From assembly GCF_006402735.1 (NCBI RefSeq), contig NZ_CP017174.1, positions 1,739,001-1,803,000 of the forward strand: a stretch of 64,000 nt of DNA, read 5' to 3'. A program made the translations under genes and the position numbers. The notes below the pieces were generated by a model. It saw nothing but the letters and a program-made list of their open reading frames with translations. It had not been told where the DNA came from and did no database searches. The number at the start of each line of letters is the position of its first letter. Position 1 is the stretch's first letter. Positions 1-64,000 of the stretch are shown here, in pieces. This stretch comes from Myxococcus xanthus. Its GTDB lineage: Bacteria > Myxococcota > Myxococcia > Myxococcales > Myxococcaceae.

Positions 1-101
1 CCGGGTTGCGGAAGGGCGGCCGAAAGCCCGGTTTCCGAGTTAGCATTGACCCAGGGGTCGAGTAAACGGCCGGGGAGTCGCGTTCTGATCCTTCAACCGC
101 C

Positions 102-130
102 TTGACTCCCCAGGGTATCTCCCGTAAATC
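102..130 (+). promoter_or_regulatory. possible sigma-70 promoter upstream of rplU
   Basis: TTGACT at 102-107 and TAAATC at 125-130 are separated by 17 bp, about 95 bp before the L21 start. The -35 is good and the -10 is poor (3 of 6). It is the best candidate for the rplU-rpmA-obg transcript in the 225 bp of leader shown here. Confidence 0.3.
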
Positions 131-225
131 CCGCCGCCTTTGGCGCGATTGGATGGTCCACCCGTCCGAAATGCGCGGTCGATTCCACGGGTTGACCCAA
201 CCCGACAGATGACAGGGGTTTGACG

Positions 226-534
226 ATGTACGCAGTGATTCGCACGGGCGGGAAGCAGTACCGCGTCGCCGAGGGCGATGTGGTCCGGATCGAGAAGATC
301 GCGGGCGACGTCGGGGCCGAAGTGACCTTCACGGAGATTCTGCTGGTCGGTGGTTCGGAGAGCCCGAAGGTGGGCCAGCCGACCGTCGCCGGCGCGAAGG
401 TCGTGGGCAAGGTCCTGGCTCAGGACAAGCACCGCCGCGTCCTCCACTTCCGGAAGGAGAAGGAGGGCTGGACCCGCCGCCGCGGTCACCGTCAGCCGTA
501 CACCGAGGTGAAGGTCACCTCCATCGCCGGCTAG
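226..534 (+). CDS. rplU: 50S ribosomal protein L21
   Basis: A 102-residue protein opening [14 protein letters not shown], the L21 signature, and ending in the basic segment with RRGHRQPYT typical of the family's C-terminus. It binds 23S rRNA in the large subunit. An in-frame TTG lies 6 bp upstream, but ATG at 226 matches the conserved N-terminus and has AGGGG at 214-218. It starts the L21-L27-Obg order found in most bacteria. Confidence 0.98.
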
Positions 535-573
535 TCTGGGCGGTTTCACCTCAAACTTCAGGAGCACGGTGTC

Positions 574-849
574 ATGGCTCATAAAAAAGGACAGGGTTCT
601 TCGCGCAACGGTCGCGATTCCAACCCGCAGTATCGTGGCGTGAAGGTGTACGGCGGTGAGACGGTGTCGGCGGGCAGCATCCTCGTTCGCCAGGTCGGCA
701 CGGTCATCCACGCCGGCGCCAACGTGAAGCTCGGCCGCGACTTCACCCTCTACTCGGTGGTGGACGGCGTGGTGAAGTACGAGCGCCTGGGCCGCGACCG
801 GAAGAAGGTTTCGGTCTACCCGGCCGCCGCTGAGCAGGCGATCGCCTGA
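574..849 (+). CDS. rpmA: 50S ribosomal protein L27
   Basis: A 91-residue protein beginning [16 protein letters not shown], the conserved flexible N-terminus of L27 that reaches the peptidyl-transferase centre. The start has a clear AGGAG at 560-564. There is no N-terminal cleavage extension of the Firmicute type. It lies 39 bp after rplU and 126 bp before obg, so one transcript is likely. Confidence 0.98.
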
Positions 850-867
850 CGGCTGGCCGGCCCTTGA

Positions 868-2496
<1,629 letters not shown>

Positions 2497-2500
2497 GTCC

Positions 2501-3178
2501 ATGTCGGGTGGTGGTGCGCGCTACGAGCGCTACGAGCGGGAGCAGTTCGAGCCGGAGCAGTTCCTGCTCGACGTGCGCAAGGAGAAGATTGATCGCGTCG
2601 TCAGTCACCGGACGCGCAACTTCACGGTGGTCCTGGACCGGCTGGAGGACAGCTTCAACATGGCCGCGGTGCTGCGCACCTGCGAGTCCATGGGCGTGCA
2701 GGAAGTCCACATCATCATCAACCCGGAAGCGCCCTTCGTTCCCAACTCGAGGGTGGCGCAGGGCTGCGACAAGTGGCTGGACGTGAAGCTGTACAAGACG
2801 TTCGCCGAGTGCCGCGAGCACCTGAAGTCCCGTGGCTTCTCGCTGTACGCCTCCGCCATCCAGGAGGGGGCCACCAGCCTCTACACCCTGCGCTTCGACG
2901 GGAAGATGGCGCTGGTGTTCGGCAACGAGCGGCGTGGCGTGAGCGAGGACGTGCTGGCCGGCGTGGACGGCACGTTCTGGGTCCCCATGAAGGGCTTCAG
3001 CCAGAGCCTGAACATCTCCGCGGCGGCGTCCGCCTGCATCAGCCGGGCGATTGCCTGGCGGGACGAGCACCTGGGGCAGTCGGGAGACCTGTCTCCCGAG
3101 GATGCCCAGGCCCTGCGTGAGCGCTTCTACGTGCTGGCCATCAAACAGAGGAAGCGCCTGTTCAAGAAGGCCCCATGA
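2501..3178 (+). CDS. trmH: SPOUT-class tRNA/rRNA 2'-O-methyltransferase, TrmH-like
   Basis: A 225-residue protein with the three SpoU motifs: NMAAVLRTCESMG (motif 1, with the conserved Asn and Arg), VFGNERRGVSED (motif 2, SAM-binding knot) and PMKGFSQSLNISAAAS (motif 3). The order and spacing fit TrmH, which makes Gm18 in tRNA. A C-terminal helix with KQRKRLFKK resembles the TrmH tail. The ATG at 2501 has GGGAGGAG at 2485-2492, inside the end of obg. Exact substrate (tRNA Gm18 or an rRNA site) is not proven by sequence. Confidence 0.88.
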   Translation: MSGGGARYERYEREQFEPEQFLLDVRKEKIDRVVSHRTRNFTVVLDRLEDSFNMAAVLRTCESMGVQEVHIIINPEAPFVPNSRVAQGCDKWLDVKLYKTFAECREHLKSRGFSLYASAIQEGATSLYTLRFDGKMALVFGNERRGVSEDVLAGVDGTFWVPMKGFSQSLNISAAASACISRAIAWRDEHLGQSGDLSPEDAQALRERFYVLAIKQRKRLFKKAP

Positions 3179-3225
3179 ATGCCGGGGCCCAGGCCCCGTC
3201 GGGATGGTTTAGATGGAGGTACGCC

Positions 3226-3945
3226 ATGTTCTTCGAAGCCCTGCTCGCTACGCTCCTGTCCGCCCCTGCCACCCCTGCCGCCACCCCGGTGAAGCCCGCT
3301 CCGACGGTCCAGGCCGCGCCCGCGGCCCCCGCCGCCGCGAAGCCCATGACGCCGGAAGTGAAGTCCTTGGTGGACCGGATGCAGTCCTTCTACGAGAAGA
3401 CCGGTGACTTCCGCGCGGGCTTCCGCCAGGACTACAAGTACAAGACCTTCCGGCGCACGCAGACGTCCGAAGGCACCGTCACGTACAAGAAGCCCGGCCT
3501 GATGCGTTGGGAGTACCAGAAGCCCTCGCCGCGCACCTTCGTGCTGGCGGGCAACAAGGTGTACGCGTACGACCCGGCGGCGCAGAGCCTCACCGTGGCC
3601 AACGTGGACACCAGCCAGCTCTCCGCGTCGGTGACGTTCCTCTTCGGCCAGGGAAAGCTCGCGGACGAGTTCAACATCACCAAGGGCGCCTGCAAGGACT
3701 GCAAAGGCACGCTGCTGGTGTTGGATCCGCTGAAGAACGAGCCGCGCTTCCGCCAGGTGCGCCTGGAGGTGGATCCGTCCACGGCCCAGGTGCTCAAGAG
3801 CACGGTGGTGGACCCGGACGGCAGCGAGAACACCATCTCCTTCCTCAACCTGAAGACGAACGTGGGCCTCGACGCGGACAGCTTCAAGCTGGACGTGCCG
3901 GACGACACCCGCGTGGATGACTTCACGAAGGCGAAGAAGCAGTAA
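3226..3945 (+). CDS. lolA: LolA-family outer-membrane lipoprotein carrier
   Basis: A 239-residue protein with an N-terminal hydrophobic signal and an Ala/Pro-rich linker, then a LolA-type domain: FYEKTGDFRAGFRQDYKYK, GTVTYKKPGLMRWEY and a later LEVDPSTAQVLKSTVVDPDGS strand. LolA shuttles lipoproteins across the periplasm. An ATG at 3175 overlapping the trmH stop is also in frame, but ATG 3226 has GGAGG at 3215-3219 and gives a proper signal peptide. The domain carries CKDC, a possible disulfide not typical of E. coli LolA. Confidence 0.85.
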   Translation: MFFEALLATLLSAPATPAATPVKPAPTVQAAPAAPAAAKPMTPEVKSLVDRMQSFYEKTGDFRAGFRQDYKYKTFRRTQTSEGTVTYKKPGLMRWEYQKPSPRTFVLAGNKVYAYDPAAQSLTVANVDTSQLSASVTFLFGQGKLADEFNITKGACKDCKGTLLVLDPLKNEPRFRQVRLEVDPSTAQVLKSTVVDPDGSENTISFLNLKTNVGLDADSFKLDVPDDTRVDDFTKAKKQ

Positions 3946-3955
3946 CCTGCGGAGC

Positions 3956-5380
3956 GTGCGTCGCGCGTTCCTGCTGATGGGGTGGATGGGGCTGGCCGGG
4001 ACCGGGTGCCATCGGGAACCGGCCGCCAGCGCCGAGCGTACGCAAGGCTTCCATGGTCAGACGCTGCCGCTGCTGGCCTCGCCCGCGCTGCGGCTCACCG
4101 TGGCGGGCCAGCTGGGGACGCGGCCAGTGCCGGTGGTGTTGGACGTGGCGCGGCCACTCTCGCTCGTGTCGCGAGGCTGCTTCGACGGCGCGCTTCCCAC
4201 CCCCGAAGGCACCATCCGCGCGCCCGAGCCCGCGGGAGGTTTCCGCTCCTGGCCCGTGGTGCCATTGCCCGCCTTCTCGGTGGGCCCGGTGCGGTCGCCT
4301 GTGCGCACCGCGGGCTTGTCCGGTGAGAAGGTCTGCGCCGTGACGCTGGGCGCGGACGTCCTGGAGTTCTACGCGCTCACCGTGGACCCACTGCGGCGGG
4401 AAGTCACCTTCACGGCCTCTCGTCCACGCGCCGACTACGCGGCGGAAGCGACCGCCACGGAGGCCTCGCGCGAGGTGCACGTGGTGGAGCTCAGCCGCGA
4501 GCCGCTGGGCGACTGGCCCCTGCTGGCCGCGCGGATGACGCAGGGCGGAGCGGAGCTCACGGGCCCCTTCGTCCTTGGCTCGCGTGAGCCCTTCTCGCGA
4601 GTGTCCGTGCGGCTCGCCGAGGCACAGGGGCTTCAGCCGCTCGAAACGGCCGCGAACCTGCCGCCGAGAACCTTCGCGCTGGACGCAGTCGAGGTGGCCG
4701 AGGGCCTGGGTGTCCGCCCGCTGGTGGTGGAGGCCGCCGGGCGCTGGGACTCGCCGAGCAGCCTGGGCCGCCTGGGGCCGGATGTCTGGGGCCGCTTCAC
4801 GGCAACGCTGGACGCAAAGGGCGGTGCCCTGGTGCTGCGGCGTCCCCGCGTCCGTACGTCAGAAGGCTCCGCCACCAGCCATTGCGCCGCGCCCGATGGC
4901 ACCTTCCGTGAGGAGGCTTGCTACGGCCTGCATGTGCGGCGTGAGCCGGATGGCAGCGTCTCGATCAGCGGCGCCGTGTACCGGGACCTGCCAGAAGGAG
5001 GGCGGCTTCACCTGGAGCCGCTAGGGCCGGACGGGCAGAAGCTGGTGAGTGGCTGTGGCGTGGGGCTGAGCTTCCCCGCCACCAGCAGGGGTCTGACGAC
5101 GCAGCACCGCGTGCCCTGGCGCTCCCTGGCGCAGACGCTGCCTGCCTGCCATGCGGCGCTGTCCACCGCGCGAGACTTCACGCTGGGCCTGTTCGAGGAC
5201 GGCCGCCAGCCCGAGTGCCCCACGGCCTGTGCCTTCGTCACGGAGACGGCTTCTCGCCGCACCGTGTGTGAGTGCCAGCCCACGCCGCTGGGCGAGGGCG
5301 TGGCCATGCCGGCGCGAGGCGCTCCCTCGCGTGAGCCCCCACCTGAGGAGCGGGAGCTGGAGCCAGAAGACCCCCGTTAG
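3956..5380 (+). CDS. lipoprotein with a degenerate retropepsin-like fold
   Basis: About 474 residues from a GTG at 3956 (GGAG lies just upstream; an ATG-type start further 5' would overlap lolA). The N-terminus ends in a lipobox, LAGTGC. The next 130 residues look like an aspartyl-protease half: VPVVLDVARPLSLVS, where the catalytic D-T/S-G is replaced by DVA, and later LGADVLEFYALTVDPLRREVTF, which matches the C-terminal signature of retropepsin-like domains. The protein is therefore probably inactive as a protease. The C-terminal half has many Cys and no domain I recognise. Confidence 0.6.
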   Translation: MRRAFLLMGWMGLAGTGCHREPAASAERTQGFHGQTLPLLASPALRLTVAGQLGTRPVPVVLDVARPLSLVSRGCFDGALPTPEGTIRAPEPAGGFRSWPVVPLPAFSVGPVRSPVRTAGLSGEKVCAVTLGADVLEFYALTVDPLRREVTFTASRPRADYAAEATATEASREVHVVELSREPLGDWPLLAARMTQGGAELTGPFVLGSREPFSRVSVRLAEAQGLQPLETAANLPPRTFALDAVEVAEGLGVRPLVVEAAGRWDSPSSLGRLGPDVWGRFTATLDAKGGALVLRRPRVRTSEGSATSHCAAPDGTFREEACYGLHVRREPDGSVSISGAVYRDLPEGGRLHLEPLGPDGQKLVSGCGVGLSFPATSRGLTTQHRVPWRSLAQTLPACHAALSTARDFTLGLFEDGRQPECPTACAFVTETASRRTVCECQPTPLGEGVAMPARGAPSREPPPEERELEPEDPR

Positions 5381-5426
5381 CGTTACCTGGACAGGGGCGG
5401 GGGTGCTGCGCTCTCCTCTGGCGCAC

Positions 5427-6392
5427 ATGCGCCCGTCTCCCACCGAGTTCGACCGTCAGTACACCGAACAGCGCCGCTCCATCGAGTTGGCCCGCCGCTA
5501 CCTGGAAAAGGAGGGCGTCTCGCGGATGTACGACGCCCTCTCCAAGGAAGTGGAGCGGGGCCGGTTGTCCGTGCAGGACGCAAGTGGCGCCATCCGCTTC
5601 GGATTGCTGGCCGTCATCGAACGCGTCGCGGAGCGCGTGGGCCACACGCACTACGTCGACATGTTGAAGGACGAGGAGATGCTGAATGCGCTTCGCTCCA
5701 CGCTGGACGACATCTGCCGGCGCAAGGGCGTGGACACCTACGAGTTCCGCCAGCAGTGGGCCCACACCAACCTCCAGGCCGTGCTGCGGGACTGGCACCT
5801 GGTGGTGCACGAGGAGCGGGGCCGGCAGCGCTACGAGGTGGCGGCGGACCTGGCCCGGCGCCTGGTGAAGGAGACGCCGGGAACGGTGCTGGCGCAGACG
5901 CTGAAGCTGCCCGTGGATGCGTTCGTGTTGCTCGTGTCGCCCGAGGCGGGGCTCGTGGGCCTCGGGCCGGATGGTGCGCCCGCGCCCGTCACCGAAATCT
6001 ACGCGGTGGAGTCGCCCGCGCCTGAGGGCAAGGCGTGGTTCCTGTGGCTCAACATGCGGGACGCGGGGAACCGCGCGGCCCGGGCGCTCATCAATGTCTA
6101 CCTGCAGGACGGGAAGACGTTGGATGACGCCATCGCCTTCACCCGCGAGCAGGGCGGCCCTCAGCAGGACGCGGGCTGGGAGGACTGCTGCCGGTTGCTC
6201 GCGGGGGTGACGCGGCACATGGCCGAGGGTGGGCCCGTGCGCGAGGTCTGGTACGACGCCACGGCGCGCGACCTCCACGAGAAGCTGGCGGCGACGCCGA
6301 AGTCGGCGAAGGCGGACCGGGAGAAGCTGCGCGAACGCCTGCGCGCCGTCAGCCCGGGACGCACCCTGGTGCTGGAGGAGCCCTCGCGCTGA
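5427..6392 (+). CDS. uncharacterised soluble protein
   Basis: A 321-residue protein from ATG 5427 (MRPSPTEFDRQYTEQRRS). No signal peptide or membrane segment. The first 120 residues are rich in charged helices; a middle part (about 160-215) looks beta-rich; the end is a Lys/Arg helix. No family recognised. It follows the lipoprotein by 46 bp and is convergent with rimO, whose stop lies 30 bp away. Confidence 0.6.
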   Translation: MRPSPTEFDRQYTEQRRSIELARRYLEKEGVSRMYDALSKEVERGRLSVQDASGAIRFGLLAVIERVAERVGHTHYVDMLKDEEMLNALRSTLDDICRRKGVDTYEFRQQWAHTNLQAVLRDWHLVVHEERGRQRYEVAADLARRLVKETPGTVLAQTLKLPVDAFVLLVSPEAGLVGLGPDGAPAPVTEIYAVESPAPEGKAWFLWLNMRDAGNRAARALINVYLQDGKTLDDAIAFTREQGGPQQDAGWEDCCRLLAGVTRHMAEGGPVREVWYDATARDLHEKLAATPKSAKADREKLRERLRAVSPGRTLVLEEPSR

Positions 6393-6422
6393 GGGCTCCC
6401 GCGGCGTCCGGGGCCTTCGCGC

Positions 6423-7847
6423 CTACTCCGCGCGAGGGGCCGGACGCTGCGTCACCGACACCGGCAGCGGGGCCGGGTGCGCGTCGCGCGCGGTGTGCTC
6501 GCGCTGCTTCGGGTCCGGGCGCTCCACCACGCGGGCGACCAGGTCGTAGTCGTGGGCTTCCGTCACCTCCACGGTGACAATCTCCCCCGGGTACGCCAGG
6601 CCGTCGTTGATGTAGACCATGCCGTCGATGTCCGGCGCCTGGCCCTGGTGGCGGCCCACCAGCAGGTGCTCCGTCTCCGGCGCGGGGCCTTCCACCAGCA
6701 CCTCCAGGCGCTTGCCCACGAGCTTCTTGTTCTGCTCGCGGTTGATGCGCTTCTGGATGGCCATGACCTCACGCCAGCGGCGCTCGATGAGCTTCTGCGG
6801 CACCTTGTCCGGCAGGTCGTAGGCGGCGGTGCCCTCTTCGTCGGAGTACTGGAAGACGCCCAGGCGCTCGAAGCGCTGCGTCTTCACGAACTCCTTCAGC
6901 ATCTCGAAGTCCTCTTCCGTCTCACCCGGCAGGCCGACGATGAGCGAGGTGCGCATCACCAGGCCGGGCACGCGGTCGCGCAGCTTGGTCAGCAGGCCCT
7001 TGAGGAACTCCGAGTTGCGGCCGCGCTTCATGGACAGCAGCAGCTTGTCGCTGACGTGCTGCACGGGCATGTCCAGGTAGCGGGCAATCTTCGGCTCCGA
7101 GGCCATCACCTCGATGAGCTCGTCCGGGAAGATGCGCGGGTAGGCGTAGTGGAGGCGAATCCACTTCACGTCGACCTGCACCAGCGCCTTGAGCAAATCG
7201 TGCAGCTTCGGACGGCCCGGCAGGTCATGCCCATACGCCGTCAAGTCCTGCGCGACGAGGTTCAGCTCCTGCACGCCGCTGTCGGCCAGCTGCTTCGCCT
7301 CGGCGACGATGTCGTCGATGGGCCGCGAGCGCTGACCGCCGCGCAGGGTGGGGATGATGCAGAAGGCGCAGGCGTTGTCGCAGCCCTCGGAAATCTTGAG
7401 GTACGCCGTGTACTTCGGCATCGAGTTGATGCGCGGCGTATTGGCGTCGTGGATGTAGTCCGGGTCCGGAATCACCTGACGCGGCGAGGCCTCGGCGGCC
7501 AGCAGGTCACCAATCTGGGCGTAGGCGCTGGTGCCCAGGAAGTGGTCGACCTCCGGCATCTCCTTCGACAACTCCTCGCCGTAGCGCTGGGACAGACAGC
7601 CCGTCACCACCAGCGTCTTGCAGGCGCCGGACTTCTTCAGCTCGGCCATCTCCAGGATGGAGTCCACCGACTCCTGCTTGGCGGGACCGATGAAGGCGCA
7701 CGTGTTGACGACGATGACCTGAGCGTCGGACGCCTCCTGCACCAGCGTGTAGCCGCGGTGGCGCAGCGTGCCCAGCATCACCTCGGAGTCCACCCGGTTC
7801 TTCGGGCAGCCGAGGGTCATCATGTACAGGCTCTTGGTGGTTTCCAC
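6423..7847 (-). CDS. rimO: ribosomal protein S12 methylthiotransferase RimO
   Basis: Radical-SAM enzyme that adds a methylthio group to an aspartate of S12. The N-terminal UPF0004 domain has cysteines at 14, 50 and 84 for the auxiliary cluster ([11 protein letters not shown] is typical of RimO and not MiaB). The radical-SAM motif [11 protein letters not shown] has C156, C160 and C163. A TRAM domain follows. The last 30 residues (rich in Arg, Pro and Ala) extend past the usual end near 440. It sits last in the rnj-yajQ-unknown-rimO minus-strand run. Confidence 0.95.
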
Positions 7848-7852
7848 TGCGT

Positions 7853-8956
7853 CTACCGCTTTCCGAGTTCGGTTCGCGAGAAGTGGGTCCCACTCCAGGC
7901 GAAGTTCATGGACGTGCCGTTCGAGTAACGGATGGACAGCACGCCCTCTTCATCCAGTTCCACCGACGACGTGCGCCCCAGCGCGCAGGTAGCGGCCGGC
8001 CACTCGAGCACCCGCCGCGCTGTCTTCCCGGTCACCAGGTAGAGACCCAACCGCAGCTCGTCATCGGCGTCACATTGACCGGCGACGGCATACGGATTCT
8101 TCCCGGTCACCACCGTGACGATGCGTCCGCCGTCCTCCAGGGTGAGCGTATCCGGCACGTTCAGGTCGACGGACGAGGGAACGACGGCGTCCGGCGCCAC
8201 CAGGCTGCGCAACGAGGCAGGGGTCAGCTCGTCGTCCGCCTGGGCCCAGGCCGGGTAGCTCATGTAGTCCCAGCCGAGCCACCCGTCCTCCCGGGGCTCG
8301 AGCGAGGTGACGTTCTCCGGCAGCTTCAGCTTGAGGCCCTTGCGAGTCTCGTCTGGCAGGCGCAGCGCGTCACCCACCATGGTGCCGCTCTGGCAGTTGG
8401 AGATGGACGTGGCCTTGCCGTCCGCGCTGTCCCGGTCCTCGTAGGTGAGGCACACGTCCATCACCATCGGGTCCACGGCGGGGAGGCGGGGGAAGGCGCG
8501 CACCGGCACCGACGCCATCAGCAGCAGCGTGTTGCCCTGGCGCTGCACGGCGGCCGTCACCAGGTCCTGCGCGAACTGCGGCGTGCCGCTCTCCGCCCCG
8601 GACGCGCGCTTGCCGTCGAAGGCGAAGCGCCACGTGTAGCCGGTGGCGGTGGGGCCGGTGCCCGGGAAGTAGAGGGACAGGGTGAGCAGGTCCCCGGCCT
8701 GGAGCTGGTCGTCGGTGGCTTCCACGCCGACGTACAGCGTGTCCTTGCGCGCGCCCACCTTGGCGGTGAAGGAGGCGGTGGCGCCCTCCACGGCGACGGG
8801 CTTGAGCACCAGCGGCGACGCGAAGGCCTTGAGCCCGCCCTGGATGCGCGGGGGCTTGGTGAGGGAGGGAACCGGCTTGGAAGGACGGTCCGCCTGGGCG
8901 GACGCCACGCCCGGGGCGCAGAACAGGAGGCAGAAGGACAGGGCGGTCGCGCGCAT
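7853..8956 (-). CDS. secreted protein with a sugar-binding-like beta domain
   Basis: About 367 residues from ATG 8956, with AAGAGG just upstream. A TTG four codons earlier is possible. The signal peptide ends in ASAQA. The region after it ([25 protein letters not shown]) resembles CBM9-type or DOMON-like secreted beta-sandwiches that describe predicted dissociation or sugar binding; the remainder is unassigned. It overlaps no gene, lying 5 bp before rimO and 8 bp after yajQ, so it is probably cotranscribed with both. Confidence 0.55.
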
Positions 8957-8964
8957 GGGCCTCT

Positions 8965-9462
8965 TCAATCGCGGAAGTTGGTGAACTGCATGTCCAGCTT
9001 CAGCCGGTCCTGCTCCTTGCGGAACAGGGCGATGGCCGCCTGGAGGTCGTCCCGGTTCTTGCCCGTGACGCGAAGCTGGTCGGCTTGGATGGAGCCCTGG
9101 ACCTTCATCTTTGAGTCCTTCAGCAGCTTCACCAGCTCCTTGGACTTCTCCACCGGGATGCCCTGCTGGAGCTTGATGGACTGCTTCACGTTGTGAAGGC
9201 CCGTCTTCTCGATGTCGCCGTACTCCAGCGCGAACAGGCTGATGTTCCGCTTGGCCAGCTTCACCAGGAGGACTTCCTTGGCGGCCTGGACGCGGTCTTC
9301 GCTGTTGGCCTTCACGGTGATGGCGGTATGGTCCGGGGCCAGCACCACGTCGGCATGGGTGCCCTGGAAGTCGTACCGCGTGCTGATCTCCTTCTTGGTC
9401 TGGTTGACCGCGTTGTCGAGCTCAGCGAGGTCGATTTTCGAGACGACGTCGAAGGATGGCAT
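8965..9462 (-). CDS. yajQ: YajQ family nucleotide-binding protein
   Basis: A 165-residue protein opening MPSFDVVSKIDLAELDNAVNQ, the start of the UPF0234/YajQ family, whose size (about 160) it matches. Members have two RNA-recognition-like folds; some bind cyclic di-GMP and act with a transcription factor. Motifs GTHADVVLAPDHTAITVKANSEDRV and KSIKLQQG-like HNVKQSIKLQQGI are well kept. It lies 21 bp after rnj. Confidence 0.93.
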   Translation of the reverse strand: MPSFDVVSKIDLAELDNAVNQTKKEISTRYDFQGTHADVVLAPDHTAITVKANSEDRVQAAKEVLLVKLAKRNISLFALEYGDIEKTGLHNVKQSIKLQQGIPVEKSKELVKLLKDSKMKVQGSIQADQLRVTGKNRDDLQAAIALFRKEQDRLKLDMQFTNFRD

Positions 9463-9483
9463 GGGCAGCGGCCCTTACCATAC

Positions 9484-11124
9484 CTACACCCGGACGACCA
9501 AGGGCACCACCAGGGCGCGCTTGGACGTGTGCGCCTTGAAGGCCCGGCGCACGGCCCGGGTGAGTTCCTCTCTCACCAGGGCGTCATCGCCTCGCAGGAC
9601 GGGGGACAGTTCCTCGAAGAGCACTCGCGCGTCCTGGGCCACCCGGGAGAGCAGGACCTGTTCGTCCACGGACAGCCCCTGGCCGGACAGCTGCGGCCCC
9701 GCCACCAGCTTCTGGGAGCCCCGCTGGAGGACCACCACCGCGGCCACCATGCCCGTCTCCGACAGCCGGACGCGCTCCTGGAGCGTGTCCGGCGTCACCA
9801 GGCCGGGGCCGAACCGGTCCTTGAGGATGCGTCCGGACGGGACGCTGCCGGTGAAGCGCCCCCGGCCTTCCTCGAAGGTGACGACGTCGCCGTCCTGCGC
9901 CAGCAGGCACTGGGCGGGCTCCAGTCCGGCCTCGCGCGCGGTGAGCAGGTGCTTGTGCAGGTGGCGGCCCTCGCCGTGGACGGGGATGAAGTGGGCCGGG
10001 CGCACCAGGTCCAGCACGCGCCGCTGCTGGGGCTGGCTGGCGTGGCCGGAGACGTGGATGCCCGGCTCCACCTGGGCGTAGGCCACCTTCGCCCCGCGCC
10101 ACTGGAGCGCGTCGATGAGCGCGCCCACGGCGCGCTCGTTGCCGGGGATGGGCCGCGAGCTGAGCACCACCAGGTCGCCGGGATTCAGCCGCACGGGGCC
10201 ATCCCCCGACGCGAGCTGGGACAGCCCGGCCCGGGGCTCGCCCTGGGCTCCGGTGGTCAGCACCAGCACCCGCTGCGCGGGCAGCGCCGGCACCGTGTCC
10301 AGGTGGACGAAGAGCGAGTCGGGTACGTCCAGGTAGCCCAGCTCGCGCGCCATCTCCACGTTGCGCAGCATGCTGCGGCCCTGCAGGGCCACCTTGCGCC
10401 CCAGCCGCTCCGCCAGCGCCAGCAGATGCCGCACCCGGTGGAGGTTGGAGGAGAAGAGGGCGACGACGATGCGGCCGGTGGCGCCCTGGAAGAGGCGCTC
10501 GAAGGTCTGCTCCACCACGCGCTCGCTGCCCGTCTCCTCCGTCACCTCGGAGTTGGTGGAGTCGGAGAGGAGGCACAGCACGCCTTCCTCGCCGGCCTCG
10601 CCCCAGCGCTCCAGGTCCGTGCGCAGCCCGTCGATGGGGTCCGGGTCCAGCTTGAAGTCCCCGGTGTGGATGAGGGTGCCTTCGGGCGTGCGCAGGATGA
10701 AGCCCACCGCGTCCGGCACGGTGTGCGTGACGCGGCTGGCCTCCACGCGGAAGGCCGTGCCCACGAGGAAGGGCTCGCGCGGCTCGATTTCGCGCAGGTC
10801 CGCCTCGATGCCCAGCTCCTCCAGCCGGTGGCGCGCCATGGCCAGCGTGAAGCGCGTGCCGTAGACGGGGACGGGCACCTCATTGAGCAGGTAGGGCAGG
10901 GCGCCCAGGTGGTCCTCATGGCCATGCGTGAGCAGCACGCCCTTGAGCTGCGCGGCGTTCTGCTTCAGGTGGCTGAAGTCCGGAATGATGATGTCCACGC
11001 CGGGCATCCCCGAGGAGGGGAACATCAGCCCGGCGTCGATGAGCAGCATCTCCCCACGGCAGGCGATGACCATGGAGTTGAGGCCGATTTCGCCCAGGCC
11101 GCCCAGGGGAATGACGTGAAGCAT
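9484..11124 (-). CDS. rnj: ribonuclease J
   Basis: Metallo-beta-lactamase/beta-CASP ribonuclease that acts in rRNA maturation and mRNA decay with 5'-to-3' exonuclease activity. ATG 11124 gives MLHVIPLGGLGEIGLNSMVI, the usual RNase J start. Zinc ligands are in LTHGHEDHLGALPY; the beta-CASP part has SDSTNSE and ends with the IPVHGEGRHLHKH motif. Length, 546 residues, fits the family. No Shine-Dalgarno is visible, but TAGACT sits 7 bp before the ATG, which suggests a leaderless mRNA. Confidence 0.94.
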   Translation of the reverse strand: MLHVIPLGGLGEIGLNSMVIACRGEMLLIDAGLMFPSSGMPGVDIIIPDFSHLKQNAAQLKGVLLTHGHEDHLGALPYLLNEVPVPVYGTRFTLAMARHRLEELGIEADLREIEPREPFLVGTAFRVEASRVTHTVPDAVGFILRTPEGTLIHTGDFKLDPDPIDGLRTDLERWGEAGEEGVLCLLSDSTNSEVTEETGSERVVEQTFERLFQGATGRIVVALFSSNLHRVRHLLALAERLGRKVALQGRSMLRNVEMARELGYLDVPDSLFVHLDTVPALPAQRVLVLTTGAQGEPRAGLSQLASGDGPVRLNPGDLVVLSSRPIPGNERAVGALIDALQWRGAKVAYAQVEPGIHVSGHASQPQQRRVLDLVRPAHFIPVHGEGRHLHKHLLTAREAGLEPAQCLLAQDGDVVTFEEGRGRFTGSVPSGRILKDRFGPGLVTPDTLQERVRLSETGMVAAVVVLQRGSQKLVAGPQLSGQGLSVDEQVLLSRVAQDARVLFEELSPVLRGDDALVREELTRAVRRAFKAHTSKRALVVPLVVRV

Positions 11125-11131
11125 TGGGCGG

Positions 11132-11137
11132 AGTCTA
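11132..11137 (-). promoter_or_regulatory. rnj: -10 box for a possibly leaderless rnj transcript
   Basis: On the minus strand TAGACT ends 7 nt before the rnj ATG. Transcription would then start at or next to the A of the ATG. No purine-rich ribosome site is present in the 25 bases upstream, which agrees with leaderless translation. The -35 region is not recognisable. Confidence 0.45.
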
Positions 11138-11493
11138 ACGAATGGGACGTGAGCCGCGCCCATCTGTCTGCGGCCCTCGGGGTGACTTCATCAGATGCGG
11201 ATGGGAACGCCGCGCCCGGACTCGACCTGGAAGGCGCTGTCCGAGGAAGGCTTGTACGTCCCCTCACGGCCCTGTGGGGCCGGCGTGCGAGGGCTTTCCC
11301 GTCCTGGCGCGGACGTGCCATGGCGCGAGGGCGTGGCACTGACAGGCCGAAGGGCAGGGGACGGCAGGCGCATGACTGGCTCCGGACGGGCACGGCGGGC
11401 CCATGTTGGACCGCTCCCTGGAGTTATCGCGTCCCCACCTGAGAATGTGTGTGCAGGGGCGCTGTTTCGGCAGATGTGGGCCTTGGCTGTGGC
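11138..11493. other. intergenic stretch between rnj and the kinase gene
   Basis: About 360 bp between the stop of the minus-strand kinase and the rnj promoter. Frames open on both strands but none has a ribosome site or recognisable protein. A short CGGCCC/GGGCCG hairpin near 11269-11284 has no T tract. I see no RNA gene or repeat. Confidence 0.6.
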
Positions 11494-14400
11494 TCAGCGC
11501 CTCCGGCGCCGGAGGTCCTGGAGCCAGTTGCGGACGGAGCTGGCCTCCACGGCGTAGGTGGGCTCCTCGGCTGTGTAGAAGTGCAGGGCCTGGTTGGCCA
11601 GCCCCCGGGCGCGGGGCCCGTCCTGCTTCACCAGCGTTTGGGCCAGGGCGAAGCGGGTGCTCGCGAGGTCCTCGGCGGGGCCCGGATGGGCGGTGCGAAG
11701 CGCCAACGCGCGCTCCAGCATGGCGCGGGCCTCGTGGCTCTTGCCCAGGGCGTGCAGGGCCAGGCCCAGCGTGGTGAGCGGAGCGGCCGTGTCCAGGTGG
11801 TCCTTCTGGAAGGCCTCGTAGGCCGCGATGCTCCGGCGGGCGTAGTCCAGTGCGTCGCGTGGCTTTCCCTCGCGCAGGGCCAGCGCGCCGAGCAGGGCCA
11901 GGTCGGTGGCGGTCTCCGGATGCTCGGGGCCGTAGGCCTTCAGGTCCACCGCGAGCGCGCGCTCGCGCAGGGGGCGGGCCTCTGCGTTGCGGCCAAGCGC
12001 TTCCAGGGCCTCGGCGAGGTTGTTGAGCGGATAGCTCAGCGTGGCGCTGTCGCGCCCCAGTGACTGCTCCTCCAGGTGGATGGCGCGCTGGAGGTAGGGG
12101 ATGGCTTCCTCGACGCGGCGGACGATGACCAGGTGGTAGCCCATGGCGTTGGCCGCCATGGCCGTTTGGGGATGGTCCGGGCCGAGCACGCGCTCCGTCG
12201 TCTCCAGCACGCGGTGCAGCAGGCCCATGGCGCGCTCCGTCTCGGGCGTGCGGGACAGGGCCGCGGCCTGGTTGCGGAGCGACTCCAACGTGAGCAGGTG
12301 CTCGGGACCCAGCTCCTGCTCGCGCAGCGTCGCGGAGCGGCCAAAGGCTTCCGCTGCCTGGGCGTACTGGCCTCGGAGGAAGGCGTTGCGGCCCAGGCTC
12401 GTCTGGAGCAAGGCCTCCGATTCAGAGGCGCCGCCCGCGCGCTGGATGGACGAGCGAGCCTGCTCCACCGTCCAGGACTCCAGGGTGGGGTCGGAGGAGA
12501 CGGCGGTCACCAACCGCGCCGACGCGCGTGCCGCCAGGTGGTCATGGCGGTGCGCCTGCGCGGTGAAGAGGGATTCCCGCAGGGCCGCGGCGGCGCGAGC
12601 GTCATCCCCCGCGACGAGCTCGAGCCGGCCCTCCAGCTCCAGCGCCTCGGCCAGCACCGGCCCGTAGCCGAGCTGCCGCGCCTCGGCCAGCACCGCCTTC
12701 GCTTCTTCCTGCGCCTGGGGGTAGCGGCCGGCGTCGACCAGGGCCGTGGCCCGGTCCACCCGGGCGCGCAGGGTCTCCACCTGCTGCCGCTGCCCCTCGG
12801 GCTCCGACAGGCCCCGCCAGAGCGCGTCCACGTCCGCGCAGGCGGCGATGGGAGGCAGGCGCTGGGCCGCGTCCGGTGCGGCGTTCAGCGCCTCCGCATC
12901 CGTCTGTGCGAGCACGCCCGTCAAGGCCACCAGGGCCGAGTGGCGCCGGTCCAGGCACGCCATGCGCAGCGCGAGCTCGTGGTCCGACTGGTGGCCCTGC
13001 ACCCGGGTGGCCTCGCAGGCCTCGCGGTGCATGCGCGTCCAATCGTGCGCGAAGCCATCCAGGGTCGTCGCCACGCGTTCGAAAGCGGCGGAGGCGTGGA
13101 CCTTGCCCGTGGCGGCGAAGGCCTTCTGGATTTCCGCCCGGCGTGCCGTGTCCCAGACGCCGGTGAGCCGGGCCTCGGCATCCGGACACGGGCCGTCCCG
13201 CTGCGAGCCCACCAGCAGCCAGGTGACGGCGACCACGCTGTTGAGCAGCATGGACGCGGCGGCCACCGCGCCACGGCGGCGCCAGGCCGCCAGCGGGTCT
13301 GCGCCCAGTGCATCCAACAGCACGCCCATGGACGGGAAGCGCGCTTCGGGAGCCGGGGACAGGCCCCGCGTCACGGCGCGCAGCACCCACGTGGGGACGC
13401 GGCTGCCCCGAGGAGGCGGGCGCACGCGGCCGGCGCGGGCTTCCTCCAAGTACTCATCCGGGCGCTTGCCGTTGAAGGGAAGCTGTCCGTAGAGGGCTTC
13501 GTAGAGGGACGCGCAGAAGCTGAACTGGTCCCCTCGCGCGTCGATGCGCCCATCTTCGTGCTGTTCGGGCGGCATGTACGCGGGCGTGCCCATGACGAGC
13601 CCGGCCTCGGTGAGCGCCGTCTGGAGCAGGTCTTCCGGGGCGAGGCGCGGCAGCACGGGCGTGGTGCCCCGGCCCGCCTCGGCCGCGTCGAGGTCCGCGG
13701 TGGTGCGGGCCAGCCCGAAGTCCGTCACCTGCGCCCGGCCGTCCTTGCTGACCAGCACGTTGGCGGGCTTGAAGTCCCGGTGGACCAGCCCAGCGGCATG
13801 TGCGGCGGCGAGCCCTCGGCCCGCTTGGCGGAAGATGTCGAGCACCTCTCGCCAGGTGCGGTGTTCGGCGCGGAGCCAGTGGCGCAGGGACAGGCCGTCC
13901 ACCCGCTCCATGGCGATGAAGACGCGCCCCGCGAACGTGCCCGCGTCGTAGACGGAGACCACGTTCGGGTGAGACAGCCGCGCCATCGCCTGGGCTTCGC
14001 GAAGCAGCCGGGACGCGCCGTCCGAGCGCGCCGCCGGGTTGGCGTCCGGGTGCAGCAGCTTGATGGCCACGCGCCGGTGCAGCTCCGGGTCATAGGCGCT
14101 GTAGACAGCGCCCATGCCGCCCGCGCCCAGGGTGTCCAGGATGTGGTAGCGGCCCACGCGAATTTGGGCCGAATCCCGGGGCTCGGTGTCCTCGACATCC
14201 CTGCGCGCGGGGGGGCGGCCCGACTTTCCACCCCCGGGGCTCGCCAGAAGCGGCTTGGCCGGCGAGGGCGCCAGGGGCATGGACAGGGTGACTCGAGAGC
14301 CGCGTCCCTCCGCCGCGTCCGGGGCGGAGAGCAGCCGGCCGCCATGCGGGAGCACATGGGCGCCCGCGAAGTTCTTGGGGCTCGCGCTGGGACCGGGCGC

Positions 14401-14964
14401 GGCGTCTGCGTTGGGCAGGATGCGCGCGCTCAGGTCCTGAGGCGGCGCGGGTGGCGGAATCGAGAGGATTGCCGGTGGAGGCGGGGCGGGTGGCGCGGCG
14501 AGCCCCGCGGGGGCTGGAATCGACACCGGCGCGGCGGGACGGTGGGGGGCGACCGGCTCCGGGGGGCGGGCCTCAGCGGTCGGCACCGTCGCCTTGGGAG
14601 GCACGTCCAGGTGGGGGGCGTGCCCGGTCTGGCGGATGGCGGGGCGGGCGGGCCGTTCGGAAGGCTTGGCGCCCGATGGCGACGACGATGATGGCGCACG
14701 GGCCGTGGGCCGGTTCCCCACCCGGATGAGCTCGGTGGGGAGCGTGTCGTCATCACCGCGACCCGCCGTCAGGGTGGACGTGTCCGTCGAGATTTCCTGC
14801 GCGACGGCGGTGCGCTGCGCCGCCGCGCCAGGCGGCGTCACCCGCGCCAGCAACTGTGCGCACTTGCGGCAACCTTCCGCATGTCTGCGCAATGGATTGG
14901 ATTCCGAAGCATGAAGCTGTCCAGCGGCGAGCGCACGCGCGGTGATTTCGTCAAAGCAGGACAC
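11494..14964 (-). CDS. membrane Ser/Thr protein kinase with zinc-finger-like N-terminus and repeats
   Basis: Hanks-type kinase of the PknB class common in myxobacteria. I chose GTG 14964, which gives SCFDEITARALAAGQL, the normal start of this subfamily; ATG 15096 would add 44 residues and nearly touch the divergent gene. In order: an HxxxCxxC motif (RRHAEGCRKCAQ) like anti-sigma zinc fingers; about 160 residues rich in Pro and Ala; the kinase domain with GAGGMG, VAIKLL, HRDFKPAN and DFGLA; one membrane helix (AAASMLLNSVVAVTWLLV); and about 500 extracytoplasmic residues of helical repeats, the last part clearly TPR-like (LGPEHLLTLESLRNQA, LGPDHPQTAMAANAMG). Size 1,156 residues. Confidence 0.9.
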   Translation of the reverse strand: MSCFDEITARALAAGQLHASESNPLRRHAEGCRKCAQLLARVTPPGAAAQRTAVAQEISTDTSTLTAGRGDDDTLPTELIRVGNRPTARAPSSSSPSGAKPSERPARPAIRQTGHAPHLDVPPKATVPTAEARPPEPVAPHRPAAPVSIPAPAGLAAPPAPPPPAILSIPPPAPPQDLSARILPNADAAPGPSASPKNFAGAHVLPHGGRLLSAPDAAEGRGSRVTLSMPLAPSPAKPLLASPGGGKSGRPPARRDVEDTEPRDSAQIRVGRYHILDTLGAGGMGAVYSAYDPELHRRVAIKLLHPDANPAARSDGASRLLREAQAMARLSHPNVVSVYDAGTFAGRVFIAMERVDGLSLRHWLRAEHRTWREVLDIFRQAGRGLAAAHAAGLVHRDFKPANVLVSKDGRAQVTDFGLARTTADLDAAEAGRGTTPVLPRLAPEDLLQTALTEAGLVMGTPAYMPPEQHEDGRIDARGDQFSFCASLYEALYGQLPFNGKRPDEYLEEARAGRVRPPPRGSRVPTWVLRAVTRGLSPAPEARFPSMGVLLDALGADPLAAWRRRGAVAAASMLLNSVVAVTWLLVGSQRDGPCPDAEARLTGVWDTARRAEIQKAFAATGKVHASAAFERVATTLDGFAHDWTRMHREACEATRVQGHQSDHELALRMACLDRRHSALVALTGVLAQTDAEALNAAPDAAQRLPPIAACADVDALWRGLSEPEGQRQQVETLRARVDRATALVDAGRYPQAQEEAKAVLAEARQLGYGPVLAEALELEGRLELVAGDDARAAAALRESLFTAQAHRHDHLAARASARLVTAVSSDPTLESWTVEQARSSIQRAGGASESEALLQTSLGRNAFLRGQYAQAAEAFGRSATLREQELGPEHLLTLESLRNQAAALSRTPETERAMGLLHRVLETTERVLGPDHPQTAMAANAMGYHLVIVRRVEEAIPYLQRAIHLEEQSLGRDSATLSYPLNNLAEALEALGRNAEARPLRERALAVDLKAYGPEHPETATDLALLGALALREGKPRDALDYARRSIAAYEAFQKDHLDTAAPLTTLGLALHALGKSHEARAMLERALALRTAHPGPAEDLASTRFALAQTLVKQDGPRARGLANQALHFYTAEEPTYAVEASSVRNWLQDLRRRRR

Positions 14965-15110
14965 GGAGGCAACGTTCTCCCACGCTCCGTGTTCCCGAGA
15001 AAGGGGGGCTTTACATTCCAAACGGTCCTTTCTTGGACTCTCTGCTTCACGCCGGGGGCCGCGCGTGCTGCGATGCGGTACGTCCGGCTGCGTCATCCTG
15101 GAGTCCCAAC

Positions 15111-16010
15111 GTGTCCCACACTTCGCCCTCGCTCGAGCTCTCCCAGCCTCCGCTGCTCGCCAAGGAGCTGCTGCGTGCCGCCGTGGCACGCCGGCCCTCG
15201 CGGCCCGGAGAGGTGCCCCGCCTGGATGTGCGGGTGAAAGGCTTCACCCCGGACGCCAGGCAACTGGCTCGCTACCGGGAGGTGTGTGGGTTTCCCGAGG
15301 ATGGCTACCTGCCGCTGCCTTTCCCTCAGGTGCTCGCGACGTCGCTGCACCTCACGCTGCTCAACCACCCGGCGTTCCCCTATCGGTTGCTGGGCATGGT
15401 GCACGTGCGCAATCACATCCAGCAGCATCACCGCCTGCACGCCGGGGCCATGCTCTCCGTTCATGCCTGGGTCGAAGGCCAGCGTGAGGCACGGCAGGGG
15501 CGCGAGCTGGATTTGCACACCGTGGTGGAGTCGGACGGCGCGCAGGTGTGGATCGCCGTCACCACCATGCTCCGCCGCCTGCCTGGAATGGGGGAGCGGC
15601 CGCGTGAGGCGGGGCGTCCTCCCTCCACCGACGAGGCGCAAGTCTTCGCCAACAGTCGTCCGGCCAGTTGGTCCGTTCCGGAGAACGCGGGCCGCCGTTA
15701 CGCCCGGGCCTCGGGCGACTACAACCCCATCCATCTGTATGGCTTCACGGCGCGCCCCTTCGGCTTTCCCCGCGCCATCGTCCATGGAATGTGGACCGTG
15801 GGCCGCTGCGTGGCGGAGATGGGCGAGGCCGCCGAGGCCCCCGCGCTCACGCTGTCCTCGGAGTTCCGCCGTCCGCTCCTGCTGCCCTCCCGGGTCATCT
15901 TCCAGACCGCCCCGCAGCCAGAGGGTGCCGTTGCCTACCGGGTGATGGCGGAGGACGGCCAGCTCCACTTGCTGGGCCACCTGTCGCCGGGCGCGTCGCT
16001 GGCGCGGTGA
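15111..16010 (+). CDS. MaoC-like hot-dog hydratase
   Basis: About 299 residues from GTG 15111. The C-terminal half holds the MaoC/hydratase-2 signature ARASGDYNPIHLYGFTARPFGF followed by AIVHGMWTVG, with the catalytic Asp and His in place. The N-terminal half looks like the degenerate first hot-dog of two-domain hydratases. Such proteins hydrate trans-2-enoyl thioesters in fatty-acid or polyketide metabolism. The substrate is unknown. It is divergent from the kinase gene with about 146 bp between them. Confidence 0.8.
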   Translation: MSHTSPSLELSQPPLLAKELLRAAVARRPSRPGEVPRLDVRVKGFTPDARQLARYREVCGFPEDGYLPLPFPQVLATSLHLTLLNHPAFPYRLLGMVHVRNHIQQHHRLHAGAMLSVHAWVEGQREARQGRELDLHTVVESDGAQVWIAVTTMLRRLPGMGERPREAGRPPSTDEAQVFANSRPASWSVPENAGRRYARASGDYNPIHLYGFTARPFGFPRAIVHGMWTVGRCVAEMGEAAEAPALTLSSEFRRPLLLPSRVIFQTAPQPEGAVAYRVMAEDGQLHLLGHLSPGASLAR

Positions 16011-16017
16011 CGATGCG

Positions 16018-16051
16018 CCTGCCGCGGGACTGAGGACGTCACTGCGGCAGG
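16018..16051. terminator. inverted repeat between convergent genes
   Basis: CCTGCCGC at 16018-16025 pairs with GCGGCAGG at 16044-16051. It lies between the MaoC-like gene and the deacetylase, which end towards each other, overlapping the deacetylase stop. No T tract on either side, so termination is only suggested. Confidence 0.4.
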
Positions 16052-17253
16052 AGCACCACGTCATCCAGGTACATCACCGGCTGGTCCGTGCCGGAGTCGT
16101 CCTGGAAGTAGATGTCCCGCAGCGTGCCCGTGGTGGCCCCGATGCTGGAGAGGGAAATCGTCACCTGCTGCCAGACCCCCGGGGCGATGGGCGCCCCCAG
16201 CGCGGTGTCCAGGCGCGTGGTGCCAAGCATCTGGGTGCCATCGTGGAGCACCAGCCGCACCGCTTGTCCTCCCGCGGTTCCGCCGTGGACCCAGAAGCGG
16301 ATGGACTGGTACTGCGCCAGGTTCAGCCCGTGGTGGTGGAAGAGCAGGCCATTCCACGTGTCCGGCTCGAAGCGGATGGCGGCCGAGCCCGCATGGACCA
16401 CCCCTGTCTCGTCGAGCGAGTGGTCCGCCCAACTCCAGTTGGCGAAGCCGTTCTGCAGCGCGTCGGTGTAGACGAACAGGCCCGCTGTCAGGTCGGGTTC
16501 GGTGCGCCCCTCCGTCAGTGCCAGTCCTTCGGCCAGCGTCACGGTGCGCACGCCGCGCGTCTGCACGTAGTCGAGGATGTCCGCGAAGTGGGACGTCTCG
16601 TACTGGGTGTCACGGGTCGGCGTGCCGTTGACGAACTCGTGGAAGACGAGGATGAGCCAACTCTTCTCCGCGATGGCCTGGTCCACCCAGCCCTGGACGG
16701 TGCTGACCGGAACGGTGCGGGCCACGTCATTGGCGCGGAGCTCGTAGACGACGGTGTCGCGGAAGTTGCGGCCGGCGTTCACCGTGCGGCCGCTGGCGTA
16801 ATGCTGGCGGATGACGTCGAGCACCGGGCCGTTCTGCAGGCCATACGGCACCACGAGATTGGGGACGGCGGGCAGGCCCAGCGCGCTCTCCAGCCAGGCG
16901 CGCGAGTCCTGCAGTTCGGCCACGAGCTGCGTCGGGGACAGCGACGTCAGGTCCGGGTGTGTCAGCGTGTGGCTGGCGATGTCATTGCCCTCGGAGACGA
17001 GCGTCTGGGCTTGCGTCAGCGACATGTAGCCACCCCAGCCTTCGTGGATGGCCAGGGTGACGAGACCGTAGGTGGCGGGGATGTTCCGCGCGTTGAGCTC
17101 GGGGCGGGCCAGCGAGAACTGCGTGGCCCAGCCGTCGTCCAGGGTGATGGTGACCATTCCCTCGGTGAAGGGCGCCGCGGCGAACGCGGGCGGCGCCAGC
17201 GACAGGAGGAGCAGCGAGACGAACCTTCGAAACACCCCGTGCGGTCTGGACAT
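16039..17253 (-). CDS. secreted polysaccharide deacetylase with C-terminal carbohydrate-binding-like domain
   Basis: A 404-residue exported protein (signal peptide MSRPHGVFRRFVSLLLLSLAPPAFA). The NodB domain begins MVTITLDDGWATQ, with the metal-binding DD pair and the second motif ASHTLTHPDL (H-x3-H). After about residue 260 a beta-sandwich follows (SAAIRFEPDTWNGLLFHHHGLNLAQYQSIRFWVHGG ends in YLDDVVL), like CBM modules that bind sugar polymers. It would remove N- or O-acetyl groups from extracellular polysaccharide. The ATG at 17253 sits after a G-run; the frame upstream is open but lacks a signal. Confidence 0.85.
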   Translation of the reverse strand: MSRPHGVFRRFVSLLLLSLAPPAFAAAPFTEGMVTITLDDGWATQFSLARPELNARNIPATYGLVTLAIHEGWGGYMSLTQAQTLVSEGNDIASHTLTHPDLTSLSPTQLVAELQDSRAWLESALGLPAVPNLVVPYGLQNGPVLDVIRQHYASGRTVNAGRNFRDTVVYELRANDVARTVPVSTVQGWVDQAIAEKSWLILVFHEFVNGTPTRDTQYETSHFADILDYVQTRGVRTVTLAEGLALTEGRTEPDLTAGLFVYTDALQNGFANWSWADHSLDETGVVHAGSAAIRFEPDTWNGLLFHHHGLNLAQYQSIRFWVHGGTAGGQAVRLVLHDGTQMLGTTRLDTALGAPIAPGVWQQVTISLSSIGATTGTLRDIYFQDDSGTDQPVMYLDDVVLLPQ

Positions 17254-17447
17254 GGATTTCCCCCCACCGAGGCGAGTCAGCCTCGTGCGGCATGATGAAT
17301 CCGATACCAGACGGAACGGACGCCAGGCAACCGGCCGGGCCCCCTGGGCAAGCGGCGTGGACCTGGCAGGTGCGGGGAAGGGATTCGAATAGCGGTGCCC
17401 CGTGTTCGTCCGAGCCACCGTAGGCCCTTGGAAAAGGAACTCGCTGC

Positions 17448-18020
17448 ATGAAGCAAGTCGCCGCGCTCGCATGTCTGTTGGCCCTGTTGGGAGCGATTCC
17501 CTCTCAGGCCGCCGAGCTGAAGGACGTATTCGGCCGTGAGGTTCCCGTCGGCAAGGGGCGGCCCACCCTGGTGCTGTACGCCAACCGGGGCTCTCGGGAC
17601 GAGCTGCGCCAGCACGCCTACTCGTTCATCTACGACCTGCGCGAGGAGCGGCCCATCGTCCTGATTCACGTGGACCTGCGGGATGTCCCCGGCCTCTTCA
17701 AGGGCATGGCGCGGGGTGAAATCAAGAAGAGCCACCGCGAGTCCATCGAACACATGCGGAACATCTTCCGTCAGCACGGCGAGGCGCCGCCTCCCGAGCT
17801 GGAGTCGTCGCTCTTCATGGTGGCGGACGCCAAGGGCGAGCCGCACCAGGCCATGGGGCTGAAGAAGGGGTTCGGCCAGGTCGTCGCCAAGGTGCTGAGC
17901 CCGTCGGGGCAGGAGCTGGCACGGGGCCCCTTCCCCGAGAGCGCCCGCAAGCTCGGCCAGACGATGGCCTCGGCCTCGGAGAGCCTTTCGACGCTCCGAG
18001 TCGTGGACATGTCCCGCTGA
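17448..18020 (+). CDS. periplasmic thioredoxin-fold protein
   Basis: A 190-residue protein with a cleavable signal (ending SQAAEL). RPTLVLYANRGSRDELRQ and IVLIHVDLRD fit a thioredoxin-like fold, but the CxxC is absent (NRGS), so a redox role is unlikely. The family in myxobacteria is uncharacterised. A purine-rich site (GGAAAAGGAA) precedes the ATG. It is convergent with the AAA+ gene, 15 bp between stops. Confidence 0.55.
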   Translation: MKQVAALACLLALLGAIPSQAAELKDVFGREVPVGKGRPTLVLYANRGSRDELRQHAYSFIYDLREERPIVLIHVDLRDVPGLFKGMARGEIKKSHRESIEHMRNIFRQHGEAPPPELESSLFMVADAKGEPHQAMGLKKGFGQVVAKVLSPSGQELARGPFPESARKLGQTMASASESLSTLRVVDMSR

Positions 18021-18035
18021 CGCCTCGCGCCCAGC

Positions 18036-20861
18036 TCAGCTGCCGGGCGCCTGGGGCTCGGTGGGTGGCCGTGTAATCCACGCGGCGATGAAGACGTCCA
18101 GCTCGCCGCGCAGGACGTCCTTCACGCGCGGGGTGCCGGCGCCAGTGCGCGGGTCCTCCACGCGGGCGCCCCGCCCCAGGTAGTAACGCCGTGCCTCGTC
18201 TGTGTTGCTTTCCTGGCCGTAGACGACACGCGCGGCGATGTCCTTCAGCTCGTCGATCTCCGTGGCGCCAGTGAGCGTGAGCACGCGTCCGGAGGACTCG
18301 TCCTTCACCGTCACCTCGGTGCGGACGCGCTGGAGGTAGGCGCCCTCGTGGCTCTTCATGGGCCGGCCCTGGACCTCCAGGTAGGCCAGCTCCTCCTCGG
18401 AGAGCGAGCCGCCGCGGTGGACGCGCACGTAGGCGCGCTGGCGCTTCTCGTCCTCCAGCCGCCGGTGCATGCCCGCTTCGCCCGCGAGGAAGCCATAGGC
18501 TCCCGGGCCGGCGATTCGCACGACGACGCGCGAGGGCTCCTCCGCCTCGGCGACCGCGACCGCCTCGTAGCCGCGCCGCTGGGCCCAGCCCAGGTACATG
18601 GTGGCCAGCTCCTGCACCCAGGTCGCCTGGGCCTCCGCTGAGTCACTGGCGCAGATGTCCACCAGTGCCTCGGTGTCCTGGGTGGTGGCTCCGGAGGCGT
18701 GCAGGGCCTCCGCCATCTGGACCTCGCGCGCCACGTCCTCCACCTGCCGCGCCGCGGAGCCGAGCTGCACCTCGTTCTTCGCCTCCCGCACCAGCCGCCG
18801 CGCGAACAGGCCCGCGGCCTCCAGCCGCTCCAGTTCGTTGAGTTGCGCCTCCACGGTGCGGAAGGCGCGGATGACCTCGGCGGCACGCGTGGGGTCGTCC
18901 CAGAGGTTGGGCGCCTGCGTCTCCGCCAGCAGCTCCGCGCGGCGCTGCTCCAACTGCGGCCGACCGGCGGAGTCCGCCAGGGCGCGTGCCTTGCCCACCA
19001 GGCGGTCCATCTCGAACAGGAGTGACTTGCGGTCCAGCCGCCGCTTCACCGGCGCCGCGCGAGCGGCGGACGGCAGCAGCAGCTGCGCGGTGGGGGAGGG
19101 CGGCGGCGCGGCGGGCTCCGCCACGGCGGTGACGCGGCCGCCCAGACGGGCCTCGACGCGGACGGGCGTGCCCGGCGGCAGCGGCCTGCGCGCAATCTCC
19201 ACGGCCAGCGCCGCGGTGAGCGTCTTCTCGATTTCACGCTGCAGGTATCGCGCGCCGAACTGAGGCGAGTAGCCCCGCTCCACGAGCAGGTCCACCACGG
19301 CGGGTGTCACCTCCACGTCCAGGGCGCGCGCGCGGATGCCTTCGCGCTCCAGCACTCGGCCGACCTCTCGCTGCGCAATCTTCCGGATGTCCACCTTGGA
19401 CAGGGGCCGGAAGTGGCAGATGGCGTCGAAGCGGTTGAGGAACTCCGGACGGAACGCCTCTCCGATGCGCCGGTCGACCTCGGGGACCATCTCCTCCGCG
19501 CGGCGCGCGCCCGTGAAGCCCATGCCGGACTCGCGATACACCTCCGCGCCCACGTTGGACGTGGCGACGATGAGCGTGTTGTTGCACGACACCGTCTCGC
19601 CGGCCCCGTTGACGAAGGTGCCCTCGTCGAAGAGTTGGAGGAAGCGGTCGTGGACGCTGCGCGCCGCCTTCTCGAACTCGTCGAGCAGCAGCACGGTGAA
19701 CACCTTGCCGTCCAGCAGCGCGCTCAGCTCTCCCCGCCGTGTCTCCAGTGCGGGGGCCCAGGTGGCGCCGAAGGGGACGCTCTCGTCACCGTCGTTGGGG
19801 TAGTCCGCCATGTTGAGGCGCACCAGCCTGTCCGCCGAGCCGAACAGGTACTCCGCCAGCAGCTTGGCCAGCTGCGTCTTTCCCACGCCCGTGGGGCCCG
19901 CGAAGAGGAACACGCCCAGGGGGCGGCGCGGGTCGTTGAGGCCGGCCTTGAGCAGCGCCACTGAGCGCAGCACCGCGCCCACCGCGTCCGTCTGTCCCAG
20001 CAGCCGCTCGCCGAAGAAGCGCTCCGTCTCCTCCAGGTCCAAAGGCATCGCGTCGTCGACGACGAAGCGAGGCAGTCGCGTGGCCGCGCAGAAGCGGGTG
20101 AGTACGTCTTCGGGACCCACATGGTCCTTGGCCGCGCTCGCCGCCTCCGCCGCCGTCTCCTTCAGCAGCTCGATGGCCTTGCGCGGCATGCGCTGCGCGA
20201 GCAGGAACTTGGACGACAGGCGCAGCGCCAGGTCGCACGCCGCCGGGTCGATGGGCAGCCGCAGCTCGCGCTCCAGCTCCTCCGCCACGCGGCCCAGCAC
20301 CCAGCGGGCCTTCTCCGTTGGAGGCTCGTGCAGGGGCAGCAGGTGGAGCCGCTCGGCCAGCGCCTCGTCGGAGCGAAGCAGCTCCTGCACGCGCTTGGGC
20401 TCTGTCTCGAAGATGAAGCGCAGGCCTCCGGTGCGCAGCCCGCGCACGGCGACGGGCGCCAGCGGGCCGCCGAGGGCCGCGGGCAGGTCCCGGATGTAGA
20501 CGATGGGGCAGGGGTGCCGGGAGAGGTAGGCCAGCAGCTCCTCGAAGCTCTCCGCCGCCTGGCGCTGGGTGCTGCGGGCCAGGATATTGGCGACGGACAC
20601 CTCCACCACCCGTGCGTTCGCCAGCTCGGCGTCCACACGGCCTTCGGCGATGCGCCGGGCCACCTCCTGCACCAGGGCGCTCTTTCCCACGCCGGGCTCA
20701 CCGGCCAGCAGGGGATGCTTGCCGCCCCGCGTGAGCAGGCCCAGCACTTCCGTCACCGCGGCGTCCACTCCGTGCGCGGCCGGCAACTTGTTCTCCCGTG
20801 CCAGCGCGGTGAGGTCGCGGTCGATGAGCCGCTCCTGGTCCTCGCTTTTCCTCGTCGCCAT
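18036..20861 (-). CDS. ClpA/B-like AAA+ ATPase fused to an RF2-like domain lacking GGQ
   Basis: A 941-residue fusion. Residues 1-600 are a double AAA+ unit like ClpA/ClpB: Walker A GEPGVGKS near 54-61, then GPTGVGKT near 323 with LLLDEFEKA as Walker B and a C-terminal D2 small domain. The first Walker B is degenerate (IVYIRDLP). There is no Clp N-domain. From about 610 the protein aligns by eye with peptide-chain release factor 2: LWDDPTRAAEVIRAFRTVE, then ATMYLGWAQRRGYEA, GPGAYGFLAGEAGMHR, and at the end RYYLGRGARVEDPRTG with VLRGELDVFIAAWI. The SPF tripeptide and the GGQ loop are both absent, so it cannot hydrolyse peptidyl-tRNA in the usual way. It may act on ribosomes; that is inference. 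Confidence 0.85.
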   Translation of the reverse strand: MATRKSEDQERLIDRDLTALARENKLPAAHGVDAAVTEVLGLLTRGGKHPLLAGEPGVGKSALVQEVARRIAEGRVDAELANARVVEVSVANILARSTQRQAAESFEELLAYLSRHPCPIVYIRDLPAALGGPLAPVAVRGLRTGGLRFIFETEPKRVQELLRSDEALAERLHLLPLHEPPTEKARWVLGRVAEELERELRLPIDPAACDLALRLSSKFLLAQRMPRKAIELLKETAAEAASAAKDHVGPEDVLTRFCAATRLPRFVVDDAMPLDLEETERFFGERLLGQTDAVGAVLRSVALLKAGLNDPRRPLGVFLFAGPTGVGKTQLAKLLAEYLFGSADRLVRLNMADYPNDGDESVPFGATWAPALETRRGELSALLDGKVFTVLLLDEFEKAARSVHDRFLQLFDEGTFVNGAGETVSCNNTLIVATSNVGAEVYRESGMGFTGARRAEEMVPEVDRRIGEAFRPEFLNRFDAICHFRPLSKVDIRKIAQREVGRVLEREGIRARALDVEVTPAVVDLLVERGYSPQFGARYLQREIEKTLTAALAVEIARRPLPPGTPVRVEARLGGRVTAVAEPAAPPPSPTAQLLLPSAARAAPVKRRLDRKSLLFEMDRLVGKARALADSAGRPQLEQRRAELLAETQAPNLWDDPTRAAEVIRAFRTVEAQLNELERLEAAGLFARRLVREAKNEVQLGSAARQVEDVAREVQMAEALHASGATTQDTEALVDICASDSAEAQATWVQELATMYLGWAQRRGYEAVAVAEAEEPSRVVVRIAGPGAYGFLAGEAGMHRRLEDEKRQRAYVRVHRGGSLSEEELAYLEVQGRPMKSHEGAYLQRVRTEVTVKDESSGRVLTLTGATEIDELKDIAARVVYGQESNTDEARRYYLGRGARVEDPRTGAGTPRVKDVLRGELDVFIAAWITRPPTEPQAPGS

Positions 20862-20978
20862 GTCTTTTCAGCCGCCCCCTCGCCGGGAGCGCACTCTAAC
20901 CCCCTTGAACCGCGGGGGTGAGCGCGCAATCCCGGTCAAATCCGTGCCCCGAAGGAGACGCGGCCGTGACGGCCCCGC

Positions 20979-21587
20979 TCACGGGGCTGGCGGCGGGGCC
21001 ATTCCTGGCTGGGCCGGGGGGATGGCCCGGAGATATTCGTAGACGGCCTTCAGGTCCTGGTCGCGCATCTTCGCGTAGGTGGGCCAGGGCATCACCGGGA
21101 TGATGGCTCCGTGTTCACGGCCTGTCCGCATCAGCGCCAGGAACGCCTCGAAGGTCATGCCGCCTGGGAGACCCTGCACATCCGGGGTGATGTTGGAGGA
21201 GACGAGGCCTGGACCGAACGGCTTTCCTCCCGCGAGGAAGTTCGTGGTGTTGATCTGCTCGGGTTCGCCCTGATACGGGTCGCCTCCGGGGAGATAGCCC
21301 GGCTGGGTGTGACAGTCGCTACAGCCGGCCTGGGCATTGAGGATGTAGCTCCCCAATCCCACCAGGTTCCGGTCCAGGCCTTCCAGCTTCAACGGCACGG
21401 GCGAGATTCGAAGCCCGATGTCGATGCGCTCCTGGTCCTCGGCGCCCACGGGAATCTGGGCCTGCTCTCCTCCAGGAGGCCCCTCCTGGGCGGAGCCATC
21501 CGATCCGCAGCCAACGCCGATACCTCCCGCGACGCCCAGGAGGACCCAGCCCGCCGTCACCCACCGTCCCATCCGCGCATGCATCAT
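20979..21587 (-). CDS. cytochrome c lipoprotein
   Basis: About 202 residues from ATG 21587 (a second ATG follows directly). A hydrophobic N-terminus ends in GIGVGC, a lipobox. One haem motif, CSDCH, with a later Met-rich MPWPTYAKMRDQDLKAVYEYLRAI, the usual C-terminal helix of class I cytochromes c of the kind found in dehydrogenase electron chains. GGGGACGG lies upstream. The open frame upstream covers the tRNA-Ser-like region and is not coding. Confidence 0.82.
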   Translation of the reverse strand: MMHARMGRWVTAGWVLLGVAGGIGVGCGSDGSAQEGPPGGEQAQIPVGAEDQERIDIGLRISPVPLKLEGLDRNLVGLGSYILNAQAGCSDCHTQPGYLPGGDPYQGEPEQINTTNFLAGGKPFGPGLVSSNITPDVQGLPGGMTFEAFLALMRTGREHGAIIPVMPWPTYAKMRDQDLKAVYEYLRAIPPAQPGMAPPPAP

Positions 21588-21732
21588 GTGTCCGTCCCCT
21601 TGTTTGGCCGGGGGGCCCCGGTGGCGGGATCGTAGGGACGCTCGGGGGGACTGCCATGCTGCGTGCCGGTGTCGCATCACGTCACGCTGCATACAGTCCC
21701 GTGTGGCCCGAGGACCGGCGGGGCATGCGCAG

Positions 21733-21819
21733 CGGAAGCCGGAGGACTCGAACCTCGGGCCGAAGAGCGGCTCGCACCCGTTAGCAGCGGGGCCTGGCGC
21801 CATCGCCAGTTCAGCTTCC
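21733..21819 (-). tRNA. tRNA-Ser(GCU)-like gene, possibly decayed
   Basis: On the minus strand an 87-nt sequence folds as a class II tRNA: acceptor GGAAGCT/GGCTTCC, a D arm CTGG/CCAG with GG in the loop, anticodon loop CTGCTAA (anticodon GCU), a long variable arm GCCG-CTCTT-CGGC and a T arm GAGG-TTCGAGT-CCTC. Defects are G instead of U at position 8, a C-U mismatch at 27-43, a C-C mismatch at 49-65, and CTG where CCA would be. It may be a pseudo-tRNA or a tRNA-like element. It lies downstream of the HNH gene, after a terminator. Confidence 0.6.
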
Positions 21820-21820
21820 A

Positions 21821-21856
21821 GAAAAACCGCCAGCAGCGACATCCCGCCTGCTGGCG
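21821..21856 (-). terminator. rho-independent terminator after the HNH gene
   Basis: CGCCAGCAG at 21828-21836 and CTGCTGGCG at 21848-21856 form a perfect 9-bp stem with an 11-nt loop. On the minus strand it is followed by TTTTT (21826-21822). It ends the tRNA array/HNH transcript just before the tRNA-Ser-like sequence. Confidence 0.7.
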
Positions 21857-21948
21857 CGCGGGGCGGCTGTCGGGGTGGGAGCCGCCTCTGGCGGACTCCC
21901 GGACCTCCGAGTGCATCCACCGCCGGGGCGGAACACTCAGGAGGCGGA

Positions 21949-21965
21949 AGCCACCTCGGGTGGCT
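21949..21965 (-). terminator. hairpin just after the HNH stop
   Basis: AGCCACC/GGTGGCT, a perfect 7-bp stem with a 3-nt loop that can extend by three pairs, 19 bp beyond the HNH stop. No T tract, so it may protect the 3' end more than terminate. Confidence 0.35.
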
Positions 21966-21983
21966 CCCCTTTCCCCCACGGCC

Positions 21984-22526
21984 TTACTCCTGCAGTTCCA
22001 CGTGCCAGTAGGCGACGTCCCTGAGGAACTTCGCCCAGGACATGGGCATGCCCTTCTCGAACAGGAACGTCAGGTGCATCGCCTCGGGCACCTTCTTCGG
22101 CTTCATGGGCGCCGTGCGCAGGGCCATGCGGGCCTGCTCCGGCGTCCGGTTGCCCTTCTTCTGATTGCAGGGCACGCACGCGATGACGATGTTCTCCCAG
22201 CTCGTCTTGCCACCCTGTGCGCGCGGCAGGACGTGGTCATACGTGGCCTCCGGGCGCGTCACCTTGATGCCGCAGTACTGGCAGCGGCAGTGGTCCCGCA
22301 GGTAGACGTTCTCCCGGCTGAACTTCACGCCTTTGGGCCGCCGGCGCAGGCCTCGGATGAAGCGGATGACGGAGGGCATGCGAATCTCCACCGTCACCGA
22401 GCGCACGACGCGGTCCTCGTACTCCTCGACCACCTCGACCTTGCCCTGGAAGATGAGCATCACCGCGCGTTGCCAGGGAACACGTGCGACAGGTTCGAAA
22501 GACTGACTCAGGACCAGCGTCTCCAT
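21984..22526 (-). CDS. HNH endonuclease domain protein
   Basis: A 180-residue protein. Residues about 75-130 are an HNH module: RDHCRCQYCG, TYDHVLPRAQGG, SWENIVIACVPCNQKKGNRTP, with both CxxC zinc knuckles and the catalytic His. The N-terminal 70 residues are a beta-rich domain seen in stand-alone bacterial HNH proteins, many of unknown role. It begins 22 bp after the last tRNA of the array, so it is probably on the same transcript. Its SD (GAGG) lies in the loop of a small hairpin, CACGA/TCGTG. The target is unknown. Confidence 0.85.
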   Translation of the reverse strand: METLVLSQSFEPVARVPWQRAVMLIFQGKVEVVEEYEDRVVRSVTVEIRMPSVIRFIRGLRRRPKGVKFSRENVYLRDHCRCQYCGIKVTRPEATYDHVLPRAQGGKTSWENIVIACVPCNQKKGNRTPEQARMALRTAPMKPKKVPEAMHLTFLFEKGMPMSWAKFLRDVAYWHVELQE

Positions 22527-22547
22527 GACACGATGCCTCGTGGGTTA

Positions 22548-22621
22548 TGCCGGAAGCGGGAGTCGAACCCGCACCCTCCAGGCTCTCGACCTGGTGCCTC
22601 TGCCAATTGGGCTACTCCGGC
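22548..22621 (-). tRNA. unusual class I tRNA with anticodon GAG
   Basis: Acceptor GCCGGAG/TTCCGGC, T arm GCGGG-TTCGACT-CCCGC, anticodon stem CCAGG/CCTGG. The loop TCGAGAG places GAG (Leu) at the anticodon, but with C at position 33 instead of the invariant U. Bacterial tRNA-Leu has a long variable arm; this one has five bases. Amino-acid identity is therefore uncertain. Discriminator A. Confidence 0.75.
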
Positions 22622-22631
22622 GTTGGTGAAG

Positions 22632-22702
22632 TGGATTCGCCGGGATTCGAACCCGGATCCCTCGGGTGCAAGCCGAGTGCTCTCCCCTTGAGCTACGTAC
22701 CC
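22632..22702 (-). tRNA. tRNA-Ala(UGC)
   Basis: Acceptor GGGTACG/CGAATCC with G3-U70, the alanine identity pair, and one A-A mismatch at 5-68. D arm GCTC/GAGC, anticodon loop CTTGCAC (UGC), T arm CCGGG-TTCGAAT-CCCGG, discriminator A. 71 nt, no encoded CCA. Confidence 0.88.
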
Positions 22703-22716
22703 ATGTGCTGCGAGAG

Positions 22717-22784
22717 CAGGCCGCCAGGGAATCGAACCCTGCATGCGCGGATTTGGAGTCCAAGCTGCTCCCAAAGCGCGGCCT
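22717..22784 (-). tRNA. tRNA-Trp(CCA)-like with a reduced D arm
   Basis: Acceptor AGGCCGC/GCGGCCT is perfect and the T arm CAGGG-TTCGATT-CCCTG is normal. Anticodon loop CTCCAAA gives CCA (Trp), but its stem holds only about four pairs. Between acceptor and anticodon stem there are 14 nt, too few for the usual linker plus D arm (a 3-bp GCT/AGC stem is possible). Total 68 nt. Either a decayed tRNA or a truncated tRNA-like RNA. Confidence 0.7.
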
Positions 22785-22835
22785 ATGACGAACTGCTCCC
22801 CAAGGAGCGCGCAAACGCTCTGAGGGGTGGAAAGG

Positions 22836-22911
22836 TGGAACCGGAGGCAGGCTTTGCACCTGCACCTGCGGAGTCAGAGTCCGCCATCCTTGCTGGTTGG
22901 ACGACTCCGGT
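22836..22911 (-). tRNA. tRNA-Gln(CUG), atypical T loop, CCA encoded
   Basis: Acceptor ACCGGAG/CTCCGGT, D arm GTCC/GGAT, anticodon arm GCGGA-CTCTGAC-TCCGC (CUG), T stem GCAGG/CCTGC. The T loop reads TGCAAAG in place of TTCGANT and the D loop lacks the GG pair, so the normal elbow contacts are missing. The 3' end is T-CCA, the only array member with CCA encoded. Confidence 0.75.
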
Positions 22912-22929
22912 ATGTGCTGCTGCTTCAGA

Positions 22930-23000
22930 TACCTCCGGAGGGATTCGAACCCTCGCCGTCCGCATATGAGGCAGATGCTCTACCAATGAGCTACGGAGGT
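22930..23000 (-). tRNA. tRNA with CAU anticodon (Met or modified Ile)
   Basis: Acceptor ACCTCCG/CGGAGGT, D arm GCTC/GAGC, anticodon arm TCTGC-CTCATAT-GCGGA, T arm GAGGG-TTCGAAT-CCCTC, discriminator A. Acceptor, D and T arms are almost the same as in the tRNA-Lys(CUU) at 28426-28496, so the two are paralogues that differ in anticodon. A CAU tRNA can be elongator Met or, after lysidine addition, Ile. Confidence 0.88.
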
Positions 23001-23076
23001 GTGTTGTGTGCCGCCCCAGGAAAGAGCAGACGGCATGCATTCATCACGACGATTCAGTTGTCAGATAGCCTGTCTG

Positions 23077-23147
23077 TCGGGGTACTCGGACTCGAACCGA
23101 GATTTCTCGCGTATCAGACGAGTGCCCTGCCCTTGAGCGATACCCCG
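23077..23147 (-). tRNA. tRNA-Ile(GAU)
   Basis: Acceptor CGGGGTA/TACCCCG, D arm GCTC/GGGC, anticodon arm CTCGT-CTGATAC-GCGAG (GAU), T arm CTCGG-TTCGAGT-CCGAG, discriminator A. All arms are intact. The C1-G72 pair is unusual for a tRNA-Ile. 71 nt. Confidence 0.88.
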
Positions 23148-23191
23148 TGAGGTGTGTGCGACTGGGCGTGGCGGGCCACGCTCGTGCTGCA

Positions 23192-23277
23192 TGGGGACGC
23201 TGGGAGTTGAACCCAGCGGGCCCTGTCAGGCTCGGGCTCTACAGGCCCGCGCGTCTCCCCTAACGCTCTACGTCCCC
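23192..23277 (-). tRNA. tRNA-Tyr(GUA)
   Basis: Class II tRNA: acceptor GGGGACG/CGTCCCC, D stem GCGT/ACGC, anticodon arm CGGGC-CTGTAGA-GCCCG (GUA), variable arm CCTG/CAGG, T arm CTGGG-TTCAACT-CCCAG, discriminator A. 86 nt. First member of the array, directly after the hairpin that follows the peptide gene. Confidence 0.9.
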
Positions 23278-23302
23278 GGAGGAGCGGGGGCCCTGAAAGC
23301 CA

Positions 23303-23337
23303 AGAGGCCGGGTCCCCTGGATGGGAGCCCGGCCTCT
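23303..23337 (-). terminator. strong hairpin between peptide gene and tRNA array 1
   Basis: AGAGGCCGGG with TCCC pairs with GGGA and CCCGGCCTCT, a stem of about 14 bp with one bulge. On the minus strand it is followed by TGGCTTTC, a weak T tract. The hairpin in front of array 2 (28641-28668) has the same core, GGCCGGGCTCCC and ACCCGGCC. It may attenuate transcription into the tRNAs, or be a processing site. Confidence 0.6.
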
Positions 23338-23372
23338 GCGTGGCTTGGCGCGCCGGTGATGGGGCGCGAGCG

Positions 23373-23531
23373 TCAGCAGGGTACGGGCGGATGGCCGCCA
23401 ATCCGGTCAAATCCCACGATGCACTTCGAATCGAAGCTCACAAGGGAGCAGGAGGCGGCGTCGAGCTGGGACCAGAGGTTGTTGCGATAGCTGCGCTTCA
23501 TCGGGTTCGTCTGCATCGTCAACGTCGTCAT
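23373..23531 (-). CDS. short peptide gene heading tRNA array 1
   Basis: A 52-residue peptide, MTTLTMQTNPMKRSYRNNLW onward, with three Cys in the C-terminal half and no signal or membrane segment. AGGAG lies 8 nt before the ATG and can pair with CTCCT just upstream (loop CGAA), which would hide the ribosome site. A GTCAGG-N16-CGTA motif lies 27 bp before the ATG. A 43-residue peptide at 28708-28839 holds the same position before array 2 and shares a W-x-x-[LI]-D-A-A core. Function unknown: leader peptide, precursor peptide or small effector are all possible. Confidence 0.6.
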   Translation of the reverse strand: MTTLTMQTNPMKRSYRNNLWSQLDAASCSLVSFDSKCIVGFDRIGGHPPVPC

Positions 23532-23557
23532 GGTCGCCGCTCCTTTCGAGGAGACTC

Positions 23558-23583
23558 TACGTCCGGTGATTTTCGTTCCTGAC
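23558..23583 (-). promoter_or_regulatory. ECF-type promoter motif for peptide 1/tRNA array 1
   Basis: GTCAGG (23583-23578) then 16 bp then CGTA (23561-23558) on the minus strand, with AAC after the first element. The same bipartite pattern precedes six other units in this window. The -10 element is 27 bp before the peptide ATG. Confidence 0.55.
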
Positions 23584-23839
23584 AAGGCTCGATGGTTCGG
23601 GCTTCACTGTGGCGCTTTATGTCCCCGTGGCAGGTGGTGTCGCCGAGACAAGGCATGCGGGTCGTCGCGCGGCCGTGCGCGGTCCTGGAGATAGGCGGGA
23701 TGCTCGGGTACGTGGCGGTGACGGGCTGGGGGCGGTGGCACTGAGTGTGTCGCATGGTGCTTGCGATAGGGCCCGGTGCGCCTTCATGCTTCCGACGCAG
23801 AACCCCATTGTCGGTTCTCAACCAGAAAGGTCGCCCTCC
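23584..23839. other. divergent intergenic region
   Basis: Between the array 1 promoter and the lipoprotein gene. A long frame on the plus strand (from 23609) runs into the lipoprotein gene but lacks coding features here. I see no RNA gene or clear repeat. Confidence 0.5.
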
Positions 23840-24361
23840 ATGCGTGGTGCATTTGGCAAATCCTCGTGGGCCGGCGGTGTCGTCTTGTTGGCGGGTGCGC
23901 TCGCCTCGTGCACGGAGCAGGCTCCACCGACATCAATGAACCTTCGAGAATTGAACATTGTCGACGCGCAAGGACAGACACGTGTCCGCATCGGGGCCCC
24001 CCTCCCGGGGCCACGTGCCGCGCCCGGTTATGGACTTCAGTTCCTGGGCCCGTCGGGCCAGGAAATGGGAGGGATTGGAATGCTGGACGAGCGAGGCTTC
24101 CACGGACTGTGTTTCGACAGCGCGGAGGGCTATGAGGCCGTGTGTGTCTCAACCATCCACGGGAGGCCCTCGATTCAACTTCGCTCGAACGATGGGAACT
24201 CCCCCCAAGAGCGCATCACTCTCGGTGTCAACGAGAGCGGCGTCGCGACCGTGGAGATCCGCGACGCCGCTGGCAAGACGCAAGTCCGATTGGAGGTCGG
24301 AAAGGACGGTCATACGCGCATCGAGGGTGTCAGCCCGCCCCTGACAAGCCATGCCCCCTAG
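23840..24361 (+). CDS. small lipoprotein with repeated beta strands
   Basis: A 173-residue protein from ATG 23840 with AAAGG upstream. Signal peptide with lipobox LASC. The mature part has beta-hairpin repeats of the type LNIVDAQGQTRVRIG and VEIRDAAGKTQVRLEV, as in phage tail fibre-like or beta-solenoid surface proteins. Codon use is less GC-biased than in the core genes, which suggests acquisition. Function unknown. Confidence 0.7.
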   Translation: MRGAFGKSSWAGGVVLLAGALASCTEQAPPTSMNLRELNIVDAQGQTRVRIGAPLPGPRAAPGYGLQFLGPSGQEMGGIGMLDERGFHGLCFDSAEGYEAVCVSTIHGRPSIQLRSNDGNSPQERITLGVNESGVATVEIRDAAGKTQVRLEVGKDGHTRIEGVSPPLTSHAP

Positions 24362-24564
24362 ACTCCGCGCTGACGGCCCTCATGCCGGTCGAGTCCCGAG
24401 TCGTGTGTAGTCGGTGAAGAGCCCCCCTGTGTCAGGGAGTTTGTCGCCGCTGCGGTGCGCGCCTCGCTCGCTTTGGCGCACGGTTCGACGCGGCCTTGAC
24501 GCCCCCATGTCGCAGCGACCGAATTTTGGATAGGCACAGGGAGTTGAGCGAAGCAGATTCCAGA

Positions 24565-24601
24565 CTCGTTGCCGCCACAGAAAGGCGGTGGCGGCAACGA
24601 G
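24565..24601. terminator. 14-bp perfect inverted repeat between convergent lipoprotein genes
   Basis: CTCGTTGCCGCCAC at 24565-24578 and GTGGCGGCAACGAG at 24588-24601 with a 9-nt loop. No T tract. Its place between two convergent genes suits a bidirectional transcription stop, but a mobile-element end or protein-binding site is possible. Confidence 0.5.
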
Positions 24602-24653
24602 CGAGGGACGGAGACCGTCATCCGGTCCCACGCCCCACCTCACACCTCAGGGC

Positions 24654-26144
24654 TCAAGGGCCGCACTGCGCGGGGCCTGAGTTATCAGAGAACACGTTCC
24701 CCAGGCTCGGCGCGGTGAAATCCGTGGTGAAGGTGTCATAGTTGGGGGTCTTCGCACGAGTGATTCCGCACCCCATGGAGTGACGGAGCGTGGTCTGGGT
24801 AATGATGGGACCCTTGTCAACGATTACCCTGACGTTCGCGTCTGGGTTCCCATCGCTCGCGCGCGAGCCGCCGTACTCGACCACGGCCCGCGTCAGCTTG
24901 CTAGCAGCCGTCGCCATCTCGCCGAACACAAGGCCCTGCCAATGGCCAGACATGGGGAACTCCGCGTCGGCCGTCAGCGTGATGGGGGCCTCGGCCGTTC
25001 CCTCGGCGCGCAGATTTCCACCCTCTCCCGTGCCAATCTCGAAGTAGCTCAGGCGACCGAAGCGCAGCGTGACTCCCGGGCTCAACGTCAGCGTCGGAGT
25101 GGTTGCGCCATCGACATAGACGGAGTCCTCCATGGCGTAGGGGACGCCAACGTTGACCCAGGTCTGCGAGCGGTCCACCTGCCCGCCCGGCGACCGGATG
25201 ACGTTGCGTCCGTTGGACATGAAAACACTGTCACCCGGGAGGCTTCCGAGCTGGTTGACTCCCATGTAGATGGGGGCATTCGCCACGTCCGTCACCGTCA
25301 GCCCCATTGAGTTCGAGCCGAAGGCACCTTCGTGCATGAACGTGATGCCCTGGGACGCGCTGTGCTGAATCGTCACGTCCTGAAAGTTGGGACGCACGGT
25401 GCTTCCACTCACGATGATGCAGGCATCGTTCGCGGTGCCGTAGCCCGAATTCGAACCACAGTACTCAACGACGGCGTGGGAGATGCTGCTGGAGGTGGCC
25501 CCTTCCAAGAAGTACACGCCCTGCCACTGGCCCGGAGCCGGCGAGTCGGCATTCGTCGTGAAAGTCACCGGCTTCTCCGCTGTCCCCTGGACCCGGAGCG
25601 TCCCGCCCTCGCTGCCGTAGCCGATCTCGATTGATGCGCCATGCTCAAAGCGGATGATGCACCCCGCCTCGATGGTGAGCACCGGGGTGCCGGAACCCGC
25701 AACGACAATGTCATCAAGGACGATATGCGGGTTGTCCACCTCGCGCCACGTCTCGCTGGTCAAGATGCTTCCGTTTGAGTGAATGGCCCCCCGAACCGTT
25801 AGCGTCAGGTTCCCGCTCTTGTTCCCCGACGCAGCGGTGACCGTCGCAGTCCCAGCCCCCATTCCCGTCACCCTCCCGTCCCGCTCCACACGCACGACGG
25901 AGGGTTCGCTCGAACTCCAGGTAACGTCGTCAAGCATCACCGGCTGGCCACGGCTGTCCCGCCCCGCGGCGGTCAACGCGAGCACTTCATTGACAGCGAG
26001 AGTGCTCTTGCTCCCCGCGACGGTGATGGTGGTGTCCGTAGGCGTGGGCCTGGGAGGGGGCGGATCATCTCCCTTGCCAGGGTCGGCGCCACAGCCAGCA
26101 ATGAAGAGGGAAACGAGCAAACAACGCATACGCGAAGCGCGCAT
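24654..26144 (-). CDS. lipoprotein with Ig-like and beta-helix domains
   Basis: A 496-residue exported lipoprotein (lipobox IAGC). After a Pro-rich linker comes a Big-2-type Ig domain (VTWSSSEPSVVRVERDGRVTGMGAGTATVTA), then two long repeats of a right-handed beta-helix: ILTSETWREVDNPHIVLDD, TLRVQGTAEKPVTFT, GQWQGVYFLEG, HAVVEYCGSN and their second copies QTWVNVGVPYAMEDSVYVDG, NLRAEGTAEAPITLT, GHWQGLVFGEM, RAVVEYGGS. Likely a cell-surface or outer-membrane-anchored structure protein; ligand unknown. Such proteins are numerous in myxobacteria. Confidence 0.85.
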   Translation of the reverse strand: MRASRMRCLLVSLFIAGCGADPGKGDDPPPPRPTPTDTTITVAGSKSTLAVNEVLALTAAGRDSRGQPVMLDDVTWSSSEPSVVRVERDGRVTGMGAGTATVTAASGNKSGNLTLTVRGAIHSNGSILTSETWREVDNPHIVLDDIVVAGSGTPVLTIEAGCIIRFEHGASIEIGYGSEGGTLRVQGTAEKPVTFTTNADSPAPGQWQGVYFLEGATSSSISHAVVEYCGSNSGYGTANDACIIVSGSTVRPNFQDVTIQHSASQGITFMHEGAFGSNSMGLTVTDVANAPIYMGVNQLGSLPGDSVFMSNGRNVIRSPGGQVDRSQTWVNVGVPYAMEDSVYVDGATTPTLTLSPGVTLRFGRLSYFEIGTGEGGNLRAEGTAEAPITLTADAEFPMSGHWQGLVFGEMATAASKLTRAVVEYGGSRASDGNPDANVRVIVDKGPIITQTTLRHSMGCGITRAKTPNYDTFTTDFTAPSLGNVFSDNSGPAQCGP

Positions 26145-26276
26145 GGCACTTCCTCCAAAGGGTGAGTATTGCGCGCCTCTGTATCGGTGCGGGCTACGTG
26201 GAGACTCAAGCCCTATCCGGCCTTCCAGGCGGAGAGTGGAAAGGTGGCTAGTGGTTTTCCACGAGGCGCAACGCTC

Positions 26277-27149
26277 TCAGTCCTGCGCCCCCCAGAACGC
26301 GGCGATCAACTGGGCTCGGCTCTGATTGCCAGACTTCTTGAGGATGTCCGTGATGTGCACCTCCACCGTGCGCTCGGCGCACCGGAGGCGGTTCGCGATG
26401 TCCCGGTTCGAGATTCCCTGAACGACAAGCTCCAGGACCTCGGCCTGGCGGGCCGTGAGCGCCCCGTGCCAGGCAGGGAACCGTCTGCGAGCCCCCGTGG
26501 CGCTCTTTCCTCGAGGCATTCTCAGGAGCGCACTGACCTCCGCCTGGAGATGGGAGATTCGTTCCAGCATCAGCAGGTGGGCCTGGCTGGCCACCTCGCT
26601 TCCGAGAGCGAAGGCCGTTCGGGAGGGCGGGAGCAGGAACCGATAGACGGCTCGACGTGGCGCGAGCTCCAACTCCACCTGAGCCCGGGGCAGGCCGATG
26701 AGCCGTGGCGAGTTCGCGAGCGAGGCGCTGCAGATGCGGAAGAACGCCGGCGAATCGCGCCAATCATCCGGCAGCGAAAGTTCGAGCTGGAGCCGATCCG
26801 GCCCGAGCAGCTTGCTCCGGACCATTATCCGAGGATGCGCCCAGCTCCCGACGGAAATCACCAACCGGAGGAGCTGAAGAGGCGAAAGCACCCGTCGGGC
26901 CACCGCCAGTATCTCGGGGATTTGCTCGTTCACCGCCAGGGCGAACTGCTCGACGCCCCCCAGCGGACTCCATGCTTGTTCGATCCGGTCGTTGAATTCG
27001 CAGAAGGCATCCCAACTGATTCTACGAAGCGGTCCGGTCAGCTCGCGCTCCTCGACGGACGGCCTACCCAGGAGCGTCGCGCGAGGGACTCCATGGCGTT
27101 CGGAGACGTACAGCCCAGCCTTGATGACAGAGATAGGGACGTGATTCAA
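26277..27149 (-). CDS. LuxR-type transcriptional regulator
   Basis: A 290-residue protein. The C-terminal 60 residues are a LuxR/NarL helix-turn-helix: LTARQAEVLELVVQGISNRDIANRLRCAERTVEVHITDILKKSG. The N-terminal 220 residues resemble the ligand domain of AraC/Arabinose-binding-like regulators seen in myxobacteria (VPRATLLGRPSVEERELTGPLRRISWDAFCEFNDRIE) and carry no phospho-acceptor receiver motif. Its targets are unknown; the beta-helix lipoprotein gene lies 132 bp downstream on the same strand. Confidence 0.82.
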   Translation of the reverse strand: MNHVPISVIKAGLYVSERHGVPRATLLGRPSVEERELTGPLRRISWDAFCEFNDRIEQAWSPLGGVEQFALAVNEQIPEILAVARRVLSPLQLLRLVISVGSWAHPRIMVRSKLLGPDRLQLELSLPDDWRDSPAFFRICSASLANSPRLIGLPRAQVELELAPRRAVYRFLLPPSRTAFALGSEVASQAHLLMLERISHLQAEVSALLRMPRGKSATGARRRFPAWHGALTARQAEVLELVVQGISNRDIANRLRCAERTVEVHITDILKKSGNQSRAQLIAAFWGAQD

Positions 27150-27249
27150 GACGAAGAGCTGAGTGTCAGTCTCGGTTCAGAGAAACGGGGGCACCCTATT
27201 ACTCCCCGAGGGACTCTACAAATTTGTGCGCCCCCAGTGCCCGAGATAG

Positions 27250-27783
27250 GTAAGCGTTCAGGGGGGGCTGGGCGGTTGAAGAAGGAGCAGGCCATCAGCC
27301 GGCGGGAGGCTTGTCGCTCGCTGACGCGGCGTGGGACATGAGACACGGCCTGTCGTGGCCGAGGTCGACCCCAAGGATGCGCGCATCGCGGAGCTCGAGC
27401 GTCAGGTCGAGGAGCTGACTCGACTGGTGCGGGAGCTCAGGGAACAGTTGCGGCGGAACTCGGGCAACTCGAACCGGCCACCGTCGAGCGACACGCTGGG
27501 GCAGCGGACCGAGCGGCGCAGGCAGTGCGGGAGTGGGAAGAAGCGCGGCGGTCAGCCGGGACACAAAGGCCTGACACGCGCGCTTGTTGCCGAGGAGAAG
27601 GTGAGCGAGTTCAAGCACCTCTTCCCGTCCGAGTGTGAGAATTGCTGGGTTCCCCTCTCACGCGATGGCGGCACGCGGGGGCTGACGAAGAAATGCAGCT
27701 CGCGGCTTGTCTCGGTGCCGTTCGGCGTAACGACAGAACGCTCTCGAGCCAGCGCCAACACACTCCTGGCGTGCGGCAGGTAG
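27250..27783 (+). pseudogene. IS66-family element remnant (left end and transposase N-terminus)
   Basis: GTAAGCGTTCAGGG at 27250 is like the terminal repeat of IS66 elements. The frame from 27331 encodes IAELERQVEELTRLVRELREQ then a GNSNRPPSSD motif and KKRGGQPGHKG, the leucine-zipper and zinc-finger start of the IS66 transposase. It stops being IS66-like at about 27650 and ends at 27783; the catalytic part is missing. The break runs into a second, ISAs1-like remnant. Confidence 0.8.
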
Positions 27784-28200
27784 TGCTGCACGCCAGGGAA
27801 GTGCTTCACGTCAAATGCCCAACCGCGTCGTTGCTCTTCTCGGACATGGCCTGCTTCCTCCCCACTGTCCGTGCGCGAATCGCACAAGGGCTCTGCCCGC
27901 GCCTCATCCAGCACGTCTTTGCTACCCACGACGCACAGCCTCTCGCACACCGCGGCGTGCGAGGGCCCCCGGTTGCCCGTGAGGGGCAGGGCATGGCGCA
28001 TCCCCCGGCCTTCACGATGCCGTCGGCCAGTGCGCCCGTCAGGAGGTTCGCGTCGCCTGTTACCACGGTGTCGGTCAACTCCAGCAGGCTCAGCAGGTCC
28101 GCGGCTGCGTCGATGACCAGAATCCCGCGTTCTTTGATGCTCCCAACACGACTCAGGTCCACCCCGCCGACCCCATCCTTTGGTGCTTGAGAATGCCTCC
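27640..28200 (-). pseudogene. ISAs1-family transposase remnant, frameshifted
   Basis: On the minus strand one frame reads ILVIDAAADLLSLLELTDTVVTGDANLL, like the ALLDLLDLxGALVTIDAMG segment of ISAs1 transposases. A different frame further on reads FDVKHFPGVQHY, VVTPNGTETSRELHFFVS, like the later WPGLKS... RYYISS part. Frame changes and missing ends make it a broken copy. No terminal repeats found. Confidence 0.6.
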
Positions 28201-28346
28201 AAGCACAAGTTCCGTTCGTCATTAAGCCTTCCGGCACGACGCCCACCGGACGGTTACGAAGGAAGAGGGACAGATGTCTGCTGCCCAGCCGAGGCGACAT
28301 CTTTCCTGACACAGGGGGCTACCGGTTGGTAGGGCCCTTCGTTCAG

Positions 28347-28419
28347 CTCCCCGGGAGGGATTCGAACCCTCGACCCCGCGGTTAACAGCCGCGTGCTCTG
28401 CCAGTTGAGCTGCCGGGGA
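28347..28419 (-). tRNA. tRNA-Asn(GUU)
   Basis: Acceptor TCCCCGG/CCGGGGA, D arm GCTC/GAGC, anticodon arm CGCGG-CTGTTAA-CCGCG (GUU), T arm GAGGG-TTCGAAT-CCCTC, discriminator G as usual for Asn. Position 8 is C instead of U. 73 nt, no encoded CCA. Confidence 0.9.
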
Positions 28420-28425
28420 ATGCGA

Positions 28426-28496
28426 TACCTCCGGAGGGATTCGAACCCTCGCCACCCGCTTAAGAGGCGGGTGCTCTACCGATGAGCTACGGAGGC
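28426..28496 (-). tRNA. tRNA-Lys(CUU)
   Basis: Acceptor GCCTCCG/CGGAGGT with a G-U first pair, D arm GCTC/GAGC, anticodon arm CCCGC-CTCTTAA-GCGGG (CUU), T arm GAGGG-TTCGAAT-CCCTC, discriminator A. Its frame is shared with the CAU tRNA at 22930-23000. Confidence 0.9.
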
Positions 28497-28502
28497 GTGG
28501 TG

Positions 28503-28577
28503 TCTGAGTGGCAGGATTTGAACCTGCGGCCTCACGGATCCGAACCGTGCGCTCTGGCCAGACTGAGCTACACCCAG
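28503..28577 (-). tRNA. tRNA-Pro(CGG)
   Basis: Acceptor CTGGGTG/CACTCAG with one G-U pair, D arm GCTC/GAGC with a GG loop, anticodon arm CACGG-TTCGGAT-CCGTG (CGG), T arm GCAGG-TTCAAAT-CCTGC, discriminator A. 75 nt. Confidence 0.9.
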
Positions 28578-28596
28578 AAGTGAAGTTGGCTGTGAT

Positions 28597-28652
28597 TGGG
28601 AACGCTGGGGGTCGAACCCAGCAGGGCCGGAACGACAAAAGGCCGGGTTCCC
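28597..28652 (-). pseudogene. decayed tRNA-Tyr-like fragment of array 2
   Basis: The minus strand has a tRNA 3' part, CTGGG-TTCGACC-CCCAG followed by CGTTCCC-A, close to the T arm and acceptor of the tRNA-Tyr at 23192-23277. The D and anticodon arms are missing; GGGAAC just upstream, which is also the 3' arm of the terminator hairpin, could pair with GTTCCC. It holds the same first place as tRNA-Tyr does in array 1. Confidence 0.6.
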
Positions 28653-28668
28653 TGATGGGAGCCCGGCC
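28637..28668 (-). terminator. rho-independent terminator between peptide 2 and tRNA array 2
   Basis: GGCCGGGCTCCC-ATCA-GGGAACCCGGCC (minus strand, 28668-28641) forms a 12-bp stem with one C-A mismatch, followed by TTTT. Its core is the same as in the hairpin at 23303-23337, so the peptide-hairpin-tRNA order is duplicated. Confidence 0.75.
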
Positions 28669-28707
28669 TCCGCGGCGCATGCCGCGTCCGTATCAGGTAC
28701 GCGTGCG

Positions 28708-28839
28708 TCAGCGGGAGTCGGGCGGACTCTTGGAATTCGCGCGGAGACCGCCAGAAAGAGACGGGGCCGCGTCGATGTTGAGCCACGGGCTGCTGGGATA
28801 CTGGGCGCTCTTCAAGAACTTCTGCGAAGTCATCGTCAT
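28708..28839 (-). CDS. short peptide gene heading tRNA array 2
   Basis: A 43-residue peptide, MTMTSQKFLKSAQYPSSPWL then NIDAAPSLSGGL to a Ser/Pro-rich end. AAAGGGG precedes the ATG and a GTCAGG-N15-CGTC motif lies 29 bp before it, nearly the same spacing as for the peptide of array 1. The W-x-x-[LI]-D-A-A core is shared with that peptide. No signal or membrane segment. Too short for a family call; the paired context is the main support for it being a gene. Confidence 0.55.
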   Translation of the reverse strand: MTMTSQKFLKSAQYPSSPWLNIDAAPSLSGGLRANSKSPPDSR

Positions 28840-28867
28840 GGCATCACGCCCCTTTCTTGGGTGAAAT

Positions 28868-28892
28868 GACGCGCTGAAAATTCACTCCTGAC
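28868..28892 (-). promoter_or_regulatory. ECF-type promoter motif for peptide 2/tRNA array 2
   Basis: GTCAGG (28892-28887), 15 bp, CGTC (28871-28868) on the minus strand. Part of the same motif set as 23558-23583. Confidence 0.55.
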
Positions 28893-29099
28893 AGCCCGCG
28901 GCGCTGCATCTTGTGAGAGACACGGGGCCGCTCAGTCCTGCGTCGGCTCGGAGTCGAGGCGTGCACGCTCGAGCGCTCTTCCGATATACGCCGGGGCGCT
29001 CCCCGCGGAATCACACGAATGCGCGACTGAACGACCGACCTACCTCCCGGCCGCGAGGACTCTCTCACTCTTCAACTGGTCCGAAAATTGGAGAGCAGA

Positions 29100-29218
29100 C
29101 CACGTCGGCTATGAGACGGAGCGCGCGTTCACAGCGCGCGTTCACCAAGGTCTTCAAGCGTCACTTCAGCGAGACGCCAGGCGCGTATCGGCGCCGAGTC
29201 CGGCGCATGCGACCGTGA
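29100..29218 (+). pseudogene. AraC-family regulator C-terminal remnant
   Basis: The frame ends RSQRAFTKVFKRHFSETPGAYRRRVRRMR, the second helix-turn-helix and tail of AraC/XylS regulators. No AraC-like sequence precedes it in this or the other frames, and a short GCGCGTTCAC duplication lies at its left edge. It is a truncated leftover. Confidence 0.7.
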
Positions 29219-29219
29219 G

Positions 29220-29792
29220 TCACTGGGACAGGACCGAACTCAGGTTCACCAGCGAATCACGGCGGGTGCCGTGCTTCACGAAGTCCTGAATAGCGCGGGC
29301 CAGTGTCGCGGAGAGCAGCCCCAGCAAGGGGAGGTGTGCGCCTCCTTCGCAGGTGGCCTGGCCCTGGGCGTCCTCGGCATCCGGGGTGAAGCGCTCATCC
29401 CATCGCACCAGCCCGAAGGTGCCATCGGCGCTCACCGCGCCGTGGACAAGCGGCTTTCCCGTCTGGTGCGCGTAGTCGATGAGCACCTGCCGGCTGTGCT
29501 GGTTGTCCATGCAGTCCACCAGCAGGTCCGCGCCACCGCAGAGAGCCTCCGCGTTGTCTCGGGTGAGCCGCACGCCGTGGGACTCCGCCTTCACCCCGTG
29601 CAGGTTGAGGAGTTGGAGCTTGAGCGCCTCAGCCTTGTTCTTCCCGACGGAGGGCTTCACGTAGGCCTGGGCGAGCAGGTTCTTGGACTCGACCCGGTCG
29701 AAGTCGACGAAGACCAGGGTGGCCTCCAGGTTGCGGCACAGCACCGCCGCGGTGGAGCCGATGGCGCCCACGCCACAGAAGAGGATTCGCAT
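29220..29792 (-). CDS. ThiF/E1-like adenylyltransferase
   Basis: A 190-residue single-domain E1-like protein. Rossmann loop GVGAIG at 7-12, the VDFDRVESKNLLAQ motif (acidic residue and Asn that bind ATP) at 29-42, K51/K53 in the GKNKAEALK helix, and VDCMDN around 92-97. ThiF/MoeB/HesA enzymes adenylate the C-terminus of a ubiquitin-like protein. This one is shorter than MoeB and lacks the zinc CxxC pairs. It starts 9 bp after the beta-grasp gene, so the two form an operon. Confidence 0.85.
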   Translation of the reverse strand: MRILFCGVGAIGSTAAVLCRNLEATLVFVDFDRVESKNLLAQAYVKPSVGKNKAEALKLQLLNLHGVKAESHGVRLTRDNAEALCGGADLLVDCMDNQHSRQVLIDYAHQTGKPLVHGAVSADGTFGLVRWDERFTPDAEDAQGQATCEGGAHLPLLGLLSATLARAIQDFVKHGTRRDSLVNLSSVLSQ

Positions 29793-29801
29793 GGCGGTGT
29801 C

Positions 29802-30050
29802 TCACCGGGCCCCGAAGGGGACCTTGGGGCGCAGGTAGATGCGCTCCTCACCCCGCGCGCCCCGGAACCGGTCGACGACGAAGTGGGCGAACGCGTCGTC
29901 GCGAAGCTGGCTCAGGTGAAGGCCGGGCACTCCGCCCGAACGAACCAGCTCCGTCGCGATGCGGCGGATGTCGGTGTCCGGAACGGGGCCGTCCAGCTCC
30001 ACCGGGACGTCCGCGGACATGCCGTCGTAGGTGATGTTGAGCGTGGCCAT
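29802..30050 (-). CDS. small beta-grasp/ubiquitin-like protein candidate
   Basis: An 82-residue protein, MATLNITYDGMSADVPVELD then PDTDIRRIATELVRSG and a hydrophobic strand FAHFVVDRF, ending IYLRPKVPFGAR. The order of two strands, a helix, then strands, plus the adjoining E1-like enzyme, fits a ubiquitin-like fold. The end is FGAR and not a bare GG, so processing would be needed or a different chemistry is used. ATG 30050 follows a GGAGG with long spacing. I infer the Ubl role from context. Confidence 0.6.
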   Translation of the reverse strand: MATLNITYDGMSADVPVELDGPVPDTDIRRIATELVRSGGVPGLHLSQLRDDAFAHFVVDRFRGARGEERIYLRPKVPFGAR

Positions 30051-30115
30051 CGTCGTGTGCGCCTCCTCACGCGCCCGGCGGAGCGCGAGGGTGCGCCCGG
30101 TGGGACTCACGCCGG

Positions 30116-30141
30116 GACGGCGATGGGGGCAGGCGCCTGAC
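30116..30141 (-). promoter_or_regulatory. ECF-type promoter motif for the Ubl-E1 operon
   Basis: GTCAGG (30141-30136), 16 bp, CGTC (30119-30116) on the minus strand, 66 bp before the Ubl ATG. Confidence 0.5.
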
Positions 30142-30212
30142 GATATCGGCCGGCGGCGTTGCCAACAGGGCCCGGCTCCTCTCACGGGAAGCCGGGCTGC
30201 CAGGGAAGACGC

Positions 30213-31520
30213 CTACCGCGGCTCGCTGCTGCTGACCACTGCGGGCTTGGGAAGGAAGTCCTTGAGCTGCACGACGGGCAACCCCGGGAGCGCGGTGATG
30301 AAGCCCGAGTACGCCATCAGGTTGGGCGAGCACCAGCCCGGGTTGGACACCGTGTTCTCGGTGGCGTTGGTGAACACCGCATTGGCGACCGCCTCGGGCT
30401 TCGCCATGGGGTTTACCTCGAGGAACAGCGCGGCCAGTCCCGTCACGTGAGGGGTTGCCATGGAGGTGCCGCTCAGCTCCCGGCTCTCGCGGTCGCCGTA
30501 GTGCCAGGAGGACTTGATCTTGTTCCCCGGCGCGAAGACGTCCACGCAGTCCCCCCAGTTGGAGAACGTGGCGCGCTTGTCCTTGCTGTCGGTGGCGGCA
30601 ACGGTGATGGCCTCTGGCGCACGGGCGGGGGAGTGCTTGCAGGCGTCGTTGTCCTCGTTGCCCGCGGCGACGACGTAGGTGACCCCCGCGGCGATGGAGC
30701 GGCGGACCGCGTCGTCGAGCGCCGGGTCCTCGTCGCTGCCCAGGCTCATGTTCGCGACGGCGGGCGAGACGTGATTCCGGGTCACCCAGTCGATGCCCTC
30801 AATGACGCCAGAGGTGGCGCCGGAGCCGTCACAGCCCAGCACGCGGACGGAATGGACAATCGCGTTGCGGGCCAGGCCGTAGGATGCGCCCGCCGCCGTG
30901 CCCGCGACGTGTGTCCCGTGGCCGTTGCAGTCATTGCCCCGCATGCTGTCGCCAATGGCGTCGTAGCCGATGGAGGCCCGGCCACCGAATTCCCGGTGCG
31001 AGAAGCGCACACCGGTGTCCAGGATGTAGATGTGCACGCCCTGGCCCGTCGCGGTGAAGGTGTAGACCTTGTCCAGCGGGAGCTTGCGCTGGTCCATCCG
31101 GTCGATGCCCCACGTGGGCCCCTGCTGGCTTTCGGCGATTTTGACCACGCCATTCTCTTGCACGTAGTCCACTGCGGGGTCGTTCGCCATGGCCCGCGCC
31201 TGGGCTTCCGTCATCTTGGCCGCGAAACCACGCAACGCATTCTCATACATCGCGAATGCGGTGCCACCGTACGCCGTGGTGAGGCTCGTCGTGGCTTGCT
31301 GGACCTCGACCTGTTCGAGGCTTTGTGCGGGTGACTTCAGGACGACAATGTACTCACCCGGAATCTTCTTTCGGACGGTGATGAACTTGCCGGTCTGCTT
31401 CTGGCCCATCGTGGGCCTGCTGGCCGTGCGGTCCTTGCAGGGCACCTGCCGCGATGCGCATGCCCCCATCAGCAACATCATGCCCACGGAGACGAACAGC
31501 TTCAGTGTGTGTCGATTCAT
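30213..31520 (-). CDS. subtilisin-like serine protease (S8), lipoprotein
   Basis: A 435-residue protein: lipobox MGAC, a peptidase-inhibitor I9 propeptide (GEYIVVLK... [19 protein letters not shown]), then a proteinase-K-type domain with the catalytic triad in [13 protein letters not shown] (Asp), GHGTHVAGT (His) and GTSMATPHV (Ser). The oxyanion Asn is in VVAAGNEDN. It would act at the cell surface or in the periplasm after propeptide removal. The ATG overlaps the end of a perfect 10-bp inverted repeat. Confidence 0.95.
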
Positions 31521-31557
31521 GTTTTACCCAGAGGAAATTGGTTGTGATGGGTAAAAC
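31521..31557. promoter_or_regulatory. 10-bp inverted repeat at the S8 protease start
   Basis: GTTTTACCCA at 31521-31530 and TGGGTAAAAC at 31548-31557, a perfect dyad with 17 bp between, ending at the protease ATG. AT-rich for this genome. In this position it could be an operator or an mRNA 5' hairpin. Confidence 0.55.
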
Positions 31558-31664
31558 GGGTGTACATCAAAAACGGCTTATTCATGAATCAACCCGGAGG
31601 GATGAGCCAGCGGTCCGTGATTGAACATGCCATGGCGCTCCAAGGCGCGATGTCTGGCCATGAC

Positions 31665-32819
31665 CTACCACGGACGAATGGTGGTTCCCCATACGTACAA
31701 GACTGTTTCCAGTGGACGTTTCCCGGGGCGCGACAGGATGTCGTTGATGCCCATCTCTCGTGCCGCGTTCACCAGGTGGGCATGCCACGTGCCATGCGTG
31801 TCGGAGAGTCGCGTCGCGGCGATGGCCAGCGCGCTCGCGCCCACGGAGTAGCCGCCAAAGACGAGCGGACCGCTGGCGGAGTCCTCCTTCCCCTTCACTC
31901 CGCGAGGCCACTCCCGGCAGGCCGCCAGCGGTAGGAGCGAGCCCGCGGGCCGAGCGCAGTAGTCCCGCACCAGGGTGGCGGTGAAGGTTCCCGCGGCGGG
32001 ATGCTCGGCCATGGCGAGGAAGGCGCCCGTCCACGCGAGCGTGGTGGCCCGTTGCGTACGTTCCACGACGAGTCCCTTCGCGTCGACCTGAGTGGGAAAG
32101 CCCGAGGGCAGGGCGGACAGTTCCACCAGTCGCGCGATGAGCCGCTCTGCCGCGGCCTCGGAGGGCGCATGGCCTCGCAGCCGGCCATGGAGCAGCAGGG
32201 CCGCGGCGGCCGGCGCGCTGTCACACGGCCAGATGGAGGTACTGAAGCTGGGCAGTAGCAACTGGTGTTCGAGCGCCTTCACGACCTGGCTGGCCAGGGC
32301 ATCGAAGAGCGCCGTGGACGCAGCGTCCTGCATGCCCGCGCGTTCGATGCCCGCGAGCATCAGCAGCACGTAGCCCCGGTAGAGGATGCTCCGTGGCAGG
32401 GCGTGGCCCAGGACGACGTCCGTCCCACCGCGCATGAAGGGGGCCCTGGCCCGTCCCAGCGCGTCCGCGAGGAGCGCATGCAGTCGTCGCTGCGTGTCTG
32501 GCAGGGGATGGCCGTCCAGCGCCGCCTGAACGAGGATGAAGGACAGGTGGCCATCGCAGAGGAGCTGTGACTCGACGAAGCGGCGCTTCGCATCACCGAG
32601 CAACGTCGTCTCGCACCCCTCGCCGAGGATGCGCTGTTCCAGTGCGTCCAGCGCGGGTGCGGAGAGCTGTCCGTGTCCCTGGGATGCGGAAGGAGGACGG
32701 GGCGGCGCATGGTCGCTACCTGCCGGGCCCTCCGTTCTTGCGCTGCCGGCCAGGCATGCACAGAGCGCCAGAAGGGGAAGGCCCGTCCGGCGGAAGCGGG
32801 CGTAGGTGGGTCGTGGCAT
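31665..32819 (-). CDS. secreted protein of unknown function
   Basis: A 384-residue protein with a signal peptide (PLLALCACLAGSART); the Cys in LCACLAG could also serve as a lipobox. The rest is mostly helical, with PRSILYRGYVLLMLAGIERAG and FSTSIWPCDSAPAAAALLLHGRL, reminiscent of alpha/alpha-barrel glycosidase or prenyltransferase-like folds, but no known motif is clear. ATG 32819 lacks a good SD; ATG 32858 upstream is an alternative. Confidence 0.6.
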   Translation of the reverse strand: MPRPTYARFRRTGLPLLALCACLAGSARTEGPAGSDHAPPRPPSASQGHGQLSAPALDALEQRILGEGCETTLLGDAKRRFVESQLLCDGHLSFILVQAALDGHPLPDTQRRLHALLADALGRARAPFMRGGTDVVLGHALPRSILYRGYVLLMLAGIERAGMQDAASTALFDALASQVVKALEHQLLLPSFSTSIWPCDSAPAAAALLLHGRLRGHAPSEAAAERLIARLVELSALPSGFPTQVDAKGLVVERTQRATTLAWTGAFLAMAEHPAAGTFTATLVRDYCARPAGSLLPLAACREWPRGVKGKEDSASGPLVFGGYSVGASALAIAATRLSDTHGTWHAHLVNAAREMGINDILSRPGKRPLETVLYVWGTTIRPW

Positions 32820-33024
32820 GGGCGGAGAGCTGAGCACGCACGCGTCCGCCAAGGTCATCCGGTGGGCTCGGTGGTCGCCAGGACAGGCCCAGCGGTTTCT
32901 ATTCGCGCGTGGAGGGTCGCGGGTTCCAGAGGGGCGCGGCCAGTTCACCAGTCCACGCTGAAGGGACGTCATGGGTTGCCCTTGAGGTCAGAGCCTTCAG
33001 ATTGGCAGTGGAGGTTGCGTGTGC

Positions 33025-33726
33025 ATGGCGCTTCAGCCCGAGGTGAGCCGGTGGGAGGTCACGCCTTCGGAGGCGGTGGAGCTGCAGCGCCGGCTGCGTG
33101 AGCAACTGGTGCTCCGGCCGCCCCCTGGGCTGAAGGTGGAGCGCATCGCGGGCGCGGACATCTCCACGGAGAAGGGGAAGGACACCGGCTTTGGTGGGTT
33201 CGTCGTCCTGGACGTGGAGACGTTGGCGCCGGTGGCCCAGTCTGGGGCCGCGGTGACGTTGCACTTTCCCTACGTGCCGGGCCTGCTGTCCTTTCGCGAG
33301 CTGCCCATCATCGCCGCTGCCTGGGAGCGGCTCACGGTGCGCCCCGATGTGGTCATCTTCGATGGACAAGGCACCGCCCATCCCCGGCGCATGGGGATTG
33401 CGTGTCACGGAGGGTTGCTGTTCGGCGTGCCCTCCATCGGCTGCGCCAAGTCCCTGCTGGTGGGGACGCACGGACCGCTGGGCGAGGCGAGAGGCTCCAC
33501 CGCGCCCCTCATGCACCGGGGCGAGGTCGTGGGCATGGCGGTGCGCACGCGCAAGGGCGTGCAGCCCGTCTACGTGTCCCCGGGCCACCTGATGGACCTG
33601 CCCACGGCGGTGGAGCTGGTGCTCAAGGTGAGCCCGAAGTACCGCGAGCCGGAGACCACGCGGCATGCGCACCGGCTGGTCAACGCACTCCGTCGCGCGG
33701 ACGGAGAGGCCGCCGAACTGGAGTAG
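33025..33726 (+). CDS. nfi: endonuclease V
   Basis: A 233-residue endonuclease that cuts near deaminated bases (inosine) in DNA. Family motifs are all visible: IAGADIS with the first catalytic Asp, YVPGLLSFRELP, FDGQGTAHPRRMGIACHGG with the second Asp, and the PVYVSPGHLMDL near the end. ATG 33025 has GGAGG at 33010-33014; a GTG two codons upstream is too close to it. Confidence 0.95.
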   Translation: MALQPEVSRWEVTPSEAVELQRRLREQLVLRPPPGLKVERIAGADISTEKGKDTGFGGFVVLDVETLAPVAQSGAAVTLHFPYVPGLLSFRELPIIAAAWERLTVRPDVVIFDGQGTAHPRRMGIACHGGLLFGVPSIGCAKSLLVGTHGPLGEARGSTAPLMHRGEVVGMAVRTRKGVQPVYVSPGHLMDLPTAVELVLKVSPKYREPETTRHAHRLVNALRRADGEAAELE

Positions 33727-33923
33727 GTGCCCGGCCCCTGATTTTGACCGCCGTCCCAACCGACTCTATGTCCGGAGGTGGCTCCATCGCTTGGGGCCTC
33801 AAGGAACGGCGGCTCGGGCGTCTGTCTCCCTGGCCGTCCTTCCCGCCAGCCCGTACTGGCGGTAGCACCTCAGGCCGCGAAAAGGGGCTGGGGTCAGGGC
33901 GGGAGATGTCATTGGGAGCGCCA

Positions 33924-36269
33924 ATGCGGAGGTTGTCGTCACCTTGGAGTGAGCTGGCGTCGCATTACGCCGTGGTGGTGGTGGGCTCGGGGTATGGAGG
34001 GGCCATCACCGCCAGCCGGTTGGCACGCGCGGGCCAGCAGGTCTGTGTCCTGGAGCGAGGCCGGGAGCTCCTGCCCGGTGACTACCCACGCACGGACGCC
34101 GAGTTCATGTCCGAGTTCCAGGTTCACTTCGACCCCGAGGCCGCCGCCGACGTGGGCAGTCCGACGGCCTTGTTCGAGCTCCACCGGGGCGGGGACGTCT
34201 CCGTCGTCACGGGCTGCGGCCTGGGTGGGACGTCGCTCATCAATGCCAACGTGGCCATGCGGCCGGACCCTCGGGTGTTTCTGGACGCACGTTGGCCGGA
34301 CGCGTTCCGCGCCGACGTGGATGGCTTGCTGGAGGACGGCTTCGCCTGGGCCGAGCACATGCTGCGGCCGTTGCCCTATCCGGAGTCCGCGCCGCCGCTG
34401 GCCACGTTGTCGGCGCTGGCGAAATCGGCGGAGAAGCTGGGCGGCACCTTCCGCCGGCCGCCCCTGGCCGTCACCTTCGAGGAGGGCGTCAACGCCGCGG
34501 GGGTGCGTCAGGGCGCTTGCACGTTGTGCGGTGACTGCATGACGGGCTGCAACTTCGGCGCGAAGAACTCCGTGCTGATGAACTACCTGCCAGACGCGCA
34601 CCGCCATGGGGCGAAGCTCTTCACCGAGGTGGGCGTGCGCTACCTGGCGCGCGAAGGTGCCCGGTGGCGCGTGTACTACCGGCCGATGAACGCCGGCCGC
34701 GAGCGCTTCGATGCGCCAGACCTGTGGTTGACCGCCGACCGCGTCATCCTCGCGGCGGGGACCATGGGCACCGCGGAGCTCCTGCTTCGCTCGAAGGCGC
34801 TGGGGCTGTCCCTCTCCGGGCGTCTGGGCCAGCGTTTCAGCAACAACGGGGACGTGATGGCGTTCGGCTACAACACGGACGTCCCTGTCCATGGCGTGGG
34901 TCTGGGCGAGGCGCCCTCCGCGGGGCGCGAGCCCGTGGGCCCCACCATCAGCGGTATCATCGATGACCGGGCCACGCTGCGGCAGGAAGACGGGATGATC
35001 ATCGAGAACGGCGCGATTCCCGCCGCGCTCGCGCGTCCCGTGACGGCGCTGCTCGCCGCTGCGTCGGCCATCGCCGGGCAGGACACGGACCGGGGCGTCA
35101 TCGACCGGGTTGGGGAACTGGCGCGCATCGCGGACAGTGCCGTGCGCGGGCCGTACCACGGGGCCATGCGCAACACGCAGACGTTCCTCGTGATGTCCCA
35201 TGATGACGGCGCGGGTGAACTGCGCCTGTCGGGCGACCGGGTCCGCGTCCACTGGCCGGGCGCGGGGCGGCAGGCCGTCTTCACGCGGGTGGATGAACGC
35301 CTGCGCCGCGCCACGGAGGCGCTGGGCGGAACCTTCGTGCGCAACCCGCTCTGGAACAAGCTCACCGGCCACGAGCTTCTGTGTACCCATCCCCTGGGCG
35401 GGTGCGCCATGGGCGAGCGCGCGGAGGAGGGCGTGGTGGACCACGAGGGCCGCGTCTTCGCGGGGCCCGAGGGCACGGAGGTCCACGAGGGCCTCTACGT
35501 CAGCGACGGCTCCGTGATTCCGAGGCCACTGGGCATCAACCCGCTGCTCACCATCTCCGCGGTGGCGGAGCGCACCGTGGCGCTGATGGCCCGGCGGCAC
35601 GGTTGGAGCGTGGACTACTCGCCGGTTCCGGAGGCCCCGGGGCCGCAGCCCACGCAGCCCCTGGCCGTGCAGTTCACCGAGACCATGTACGGCTACATCT
35701 CCGCGGGGGCCGACGAGGACTTCCTGCGAGCCGGGGACCCCGCGCGCAGGGACACGTCGCCGTTTCGCTTCATCGTCACGGTGGACTCACGGGACTTGGA
35801 GGAGACGCTCGCGCATCCGCTGCACCCCATGCAGCTGTCGGGTTGCGTGGTGGCGCCCGTGTTGTCCTCCCGTCCGATGACGGTGGAGCAGGGCGTGCTG
35901 CACCTGATGACCCACGAGGGCGCTCGTCCTGGCGGACGGCGGATGCGCTACCAACTTCCGCTGGTCTCAGAGTCCGGCGAGCGCTTCTTTGTCGACGGCT
36001 ACAAGGACGTCCATGACGACGACGGTCCGGACCTGTGGGTGGATACCACGCGGCTCCTGGTGTCCATCTACCGTGGCGAGAACGCCTCGGGGCCCTGCAT
36101 CTCCCGGGGTTACCTGCGGCTGAACGCCAAGGATTTCGCCGTGCAGCTCTCCACCCTGCGGGTGCTCCATGCCCAGGGCACGGTGCAGCGGCTGGCCGCG
36201 CTCGCCCGCTTCGGACGTTTCTTCTTCGGGGAACTCTTCGAGACGTACGTGCGCAGCAAGGCTGCGTAG
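33924..36269 (+). CDS. GMC-type oxidoreductase, cholesterol-oxidase-like
   Basis: A 781-residue FAD enzyme. FAD-binding GSGYGGAITASRLARAG near the N-terminus, GCGLGGTSLINANVA, an iron-sulfur-like cysteine cluster region GACTLCGDCMTGCNFGAKNS, VILAAGTMGTAELLLRS, and the C-terminal GINPLLTISAVAERT. The catalytic His of the HPLGGCAMG motif is present. The last 180 residues resemble the extra domain found in long bacterial cholesterol/alcohol oxidases. Start ATG 33924 has GGGAG upstream; ATG 33906 is also in frame. Substrate unknown. Confidence 0.85.
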   Translation: MRRLSSPWSELASHYAVVVVGSGYGGAITASRLARAGQQVCVLERGRELLPGDYPRTDAEFMSEFQVHFDPEAAADVGSPTALFELHRGGDVSVVTGCGLGGTSLINANVAMRPDPRVFLDARWPDAFRADVDGLLEDGFAWAEHMLRPLPYPESAPPLATLSALAKSAEKLGGTFRRPPLAVTFEEGVNAAGVRQGACTLCGDCMTGCNFGAKNSVLMNYLPDAHRHGAKLFTEVGVRYLAREGARWRVYYRPMNAGRERFDAPDLWLTADRVILAAGTMGTAELLLRSKALGLSLSGRLGQRFSNNGDVMAFGYNTDVPVHGVGLGEAPSAGREPVGPTISGIIDDRATLRQEDGMIIENGAIPAALARPVTALLAAASAIAGQDTDRGVIDRVGELARIADSAVRGPYHGAMRNTQTFLVMSHDDGAGELRLSGDRVRVHWPGAGRQAVFTRVDERLRRATEALGGTFVRNPLWNKLTGHELLCTHPLGGCAMGERAEEGVVDHEGRVFAGPEGTEVHEGLYVSDGSVIPRPLGINPLLTISAVAERTVALMARRHGWSVDYSPVPEAPGPQPTQPLAVQFTETMYGYISAGADEDFLRAGDPARRDTSPFRFIVTVDSRDLEETLAHPLHPMQLSGCVVAPVLSSRPMTVEQGVLHLMTHEGARPGGRRMRYQLPLVSESGERFFVDGYKDVHDDDGPDLWVDTTRLLVSIYRGENASGPCISRGYLRLNAKDFAVQLSTLRVLHAQGTVQRLAALARFGRFFFGELFETYVRSKAA

Positions 36270-36376
36270 CGAGCGGGGAGGCGGCGGCACGGACTTCGTG
36301 CCGCTGCGTCGTGCTCCTTATGGATGGCGTGGGCACCGTGAGGCGCACACGCCATTTCATGAAGGAAGGACAGCCC

Positions 36377-36883
36377 ATGCCCAATGACCGTGAGCAGGGA
36401 AAGGGCGCTCCGCAGGGCAGCGAGCGTCAGACCAGCCGCCGGGATACACCCATCGAGGTCCGCAGGCGGCTGCGGCACGAGTCACGCACCAGCCAGACGT
36501 ACACGGCCTTCATCAATCATCTGTGCGAGCGAGGCGGCATGTCACCCGCCGTGGCCGAGAAGGCCGCGGTGTCCGTCCTCTGCGCTTTGGAGCAGCGAAT
36601 CCTCAGTGAGGAGGCAAGCGACCTGGAGGACCAGCTTCCTCGCAAGCTGACCCTGCTGCTGCACCGCTGTGAGAAGCACGAGGAAGAGCTGCCTCCCAAG
36701 TTCCACCGCGAGCACCTTCTGCGTCGGGTCGGGGAGGACCTGAGCCTTCACCCAGACGCGGTGGAGCCGGTGGTGCGCGCGGTGATGGATGCCGTCCGCC
36801 ACCAGATAACCGAAGGGGAGTCCGAGGACGTCATGGGCCAGCTTCCGCCGGACATCCGCGACCTCTGGACGCGCACCGTCTGA
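36377..36883 (+). CDS. DUF2267 domain protein
   Basis: A 168-residue protein with two halves of the DUF2267 type: AAVSVLCALEQRILSEEASDLEDQLP and VVRAVMDAVRHQITEGESEDVMGQLP, each followed by a helix with LPxxL. Preceded by AGGAAGGA. Function of the family is unknown. It is convergent with the JAB gene (4 bp between stops). Confidence 0.82.
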   Translation: MPNDREQGKGAPQGSERQTSRRDTPIEVRRRLRHESRTSQTYTAFINHLCERGGMSPAVAEKAAVSVLCALEQRILSEEASDLEDQLPRKLTLLLHRCEKHEEELPPKFHREHLLRRVGEDLSLHPDAVEPVVRAVMDAVRHQITEGESEDVMGQLPPDIRDLWTRTV

Positions 36884-36887
36884 AGAC

Positions 36888-37259
36888 TCAAGCGAGGCCG
36901 CTGGGGGTATGGCGGATGCCAGAGGCGCTGCGAAGCGCCTCCGCCCACCATGGCTCGGCCGCCACCAGGACGTCCCGGCCTCGCAGCCGCGCCACCATGC
37001 CCTCGGGCGCCACGACGGAGAAGCGCAGGGGCTTCCCGAGCGCGGAGGTGAGCGCGGCCATGGTGCTCTCATCCTCGGCGGAGAAGCCGAGCGGACCGTC
37101 GGGGTGGCTGTGCGCCACCTCTTCAAGGACGTCACGCAGCCGCCAGATGGCTTCCCAGCGGGCGCGTGAGTCGGGCAGTTGATTCGGGCTGTCGGACGCG
37201 TCGCACCACAGCACTTCGCCGCCGTGGCCGATGAGCAGGCAGACCTCTCGTGTGGACAT
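36888..37259 (-). CDS. JAB/MPN-like metallopeptidase
   Basis: A 123-residue protein with the JAMM signature H50-S-H52-x7-S60-x2-D63 (HSHPDGPLGFSAED). JAB peptidases of bacteria remove or mature ubiquitin-like proteins, or cleave cysteine-synthesis intermediates. The upstream Glu is likely E36 or E46-47. It overlaps the end of the unknown gene, so the unit is Ro60-like protein, unknown protein, JAB on one transcript. With the Ubl and E1 genes 7 kb away it completes a candidate conjugation/deconjugation set. Confidence 0.8.
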   Translation of the reverse strand: MSTREVCLLIGHGGEVLWCDASDSPNQLPDSRARWEAIWRLRDVLEEVAHSHPDGPLGFSAEDESTMAALTSALGKPLRFSVVAPEGMVARLRGRDVLVAAEPWWAEALRSASGIRHTPSGLA

Positions 37260-37269
37260 GGCCGTCTCC

Positions 37270-38259
37270 TCAGGCATGCCGGGTCACCACCAGGACATCC
37301 GTTTCAATGGCCTCGCGAATGACGGACGGTAGGCTCTCCAGCGTGACATCTCCGTCCGCACCGGCCAGGCAGATGCCTGCGTCCAGGACCTGGAGCGAGT
37401 CCGCCGCGACGATGGAGACGAAGCGCTCCCCCATGAAGGCATACGTCACCTCCAGCCGCTGGCCCGCCAGCCGCCGCAAGTCCAGCGGACGCGCGCCCGC
37501 GTTCATCAACGCCTGCTGCGCGCGCTGCATGCCATCCTCCCTCGGATTCCCGCGGACGCCCCGCGACTCCAGACGGGCGATGCGCCGCTGGGCTTCCGCA
37601 ATCAATTCCGCGGACCGGGCCCGTCGCTCGGCGTACTCTCGCTCCTGTTGCGTCCGTGCCGTCTGGGCTTCACGTTCATGGTGCAGACGACGCAGGCAAT
37701 CCTCCGCCGGAACGCGGCCGCCCTCCGCCACCGCGAGTATCCGGCCTCGGACCTCGGCGGGTGCGAAGCGGATGCCCAGGTCGCGCGAGACACGCTCCAG
37801 CAGGGCGTAGCCAAACGCGGCCCGCAGGGGGGCGCTCACGCCCCGAATGTGGGCGAGGGGTTGGTTCTGCTCCAGCGCGAGGCGTGCCGCGCCCTCGGCT
37901 TCGCTTTCGAAATCCTCGCCTTCGAAGAGCAGGGCGCCGTCAAACCATCGGCGCGCACTCACCGGCGCCAGGCGCGGCGGCTCCTCCTCCGGCATCAACT
38001 CCAGGGGCTCCGCCACGGCGCCTTCTCGCACCAGCCGGCGTCCCCAGGCATGTCCCCGCACGCGCGGCAGCGCCTCCATGCACTCAGGCTCGGAGGGTTC
38101 ACGCGGCGTGGCGTCTCGTCCCTTCACATCGAAGCGCCACCACCCCGGGGTGACCGGGGTGGTGACACGGAGGCGTCGCGAGGCGGAATCGACGGTGCCA
38201 CCGCCCAGATACGGCAGCACCACCGACTCCACCTTCCCGAGGAACTTCCGGTAGTCCAC
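37270..38259 (-). CDS. uncharacterised protein in the Ro60-like operon
   Basis: A 329-residue protein, MDYRKFLGKVESVVLPYLGG. The N-terminal 170 residues are rich in strands (RRLRVTTPVTPGWWRFDVKG), the middle (about 180-245) is a charged coiled-coil-like helix (REAQTARTQQEREYAERRARSAELIAEAQRRIARLE), the last 80 are strands. No signal or membrane segment. I do not recognise the family. Its place between the vWA protein and the JAB gene suggests a complex member. Confidence 0.75.
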   Translation of the reverse strand: MDYRKFLGKVESVVLPYLGGGTVDSASRRLRVTTPVTPGWWRFDVKGRDATPREPSEPECMEALPRVRGHAWGRRLVREGAVAEPLELMPEEEPPRLAPVSARRWFDGALLFEGEDFESEAEGAARLALEQNQPLAHIRGVSAPLRAAFGYALLERVSRDLGIRFAPAEVRGRILAVAEGGRVPAEDCLRRLHHEREAQTARTQQEREYAERRARSAELIAEAQRRIARLESRGVRGNPREDGMQRAQQALMNAGARPLDLRRLAGQRLEVTYAFMGERFVSIVAADSLQVLDAGICLAGADGDVTLESLPSVIREAIETDVLVVTRHA

Positions 38260-38289
38260 GACGCCTCCTCTTTCCTCACTGCGTTGGCT

Positions 38290-40059
38290 TCACGCCACCT
38301 TCAGCAGCGGCGTGCGCATCACCCGCTCCACCCAGCCGGACTGGGCGGTTCCGGGCAGCGTGGGCGCATCCATCAGCGCCTTGAGCACCCGGGGGACCTG
38401 GTACGGGTCCTCGAACTGGTCCACGTTCACTTCGCTGAAGGGCACTCGCAGCTGCGCGGCGCAGGTTCGAACCGTCGAGCCCCGCGCATGTGCCACCGAC
38501 ACCAGCAGGGCCATCGCCGACACCGGGATGCGGAGGTCACGGAATGCCCGGGCGAACTGGTCGCCTGCCTCTCCGGCCTCGTCTCCCACCACGATGACCA
38601 CCAGCTTCGCGTCCTCCGGCACGCGAACGCCGTCACGATGCAACGCGTGCAGCGCGGACGCGTGCACCGTTCCTCCCGACGCCCGCAGCCCCGCCAGCAT
38701 GTGCTGGACGGCGATGCGGTTGGCGGCCTTTGGACGCAGCACCGTGCCCAGGGTGTCGAACGCGGCGATGTGCAGCTTGTCCATCGGGAAGCCCGCGAGG
38801 ATGCGCGACAGCGCCTCCTTCGAACTCTCGATGGCCCCCTCCATGGAGCCCGACTTGTCGATGAGGAACATCACCCGCACGTCGGTCTCCGCCGTCGCCT
38901 CCGCCACTGCCTGCCGTGCCGCGTTGTCGCTGGCCTCCTCCAGCTTGCGTCGCAGCACCTCGCTGCGGACGTTCTTCGCGATGTTCAGCGCCCGCTGGTC
39001 CGTGGCCGTGTGCACTGCCTTCTCCCAACGCGCGCGGATGGCCGGGTCCGTCAGCAGGCCCAGCTCCTCGAGCGTGGGCGTCATCAGCCGCAGGTCACGG
39101 TCCGACAGCGAGGGCAACAGCGCCGCCATGATGGCCGGCGTGAGACCCACGTCCTTCGGCAGCCGGCCCACGACCTCCTTGTAGGAGAGGCGCTCCAGGT
39201 CGATCCACTCGCAGATTTCCGCCTCCGACAGGCCGTCGAAGCGCTCGCGCTTGACCAGCGTCAGCCCATTCAGGCCCACCTCGCGGTGGCCCTGCGCGGA
39301 CTGCTTCTGCTTCCAGCCAAGCACCTCGAAGAAGCCCTGCGCGCGCGGCTTGTAGCCGGCCTTGCGCGCCAGCTTCTTCAGCGTCTCCTTGTAGCCCGCC
39401 TTCACCAGACCCTGGAGCATGGGCATGTTGGCCTCACGCGCCGCCAGCCACTTCGACGCCACGCGCTTCCAGCGGCCCAGCGGCGCCTTTCGGGACGCTG
39501 GGTCACCAAAGCCCGCCTCGCGGTTGAGTTGAGCGATCTCCGGATGCTCCAGCAGCTCCGCCACGCGCAGCACCGCCTTGGGCGTGAGCATGCGCATCGA
39601 CTTGCGCTCGTAGTGGAGCACCATCGCCTCGCCGATGGCTCGCCAGTCGTCGTCGTGGAAGGCCACGCCGCCGTGCTCATCGCGCACGGGCTGGCCCGCG
39701 TGCTCCTGCACCAGCATGAGCGCGCACGTCGCGACCTTGAGGTCGCGCCAGTCCGTCTGGGTCAGCGCGTACGACGCGAAGTGAGCCATCAACTCGGCGT
39801 TGAGCCGGTAGATGTCCAGGAGCTGCCGGTAGAGCTTCACTGCGGCGGGAACGAAGAGGCCCGGCTTCACCGGGCGCCCCTTTTCACGCTGGAACGGCGT
39901 GGCGTGCGCCGCCGCGTGCCAGGTGCCATTCACATCCAGGCCAGGCCGGTTGTGCCACAGGTGGGCGGAGCCTCCGAGCACCAGGTCCAGCAGGCGCTCG
40001 GCGGGACCGCGCTGCGACTCGGGCAGCAGCGCGTTCGGGTTCTGCGTCTGGGTCGTCAT
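38290..40059 (-). CDS. Ro60/TROVE-like protein with C-terminal vWA domain
   Basis: A 589-residue protein. The first 370 residues look like stacked helices (PAAVKLYRQLLDIYRLNAELM, WLAAREANMPMLQGLVKAGYK, RLSYKEVVGRLPKDVGLTPA). The last 220 are a von Willebrand A domain with MIDAS DKSGS near 399-403 and later Thr and Asp ligands (GGTVHAS, VVGDEAGEAGD). This size and order, helical ring then vWA, is that of Ro60/TROVE proteins, which bind Y RNAs and misfolded RNAs. The helical part is divergent, so the call leans on the two Y-RNA-like genes upstream. Start ATG 40059 follows AAGGGAG. Confidence 0.65.
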   Translation of the reverse strand: MTTQTQNPNALLPESQRGPAERLLDLVLGGSAHLWHNRPGLDVNGTWHAAAHATPFQREKGRPVKPGLFVPAAVKLYRQLLDIYRLNAELMAHFASYALTQTDWRDLKVATCALMLVQEHAGQPVRDEHGGVAFHDDDWRAIGEAMVLHYERKSMRMLTPKAVLRVAELLEHPEIAQLNREAGFGDPASRKAPLGRWKRVASKWLAAREANMPMLQGLVKAGYKETLKKLARKAGYKPRAQGFFEVLGWKQKQSAQGHREVGLNGLTLVKRERFDGLSEAEICEWIDLERLSYKEVVGRLPKDVGLTPAIMAALLPSLSDRDLRLMTPTLEELGLLTDPAIRARWEKAVHTATDQRALNIAKNVRSEVLRRKLEEASDNAARQAVAEATAETDVRVMFLIDKSGSMEGAIESSKEALSRILAGFPMDKLHIAAFDTLGTVLRPKAANRIAVQHMLAGLRASGGTVHASALHALHRDGVRVPEDAKLVVIVVGDEAGEAGDQFARAFRDLRIPVSAMALLVSVAHARGSTVRTCAAQLRVPFSEVNVDQFEDPYQVPRVLKALMDAPTLPGTAQSGWVERVMRTPLLKVA

Positions 40060-40205
40060 GGTGTCTCCCTTGGGACGTGCCGCGGGTCAGGCGCGGGGCG
40101 GACCACTCGCGACGAGGCGAGCGGAGTGCACCGCGCGTGGACGCACGGGTGCCTTGCGCTTCAGCGAAGGCGGCCCATGCGAAGTCAGAATGTGGAGGAA
40201 AGGGT

Positions 40206-40340
40206 GCGCCCGAGTGACGAGGCCATTCTTGGATTAACGGTCCCAGTGCTCTACCGCTGAGCTACGGAGCCACGAATGGCTCCGGCGGGATTCGAACCCG
40301 CGACAGCTGTATGGCGTGTTGGGCCCCGTCGGCCGGGCGC
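40206..40340 (-). ncRNA. Y-RNA-like, circularly permuted tRNA-like RNA 1
   Basis: On the minus strand, in order: outer stem 5' arm GCGCCCG (40340-40334); a GGCC-loop-GGCC hairpin; T arm GCGGG-TTCGAAT-CCCGC; 3' acceptor strand CGGAGCC; a 6-nt closing loop ATTCGT; 5' acceptor strand GGCTCCG; D arm GCTC/GAGC with GG; an Asn-type anticodon arm with GTT; outer stem 3' arm CGGGCGC (40212-40206). Rearranged, the two parts make a tRNA-Asn cloverleaf. YrlA-type bacterial Y RNAs have this plan and bind Ro60. It lies 9 bp after the phosphatase stop and 147 bp before the Ro60-like gene. Confidence 0.75.
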
Positions 40341-40348
40341 GAAATTGA

Positions 40349-41056
40349 TTACGAGAAGACGGACACGTCGCCGTGGACCGGAATCCGGGCCACGTCCTTG
40401 CCGCCCCGGTATGTACTCCGGGCCGGCACCGAGACGAGCTCCCAGGTAGGGAGTACCACCGCTGTCAGCGACCGTCCGTAGACGCACCCGGTGTCGATAC
40501 CCACCGCGTGCTCGGTGACGAGCGGCGCGTCGAAGACGGTGTGGCCGAAGATGACCCGCTCCGGCCCCTTCCAGTGGTGCGTCCAGAAGGTCCAGCCTTC
40601 AGGCGCCTTGGATGGCCAGTAGCTCTTGGCCGCTGGGGGCCGGATGCACTGGGCATGGAGCAGGTGGTACGGGTCCTGTTTCTCGACAGGGATGTCCGGC
40701 AGCATGCCGGCGTGCACCACGATGGCGTTGTGCTCCGGCAGCCGCAGGTAGCGAGGCAGTTGTGCCATCCAGTCATAGTGCCCGGGTTCGAGCACCCGGC
40801 GCGTCTCGAGGTGGTCGGGATGCAACCGCTCGTCCGCCCGGTGGCGCTGCTGGAGGTGCTTCTCCTCGTGGTTGCCGAGGATGGCCTCGTGCCACATGGC
40901 CAGCTCCACGCACTCGCGGCGCTTCGGGCCGCGGTCCACCAGGTCACCCGCGAAGATGATCCGGTCGCTGGAGGTCGCGCCCACCTTGTCGAGCAGCTCC
41001 ACGGCTTCGTCGTAACAGCCGTGAAGGTCTCCGATGACGATGGTGCGGCGGGACAT
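40349..41056 (-). CDS. PPP-family metallophosphoesterase
   Basis: A 235-residue phosphatase with the three PPP signatures: GDLHG, GDLVDRG and GNHE, then VVHAG and GHTVFD histidines. Members include Ap4A hydrolase, PrpA-type protein phosphatases and the 2',3'-phosphatase part of bacterial RNA-repair Pnkp. ATG 41056 has GAGG upstream; a TTG five codons earlier is also open. It sits between two tRNA-like RNAs and before a Ro60-like gene, which makes RNA-end healing an attractive but unproven role. Confidence 0.85.
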   Translation of the reverse strand: MSRRTIVIGDLHGCYDEAVELLDKVGATSSDRIIFAGDLVDRGPKRRECVELAMWHEAILGNHEEKHLQQRHRADERLHPDHLETRRVLEPGHYDWMAQLPRYLRLPEHNAIVVHAGMLPDIPVEKQDPYHLLHAQCIRPPAAKSYWPSKAPEGWTFWTHHWKGPERVIFGHTVFDAPLVTEHAVGIDTGCVYGRSLTAVVLPTWELVSVPARSTYRGGKDVARIPVHGDVSVFS

Positions 41057-41083
41057 GACGCGAATCCTCAAGAAGGGAAAGTT

Positions 41084-41211
41084 GAGCGCCCGAGTGAAGA
41101 AGCCAGTTGGCTGATTCCAGGATCAGTGACGGACCACCCGTCGGCACATGCCCATGGGGCATATGTGTGGAGTCGAACCACGGCTTGTAGGGCCGCTTCG
41201 GCCGGGCGCTC
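41084..41211 (-). ncRNA. Y-RNA-like, circularly permuted tRNA-like RNA 2
   Basis: Outer helix GAGCGCCCG (41211-41203) with CGGGCGCTC (41092-41084), 9 bp; GGCC-GAAGC-GGCC hairpin; T arm with loop TTCGACT; 3' acceptor strand CATATGC then C-CCA, so the mature 3' end is encoded; a 3-nt TGG link; 5' acceptor strand GCATGTG; D arm GACG/CGTC with GG loop; an anticodon-like hairpin CTGAT/ATCAG at 41111-41126. Directly follows an ECF-type promoter motif and precedes the phosphatase gene by 27 bp. Same architecture as the RNA at 40206-40340 with different arms, so it is selected for structure. Confidence 0.75.
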
Positions 41212-41229
41212 GAAAGCGATGGGGGCGAA

Positions 41230-41254
41230 GACGCAGGCCCCCGCTGTTCCTGAC
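41230..41254 (-). promoter_or_regulatory. ECF-type promoter motif for tRNA-like RNA 2 and the Ro60-like operon
   Basis: GTCAGG (41254-41249), 15 bp, CGTC (41233-41230) on the minus strand, about 20 bp before the RNA's outer helix. Nothing similar is seen immediately before the Ro60-like gene, so the whole minus-strand unit may start here. Confidence 0.6.
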
Positions 41255-41274
41255 AGGTGATTTTCCGGGGCCCG

Positions 41275-41310
41275 GTTCCTGACGCCTGCTCTATAAATCC
41301 CGTCAGGAAC
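41275..41310. promoter_or_regulatory. dyad of the promoter element between the sigma gene and RNA 2
   Basis: GTTCCTGACG (41275-41284) and CGTCAGGAAC (41301-41310) form a perfect 10-bp dyad around 16 bp that hold TATAAAT. A third copy, GTTCCTGAC, is at 41246-41254. The dyad contains the -35-like element of the sigma promoter and a minus-strand copy, so it may be an operator shared by divergent promoters. Confidence 0.55.
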
Positions 41311-41327
41311 GCCACGCGGCTTTCGTC
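41302..41327 (+). promoter_or_regulatory. ECF-type promoter motif for the sigma gene (autoregulation)
   Basis: GTCAGG at 41302-41307, 16 bp, CGTC at 41324-41327, 162 bp before the sigma-factor GTG. The same bipartite motif as before the other members suggests the sigma factor drives its own gene. Confidence 0.55.
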
Positions 41328-41488
41328 CGACTTCGCGGGTGCCAATTGTCCGGTGATTCCGCCTGGTTGGCGCTCCCTGCTTGTCTCGGAGGCTGCCTGC
41401 GGATGCCAACGTGGTACCTTGCCGCGCCACATCCCCGTAACCCAACATCCCGGGGCGACTTCCCCGGCGCAGCCCCCAGGTCCTTCCG

Positions 41489-42157
41489 GTGTACGAGCAG
41501 CTCACGGATGACGAATTGTTCGCGGAGGTGGTCCGCCGCCGCGCCACTGGCGAGCCCGTTGGAGGCCCGCTCGGGGCGTTGGTGCAGCGGTGGGCCCGAC
41601 CCTCGCGGTACGTCATCAGCAAGATTCAGGCGAGCTACGGCCGTGGTTCCCCAGCGGACGCGGACGAGCTCTTCCAGGACGCGGTCGGGAAGTTCATCGA
41701 CCGGGGTCTGGACCAGTTCCGCGGCGTGTCGGAGCAGATGCCCGGCCGGAGCGCGTCTCCCAAGACGTTCTTCCTGCGCATCGTCAAGCACGTGGCCATC
41801 GACTTCTACCGGAAGCACCGCGAGGAGCTCGCGGCGCCTCCTTCGGACCCCGATGACGCCATGGAAGAGCCACCCTCCGAGGTGGCTCGCGCCGTCGAGT
41901 TCGGGAAGCGGCGTGAAGAGCGCGCCGAAGCCCAGGAGCTGTATTGGGCGGCATTTGCCCGCCTCCAGCAGGAGCACCCGAAGGAAGCTTCGGCTTGGGA
42001 CCTGTACCACCACGAAGACGTCGAGGATCACGAAGAATGTGCCCGGCGCCTGAACATCACCGTGGTGAACAGCTACAAGCGCGTCAGCCGGGCCCAGGCC
42101 TACCTCAAGCTCTACCTGCTGGACCTTCATCGCGAGTCGCATGGGGAGGAAGCGTGA
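41489..42157 (+). CDS. ECF-type RNA polymerase sigma factor
   Basis: A 222-residue protein from GTG 41489. Region 2: DADELFQDAVGKFIDRGLDQFRG then PKTFFLRIVKHVAIDFYRKHRE, the core-binding and -10 part. Region 4: DHEECARRLNITVVNSYKRVSRAQAYLK, the -35-reading helix-turn-helix. The linker is acidic. It is followed 48 bp later by an anti-sigma-like gene. Its own promoter carries the GTCAGG-N16-CGTC motif, so I infer it recognises that motif. Confidence 0.85.
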   Translation: MYEQLTDDELFAEVVRRRATGEPVGGPLGALVQRWARPSRYVISKIQASYGRGSPADADELFQDAVGKFIDRGLDQFRGVSEQMPGRSASPKTFFLRIVKHVAIDFYRKHREELAAPPSDPDDAMEEPPSEVARAVEFGKRREERAEAQELYWAAFARLQQEHPKEASAWDLYHHEDVEDHEECARRLNITVVNSYKRVSRAQAYLKLYLLDLHRESHGEEA

Positions 42158-42205
42158 GCCGCCTCCTTCCCCGCCACACCCGGGGTACCCAGGAGGAATG
42201 AACCC

Positions 42206-43393
42206 ATGATTGTTGGAGATACGCTGTCCCGCTATTCCGCCCGCCGCTCGCAGCTTCTGTCGGGCACGGCTTCTCCCGGTGAAGTTCTCGAGGCGGCGGG
42301 TGACCTGCTGCGCCGCCGCTCCCGGTTGGAGACCGAAGGTGTGGACGCCGCCCTGCGGGGCCTGGGTCGACCTCAGGTGGAAGCCTGGTTGAAGTCGCAG
42401 AAGCCGCAGTCGCTGCAACCGGTGCTGCTGAGGGCCGCGGAAGAAGCTGTCGAGGTGGCGCTCGACGGCGGCGAAGAGGCGGACATGTGGCGGGCCTCCG
42501 CGCTGGAGGGACTTTCCGCTCGCGACCGGGCCTCCTCCGCCGCACACGCCCTGGCCGTCTGGGAGGGCTTTCACGGGGCCCTCGACGGCGAGTCCGCGCA
42601 GCTTCGAGACCGCTTTCTCGCCGCGCTCCAGAGTCTGGACTCAGCACTCCGTCCCCGAGCGCGTTGGTTCATCCCACTCAATCCGCAGCGCCGGCAGGAG
42701 CGCGACCTCCTCGAGCCCGCCGAGCAGGACGCCGCCTGGTGGTTCTCCGCGCGCGCCGGCTGCGATGACCTGGTCGCCACCTGGACGGCCACTCCCCAGA
42801 CGCTGACGGCCCACCTTCAGGAATGCGACGCATGCCGCGCGGACATGGCGGATGCCGCGCCCGTGGACATGCCTCCCCGCCGGCACCTCACCGCGGACGA
42901 CCTCTGGCGCCTCGACATGGGGCTGCTGTCCGAGGACGAGCGGACCCGGCTGGATGCGCACACGGCGCGCTGCGGCGAGTGTGCCCAGGCCGTGCTGGCG
43001 CTGGACGAGGGCGAGGCGGCCATCGAAGAGGCGCTGGACATGGAGGAGGACGGGACGGTAGCCCGCTCCGCGCGCACCTCGCGCGCGCCTGTCTCCCACC
43101 GCGCTCACGCCGCCCGCCTGCCGGAGCAGCGCGAGGTGCTGGATGAGCGCCGCGACTTTCGCGTGGTGCTGGTGCGTGAGCGTCAGCGCGTGCGCCTGCT
43201 GGTGCAGCCCCTGACTGGACGGACCGTGACGGCGGCGGTGTTCCTGAGCCCCGGCCGTCCCTCGCTCAAGCCGGCCCATGGGCCGGAGGGCATCGCCTTT
43301 GATTTGACGTCCGCGTCGTCCACCGGCGCGCGCTCTGCCCACCTGTCCGTGCAGGCGGGGAGCGAAACCCTGGAGCGCGACTTCGCCTTCTGA
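42206..43393 (+). CDS. anti-sigma-like protein with two zinc-finger motifs
   Basis: A 395-residue protein with no membrane segment. Two HxxxCxxC motifs: TAHLQECDACRADM and DAHTARCGECAQAV, the first near residue 209, the second near 255, like tandem ZAS/anti-sigma fingers. About 200 helical residues precede them; a C-terminal beta domain follows (RVVLVRERQRVRLLVQPLTG). Most single anti-sigma factors have one finger and a membrane helix; a soluble two-finger form would be a cytoplasmic sensor. AGGAGGA lies 8 bp before the ATG. Confidence 0.75.
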   Translation: MIVGDTLSRYSARRSQLLSGTASPGEVLEAAGDLLRRRSRLETEGVDAALRGLGRPQVEAWLKSQKPQSLQPVLLRAAEEAVEVALDGGEEADMWRASALEGLSARDRASSAAHALAVWEGFHGALDGESAQLRDRFLAALQSLDSALRPRARWFIPLNPQRRQERDLLEPAEQDAAWWFSARAGCDDLVATWTATPQTLTAHLQECDACRADMADAAPVDMPPRRHLTADDLWRLDMGLLSEDERTRLDAHTARCGECAQAVLALDEGEAAIEEALDMEEDGTVARSARTSRAPVSHRAHAARLPEQREVLDERRDFRVVLVRERQRVRLLVQPLTGRTVTAAVFLSPGRPSLKPAHGPEGIAFDLTSASSTGARSAHLSVQAGSETLERDFAF

Positions 43394-43416
43394 CGGGAGG
43401 TCCCCGTTTCACGCCG

Positions 43417-43436
43417 GGGCCCGTGGTCACGGGCCC
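43417..43436. terminator. hairpin between convergent genes
   Basis: GGGCCCGT-GGTC-ACGGGCCC, an 8-bp perfect stem between the stops of the anti-sigma gene and the secreted protein gene. No T tract. Confidence 0.5.
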
Positions 43437-43443
43437 TCCGCGC

Positions 43444-44616
43444 TCACGGTGACATGGGGATTGCGGTCCGCTGCGTGTCGAGCGCCTGACGGCTGCGCAC
43501 GGGGGGCTGCGGAATGGGAATGCTCCCCGCCGGCAACGTGGGGCTGAAGCCATTCACCAGGAGGGCGATGATGAGCTGCGCGTTGGGTGGGCGGGTGCCG
43601 AGCGCCGCGCCGCAGATGTCCAATTGGTCCAGCACCCGGGGGCCCTCGGTGCGCTGGTAGCGGTTGCACGTGGCGCCCACCTGCGGGTCCAGGTGTCGCG
43701 CCATCTCGCGCATGTTGCGGCCCCAGCGCATGGTGAGCTTCTCTGGCGTGAGCTGGATGTTGACGGGCTCCTCACCCCACGTCCCCTCGATGAGGGTGCG
43801 CCGTCCACCGGCCTTCAGCTTCAGCTCGAGCGCGCGCTGTCCCAGCGTGCCCGTCACCGCGATGCCGTGCTCGTAGACCTCCTCGCCGAGGATGCTCACC
43901 CAGACGCCGTCCTTGCGCCGGGTGTACGGCTTGTCCGCGGCGATGCGGCCGTGGTTGAACCAGACGTCGCCCACGCGGCCCAGTGGCAGTTGGTCGTTCT
44001 TCGCCACCGGCGCGGGTTCGTCCTCCAGTCCTGAAGGCCCGGCCGCGGCCACCACCGGCCGTGAGGCCAGCAGGTCCGTCACCGGCACGGACGTGTCGAC
44101 GATCTCGAAGCGCACGCCGTCCAGCCAGGCCTGTCCCGTGCCGCTCATGATGAGGCCGGCCATGATGGTGGTGGCTTCCTTCGGGACGTCCAGCACCACG
44201 TCGTAGCGCTTGCAGCCCGCGGTGCCCACCAGGGCGCGCGACTGCATGTTGTCGAAGGCCAGGGGCTGCTTCGGGTCGGGCCCTTCCACGCGCATCCACA
44301 GGCCAGCCCAGCCCTCCACGTCCTTGATGCGGAGCGCGCCGGAGAAGCGCAGCCGCTTGCCCCGAAAGTCGTGCGCGCCGAAGGCCTGCATGAAGGTGCC
44401 GTAGCCATTCTCATCCGGCGACAGCGAGCGGAGGTAGGCGCTGCGGTTGCCTTCGCACGTGGCGCTGCTGTCCACGCCGGCCTCGTAGCGCTTGGGGGCG
44501 CTCTCCGTCACATACCAGCCGACTGGCAACTTCTGGGCGCCTTCCGACGGCTGCGCACCGGCCCCGGTGGAGGCCAGCGCGAGCAGAAGGGCGGCGAGTT
44601 TCTTCCGGAAGTCCAT
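43444..44616 (-). CDS. secreted protein, transcriptional-regulator-like beta domain
   Basis: About 390 residues; signal peptide ending GAGAQP. The first 180 mature residues (GWYVTESAPKRYEAGVDSS, FRGKRLRFSGALRIKDVEGWAGLWMRVEG, AWLDGVRFEIVD) match the beta-sandwich seen at the C-terminus of some AraC-type and helix-turn-helix regulators and in secreted myxobacterial proteins. The rest is unknown. It is the third gene of the sigma/anti-sigma/secreted operon, its start overlapping the anti-sigma end region by 12 bp. Confidence 0.6.
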   Translation of the reverse strand: MDFRKKLAALLLALASTGAGAQPSEGAQKLPVGWYVTESAPKRYEAGVDSSATCEGNRSAYLRSLSPDENGYGTFMQAFGAHDFRGKRLRFSGALRIKDVEGWAGLWMRVEGPDPKQPLAFDNMQSRALVGTAGCKRYDVVLDVPKEATTIMAGLIMSGTGQAWLDGVRFEIVDTSVPVTDLLASRPVVAAAGPSGLEDEPAPVAKNDQLPLGRVGDVWFNHGRIAADKPYTRRKDGVWVSILGEEVYEHGIAVTGTLGQRALELKLKAGGRRTLIEGTWGEEPVNIQLTPEKLTMRWGRNMREMARHLDPQVGATCNRYQRTEGPRVLDQLDICGAALGTRPPNAQLIIALLVNGFSPTLPAGSIPIPQPPVRSRQALDTQRTAIPMSP

Positions 44617-44627
44617 GACGGGAATCC

Positions 44628-45182
44628 TCACAGCGACACGGGGCGGCGCGCGCTCAGCGCACCCTCGGGGAGGCCAGTGCGGGCCTCATAGCGCGGGACT
44701 TCACCCGTGCCCCAGGGATATTGGACGAGCAGCCCACGCTCCTCGGCCGCCTGGGTGCAGGAAGCCTGTGTGGCCAGGTCCGGGCACGCCACGACGATGG
44801 ACTGAGGCTCGGCGACCTCCGTCTCCAATTCCACCGAGGGCGGCTCGACATGAAGGGCCAGCGTCCTGGGCGCGTCGGAAGTTTGCCGTCCACCGGGCAA
44901 CACGACGAAGGCCCAGGCCGCCGCCGCGGCCAGTGCGGCACCGGCCAGGCCGGCCGTGAGACGTCGAGTCTCCCAGCGGGCCGGGCGGAGGACGTGGACG
45001 GCGGGCGCATAGGTGTTGGCGACTTCGTGGAGTTGCTCCGACAGCAGGGCTTCTTCCTGGAGCAGGCGGGCGCACGGATCACATTCCAGCGTGTGCGCCT
45101 CAAGGCTCGCGGCCTTCTCTGGTGCCAGCGCCCCCAGGATGTACTGCTCCGCGGAGTCGCGGGTGAGGTGGGGCTTAAGCAT
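44628..45182 (-). CDS. membrane anti-sigma factor, zinc-finger type
   Basis: A 184-residue protein: ZAS motif LEAHTLECDPCARLL near residue 30 (HxxxCxxC), one membrane helix (LTAGLAGAALAAAAAWAFVVL) and a short periplasmic part with two Cys. Its ATG overlaps the sigma-factor stop (8 bp), so the two are translationally coupled, as is usual for sigma/anti-sigma pairs. Confidence 0.85.
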   Translation of the reverse strand: MLKPHLTRDSAEQYILGALAPEKAASLEAHTLECDPCARLLQEEALLSEQLHEVANTYAPAVHVLRPARWETRRLTAGLAGAALAAAAAWAFVVLPGGRQTSDAPRTLALHVEPPSVELETEVAEPQSIVVACPDLATQASCTQAAEERGLLVQYPWGTGEVPRYEARTGLPEGALSARRPVSL

Positions 45183-45822
45183 GGGTTTCCTCCTCGAGCG
45201 CGGTGCGCAGCTTCTTGCGGACCTCGCACAGGATTTGCCGCACGCGCTGGACCGACAGGCCAACGCGTGAGGCGACTTCGGCATGAGGGAGTTCCTGGCC
45301 GTCACAGGCCAGGAGGAAGACGTTTCGTGCGCTGGGAGACACCTGCGCCAGCGCGGCATGGGCACGGGAGAGTTGCTCCTCGGACAGCAGGCGCCGCTCG
45401 GCGGACACCGACGGGTCCACCGGGTGGTGACGCTCCGGCAGTTCATCCACCGCCCCGGCAATGGACTCGCGACGGGCCCGTCGTGCGTCGTCCGCGGCCA
45501 GGAAGGCCGCCTGGGTGAGGGCGAGGTTGGGCAGGCGAAGCTCCGTCAGCAGCCCGCGCTGCTGTTGCTGGATGAGCCGCGCCCAGGTCTCCTGGGCCAG
45601 CTCTTGCGCCCGGTCCACCCGGACGCCACGTGCGAGCAGCGATACCACGACCCGCCGGTGATGGCGTGCGACCAGCGCGTCCCAGGCCGCCCTCTCACCC
45701 GCCAGGGCGCGCCGCGCGAGGAGGGCTTCGTCCTCCCCGGGTGCCGTCGCCTCGGCCGGCTCGTCGGCTTCCTTTGACAATCGCAGCGTCGTCATCCGCA
45801 GGCCCTGCACGGCTGCACTCAT
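45175..45822 (-). CDS. ECF-type RNA polymerase sigma factor
   Basis: About 215 residues from ATG 45822 (others at 45903 and 45795). Region 2: LLARRALAGERAAWDALVARHHRRVVVSLLARGVRVDRAQELAQETWARL; region 4: AALAQVSPSARNVFLLACDGQELPHAEVASRVGLSVQRVRQILCEVRKKL. It is followed by its own anti-sigma factor. I do not see the GTCAGG/CGTC motif upstream of it, so it probably reads a different promoter. Confidence 0.85.
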   Translation of the reverse strand: MSAAVQGLRMTTLRLSKEADEPAEATAPGEDEALLARRALAGERAAWDALVARHHRRVVVSLLARGVRVDRAQELAQETWARLIQQQQRGLLTELRLPNLALTQAAFLAADDARRARRESIAGAVDELPERHHPVDPSVSAERRLLSEEQLSRAHAALAQVSPSARNVFLLACDGQELPHAEVASRVGLSVQRVRQILCEVRKKLRTALEEETHA

Positions 45823-45945
45823 GCCGTCTTCCCGTCGCTCAGAGGCGTCCGGGGAGCACGCCTGCTCCCCAGTGTCCCCAGAACGTGTGTCCGGCGCGGA
45901 CATATCGATGGGGGCAGGGAAGATGTGGGGCGGGGTGGGCAAGGG

Positions 45946-46431
45946 TCAGTTGACGGCGGGACTGTCTCCCGACGCCCAGCGGAGGTTGGAGAGCTTCACC
46001 ACGCCCTGGCAGCGGCCGCACACACGGCCTTCACCGTCGTACACCCGGGCGGTGGCGAAGAGGAGGGACACCGTCTGGCTGTCGATTTCAGACTCCACGC
46101 GCAGACTGTCGCCGGTGACAGCGCGCTCGAAGCTCATGGACAACTGCACGGTGGCGCAGCGCCGGCCTGGGTCCACCAGGGCGCCGGTGCAGCCCACGGC
46201 GTAGTCGAAGAGGGCGGCGAGGATGCCTCCGTTGACGGCGCTGGCACTGCCGGCGCCGCCCCGGTGTTCGGGCCGAAGTTCGGGGATGGTGACGACCACC
46301 TTCCGGCCTTCCGGGAAGCTGAGTTGCGCGCCGAAGAGGCGCAGGGTGAGGCTCTGGGAGAACTGCTCGGCGTAACGGTCCAGGTCAGCCTGGGAAGGCC
46401 TCGTAGGGGCGCCGGACGTGGAGTCGGACAT
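45946..46431 (-). CDS. PaaI-like hot-dog thioesterase
   Basis: A 161-residue protein with the PaaI/YbgC pattern: SASAVNGGILAALFDYAVGCTG, where N-G-G and D mark the active site, and ATVQLSMSFERAVTGDSLRVESEI. Such enzymes cleave acyl-CoA thioesters; substrate unknown. Divergent from pcrA with 117 bp between them. Confidence 0.85.
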   Translation of the reverse strand: MSDSTSGAPTRPSQADLDRYAEQFSQSLTLRLFGAQLSFPEGRKVVVTIPELRPEHRGGAGSASAVNGGILAALFDYAVGCTGALVDPGRRCATVQLSMSFERAVTGDSLRVESEIDSQTVSLLFATARVYDGEGRVCGRCQGVVKLSNLRWASGDSPAVN

Positions 46432-46548
46432 GGAGGCGCACCATTATATAAGCGCACCACATGCCTTGGGGGCCGGGCGGCCGGGCGGGACTGCGGAAGG
46501 GCGCCCATTGGTGGGGGAAAGACGTTAGAAGCATGGGTTCCCTCCCGA

Positions 46549-48897
46549 ATGTCTCCCGCGAACCCACACGAATCCGCCCTCCTCGAAGACCTCAATGCGC
46601 CACAGCGCGAGGCCGTGTTGCATGGTGACGGCCCCCTGCTCGTCCTGTCAGGGGCGGGCAGCGGCAAGACGCGCGTCATCACCCGGCGCGTGGCGTATCT
46701 GGTGAAGGTCCACAACGTCTACCCGTGGCGCATCCTGGCCGTCACCTTCACCAACAAGGCGGCGCGGGAGATGCGCGAGCGCCTGGTGCACTTGCTGGGG
46801 GCCCAGGCGAACGAGCTGGTGGTGAGCACCTTCCACTCGGCGGCGGCGCAGATTCTCCGCCGCGAGGCGGAGCACGTGGGGCTCACCCGCTCCTTCGTCA
46901 TCTACGACGACTCGGACCAGCTCAACGTGGTGAAGCGCGCCATGCGCGAGGCGGGCATCGAGTCCATGCAGCCGCGCGAAATCCTCCACCGCATCGACCA
47001 GGAGAAGAACGCGGCCCGGCTGCCGGAGCACATGCAGGTCGCGCCCGGCGACGAGCGGGGCCAACTGGTGCGCAAGGTGTACGCGGCCTACCAGGAGCGG
47101 CTGCGCGCGGCCAACGCGGTGGACTTCGGAGACCTGCTGCTCCTGCTGGTGACGCTGTTCCGCACCCGGCCGGACGTGCTGGAGAACTACCGGCGCCGCT
47201 TCCATCACGTGATGGTGGATGAGTTCCAGGACACCAACCCGGTGCAGTACGCGCTGCTGAAGCAGCTGGCGCCGCCCCCTTCCGCCAACCTGGTGGTGGT
47301 GGGAGACGACGACCAGTCCATCTACCGGTGGCGTGGCGCGGACGTGGACAACATCCTCGGCTTCCCGCGGCAGTACCCCGGCGCGAAGGTGGTGAAGCTG
47401 GAGCAGAACTACCGCTCCGACCAGAACATCCTGGACGCGGCGCACGAGGTCATCCGAAAGAACACGCGGCGCATGGAGAAGAAGCTCTGGTCCGAGCGCC
47501 AGCGGGGCCAGACGCTCAACCTGATGCTCAACCGCGATGAGCGGGCCGAGGGGCAGGAGGTGGCGCGGCAGATTCTGGCGCTGCAGCGGGAGGGCTTCAT
47601 CAAGCTCTCCAGCATGGCGGTGTTCTACCGGGCCAATGCGCAGAGCCGCGTGCTGGAAGAGGCGCTGCGCCTGGCGCGCGTCCCGTACACCCTGGTGAGC
47701 GGACGCAGCTTCTACGACCGGGCGGAAGTGCGGGATGCCTCCGCGTATCTGCGGCTGATGGTGAACCCGCGCTCGGACGCGGACCTGCTGCGCATCATCA
47801 ACATCCCGGCGCGTGGCATCGGCGATACCACGGTGGAGCGGGTGACGGACTTCGCCAATTCGCGCGGCGTGAGCCTCTACGAGGCCTTGTCCCAGCCGGA
47901 GCAGATTCCCGCGCTCAATGGTGCCGCGGTGAAGCGGCTCAAGGGCTTCCGCAACCTGCTGGAGTCCCTGACGGCCTTCGCCCAGACGAACGAGGAAGCA
48001 GCGGGCGCGGTGGACCAGATGCTGCGCGAGACGAAGCTGGTGGAGACGCTTCAGGCCGAGGGCAGCGACGAGTCTCAGACGCGCGCGGAGAACCTCCGCG
48101 AGTTCCTGGGCGCGGCGCAGGAGTTCGACCTGAACCGGGCCGCCGCGGCGGTGGCGGCCGCGGCGAATCCCCCCAGCGACGTTCCTCCCGAAGTGGACGC
48201 GGCCCCGCTGACGGCGGACGTGCCGGCGCTGCAGGCTTTCCTGGAGCAGATTTCGCTGGTGGGCGAGGCGGACGCGGAGGTGGGCGAGGGCCGGGTGGCG
48301 CTGATGACGCTGCACGCGGCCAAGGGCCTGGAGTTCGACGCCGTCTTCCTCACCGGCATGGAGGAGAACGTCTTCCCGCACTCGCGCGCGGTGAAGTCGG
48401 AGTCCACGTTCCTGAACGAGGTCGCCTCGACGGATGGGGAGCCCTCGGAGGAGATGGCCGAGGAGCGGCGCCTCTGCTACGTGGGCTTCACGCGTGCGCG
48501 AAAGCGGCTCTTCGTGAGCCTGGCGCAGTGCCGCTCGCTGTTCGGTGAGCTGCGCTACAACGCGCCCAGCCGCTTCCTGCGGGACGTGCCGCCGGCGCTG
48601 TTCGGCATCAGCGAGCAGGAAGTCCCCGAAGCGCCTCGACCCATGGTGCCCTCGACGCCGCGCAAGCGGACCTGGGATGAGGACGACGGGCCGCGCATCG
48701 ACCGCTCGTACTCGCAGGCGTCGGACATGGACGGCGTGGGCGGGGACGTGCGCGGCATGCGCGTGCGCCACGAGCAGTTCGGCGTGGGCCGCGTGGTGTC
48801 CGCGGACGGCAACGGCCCCAACGCGAAGGTGACGGTGGAGTTCGGCGGAGGCGTGGGCCTCAAGCGCATCATCGCCCGTTTCCTGATACCGGGCTGA
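46549..48897 (+). CDS. pcrA: UvrD/PcrA/Rep-type SF1 DNA helicase
   Basis: A 782-residue 3'-to-5' helicase with all SF1A motifs: LNAPQREAV (Q motif), SGAGSGKTRV (I), TFTNKAAREMRERL (Ia), DEFQDTNPVQ (II), VGDDDQSIYRWRGA (III), LEQNYRSDQNIL (IV), LMTLHAAKGLEFDAVF (V), CYVGFTRARKRLF (VI). The C-terminal 60 residues (GMRVRHEQFGVGRVVSADGNG) are the Tudor-like RNA-polymerase-binding part of PcrA. The ATG at 46549 lacks a strong SD. Confidence 0.93.
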   Translation: MSPANPHESALLEDLNAPQREAVLHGDGPLLVLSGAGSGKTRVITRRVAYLVKVHNVYPWRILAVTFTNKAAREMRERLVHLLGAQANELVVSTFHSAAAQILRREAEHVGLTRSFVIYDDSDQLNVVKRAMREAGIESMQPREILHRIDQEKNAARLPEHMQVAPGDERGQLVRKVYAAYQERLRAANAVDFGDLLLLLVTLFRTRPDVLENYRRRFHHVMVDEFQDTNPVQYALLKQLAPPPSANLVVVGDDDQSIYRWRGADVDNILGFPRQYPGAKVVKLEQNYRSDQNILDAAHEVIRKNTRRMEKKLWSERQRGQTLNLMLNRDERAEGQEVARQILALQREGFIKLSSMAVFYRANAQSRVLEEALRLARVPYTLVSGRSFYDRAEVRDASAYLRLMVNPRSDADLLRIINIPARGIGDTTVERVTDFANSRGVSLYEALSQPEQIPALNGAAVKRLKGFRNLLESLTAFAQTNEEAAGAVDQMLRETKLVETLQAEGSDESQTRAENLREFLGAAQEFDLNRAAAAVAAAANPPSDVPPEVDAAPLTADVPALQAFLEQISLVGEADAEVGEGRVALMTLHAAKGLEFDAVFLTGMEENVFPHSRAVKSESTFLNEVASTDGEPSEEMAEERRLCYVGFTRARKRLFVSLAQCRSLFGELRYNAPSRFLRDVPPALFGISEQEVPEAPRPMVPSTPRKRTWDEDDGPRIDRSYSQASDMDGVGGDVRGMRVRHEQFGVGRVVSADGNGPNAKVTVEFGGGVGLKRIIARFLIPG

Positions 48898-48905
48898 GAA
48901 GGGGT

Positions 48906-49044
48906 CACCCGAGTGGACAAGCCGGTTTGGAGACTTGTCAGCTTGAAGGCTGGTGCCGTCGACCACTTGGCTACCCCTCCTCGCGGAGGGGGCTGGATTC
49001 GAACCAGCGAAGTCCTAAGCGTGTAGGGCCTGTCCGGCCGGGTG
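48906..49044 (-). ncRNA. Y-RNA-like, circularly permuted tRNA-like RNA 3 with long variable arm
   Basis: Outer helix CACCCG (49044-49039) with CGGGTG (48911-48906), a covarying version of GCGCCCG/CGGGCGC in the other two. GGCC-GGACA-GGCC hairpin; CTACACGC as in RNA 2; T arm GCTGG-TTCGAAT-CCAGC; 3' acceptor CCCCTCC; GNRA tetraloop GCGA; 5' acceptor GGAGGGG, 7 perfect pairs; D arm GCC/GGC with GG loop; anticodon-like CAGC-CTTCAA-GCTG; then a long variable-type arm GACAAG/CTTGTC. It lies on the minus strand just past the pcrA stop and 11 bp from a promoter motif. Confidence 0.7.
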
Positions 49045-49054
49045 TGGTGGGAGT

Positions 49055-49080
49055 GACGAAAGAAAGCCCGCGCGCCTGAC
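49055..49080 (-). promoter_or_regulatory. ECF-type promoter motif for tRNA-like RNA 3
   Basis: GTCAGG (49080-49075), 16 bp, CGTC (49058-49055) on the minus strand; its -10 element is 11 bp before the outer helix of RNA 3, a good distance for a transcription start. Confidence 0.55.
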
Positions 49081-49112
49081 AGGGCGAATGCGCTGGTGGC
49101 AGAGTCCGGCGC

Positions 49113-49574
49113 GTGAGACTCGCCTCGCTGACCTGGTGCCTCCTGCTGGTGTGGTGTGGCTTCGGCTGTTCGCGAAGCTTCTCCTCGCAGGACCTCGGTG
49201 TGCAGTACGAGCCGCCCTCGGGCATGGGCCTGCGCTCTGTGGCGGCCGGGCCCCCGGCGCTGGCCCGCTTTGACGGGGGATTGGAGCTGCGCTCGGTGCG
49301 CGGCGCGGCGCCCGCCCTGGATGCGGGGCCGGAGGCCGTGCTGGCGGCGGGGTTGAAGGCGCCCGGAAAGTTGCTCCAGGACACGGAGGGCACGCTCCCG
49401 GCGGGGCCCGTGGCGCGCTACGAATTCTCACAGACGGGCGGCTCGCGCACGCTGGTGTACTTTGTGCCCAGGAAGGACGGCTTCGTGCTGGTCACCTTCT
49501 CCGCGCCCGAGCGTGACTACGGCGCGCTGTCCGCCCGCGTGGAGCGCTCGCTGTCGACGCTGCGGACGTGGTGA
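49113..49574 (+). CDS. small lipoprotein
   Basis: A 153-residue protein from GTG 49113, signal with lipobox GFGC. The mature part is a beta-rich domain of the PsbP/DUF type (VQYEPPSGMGLRS... GFVLVTFSAPERDYGALSARVERSLSTLR), a pattern of secreted proteins that fold on a lipid anchor. Function unknown. Confidence 0.65.
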   Translation: MRLASLTWCLLLVWCGFGCSRSFSSQDLGVQYEPPSGMGLRSVAAGPPALARFDGGLELRSVRGAAPALDAGPEAVLAAGLKAPGKLLQDTEGTLPAGPVARYEFSQTGGSRTLVYFVPRKDGFVLVTFSAPERDYGALSARVERSLSTLRTW

Positions 49575-49605
49575 GTCCCGCGACGGTGTCCTGACGGAGG
49601 GCGGC

Positions 49606-50697
49606 TCAAGGGTCGGTCTTGCGCAGCCGCCATGACAGCACGCGTCCGTCCAGGCCCAGGACGATGACCTGGTCACCCAGCACCACGGGGCGGGTGCGCA
49701 GCGGCGTATCCGCGCGGACCGAGAAGGCCTGTGCCCAGGTCGCCGAGTTCAACGCGATGAGCCGTCCCTGACGCCCGCTGGTGGGCACCAGAAGCAGGTC
49801 CTCCCGCACCGGTGTCACCTCCGAGACGAGCGGGTCGGGCAGCGTGACGCGCGCCACCTCCTTTCCGTCCGAAGGGGACAGGCCGACGAGCGCGGAGGCC
49901 TCCCCAGCCGTGCCGACCCACACCGTTCCCAGCGCCAGCGACGGGGGACTGCTCAGGGCCTCCGCGGGGGCCTGCTCCCACAGGGACGTGCCGTCCCCGA
50001 GCCGCAGCGCCAGGACGTGGCCCTGGCGGGTGCTCACGTAGAGTGTGTCCTGCCACAACGTCATCCCCAGCACGTCCTGGATGTTCCGCTGCCAGCGCTT
50101 CGCCCCATCCTGGGTGGCCAGGGCCATCAGCCCGGCGTCACCGAGCGCCACCACCAGCAAGCCGTCCTGGAGGACCGGCACGGGATATCCGCGGGGCGCG
50201 GCCGTCGGCTCGGGCATTCCGGGTGGGGGGCGCTCCCAGTCCGTCTTTCCCGTGTCCGTGAAGAGGGAGCGGACGGCCCCATCCGGCGCGACGAGGAAGA
50301 CGAATTTCCCCTCCGCATCCGCCACAGGTGCGGTAAGGACGGGGGGCTCTCCGGTGAGGCGCCATTGTACCGCGCCATCCGCGAGAGTCAGCCGGACCAG
50401 GTCTCCGCCCACCGTCCCGGCGATGACGCTGTCTCCCAGCAGGGCAGGGCGTGTGGCCACCTCCCGGTCCATGGCGGCCCGCCAGGCGACTCGGCCGCTC
50501 CGCTCCAGGCGGACGACGGTGCCGGCCTCATTGGCGGTGAGGACGCCGTCCGGCAGGGCCACCAGCCCCGCTCGAGACGAGGCGTCCGTGGAATGGCGGA
50601 AGTCGCTCGTCGCGGGTTCCCGGCACCCCATGACGGCCACCAGTGTCAGCGCCAGGGCGGGCAGCAAGGGCGTGCATGGACAGGCGCGAGACGACAT
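49606..50697 (-). CDS. PQQ-type beta-propeller lipoprotein, BamB-like
   Basis: A 363-residue lipoprotein (lipobox VMGC). Repeats of the form RVAWRAAMDREVATRPALLGDSVIAGTVGGDLVRL and KRWQRNIQDVLGMTLWQDTLYVSTRQGHVLAL are PQQ-type propeller blades, as in BamB. BamB-like proteins help outer-membrane protein assembly, but this family also has other roles in myxobacteria. Divergent from the adenosine deaminase gene. Confidence 0.8.
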   Translation of the reverse strand: MSSRACPCTPLLPALALTLVAVMGCREPATSDFRHSTDASSRAGLVALPDGVLTANEAGTVVRLERSGRVAWRAAMDREVATRPALLGDSVIAGTVGGDLVRLTLADGAVQWRLTGEPPVLTAPVADAEGKFVFLVAPDGAVRSLFTDTGKTDWERPPPGMPEPTAAPRGYPVPVLQDGLLVVALGDAGLMALATQDGAKRWQRNIQDVLGMTLWQDTLYVSTRQGHVLALRLGDGTSLWEQAPAEALSSPPSLALGTVWVGTAGEASALVGLSPSDGKEVARVTLPDPLVSEVTPVREDLLLVPTSGRQGRLIALNSATWAQAFSVRADTPLRTRPVVLGDQVIVLGLDGRVLSWRLRKTDP

Positions 50698-50732
50698 GGT
50701 TTGGAGGATGGCGCAAGGAAGGAACTTGGACC

Positions 50733-51893
50733 ATGCCTACCATTCGTGATGACGAGATTCCCAGCGCCACCGGCATTCCCTCGTCCGCCCGGCGGACGGA
50801 CTTCGTGCCACCGCCCACCCTGGCGGTGACGGAAGAGCTGCTGCGCGCGCTGCCCAAGACGGACCTCCACTGCCACCTGGACGGGTCCATGCGCCTGAAG
50901 ACCATCCTGGAGCTGGCCGAGCAGCAGAAAATCAAGCTGCTCGCCGACACCGAGGATGGCTTGGCCAAGGCCATCCACATGGGCGAGGTGTGCGAGAGCC
51001 TGGAGGAGTACCTCGTCGCCTTCGACGTGACGCTCTCCGTGCTCCAGACGGCCGAGTCCCTCTACCGCGCCGCCTACGAGCTGGCCGTGGACGCCGCCGC
51101 GGAGAACGTGCGCTGGCTGGAGGTCCGCTATTCGCCCGCGCTGCACCTGCAGAAGGGGCTGAAGATGACCACGGTCATCGACTCCGTGCTGGAGGGCCTG
51201 CGCGCCGCGAAGCGGGAGACGGGCATCAAGTGCGGCGTCATCGTCTGCGGCATCCGCCACATCAACCCGCAGACGTCCATGCGGCTGGCGGAGCTGGCGG
51301 TGGCCTACAAGAACCGCGGCGTCATCGGCTTCGACCTGGCCGGCGCGGAGGCGAGCTTCCCGGCGAAGGACCACCGGGACGCCTTCCAGCTCATCCTCAA
51401 GAACAACGTCAACTGCACCGCGCACGCGGGCGAGGCCTACGGACCCGAGTCCATCTCCCAGGCCATCCACAACCTGGGCGCGCACCGCATCGGCCACGGC
51501 ACGCGGCTGCGCGAGGACGGGGACCTGCTCAACTACGTCAACGACCACCGCATCCCGCTGGAGGTGTGCCCCACCTCCAACGTGCAGACGGGCGCCGTGA
51601 CGAGCCTGTCAGCGCACCCGCTGAAGTTCTACTTCGACTACGGCCTGCGGGTGACCATCAACACGGACAACCGCCTCATCACCGACACCACGGTGACCAA
51701 GGAGCTGTGGACGGCGCACTCCGCGCTGGGCCTGTCGCTGGAGGACCTGACCACCATCCTCGTCTCCGGCTTCAAGAGCGCCTTCCTCCCGTTCCGGGAG
51801 AAGCAGGACATGCTGCGGGCGGTGAACGAGGAGATCGCCCAGACGCTGGCGGCCTTCGACCAGAAGCGGCACCTGGTGAAGCAGCCCGCTTGA
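50733..51893 (+). CDS. add: adenosine deaminase family protein
   Basis: A 386-residue protein. Metal ligands in TDLHCHLDGSMR, His and Glu in CTAHAGEAYGPE, His in AHRIGHGTRL and the Asp in TINTDNRLITDT, all in the order of adenosine/adenine deaminases. It converts adenosine to inosine, or acts on adenine. ATG 50733 follows GGAAGGAA. The next gene is an SDR, 80 bp later. Confidence 0.92.
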   Translation: MPTIRDDEIPSATGIPSSARRTDFVPPPTLAVTEELLRALPKTDLHCHLDGSMRLKTILELAEQQKIKLLADTEDGLAKAIHMGEVCESLEEYLVAFDVTLSVLQTAESLYRAAYELAVDAAAENVRWLEVRYSPALHLQKGLKMTTVIDSVLEGLRAAKRETGIKCGVIVCGIRHINPQTSMRLAELAVAYKNRGVIGFDLAGAEASFPAKDHRDAFQLILKNNVNCTAHAGEAYGPESISQAIHNLGAHRIGHGTRLREDGDLLNYVNDHRIPLEVCPTSNVQTGAVTSLSAHPLKFYFDYGLRVTINTDNRLITDTTVTKELWTAHSALGLSLEDLTTILVSGFKSAFLPFREKQDMLRAVNEEIAQTLAAFDQKRHLVKQPA

Positions 51894-51973
51894 TGACGTG
51901 ACGTCCGGCGTCCCGGCCCCGTGCGAGGTGCAGTCGCCTCGCGGGGCCGGCGCCGGCCGCGAGGAGGTGGCAC

Positions 51974-52753
51974 GTGGACCTGGAACTGGGTGGCAAGGTG
52001 GTACTGGTGACGGGTGGCTCGGAGGGGCTGGGGGCTGCGGTGGCCCGGCGGCTCGTCCGGGAGGGCGCGAAGGTGGCGCTCTGTGCCCGCGGGGCGGAGC
52101 GGCTGGAGGCCACCGCCGCGGCCCTGCGCGCCGAGGGTGGGGATGTGCTCACCGTCCAGGCCGACGTGTCACGTGCGTGGGAAGTGGAGCACTTCGTGGA
52201 TGCCGCCCACGCGCGCTTCGGACGCATCGACGGGCTGGTGAACAACGCGGGCACCGCGGCGGGCCGGCCCTTCGCCTCGGTGAGTGACGCGGAGTGGGAG
52301 GCCGACCTCCAGCTCAAGGTCTTCGCGGCGATTCGTGCCTCGCGGCAGGCGCTGCCCTTCCTGAAGGAGTCGGGGAGCGGCGCCATCGTCAACGTGCTGG
52401 CCATCGCGGCGAAGACGCCGGGCGCAAACTCCACGCCGTCGTCGGTGTCTCGCGCGGCGGGGCTCGCCTTGACGAAGGCGCTGTCCAAGGAGTTGGGCCC
52501 CCACGCCATCCGGGTGAACGCGGTGCTGGTGGGCATCATCGAAAGTGGCCAGTGGGCGCGTCGTGCCAAGGAGGTGGGCAAGCCCGTGGAGTCCTTCCAG
52601 CAGGAGATGGCGCGTCACGCCGGAATTCCGCTGGGCCGGGTGGGGAAGGCGGAGGAGTTCGCGGACACCGTGGCCTTCTTGCTGTCACCCCGCGGTGGCT
52701 ACATCAGCGGCGCGGCCATCAACGTGGATGGCGGCCTGTCCGCGGCCGTCTGA
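51974..52753 (+). CDS. short-chain dehydrogenase/reductase
   Basis: A 259-residue SDR from GTG 51974, with GAGGAGG before it. Nucleotide motif TGGSEGLG, NNAG at GLVNNAGTA. The catalytic Tyr-x3-Lys position reads SSVSRAAGLALTKALSKELG, with Ser-Ser-Val-Ser in place of YxxSK, so the usual Tyr is absent and catalysis may be impaired. C-terminal GAAINVDGGLSA is typical. Substrate unknown. Confidence 0.8.
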   Translation: MDLELGGKVVLVTGGSEGLGAAVARRLVREGAKVALCARGAERLEATAAALRAEGGDVLTVQADVSRAWEVEHFVDAAHARFGRIDGLVNNAGTAAGRPFASVSDAEWEADLQLKVFAAIRASRQALPFLKESGSGAIVNVLAIAAKTPGANSTPSSVSRAAGLALTKALSKELGPHAIRVNAVLVGIIESGQWARRAKEVGKPVESFQQEMARHAGIPLGRVGKAEEFADTVAFLLSPRGGYISGAAINVDGGLSAAV

Positions 52754-52762
52754 TGTCCCTTC

Positions 52763-52787
52763 GTCAGGAACGGGCCGGGTGCCCGTG
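52763..52787 (+). promoter_or_regulatory. weaker ECF-type promoter motif upstream of rtcB
   Basis: GTCAGG at 52763-52768 followed by AACGGG, then after 15 bp CGTG (52784-52787) where the others have CGTC. 128 bp before the rtcB ATG. Confidence 0.4.
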
Positions 52788-52914
52788 TGTGGACGGTGAA
52801 GACGGCTTCGCGCCGTCTGGCGACCGCGGCTGCTGACCCCAGGTCCCTCATCTCTCCGTCACGTCCCCCTGGCAGGTCCACGCAAAGGACCCCGGGGCAT
52901 TCCTGAGTTGGGTC

Positions 52915-54339
52915 ATGCAGCCGAAACTGAACCGGCTTCTCCGGGCGCTCGCCCGCGAGGGGCTCGAGGTCGCCTATGACGGCCGCCTCTATTCCGTCCG
53001 CCTCCTGGGTGACGCTCACGCGCCGCCCGCCGAAGTCCTCCTCCCGCCGGACCTGCCCGTGGAGGGCAAGGCCTTCCAACAACTCGCCCAGCTCGCGGCC
53101 CTGAGACACCCCGGTGGTGGCGAGGTGCTGCGGGTACGTGCCACGCCAGACTTCCACCCGGGAGACTCCGGGGTGGCCATTGGCTCGGTGCTCCACACGC
53201 GCGGGCTGGTGGTGCCCGGCGCCATTGGCACCGACATCAACTGCGGCATGCGGCTGCACGTCGCGGACCTCTCCGTGGAGGACTTCCTGGCGAAGCGGTC
53301 GGCCTTCGTCGAGCGGATGAAGGGCCACTACTTCTTCGGCACGCGTGACGTCACCATGGGCTCGCGGGCCTCCGAGGCGCTGCTGCGCGACGGCGTGCAG
53401 GGCTGGCTCCTGGAGACGCTGGAGCAGCCGCTGGGGTGCGCGGGACGGGCCGACCTGGCCCAACTCGACGCGGAGGTGTCGCGCATCCACCTGGGCGGCG
53501 GGCTGAAGGGCCATCCGCGCTGGGCGCCCGAGTCCTTCACGCGCGAAGGGCTGGTGCGCGACGCGGGCCTGGCCACCATTGGCGGCGGCAACCACTTCGT
53601 GGAGGTGCAGCGCGTGGAGGCCGTGGAGGACCGGGCTCGGGCGTGGGACTGGGGCGTGCGTGAGGGGCAGCTCGCGTTCATGATTCACTCCGGCAGCCGG
53701 GACGTGGGCAAGCATGTGGGCGTGGCCTGGCAGGACCGCGCGCGCCAGGCGTGGCCCGCGGGAACGCCGCTTCCGGCCAGCGGCATCCTCCCCCTGGGAG
53801 ATGCGCGGCTCGTCACCGAATACCTGGAGGCGGAGGCGACAGCGGCCAACTACGCCTTCCTCAACCGCCTGCTGCTGGCGGAGTTGCTGCGCCAGACGCT
53901 CCGGGAGCTCTTCGGGGACGTGGAGGCTCCGCTCGTCTACGACGTGCCTCACAACCTGACGCTGCCCTACGAGGGCGGCTGGCTGGCGCGCAAGGGCGCA
54001 TGCCCGGCGGGGGCGGAGCAACCCGTCATCATCCCCGGCTCCATGGGGGCCACGTCCTTCCTCATGGTGGGGTGTGGGGATGCGCGGGCGCTGGAGTCCG
54101 CGTCGCACGGCGCGGGCCGCGCGCGCTCCCGCTTCTCCCTGTCGCGGGGCGGCGCGGACCAGAGCGAGGCCGCCCTGGGGCTGACCGGCGTGGACTGCAT
54201 CACCCTTCGCGCGGAGCGCCGCGTCGAAGAAGCGCCCGTGGCGTACAAGCCCATCCGCCCGGTGGTGGATGCGCAGGTGGAGGCCGGCATCGTCCGGGAG
54301 GTAGCCCGGCTCTCCCCCCTGCTCACCTTCAAGGCCTGA
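52915..54339 (+). CDS. rtcB: RNA 3'-phosphate/5'-OH ligase RtcB
   Basis: A 474-residue RtcB: TPDFHPGDSGVAIGSV, GTDINCGM with C110 as a manganese ligand, GGGNHFVEV at 223-231, HSGSRDVGKH, IIPGSMGATSF, and SASHGAGRAR with the guanylated His near 402. It joins a 2',3'-cyclic phosphate or 3'-phosphate to a 5'-hydroxyl and repairs cleaved tRNA and rRNA. In enteric bacteria rtcB is an operon partner of Ro60 and Y RNAs, which matches the other genes here. No rtcA or archease is seen. Confidence 0.95.
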   Translation: MQPKLNRLLRALAREGLEVAYDGRLYSVRLLGDAHAPPAEVLLPPDLPVEGKAFQQLAQLAALRHPGGGEVLRVRATPDFHPGDSGVAIGSVLHTRGLVVPGAIGTDINCGMRLHVADLSVEDFLAKRSAFVERMKGHYFFGTRDVTMGSRASEALLRDGVQGWLLETLEQPLGCAGRADLAQLDAEVSRIHLGGGLKGHPRWAPESFTREGLVRDAGLATIGGGNHFVEVQRVEAVEDRARAWDWGVREGQLAFMIHSGSRDVGKHVGVAWQDRARQAWPAGTPLPASGILPLGDARLVTEYLEAEATAANYAFLNRLLLAELLRQTLRELFGDVEAPLVYDVPHNLTLPYEGGWLARKGACPAGAEQPVIIPGSMGATSFLMVGCGDARALESASHGAGRARSRFSLSRGGADQSEAALGLTGVDCITLRAERRVEEAPVAYKPIRPVVDAQVEAGIVREVARLSPLLTFKA

Positions 54340-54348
54340 GCAGGGGGG
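54314..54348 (+). terminator. 12-bp hairpin at the rtcB stop
   Basis: CCCCCCTGCTCA pairs with TGAGCAGGGGGG with an 11-nt loop; the stop codon TGA is part of the 3' arm. A second GC hairpin lies at 54351-54383. No T tract. Confidence 0.5.
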
Positions 54349-54461
54349 AAGGGGGCACGTCATTTCACTTGGCGTGCTCCCCCGTCTCCGAGTGGAATGG
54401 CCGCGCGGCGGGCCCACTGCCCGCACGGCATTTCACGCGGCATCGAGGGGAACTGGGGACC

Positions 54462-54911
54462 ATGGAGAACACCTACGGAGCGATGAACTCTCCCGGCGGA
54501 GCGGGCGCGAAGGAGGCCGTGTCGCTGCCGGCCATCTTGCTGATGGTCCTGTCCGCCATCACCGTGCTGCTGGGGCTCATCAACGTGCTCCAGGCCTTCG
54601 GTGGAGCGGACCCCGCAGTCGCGGAGGCGCTCAACAACCCCGACCTGCCCGAAGGCGCCCGGGAGATGCTGTCGGGGATGACGAGCACGGGCGGACAGCT
54701 GCTGCTCGCGCTGCCCACGCTGGTGCTCAACGGCATCGTCTTCTTCGGCGCGCTGAAGATGAAGAACCTGCAGAGCTACGGGCTGGCAATGGCCGCCGCC
54801 ATCATCGCCGTCATCCCCTGCTGCGGCCCCTGCGCCTGTCTGGGCATCCCCGTGGGCATCTGGGCCCTGGTGGTGCTCAACAAGCCCGAGGTGAAGGCGG
54901 CCTTCACCTAG
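54462..54911 (+). CDS. small membrane protein
   Basis: A 149-residue protein with three hydrophobic segments: LPAILLMVLSAITVLLGLINVL, LLLALPTLVLNGIVFFGAL and the last with MAAAIIAVIPCCGPCACLGIPVGIWALVVL, which has four Cys. Bacterial DUF4190/DUF4064-like small membrane proteins have this pattern. Function unknown. It overlaps the GNAT stop by 4 bp on the other strand. Confidence 0.7.
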   Translation: MENTYGAMNSPGGAGAKEAVSLPAILLMVLSAITVLLGLINVLQAFGGADPAVAEALNNPDLPEGAREMLSGMTSTGGQLLLALPTLVLNGIVFFGALKMKNLQSYGLAMAAAIIAVIPCCGPCACLGIPVGIWALVVLNKPEVKAAFT

Positions 54912-55429
54912 CCGCGGCGCCAGGCCGGCCATCGCCCCAGGGCCGTGGTCGGCCGCTGCTTCTGCATCCGCACGCACTCCAACTGGACGTCGACCGTGAG
55001 AGGGCGCCGGGCGGAGTGGACGGAGGCATAACCGTGCCGCTGATAGAAGTGTTCGGCGTTCAGGCTGGCATCCAGCCCCAGCAGCGCCGCGCTGCCCCGC
55101 CAGACGGCGGACTCCAGGGCCGACAGCAGGGCGGGGCCCACGCCATGGCCCGCCTCGTCTGGCACCACGTAGAGCGCTTCCAACTCACCTAGCGCCGCGT
55201 CCACCTGGCCGAAGCCCACCGCGCGCCGGCCGCGTTCCGCCACCAGCACCGTGCGCGGACGCTCCGGCCGCAGGTAGCCCTCCGGTTTCAAGAGCCGCAC
55301 CCAGGTGCTCACCTCGTGCGGCGCGTACGCGCGCGGGCACAGGGCTTCCACGGCCAGGGTGTGGATGCGCCACAGCGTGCGGCGGTCGGACTCCTTCGCG
55401 GGCCTCAGGAGGAGTCCGTCCGCGCCCAT
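54908..55429 (-). CDS. GNAT-family N-acetyltransferase
   Basis: A 173-residue protein with acetyl-CoA motif region LEALYVVPDEAGHGVGPALLSALESA (the R/Q-x-x-G-x-G/A is D-E-A-G-H-G-V-G here) and the ending LDASLNAEHFYQRHGYASV. Substrate unknown. Seven bp after glgC on the same strand. Confidence 0.82.
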   Translation of the reverse strand: MGADGLLLRPAKESDRRTLWRIHTLAVEALCPRAYAPHEVSTWVRLLKPEGYLRPERPRTVLVAERGRRAVGFGQVDAALGELEALYVVPDEAGHGVGPALLSALESAVWRGSAALLGLDASLNAEHFYQRHGYASVHSARRPLTVDVQLECVRMQKQRPTTALGRWPAWRRG

Positions 55430-55436
55430 GGCCGTC

Positions 55437-56666
55437 TCAGGTCACCTTCATGCCCTTGGGAATCACCACGACGCCCCCGGGCGTGACGTGGAAGCGCCGC
55501 CGGTCCTCCACCGGGTCGAACCCGATGGTCATCCCCGGCGGAATCTCCACGTTCTTGTCGATGATGGCCCGGCGGATGCGGCAGCGCCGGCCGATGGTGA
55601 CGTTCTCGAACAGGAGGGAGTCCTCCACCTCCGAGTACGAATTGACGCGCACCTTCGGTGACAGCACCGAGCGCCGCACGCTGCCGCCGGAGATGATGCA
55701 GCCCTCCGCCACCAGCGTGTCCATGGCGTGGCCCACGCGGCTGTTCTGCTCGTCCGCGAAGACGAACTTCGCCGGCGGGTAGTTGTTGGGCTGGGTGTGG
55801 ATGGGCCAGCGGTCGTTGTAGAGGTTGAACGTGGGGTCCACCTCCACCAGATCCATGTTGGACTGGTAGTAGACGTCGATGTTCCCCACGTCCCGCCAGT
55901 AGCCGCGCTCCTTGGCCTCCTGGCCTGGGACCTCGTTCTGGGCGAAGTCGTACACGTACACCGGCGCGCGCTTGTACAGCTCGCTGATGATGGACTTGCC
56001 GAAGTCGTGCGCGCTCGTCTCGTTCGCCGCGTCCCGCACCACCTCCTGCACCAGCACGTCGGTGGAGAAGAGGTAATTGCCCATGGAGGCCAGGCACATC
56101 TTGGGGTTGCCCGGCATGGGCGGCGGGTCCTTGGGCTTCTCCAGGAACTGCCGCATCCGCCCGTCCGGCCCCACGTCGATGATGCCGAACTCGCGTCCCT
56201 GCTCAATCGGGACGGGAATCGCGGCCACCGTGCACGCGGCCTTCTTCGCGCAGTGGAAGTCCAGCATCTGGCGCGTGTCCATCCGGTACACGTGGTCCGC
56301 GCCGAAGACGAAGATGTAGTCCGGCTCCTCGTCGGTGATGATGTTGAGGTTCTGGTAGATGGCGTCCGCGCTGCCCTTGTACCAGTCCAGCCCGGTGCGC
56401 ATCTGCGCGGGCACGGGCTCCACGTAGTGGCCCAGGAACGCCGTCATCCGCCAGGCGCGGGACAGGTGGTTGTTGAGCGAGTCGCTCTTGTACTGCGTCA
56501 ACACCTTCATCCGGTACACGCCGGAGTTGGCGAAGTTCGAGAGAACGAAATCGATGATGCGGTAGCGGCCGCCGAAGGGGACAGCGGGCTTCGCGCGCTC
56601 GCGCGTCAGGGGCTCCAGGCGCGTGCCAGCGCCTCCAGCCAGAATCATCGCCAGGACTTTGGACAT
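55437..56666 (-). CDS. glgC: glucose-1-phosphate adenylyltransferase
   Basis: A 409-residue enzyme that makes ADP-glucose for glycogen. [43 protein letters not shown] is the GlgC pyrophosphorylase signature; [22 protein letters not shown] and [14 protein letters not shown] follow, and the C-terminal left-handed helix has the hexapeptide repeats. ATG 56666 lacks an obvious SD; the family start ([12 protein letters not shown]) supports it. Confidence 0.95.
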
Positions 56667-56926
56667 AGGTGTTCCGGACGTTAGTCGTCCCCGGAGGGCC
56701 GGCAAGGGCACGTGTGCCTGCCTGCCAGCCATCGTTGAGTGCCGAACCGCCTGTTCAGGTGTCCTGACCGGCGCTGGACGTCCCGACGCCTCGGGTTTCC
56801 GGGCCTCGCCGCGCCTGGAGGACTCCCCCGGGCGGCATGTGGGAGAAACGCCGCCAAGGGCCGAAGAACCGGCCCCGGCTGCGTTGCATGGCGTCTGCCG
56901 AGGCTATCGTGCTAGCCTCGTTTCCG

Positions 56927-57808
<882 letters not shown>

Positions 57809-57811
57809 GCC

Positions 57812-57982
57812 GTGGCCGCCAGCGCAAGCGAAGCGGGCCCGTCCTTCCTCGCGCGGTTGGTGCTCGTGCTCCTGGGCTGCGTCTTCCTCGGCGCGGCCTG
57901 GGTGTGGAGCCACCGCGCGGAGCCCTGGGCGGCGCGCCTGGTGGACAACGCCCGGCGCACGGTGGGTGTGCCGCAGCGGTAG
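57812..57982 (+). CDS. 56-residue single-pass membrane protein
   Basis: Starts at GTG 57812, 3 bp after the GGDEF stop, and encodes a short N-terminus, one membrane helix (ARLVLVLLGCVFLGAAWVW) and a basic/amphipathic tail ending VGVPQR. Translational coupling with the cyclase gene is likely. No family known. Confidence 0.6.
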   Translation: MAASASEAGPSFLARLVLVLLGCVFLGAAWVWSHRAEPWAARLVDNARRTVGVPQR

Positions 57983-57995
57983 TCGCGATGTGATG

Positions 57996-58025
57996 CGCCT
58001 GGCTCCGTGCCGTCGAAGCCAGGCG
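57996..58025 (+). terminator. hairpin after the GGDEF operon
   Basis: CGCCTGGCT (57996-58004) pairs perfectly with AGCCAGGCG (58017-58025) over a 12-nt loop, 13 bp past the small membrane protein. Followed by GTGTCGTCC, no clear T tract. Confidence 0.55.
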
Positions 58026-58180
58026 GTGTCGTCCGGGCGGTTTCGGTCAATGCGGGACGTCGGGCTGCCGTGCGCTCGCCCAGTCGTCTCCGGTAGCGGC
58101 GCGACGGCGGGCCACGGTGCGCACCGCGGCCCAGCCGGGGGCGGGATTTCGGTGCCCGGAAGCTCCCGCCAGAATCCCGC

Positions 58181-59209
58181 TCAGGTGTTCTCGCGCAGCT
58201 CCGCCAGCCGGCCCTTGGTGCCCGGCAGGCTCTGGGGCGGCATCTTCCCGTAGATGTGTTGCACCGTCTCGGAGAGCGTCTCCTGGATGTCGCGCGCGCG
58301 GAAGCCGAGCTCGGCCTCCGCCTTGGACGCGTCCAGCCAGAACCAGTGCTCGCCGATGTCGATTTCCTGCGGGTCCAGCGTCGGCGTGGTGCCGCGCACC
58401 TTGGCCCAGCGCTCCAGCAGCTTCCCGCCGAGCACGTTGACCTTGGAGGGCAGCTTCAGCTTCGGCGCGGGCACGCCGGACAGGCGCTCCAGCCGCTGGA
58501 AGAAATCCTTCATGGACAGATTCACGCCCATGAGGTGACGGCCGTACACCTCGCCCCGGGTGAGCGCCTGGACGAAGGCGTCCGCCGCGTCGCGCGCGTC
58601 CACGAAGGAGATGCCGCCGCCCGGCATGGCCGGAATCTCGCGGTTGAGGAACTTCACCACCGTCCACGTGGAGGACAGCCGGTCATCCCCGGGCCCCATC
58701 AGCAGGCTGGGGTTGAGCACCACCAGGGGAATGTCGTGCTTGCGGCAGTACGCGAGCGCCAGCTTCTCCTCGTAGATTTTCGACAGGTAGTAGGGCCACT
58801 GGCCCACCACCGTAATCGGGTAGTCGGCGCTCTCGTCGCGGACGTGCGCCTCCTTCGACACCGCGATGGTGCCGGAGGTGGAGGCCAGCACCACGCGCTT
58901 CACGCCGGCCTCGCGCACGTCCCGCAGCAGCTCGCGGGTGCTGTCCACGTGCAGCTCGAACATCTTCCGCGCGTCCTTCGGCTGGAAGGAGACGAGCCCC
59001 GCCAGGTGGTAGACGGCGTCCACGCCCTCCAGCGCGCGGCGCACCGCGTCCCGGTTCTTCAAGTCACCGGGGACGAACTCCGTGCCCGCGTAGGGCGCGC
59101 CCGAAGGCTGCGAGCGGCCGATGAGCCGCACCTCGTGGCCCGCCGCCACCAGCCTGGGCACCAGGTGCGTGCCCAGAAAGCCCGTGCCTCCCGTCACCAG
59201 CAGCTTCAC
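58181..59209 (-). CDS. NAD-dependent epimerase/dehydratase (extended SDR)
   Basis: A 342-residue protein: TGGTGFLGTHLV nucleotide fold, VYHLAGLVSF, and the catalytic Tyr-Lys in WPYYLSKIYEEKLA. Related to the dihydroflavonol reductase/3-beta-HSD branch. Its ATG overlaps the ElbD stop by 4 bp, so it belongs to the same operon and may act in the ether-lipid pathway; the reaction is not known. Confidence 0.88.
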   Translation of the reverse strand: MKLLVTGGTGFLGTHLVPRLVAAGHEVRLIGRSQPSGAPYAGTEFVPGDLKNRDAVRRALEGVDAVYHLAGLVSFQPKDARKMFELHVDSTRELLRDVREAGVKRVVLASTSGTIAVSKEAHVRDESADYPITVVGQWPYYLSKIYEEKLALAYCRKHDIPLVVLNPSLLMGPGDDRLSSTWTVVKFLNREIPAMPGGGISFVDARDAADAFVQALTRGEVYGRHLMGVNLSMKDFFQRLERLSGVPAPKLKLPSKVNVLGGKLLERWAKVRGTTPTLDPQEIDIGEHWFWLDASKAEAELGFRARDIQETLSETVQHIYGKMPPQSLPGTKGRLAELRENT

Positions 59210-62200
59210 GAGTCCTTCCCTTCCGTGGACGTGGACGCGCGGGGACTGGCCCCGGCCAGAGGCAGGTCCACGCGCTCCAGGTTCAGCACCCGGCCGTCGC
59301 GCAGCGCCCGCATCGAGTCCTCCGCGATGCGGGTGACGTAGCGGTAGCCCTCCGAGCGCGCCATGCCCTGCACCCGCGTGCGCAGGTCCGCGTGGCCCAG
59401 CACCGGACCGATGTTCACCCGCAGGGGCGTCTTCGTCTTGGGCAGCACGCTGCCCTTGGGCAGCGCGTCGAAGGCGCCGCCGATGTACAGCGGCAGCACG
59501 TCCATGTTGAAGGTGAGCGCCAGGTAGCCCAGCGTGGACTTGAACTCCATCAGCTCGCCGGTGGTGGAGCGCGTGCCCTCCGGGAAGATGAGGACGTTGA
59601 AGCCCTGTCGCAGCGCCTCGCCCGCCATCCGCAGCGACTCGCGCAGCGAGCCCTGCCGTTCGATGGGCACCAGGTTGGTGAAGTTCTCGAACCAGGCGCG
59701 CTTGAGCGGCGTGTTGAAGAAGTAGTCGCGCGCCGCCAGGGACACCAGCCGCTCGCCCTGGTCACCCAGCGCCACTCGAACCAGGCCCGCGTCCAGGTGG
59801 CTGGAGTGGTTGGCGATGACGAGGAAGTTGCGGTTCTGCGGGATGAAGGACTTGCCCGTCACCTTCACGTCGAACACGCCGCCGTAGAGCACCTTCTGCC
59901 CGAAGGACAAGAGCTGCCGGCCGACGTCCGCGACCACGTCGGGCACCGGAATCTCCACCTCTTCCGCGCGCTCGTTCTCCTTGGAGATCTCCTTCGCGCG
60001 CGTCTCCACCGTGGGGCGCTTGCCGGAGGACGCCACCACCTTGCGCAGGTCCTCCACCGTCTGCACCTGCGTCAGGTCCTCCACCGCGGGCAGCGGCACG
60101 CCGGCCGCCTCCAGCGCGGAGGACAGCTCGGTGAGCATCAGCGAGTCGAAGCCGAGGTCGCCGCTGAGCAGCGCGTCCGGACGCACGTCGGACACCGGCC
60201 GGTGGCTGACGTCAGCGATGAGCGGGAAGAGCCAGTCCGCGATGCCGCCCGTGGCGGGGTTGGCCGCCTTCTCGCGCGCCTTGCTGGCGCTGGCCGCCAT
60301 GCGCTCCTGGCGCTTGAGCTCCTCCACCACCTGCTTGCGCTTCACGCTGCGCTTGGCAGTGCGGGGCAGCTCGCCGTCCCACAGGCGCAACACCTTCACG
60401 CGCCGGTAGAAGGGCATGCCCGCGCTCACCTTGCGGAAGTGCTCCTCCAACTCGCGGCGCACTTCCTCACGCAGGCGGTCTGCGTAGTCGGGCACGCACA
60501 GGCACGCCACCTTCTCGCCGCCCGCGTCGTCGGGCAGGCCGACGATGGACAGCTCCTTGATGTGCGTGTGGTCCTGGTACAGCTCCTCCAACTCGTCCGG
60601 GTAGATGTTCTTCCCGTTGTGGTCGATGATGACGTCCTTCGCGCGGCCCACCAGGTACAGGTGGCCCTCCGCGTCCAGACGTCCCAAGTCGCCCGTGTGG
60701 AGCCAGCCGTCCTTGAGCACCGCCTCGGTGGCCTCACGGTCGCCGAAGTAGCCGGGCATGACGTTGGGGCCCTTGGCCAGCACTTCTCCCAACCCGTCGT
60801 TGTCCGGATTGAGGATGCGCAGCTCGATACCGGGCAGCGCGCGGCCCACCGTTCCAGGCTGGCGCTTGTTGCCGGGCTTCGTCACCGCCAGCACCGGCGC
60901 GGCCTCCGTCAGGCCGTAGCCCTCCGTGATGTTGAAGCCCAGCTCGTGGAAGGCCTTGTGCACGTCGTCCGGCAGCGCCGAGCCGCCCGACACGATGACC
61001 TTGATGCGCCCGCCGAACTTGCGGTGCACCGGCCAGAACAGCAGCTTGCCCAGGTTGATGTTGTTGCGGTTGCGCAGCTCGCCGTGGGTGGCCATCAGCG
61101 CCTTGAGCGCCTGCTCGATGAACGGCGGGCGGCTGGCGAACTCCTGCGTAATCTTGCGGTGCAAGAGCTGCCACAGCGCTGGCACGCCCACCATGGCGGT
61201 GATGCGGCCCGTCTCGAACACCTCGCCCAGCCGGTCCGACGTCAGCTCGTCGATGTACGTGATTTCCGCCCCGCGCCAGAACGGGGTGAGGAAGCCAGCG
61301 GCGAACTCGAAGGTGTGGTGCAGCGGCAGCACGGACAGCACGCCGTCGCCCACGCCGATGTCGAAGGTCCCCGCCAGCTTCGCCACCAGCGCGGCGAAGT
61401 TCCGGTGGGTGAGCATGACGCCCTTGGGCGTGCCCGTGGTGCCAGAGGTGAAGATGATGCTGGCCAGGTCGTCCGCCGCGGCGGACTTGCGCACGGGACC
61501 GATGCGGTCCGGGTACGCCGGGTCGCCCGTCATCGCCTCCGCGAGGCTGGCCACGGTGACGCCGTCACCCAGCGCGGCGAAGAGGCCGGGGAAGTCCCGG
61601 GCCGCATCCTCGGAGACGAGGCACGCGCGCGCTTCCGCCCGGCGGGCGATGTTGACGAGCTCCGCCTCGCTCAAGCCCGGGTCCACCGGAACGACGGTGG
61701 CGCCCGCGCGCAGGATGCCGAAGTAGTTGATGCCCCACTCGGGCCGGTTCTCCGACACCAGCAGCACGCGGTCGCCGTGCTTGATGCCCGCGGCCAGCAG
61801 GAAGCTGCCCACGCGCTCGGCGTAGCGGTGCACCTCGCCGTAGGTGAAGCGCTCCTCCTTCTCGCCCGCCACCATGCGGAAGGCCACACGGTGCCGGTAC
61901 GCGTGCACCGTGGCTTCCATCAGCTCCAGCAGGTCGCGGTGCGCGGGGATGACGGTGCGCTTCTCGCGCTCCGACTCCATGCCTGGGAACACCCACTTCT
62001 CCAGGCCGGGGAGGTGGGTCCCCAGGAAGTACTCGCGCCAGTCGATGTGCTCCGGGTCCCAGGGCACCTTCAACCGGTCCGCGTGCGCCATGCGCGCGTA
62101 GACGGAGCGCGTGTTGTCGCAGCGGAAGACGTAGCGGTTCTCGTAGAGGAAGGGGAGGAACAGCTCCGTCAGGGCGATGATGCCCTGGGCGTTGTCGTCC

Positions 62201-63618
62201 ACCTCGTCCAGCGACACCTTCGCCTTGTCCAGCATGGCCTGGACGGCCGGAGCGCCCCACGCGGGACGCACCTCGTCGATGGCCTTCTTCAGGAAGCGCG
62301 CGCCGCGCAGCAGCATGGGCGCGCTGAACAGCTCGAACTCCTTCTTGCTGACCGGCTGCGGCTCGACGCGCGAGCGCAGCTTGTTCATCAGCGCATTGCC
62401 GGACTCGCGGTTGCGGTAGTAGCGCCGCCGGTACAGGCCCACCAGCTCCACCGAGCGGCCGGCGTAGAAGGGGTTCTCGTCGCCGGAGGCGAGCTGGTAG
62501 ATGCGCCGCTCCTCCACGTCCATGGCATGCGCGGTGATGCCGATGGTGGCGCCCGCCACCTGGTCCACCGGGATGATGTCCAGGATGGTGTTTTCGCCCG
62601 CGGGGATGCCGCCGGGGCCCTTGATGCCCGCGAAGGCCAGGGGCGCGGAGGTGGTGAAGCCCTCGTTCCAGCCGGGGAAGGGGAAGTGCCGCGCGCTCTC
62701 CACGATGGAGGGCCGGACGATGGAGTAGCGCAGGCCCGGGGTGGCCGCGAGCACCTGCTCGCCCAGGGACTTGGTGTACGTGTACGTGTTGGGCCAGCCC
62801 CAGTGGGCGGCGCGCTCCATGCCGGCGCGAACCAGCTCGCCGCTGAGCCACAGCTTGCGCTCACGGCCCACCGCCAGCCGCAGCGTCTTCTCGTCGTTGG
62901 TGTCGCGGCCTTCTTCTTCCAGCCGGTCCAGCGCCTTCTTGCGGAAGGTGGACGTGAGGGCCCGGTCCTCGGCCTGCTCGCGCAGCCGCGCGACGATGCG
63001 CGCCGCGTCCTGCAGCTCCTGCTCCAGGCTGAAGTCGCGGCCGTCCATCTCCTCCCGCTTGGGGAAGTAGCCGCGAACCTCCTCGTCCTCGAAGACGAGC
63101 CCGCTGCGGTTGCCGGCCACGAAGGCCGTGGACATGTGAATCAGCGGGACGGACCAGCGCAGCGCCAGCGCCGCGGCGAACTTCAGGCCGTGGGTGTTGA
63201 CGTTGAGGCCCACCTCCAGCGACGGGTTGAAGGACACCAGACCGGCGCAGTTGATGAACGCGTGCACCTTCCCGGTGAGCGCCTCCACCTGGGGCTCTTC
63301 CAGGCCCATCCACGGGTCGGTGATGTCGCCGTCCAGCACCTCCACCTTCTGACGGATGAAGGCCAGCGCGCCTTCGTCCCCCAGGCTGTCGCGCAGCGGC
63401 TGGAAGGGCTCGCTGGTGGCGACCTTGTCGAAGAAGCGGCGCTCGGCGGACGCGGCGCTGCCCTTGCGGACCAGCACGTACACCTTGTCCAGGTCCTGCC
63501 CGTAGCGGGTCAGCAGCATGGACAGCGTCACCTTGCCCACGAAGCCGGTGGCGCCCGCGAAGAGCAGGCGCTTGCCGGTGAAGGTCTGGGTGACGTTCAG
63601 CTCGGGAAGGGCGGCCAT
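59206..63618 (-). CDS. elbD: multidomain ether-lipid enzyme ElbD-like
   Basis: A 1,470-residue fusion. N-terminal fatty-acyl reductase fold (GATGFVGKV, HMSTAFVAGN); acyl-adenylate domain with TSGTTGTPKGVML near 723 and YGLTEAAPVL; an ACP-like carrier with the phosphopantetheine Ser in GDLGFDSLML near 1156; and a PlsC-type acyltransferase with NHSSHLD near 1271 and FPEGTRS near 1347. This architecture is that of ElbD, shown in M. xanthus to be needed for alkyl ether lipids in fruiting-body development. ATG 63618 follows TGAGGACG; a GTG four codons earlier is possible. Confidence 0.93.
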   Translation of the reverse strand: MAALPELNVTQTFTGKRLLFAGATGFVGKVTLSMLLTRYGQDLDKVYVLVRKGSAASAERRFFDKVATSEPFQPLRDSLGDEGALAFIRQKVEVLDGDITDPWMGLEEPQVEALTGKVHAFINCAGLVSFNPSLEVGLNVNTHGLKFAAALALRWSVPLIHMSTAFVAGNRSGLVFEDEEVRGYFPKREEMDGRDFSLEQELQDAARIVARLREQAEDRALTSTFRKKALDRLEEEGRDTNDEKTLRLAVGRERKLWLSGELVRAGMERAAHWGWPNTYTYTKSLGEQVLAATPGLRYSIVRPSIVESARHFPFPGWNEGFTTSAPLAFAGIKGPGGIPAGENTILDIIPVDQVAGATIGITAHAMDVEERRIYQLASGDENPFYAGRSVELVGLYRRRYYRNRESGNALMNKLRSRVEPQPVSKKEFELFSAPMLLRGARFLKKAIDEVRPAWGAPAVQAMLDKAKVSLDEVDDNAQGIIALTELFLPFLYENRYVFRCDNTRSVYARMAHADRLKVPWDPEHIDWREYFLGTHLPGLEKWVFPGMESEREKRTVIPAHRDLLELMEATVHAYRHRVAFRMVAGEKEERFTYGEVHRYAERVGSFLLAAGIKHGDRVLLVSENRPEWGINYFGILRAGATVVPVDPGLSEAELVNIARRAEARACLVSEDAARDFPGLFAALGDGVTVASLAEAMTGDPAYPDRIGPVRKSAAADDLASIIFTSGTTGTPKGVMLTHRNFAALVAKLAGTFDIGVGDGVLSVLPLHHTFEFAAGFLTPFWRGAEITYIDELTSDRLGEVFETGRITAMVGVPALWQLLHRKITQEFASRPPFIEQALKALMATHGELRNRNNINLGKLLFWPVHRKFGGRIKVIVSGGSALPDDVHKAFHELGFNITEGYGLTEAAPVLAVTKPGNKRQPGTVGRALPGIELRILNPDNDGLGEVLAKGPNVMPGYFGDREATEAVLKDGWLHTGDLGRLDAEGHLYLVGRAKDVIIDHNGKNIYPDELEELYQDHTHIKELSIVGLPDDAGGEKVACLCVPDYADRLREEVRRELEEHFRKVSAGMPFYRRVKVLRLWDGELPRTAKRSVKRKQVVEELKRQERMAASASKAREKAANPATGGIADWLFPLIADVSHRPVSDVRPDALLSGDLGFDSLMLTELSSALEAAGVPLPAVEDLTQVQTVEDLRKVVASSGKRPTVETRAKEISKENERAEEVEIPVPDVVADVGRQLLSFGQKVLYGGVFDVKVTGKSFIPQNRNFLVIANHSSHLDAGLVRVALGDQGERLVSLAARDYFFNTPLKRAWFENFTNLVPIERQGSLRESLRMAGEALRQGFNVLIFPEGTRSTTGELMEFKSTLGYLALTFNMDVLPLYIGGAFDALPKGSVLPKTKTPLRVNIGPVLGHADLRTRVQGMARSEGYRYVTRIAEDSMRALRDGRVLNLERVDLPLAGASPRASTSTEGKDS

Positions 63619-63626
63619 GGGCGTCC

Positions 63627-64000
63627 TCACTTCACATCCACCATCACCGTGGGCGCGATGCGCAGCAGGCTGATGGTGGCCGAGCGGCCCATGAACCCGC
63701 GGGCTTCTTCAATGGCCTCGGTGAGCGTGTCGGTGCGGTCCCAGCCCATCAGAGCGGGGACGTGGTTGTTCTCCGCGCCCGCGACAATGACCTTGCCCAC
63801 GTGCTGGCGGCCATTCTCGCCCCAGTACCACATGTAGAAGGGGTGCACGCCGTGGTAGGCGTTGCCCTTGCGGTACAGGTGCACGTAGCTGGGGTTCTCC
63901 GCGAACTCGCGCTCGTACTTGTGCTCCAGCTTCATGGAGTCCCGCGTCTCCGGCAGCAGCCGGTGGAAGAACTCGATGTAGCTGGGGTGGTGCTCCGGGT
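63627..64000 (-). CDS. C-terminal part of a LarA/DUF2088-like protein (cut by window edge)
   Basis: The last 124 or so codons of a minus-strand gene that continues past the window. [62 protein letters not shown] resembles the end of nickel-pincer lactate racemase (LarA)-type proteins, where the ending often reads TLEEAL... IP. Upstream codons before the internal Met at 63935 ([20 protein letters not shown]) are also coding. It is 8 bp from elbD. Confidence 0.6.

Follow-up and report, generated by a model that had tools for sequence, protein, structure and literature searches.

What links the tRNA arrays, Y-RNA-like RNAs, ubiquitin-like/E1 (Ubl-E1) genes, ECF-like sigma gene and rtcB that follow the same bipartite motif in one part of the Myxococcus xanthus genome, and how would the tRNA arrays among them be controlled? 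We analysed a window of 64,000 nucleotides (GCF_006402735.1, NZ_CP017174.1, positions 1,739,001-1,803,000; all coordinates below are counted within it), for which a sequence-only reading had listed seven copies of the motif GTCAGG-N15/16-CGTV. The window was compared with 61 relatives, 35 with and 26 without the sigma gene, eight of them position by position.

Rescanning the window recovered all seven copies at the coordinates and on the strands first reported. Exact matches were located before tRNA array A (23558..23583, minus strand, GTCAGG-N16-CGTA), tRNA array B (28868..28892, minus, GTCAGG-N15-CGTC), the Ubl-E1 genes (30116..30141, minus) and a second Y-RNA-like RNA (49055..49080, minus). 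The other copies lay before the sigma gene (41302..41327, plus), divergently before a Y-RNA/phosphatase operon (41230..41254, minus) and before rtcB (52763..52787, plus). In 100 dinucleotide shuffles of the window the mean was 1.83 matches and the maximum 6, and none of the 100 reached 7. The whole genome (9.3 Mb) contained 88 copies, seven of which clustered in 29.2 kb where about 0.28 would be expected, indicating that position is what is special about the motif. The genome scan that the sequence-only reading had suggested turned out against the motif as a mere word: there was no genome-wide enrichment (88 sites, compared to 173 for the reversed pattern), and 79 of the 88 matches, a minority of them inspected singly, had no recognised unit nearby. 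The sequence word alone therefore does not define a regulon; its conserved position does. A tRNA-Gln(ttg) gene outside the arrays has the motif about 70 bp upstream, which we treated as chance. In one count, the unit at C1:441118 was placed with the tRNAs located elsewhere.

Most of the same positions carried the motif in the eight relatives, where the spacers had diverged. The copy 5' of the sigma gene, already seen in the sequence-only reading, was exact in 28 of the 35 genomes and had one mismatch in the other seven, compared to exact matches in 281 of 20000 random windows of these regions; among the eight relatives it was exact in six and had one mismatch in G007 and G014. The divergent motif of the Y-RNA/phosphatase operon was found in 8/8 relatives (exact in 25 of the 35 genomes of the larger set, one mismatch in 4), that of the Ubl-E1 genes in 7/8, and that of rtcB in all six relatives whose compared stretch contains the gene. 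In G037, the Ubl-E1 genes were joined to the VWA-gene operon. Four of the seven relatives keeping both neighbouring genes had the motif at the second Y-RNA position, with no exact copy in G021, G017 and G033. Motifs were also located at tRNA arrays of G017, G002 and G009, and no exact motif was found at array B of G021.

The conserved core consisted of GTCAGG, often as GTCAGGAA, and CGTC. The resemblance to a GGAAC-type -35 element noted earlier was partly right, and we tried GGAAC as the anchor and rejected it: across relatives GTCAGG was kept and the following bases varied. With the spacing of other ECF promoters as the yardstick, it is GTCAGG, not GGAAC, that occupies the place of the -35 hexamer.

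The sigma gene (41489..42157, plus) encodes an ECF-like protein of 222 aa with sigma-70 region 2 (PF04542, 2.2e-7, 31.0 bits, cut-off 24). Its score to the full ECF-type model was just below the cut-off (TIGR02937, 1.4e-10, 41.0 bits, cut-off 42.9, residues 42-209), and its profile gave 0 matches among solved structures. The gene that follows (42206..43393, plus) encodes a zf-HC2 protein, likely an anti-sigma factor (PF13490, 23.0 bits, cut-off 22.2), with two Hx3Cx2C motifs and a C-terminal beta domain, and followed the sigma gene in 15 of 15 genomes mapped. The structure model of this protein was confident only at residues 306-395, and a fold search with it gave no match at E <= 0.001. Some ECF sigma factors combine a CGTC-type -10, a short two-element promoter, autoregulation and a zf-HC2 neighbour; unlike these, the system here has GTCAGG as its -35 core and what appears to be a regulon of RNA repair and tRNAs. 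The motif might instead be bound by another regulator or sigma factor, the local sigma gene being merely a regulon member, given that these genomes carry many other sigma factors. We consider this unlikely, as the motif was kept before the sigma gene, exactly or with one mismatch, in all nine genera whose upstream DNA was examined, despite changing spacers and neighbours, and strict leader-type tRNA units (see below) occurred in 25 of the 35 relatives with the sigma gene and in none of the 26 without it. Most likely, the motif marks the promoters of a regulon under an ECF-like sigma factor that also controls its own gene. The sequence-only proposal of a sigma regulon for RNA repair or surveillance is partly supported: an autoregulated regulon serving RNA repair and the supply of tRNAs fits well with motif conservation and with the co-occurrence of units and sigma. 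The raw genome counts stand against it, and recognition of the promoter by this sigma is inferred.

Among the putative regulon members, the assignment of RtcB RNA ligase (52915..54339, plus) was confirmed by its domain (PF01139, 1.2e-86). The Ubl-E1 pair consists of a small protein proposed to be ubiquitin-like (29802..30050, minus, no family match) and a ThiF/E1-like adenylyltransferase (29220..29792, minus, PF00899, 4.5e-22). Downstream of the divergent motif lie Y-RNA-like RNA 1 (41084..41211, minus), with a like fold in relatives, a calcineurin-like phosphatase whose relatives include ApaH/PrpE and the phosphatase portion of bacterial Pnkp (40349..41056, minus), and a YrlA-like RNA (40214..40329, minus) whose fold is Y-RNA-like and whose score missed the gathering threshold of RF02553 (46.8 vs 69 bits). 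They are accompanied by a VWA protein with a helical N-terminal part (38290..40059, minus), a conserved protein of no family (37270..38259, minus), and a JAB/JAMM-like protein (36888..37277, minus) with HSHP..S..D residues in the alignment and a PF14464 score below the cut-off (1.9e-4, 21.8 bits, cut-off 25). Y-RNA-like RNA 2 (48906..49044, minus) was recognised by its fold and has a tRNA-like T arm. The VWA protein is Ro-like by place and layout only. An identity as Ro60 is not supported by the domain tests, and the name is not used here because none of the searches supported it: Pfam and TROVE searches gave no support (no PF05731 match in G000), hhalign gave a probability of 3.9% to a Ro-like protein of G043, a profile search of solved structures matched the VWA part alone at E < 0.4, and the single-sequence AlphaFold (AF2) model was unusable (pLDDT 40.6).

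The two tRNA arrays share a common layout. In array A, a leader ORF of 52 codons plus stop with AAAGGAG 5' of its ATG (23373..23531, minus) is followed by a terminator-like hairpin with a T-rich tail (23295..23336, minus, GAGGCCGGG..CCCGGCCTC) and by tRNAs for Tyr, Ile, Met, Gln, Ala and Leu (22548..23277, minus), with a tRNA-like stretch in addition at 22717-22785. In array B, a leader ORF of 43 codons plus stop (28708..28839, minus), related to a leader in G021, precedes such a hairpin, again with a T-rich tail (28631..28670, minus), and tRNAs for Pro, Lys and Asn (28346..28577, minus). The sequence-only reading had called the two ORFs peptide genes at nearly equal distances from the motif; the ORFs look like regulatory leaders of the arrays rather than products, and the near-equality holds with 26 and 28 bp, instead of 27 and 29, between the final motif base and the ATG. 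We collected 72 units of promoter, leader and tRNA array, all of which run into tRNAs. The distance from GTCAGG to the leader ATG was 51-53 nt over these units, the leader ORFs measured 31-56 codons, and a terminator-like hairpin lay within 140 nt after the leader stop in 68 of the 72. The strict pattern of promoter, SD and ATG gave 59 sites in 25 of the 61 genomes, compared to 0 sites for the reversed control.

The SD and ATG at a fixed distance, together with indels that keep the frame (gaps in multiples of three in 33/46 cases vs 7/60 in a noncoding control), point to ORFs held in frame behind a ribosome-binding site and presumably translated. Their peptides were not conserved in a comparison of 17 pairs: substitutions were spread evenly across codon positions (57, 61, 61), and codons with a single change comprised 39 synonymous and 79 nonsynonymous cases. 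This flat distribution disfavours a functional peptide. If the leader made a functional small peptide, its composition would be set by that function and by descent within its family, and the tRNAs would simply be cotranscribed behind a processing hairpin. Such a peptide would suit the two main leader families (types I and II), which have recognisable N-termini, and the joint inheritance of leader and array in related units. Against it stand the equal substitutions and a codon match, described next, that reaches synonymous codons and very different peptides inside one genome, and we regard it as very unlikely.

The codons of the leaders match the anticodons of the arrays behind them. After removal of near-duplicate leaders (61 units to 51), the fraction of leader codons matching the anticodons of their own array was 0.337, compared to 0.216 under permutation (z 10.7, 0/20000), with the caveat that units are related by descent. 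The match held inside type I (0.339 vs 0.295, 0/20000) and inside type II (0.334 vs 0.240, 0/20000), and also between synonymous codons, of which 487/802 were matched compared to 381.3 expected (sd 12.3, 0/2000). Within genomes, 48 of the 57 arrays found their best match in their own leader, compared to 21 expected, and own leaders had the advantage in 21/21 genomes with several units, by a margin of at most 0.015 in five of them (G001, G006, G016, G018 and G023). The permutation, synonymous and own-leader tests thus link the putative regulatory codons to the product of the unit, as in an attenuator. Rare codons were favoured, with TAT 34 and TAC 6 in leaders vs TAT 7 and TAC 115 in ten genes of the window. 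Matched codons peaked 7-10 codons 5' of the stop (0.422 vs 0.196), and the last three leader codons were near background (0.142 vs 0.128). There was no codon match for Gly(ccc), GGG making up 1/559 codons, or for Ala(tgc), and Ala by itself was not significant in the synonymous test (183/2000).

Could the promoter be real and the codon match mere ancestry, leader types having been linked by chance to certain tRNAs and duplicated together with them? Sister contrasts of leader codons gave 53 higher, 24 lower and 27 ties. The strictest test, on sister pairs, gave a modest result in which 17 pairs favoured the match, 6 opposed it and 7 lay near zero (p 0.035), and in several close pairs the tRNA had changed and the leader codons had not, as this explanation would have it. 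On the other side, the match survived inside each leader type and between synonymous codons, and was upheld in units outside the set from which the idea was formed. From 14 new units three were omitted (<330 nt), and in the remaining 11, Corallococcus and Archangium included, 23 of 25 tRNA comparisons lay above leaders without that tRNA, Pro(cgg) showing no enrichment in two new units; the synonymous test omitted one more unit (<1000 nt). Ancestry as the whole explanation is hence improbable in our judgement.

The end of the leader is also complementary to the terminator. Pairing was assessed in 59 units (62 minus three without hairpin), and in 44 of these the leader-end window paired better with the 5' arm of the terminator than all distant windows did (mean -19.7), consistent with an alternative pairing; in the other 15, another leader window paired equally well or better. 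In array A, the proposed antiterminator strand is the last 16 nt of the leader, including the stop (23373..23388, minus). In array B, a two-sided change preserved the pairing, CCCGC with GCGGA replacing CCTGC with GCAGA. RNAalifold supported the terminator in both leader types. Downstream of the stop it predicted a further, small hairpin for type I alone, in which some pairs had changed on both sides and others were broken. The antiterminator, at -12 to -19 kcal/mol among the 20 of 59 units listed, was weaker than the terminator (mean MFE -31.8) and would therefore have to win kinetically. T tracts were short and broken up, with 5.9 T in 14 nt on average. This would suit a hairpin that works via Rho or RNA processing, the RNA being shielded by translation of the leader, and not through intrinsic termination and antitermination. 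We give this a small but real chance; the complementarity of the leader end to the 5' arm, kept by two-sided change, speaks against it.

Sigma-read GTCAGG/CGTC promoters combined with codon-sensing attenuation of the tRNA arrays are, in our assessment, the best explanation and probably the correct one. Motif conservation, the leader frame, the codon-anticodon match and the two alternative pairings can be read directly from the DNA. The local ECF-like sigma would read GTCAGG-N15/16-CGTC as a -35/-10 pair and drive its own gene too, and the regulon would supply RtcB, the Pnkp-like phosphatase, Y-RNA-like RNAs, the VWA protein, Ubl-E1-JAB and spare tRNA arrays. The inducing stress may be tRNA damage or depletion. 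Each array would have a second gate, controlled by the ribosome on a leader rich in codons that the tRNAs of that array read, frequently rare codons ending in U. When these tRNAs are plentiful, a ribosome at the stop codon would cover the last bases of the leader, the terminator would form and the array would stay off. When such a tRNA is absent, lacks its amino acid or has been cleaved, the ribosome would stall upstream, the terminator's 5' arm would be taken up in pairing with the last bases of the leader, and transcription would run into the array until its own tRNAs lift the stall. With somewhat less assurance, we favour the view that this amounts to a two-key, self-correcting tRNA refill, in which the sigma is turned on upon RNA damage and each array gauges the lack of its own tRNAs codon by codon, the leaders splitting the genetic code among several arrays within a genome, to the level of single isoacceptors.

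Parts of this scheme have counterparts in known systems. In Salmonella, rsr-yrlBA-rtcBA is a single operon under the CARF-domain activator RtcR and sigma54, where the coregulation of Y RNAs, a Ro-type protein and RtcB, with a link to damaged tRNA, parallels what is proposed here; unlike that operon, the present system would comprise several transcripts under an ECF-like promoter, has tRNA arrays, Ubl-E1-JAB and a Pnkp-like phosphatase, and shows no TROVE match (PMC7790460). In Anabaena, a spare trn operon and rtcB also share one regulator, the ribbon-helix-helix repressor TrcR, and the trn operon is silent, both being induced by translation stress; as far as the text of that report goes, no leader ORF or attenuator is described, whereas here control would be positive, by sigma, with codon-sensing leaders (PMC10272220). 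The leaders resemble trp/his-type attenuation, as outlined in the source, in having a leader ORF with regulatory codons, a terminator (here a terminator-like hairpin), an alternative pairing and a codon choice tuned to sensitivity, and differ in that tRNAs would be the regulated products, one leader would sense many amino acids and the antiterminator strand would be formed by the leader's own last codons (PMC1183508). Mycobacterial tRNA array units are similarly dense, with a role given as unknown or as proposed antidefence; no word starting with promoter, leader or attenuat occurs in the main texts of the two papers, and to that extent no leader or promoter control has been described for them (PMC5966550, PMC12803027).

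Ribosome-mediated attenuation of spare tRNA arrays is our best reading of these sequences. In the literature searched we found neither such attenuation nor this way of joining RNA-repair regulons and attenuation, both known themes. Since catalogues list tRNA arrays from many bacteria and a recent paper calls their role unknown (PMC12803027), it matters that their control may be readable from sequence, predicting which tRNA shortage opens which array. The purpose of spare tRNAs, possibly to make good those cleaved by toxins, by phages or under stress, becomes testable, and the leaders offer themselves as natural sensors of single tRNAs. If true, this would be a new way for cells to sense and refill missing tRNAs.

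A scan of the window (G000:C1:1739001-1803000 of a single-contig genome of 9.3 Mb) for the proposed promoter motif GTCAGG-N15/16-CGTV returned exactly the seven sites put forward in the sequence-only reading. Shuffled versions of the window gave a mean of 1.83 matches, and none of 100 shuffles reached seven. Across the whole genome there were 88 sites, compared to 173 for the pattern read backwards, indicating no enrichment of the word as such. Of these 88 sites, seven lay within 29.2 kb, about 25 times the expected density, and when a leading T was added, four of the 26 genome sites were inside this region.

To place the motif, the neighbourhoods of the ECF-like sigma factor gene (41489..42157, + strand) were retrieved from eight relatives, and window proteins, tRNAs and motifs were mapped onto them; the sigma factor of the near relative G023 was 99% identical to that of the window. 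The motif before the sigma gene was exact in six of the eight and had one mismatch in G007 and G014. It also preceded the divergent Y-RNA/phosphatase operon in all eight (the G037 copy lacks the phosphatase), the Ubl-E1 genes in seven (in G037 these genes share an operon with the VWA gene), and rtcB in all six relatives with rtcB in the retrieved stretch, those of G033 and G037 being without it. In the genus of G033 a motif copy stood immediately before the VWA gene, with about 12 kb of other DNA separating it from the phosphatase (L107-L109). At the second Y-RNA position (49055..49080, − strand), the motif was found in four of the seven relatives keeping the neighbouring genes, the copy in G002 looking degenerate, and was absent from G021, G017 and G033. 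Arrays of up to 18 tRNAs lay behind the motif in G017, G002 and G009; no exact motif was found at array B of G021, and the stretches retrieved from G007, G014, G033 and G037 held no tRNA array. G037, from another family, had a compact layout in which the sigma and zf-HC2 genes lie to one side and those for the VWA protein, an unknown protein, JAB, Ubl and E1 to the other, with one motif per direction.

In a set of 35 genomes carrying the sigma factor, its gene was preceded by an exact motif in 28 and by one with a single mismatch in seven, and the divergent motif was exact in 25 and had one mismatch in four, compared to matches in 281 of 20000 random 260-bp windows of the same regions. Six genomes were more distant (58-65% sigma identity): in five of them the motif started 46-70 nt upstream of the sigma start, and in G037 this distance was 163 nt. 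Of 195 genomes from the phylum, 87 had the sigma factor at E <= 1e-15, 86 belonging to the family of the window and one to that of G037.

The sigma protein contained region 2 and matched an ECF-type model slightly below the curated cut-off, and the product of the following gene was a zf-HC2 protein in which the Hx3Cx2C motif occurs twice. RtcB and the E1-like ThiF protein were clear family matches, the phosphatase was similar to ApaH/PrpE and to the phosphatase part of bacterial Pnkp, the JAB match was under its cut-off, yet HSHP-S-D was retained, and the small 'Ubl' protein had no family match. In the window and in several relatives, the RNAs behind the Y-RNA motifs showed a Y RNA-like fold that includes a closing stem and a T arm resembling that of a tRNA; the YrlA-like RNA beside the VWA gene scored 46.8 bits (threshold 69). 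Direct tests of the VWA protein for a TROVE domain failed, and it is called Ro-like only for its place beside this RNA and its layout.

Two small ORFs of the window sit between the motif and the tRNAs. A strict pattern for such units (motif, Shine-Dalgarno sequence and ATG) searched in 61 genomes gave 59 sites in 25 genomes and none in the reversed control. All 25 genomes carry the sigma factor, as do ten further genomes without a site, and no site occurred in the 26 genomes without sigma. Fifty-five strict sites were retrieved separately and four came from the window or the sigma neighbourhoods of relatives; a few units found by a slightly looser pattern brought the set to 61, and named records supplied 14 new ones, of which 11 were usable, for a total of 72. 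The motif-to-ATG distance was 51-53 nt and tRNAs followed in all 72 units, and a GC-rich hairpin lay at most 140 nt after the leader stop in 68. Units L142, L187, L194 and L215 were without the usual hairpin sequence behind the leader and are possibly decayed or constitutive arrays. The same units occur in records titled Myxococcus, Pyxidicoccus, Corallococcus, Archangium and Citreicoccus; three records titled Comamonas sp. KCTC 72670 (L213, L219 and L221) contain typical Myxococcus units, and this title is probably wrong. The M. xanthus genome itself has at least four units, two of them in the window. Another, at C1:446603, precedes tRNAs Asp and Arg, and one from C1:441118 onward (L268:418-895) has the promoter-leader-hairpin layout before tRNA-Gly(gcc) and Leu(cag), with a leader rich in L, P, G and V; the context of its start codon kept it from matching the strict pattern. 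Between the two arrays of the window lies a fragment (27331-27783) of DUF6444, a transposase-linked family.

Leader codons corresponded to the anticodons of their own arrays. Scored as the leader codons readable by the tRNAs of the same array, the mean match over 51 nonredundant units was 0.337, compared to 0.216 with arrays redealt (0 of 20000 permutations), and it persisted inside each of the two leader types; in this set it failed for Ala(tgc) and for Gly(ccc), the leaders being almost devoid of the codon GGG read by the latter. Within synonymous codons (Ala, Leu, Pro, Val, Arg, Glu and Gly), the number fitting an isoacceptor present was 487 of 802, compared to 381 when permuted (0 of 2000), Ala alone not being significant. 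In within-genome comparison, 48 of 57 arrays were matched best by their own leader (21 expected), and the own leader on average beat the other leaders of the genome in 21 of 21 genomes, by a margin of at most 0.015 in five. For example, a leader with RR and EPEPVPDELEW precedes the array Glu-Arg-Arg-Val, one with TAPGPALPSAAPGGPPPG precedes Pro-Ala, and one with SYR, SHV and FGHIHGHPP precedes Tyr-Ile-His; N-, P- and L-rich leaders of Corallococcus and a Myxococcaceae MAG precede arrays of Pro with Leu and/or Asn. Of 25 tRNA comparisons in the 11 new units, 23 exceeded leaders without that tRNA, the two lower ones both being Pro(cgg). Related genomes are not independent samples, and sister contrasts, the test allowing best for descent, gave 53 for, 24 against and 27 ties by single tRNA, and 17 for, 6 against and 7 about zero by pair.

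The eight array tRNAs with a same-anticodon gene elsewhere in the genome are very different from that gene, being identical to it in 34 to 57 of 74-93 columns. Arg(gcg) was found only in an array (L190, G000:C1:447100), the other Arg genes being acg, ccg, cct, tcg and tct. No second copy of Ile(gat) or Ala(tgc) was found in this genome, perhaps because rRNA operons were masked or missed. The other Leu(gag) gene is 83 nt and has a long variable arm, which seems to be missing from the array tRNA-Leu(gag) at 22548-22621 (74 nt). Between the hairpin and array B, a stretch at about 28593-28625 resembles a tRNA 3' part and looks like what is left of a decayed tRNA-Tyr gene.

The leader itself looks like an RNA-level device. 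Gap lengths kept the frame in 33 of 46 leader indels, compared to 7 of 60 noncoding ones, and the three codon positions had almost equal numbers of substitutions (57, 61 and 61). Leaders made use of codons shunned by ten window genes, with TAT 34 / TAC 6 compared to 7 / 115, and GAT 44 / GAC 110 compared to 19 / 302. Matched codons peaked 7-10 codons upstream of the stop, the last three being near background. The leader end (e.g. CCCGGACTCTGA or GCCCG...CCTGCTGA) could pair with the 5' arm of the terminator at a predicted mean of -19.7 kcal/mol, compared to about -9 to -15 elsewhere; in 44 of 59 units no distant window paired as well. At array B a change on both sides preserves this pairing. 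Between the stop codon of the leader and the terminator, many units also have a small hairpin (CCCGTC..GACGAGG or similar), which is predicted to be conserved in type I only and is possibly a pause site.

In the parts of PMC1183508 considered here, attenuation theory holds that sensitivity is set by synonymous codon choice and the fraction of regulatory codons, with which leader codon choice agrees in kind. In Salmonella, Y RNA, Rsr and RtcB are all under the control of RtcR (PMC7790460), and in Anabaena the repressor TrcR acts on both rtcB and a spare tRNA operon (PMC10272220), so that a common regulator for spare tRNAs and RtcB has been described elsewhere, working by a different route. As far as our searches show, within a literature that most subscription papers lie outside, the sigma control and the codon-sensing leaders are new. 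From sequence we infer sigma-promoter pairing, leader translation, termination and induction. A ribosome completing the leader would hide the antiterminator strand and keep the array off, and one waiting for a missing tRNA would leave that strand free and the array transcribed. The sigma factor would open the promoters, and the leader would decide for each array separately.
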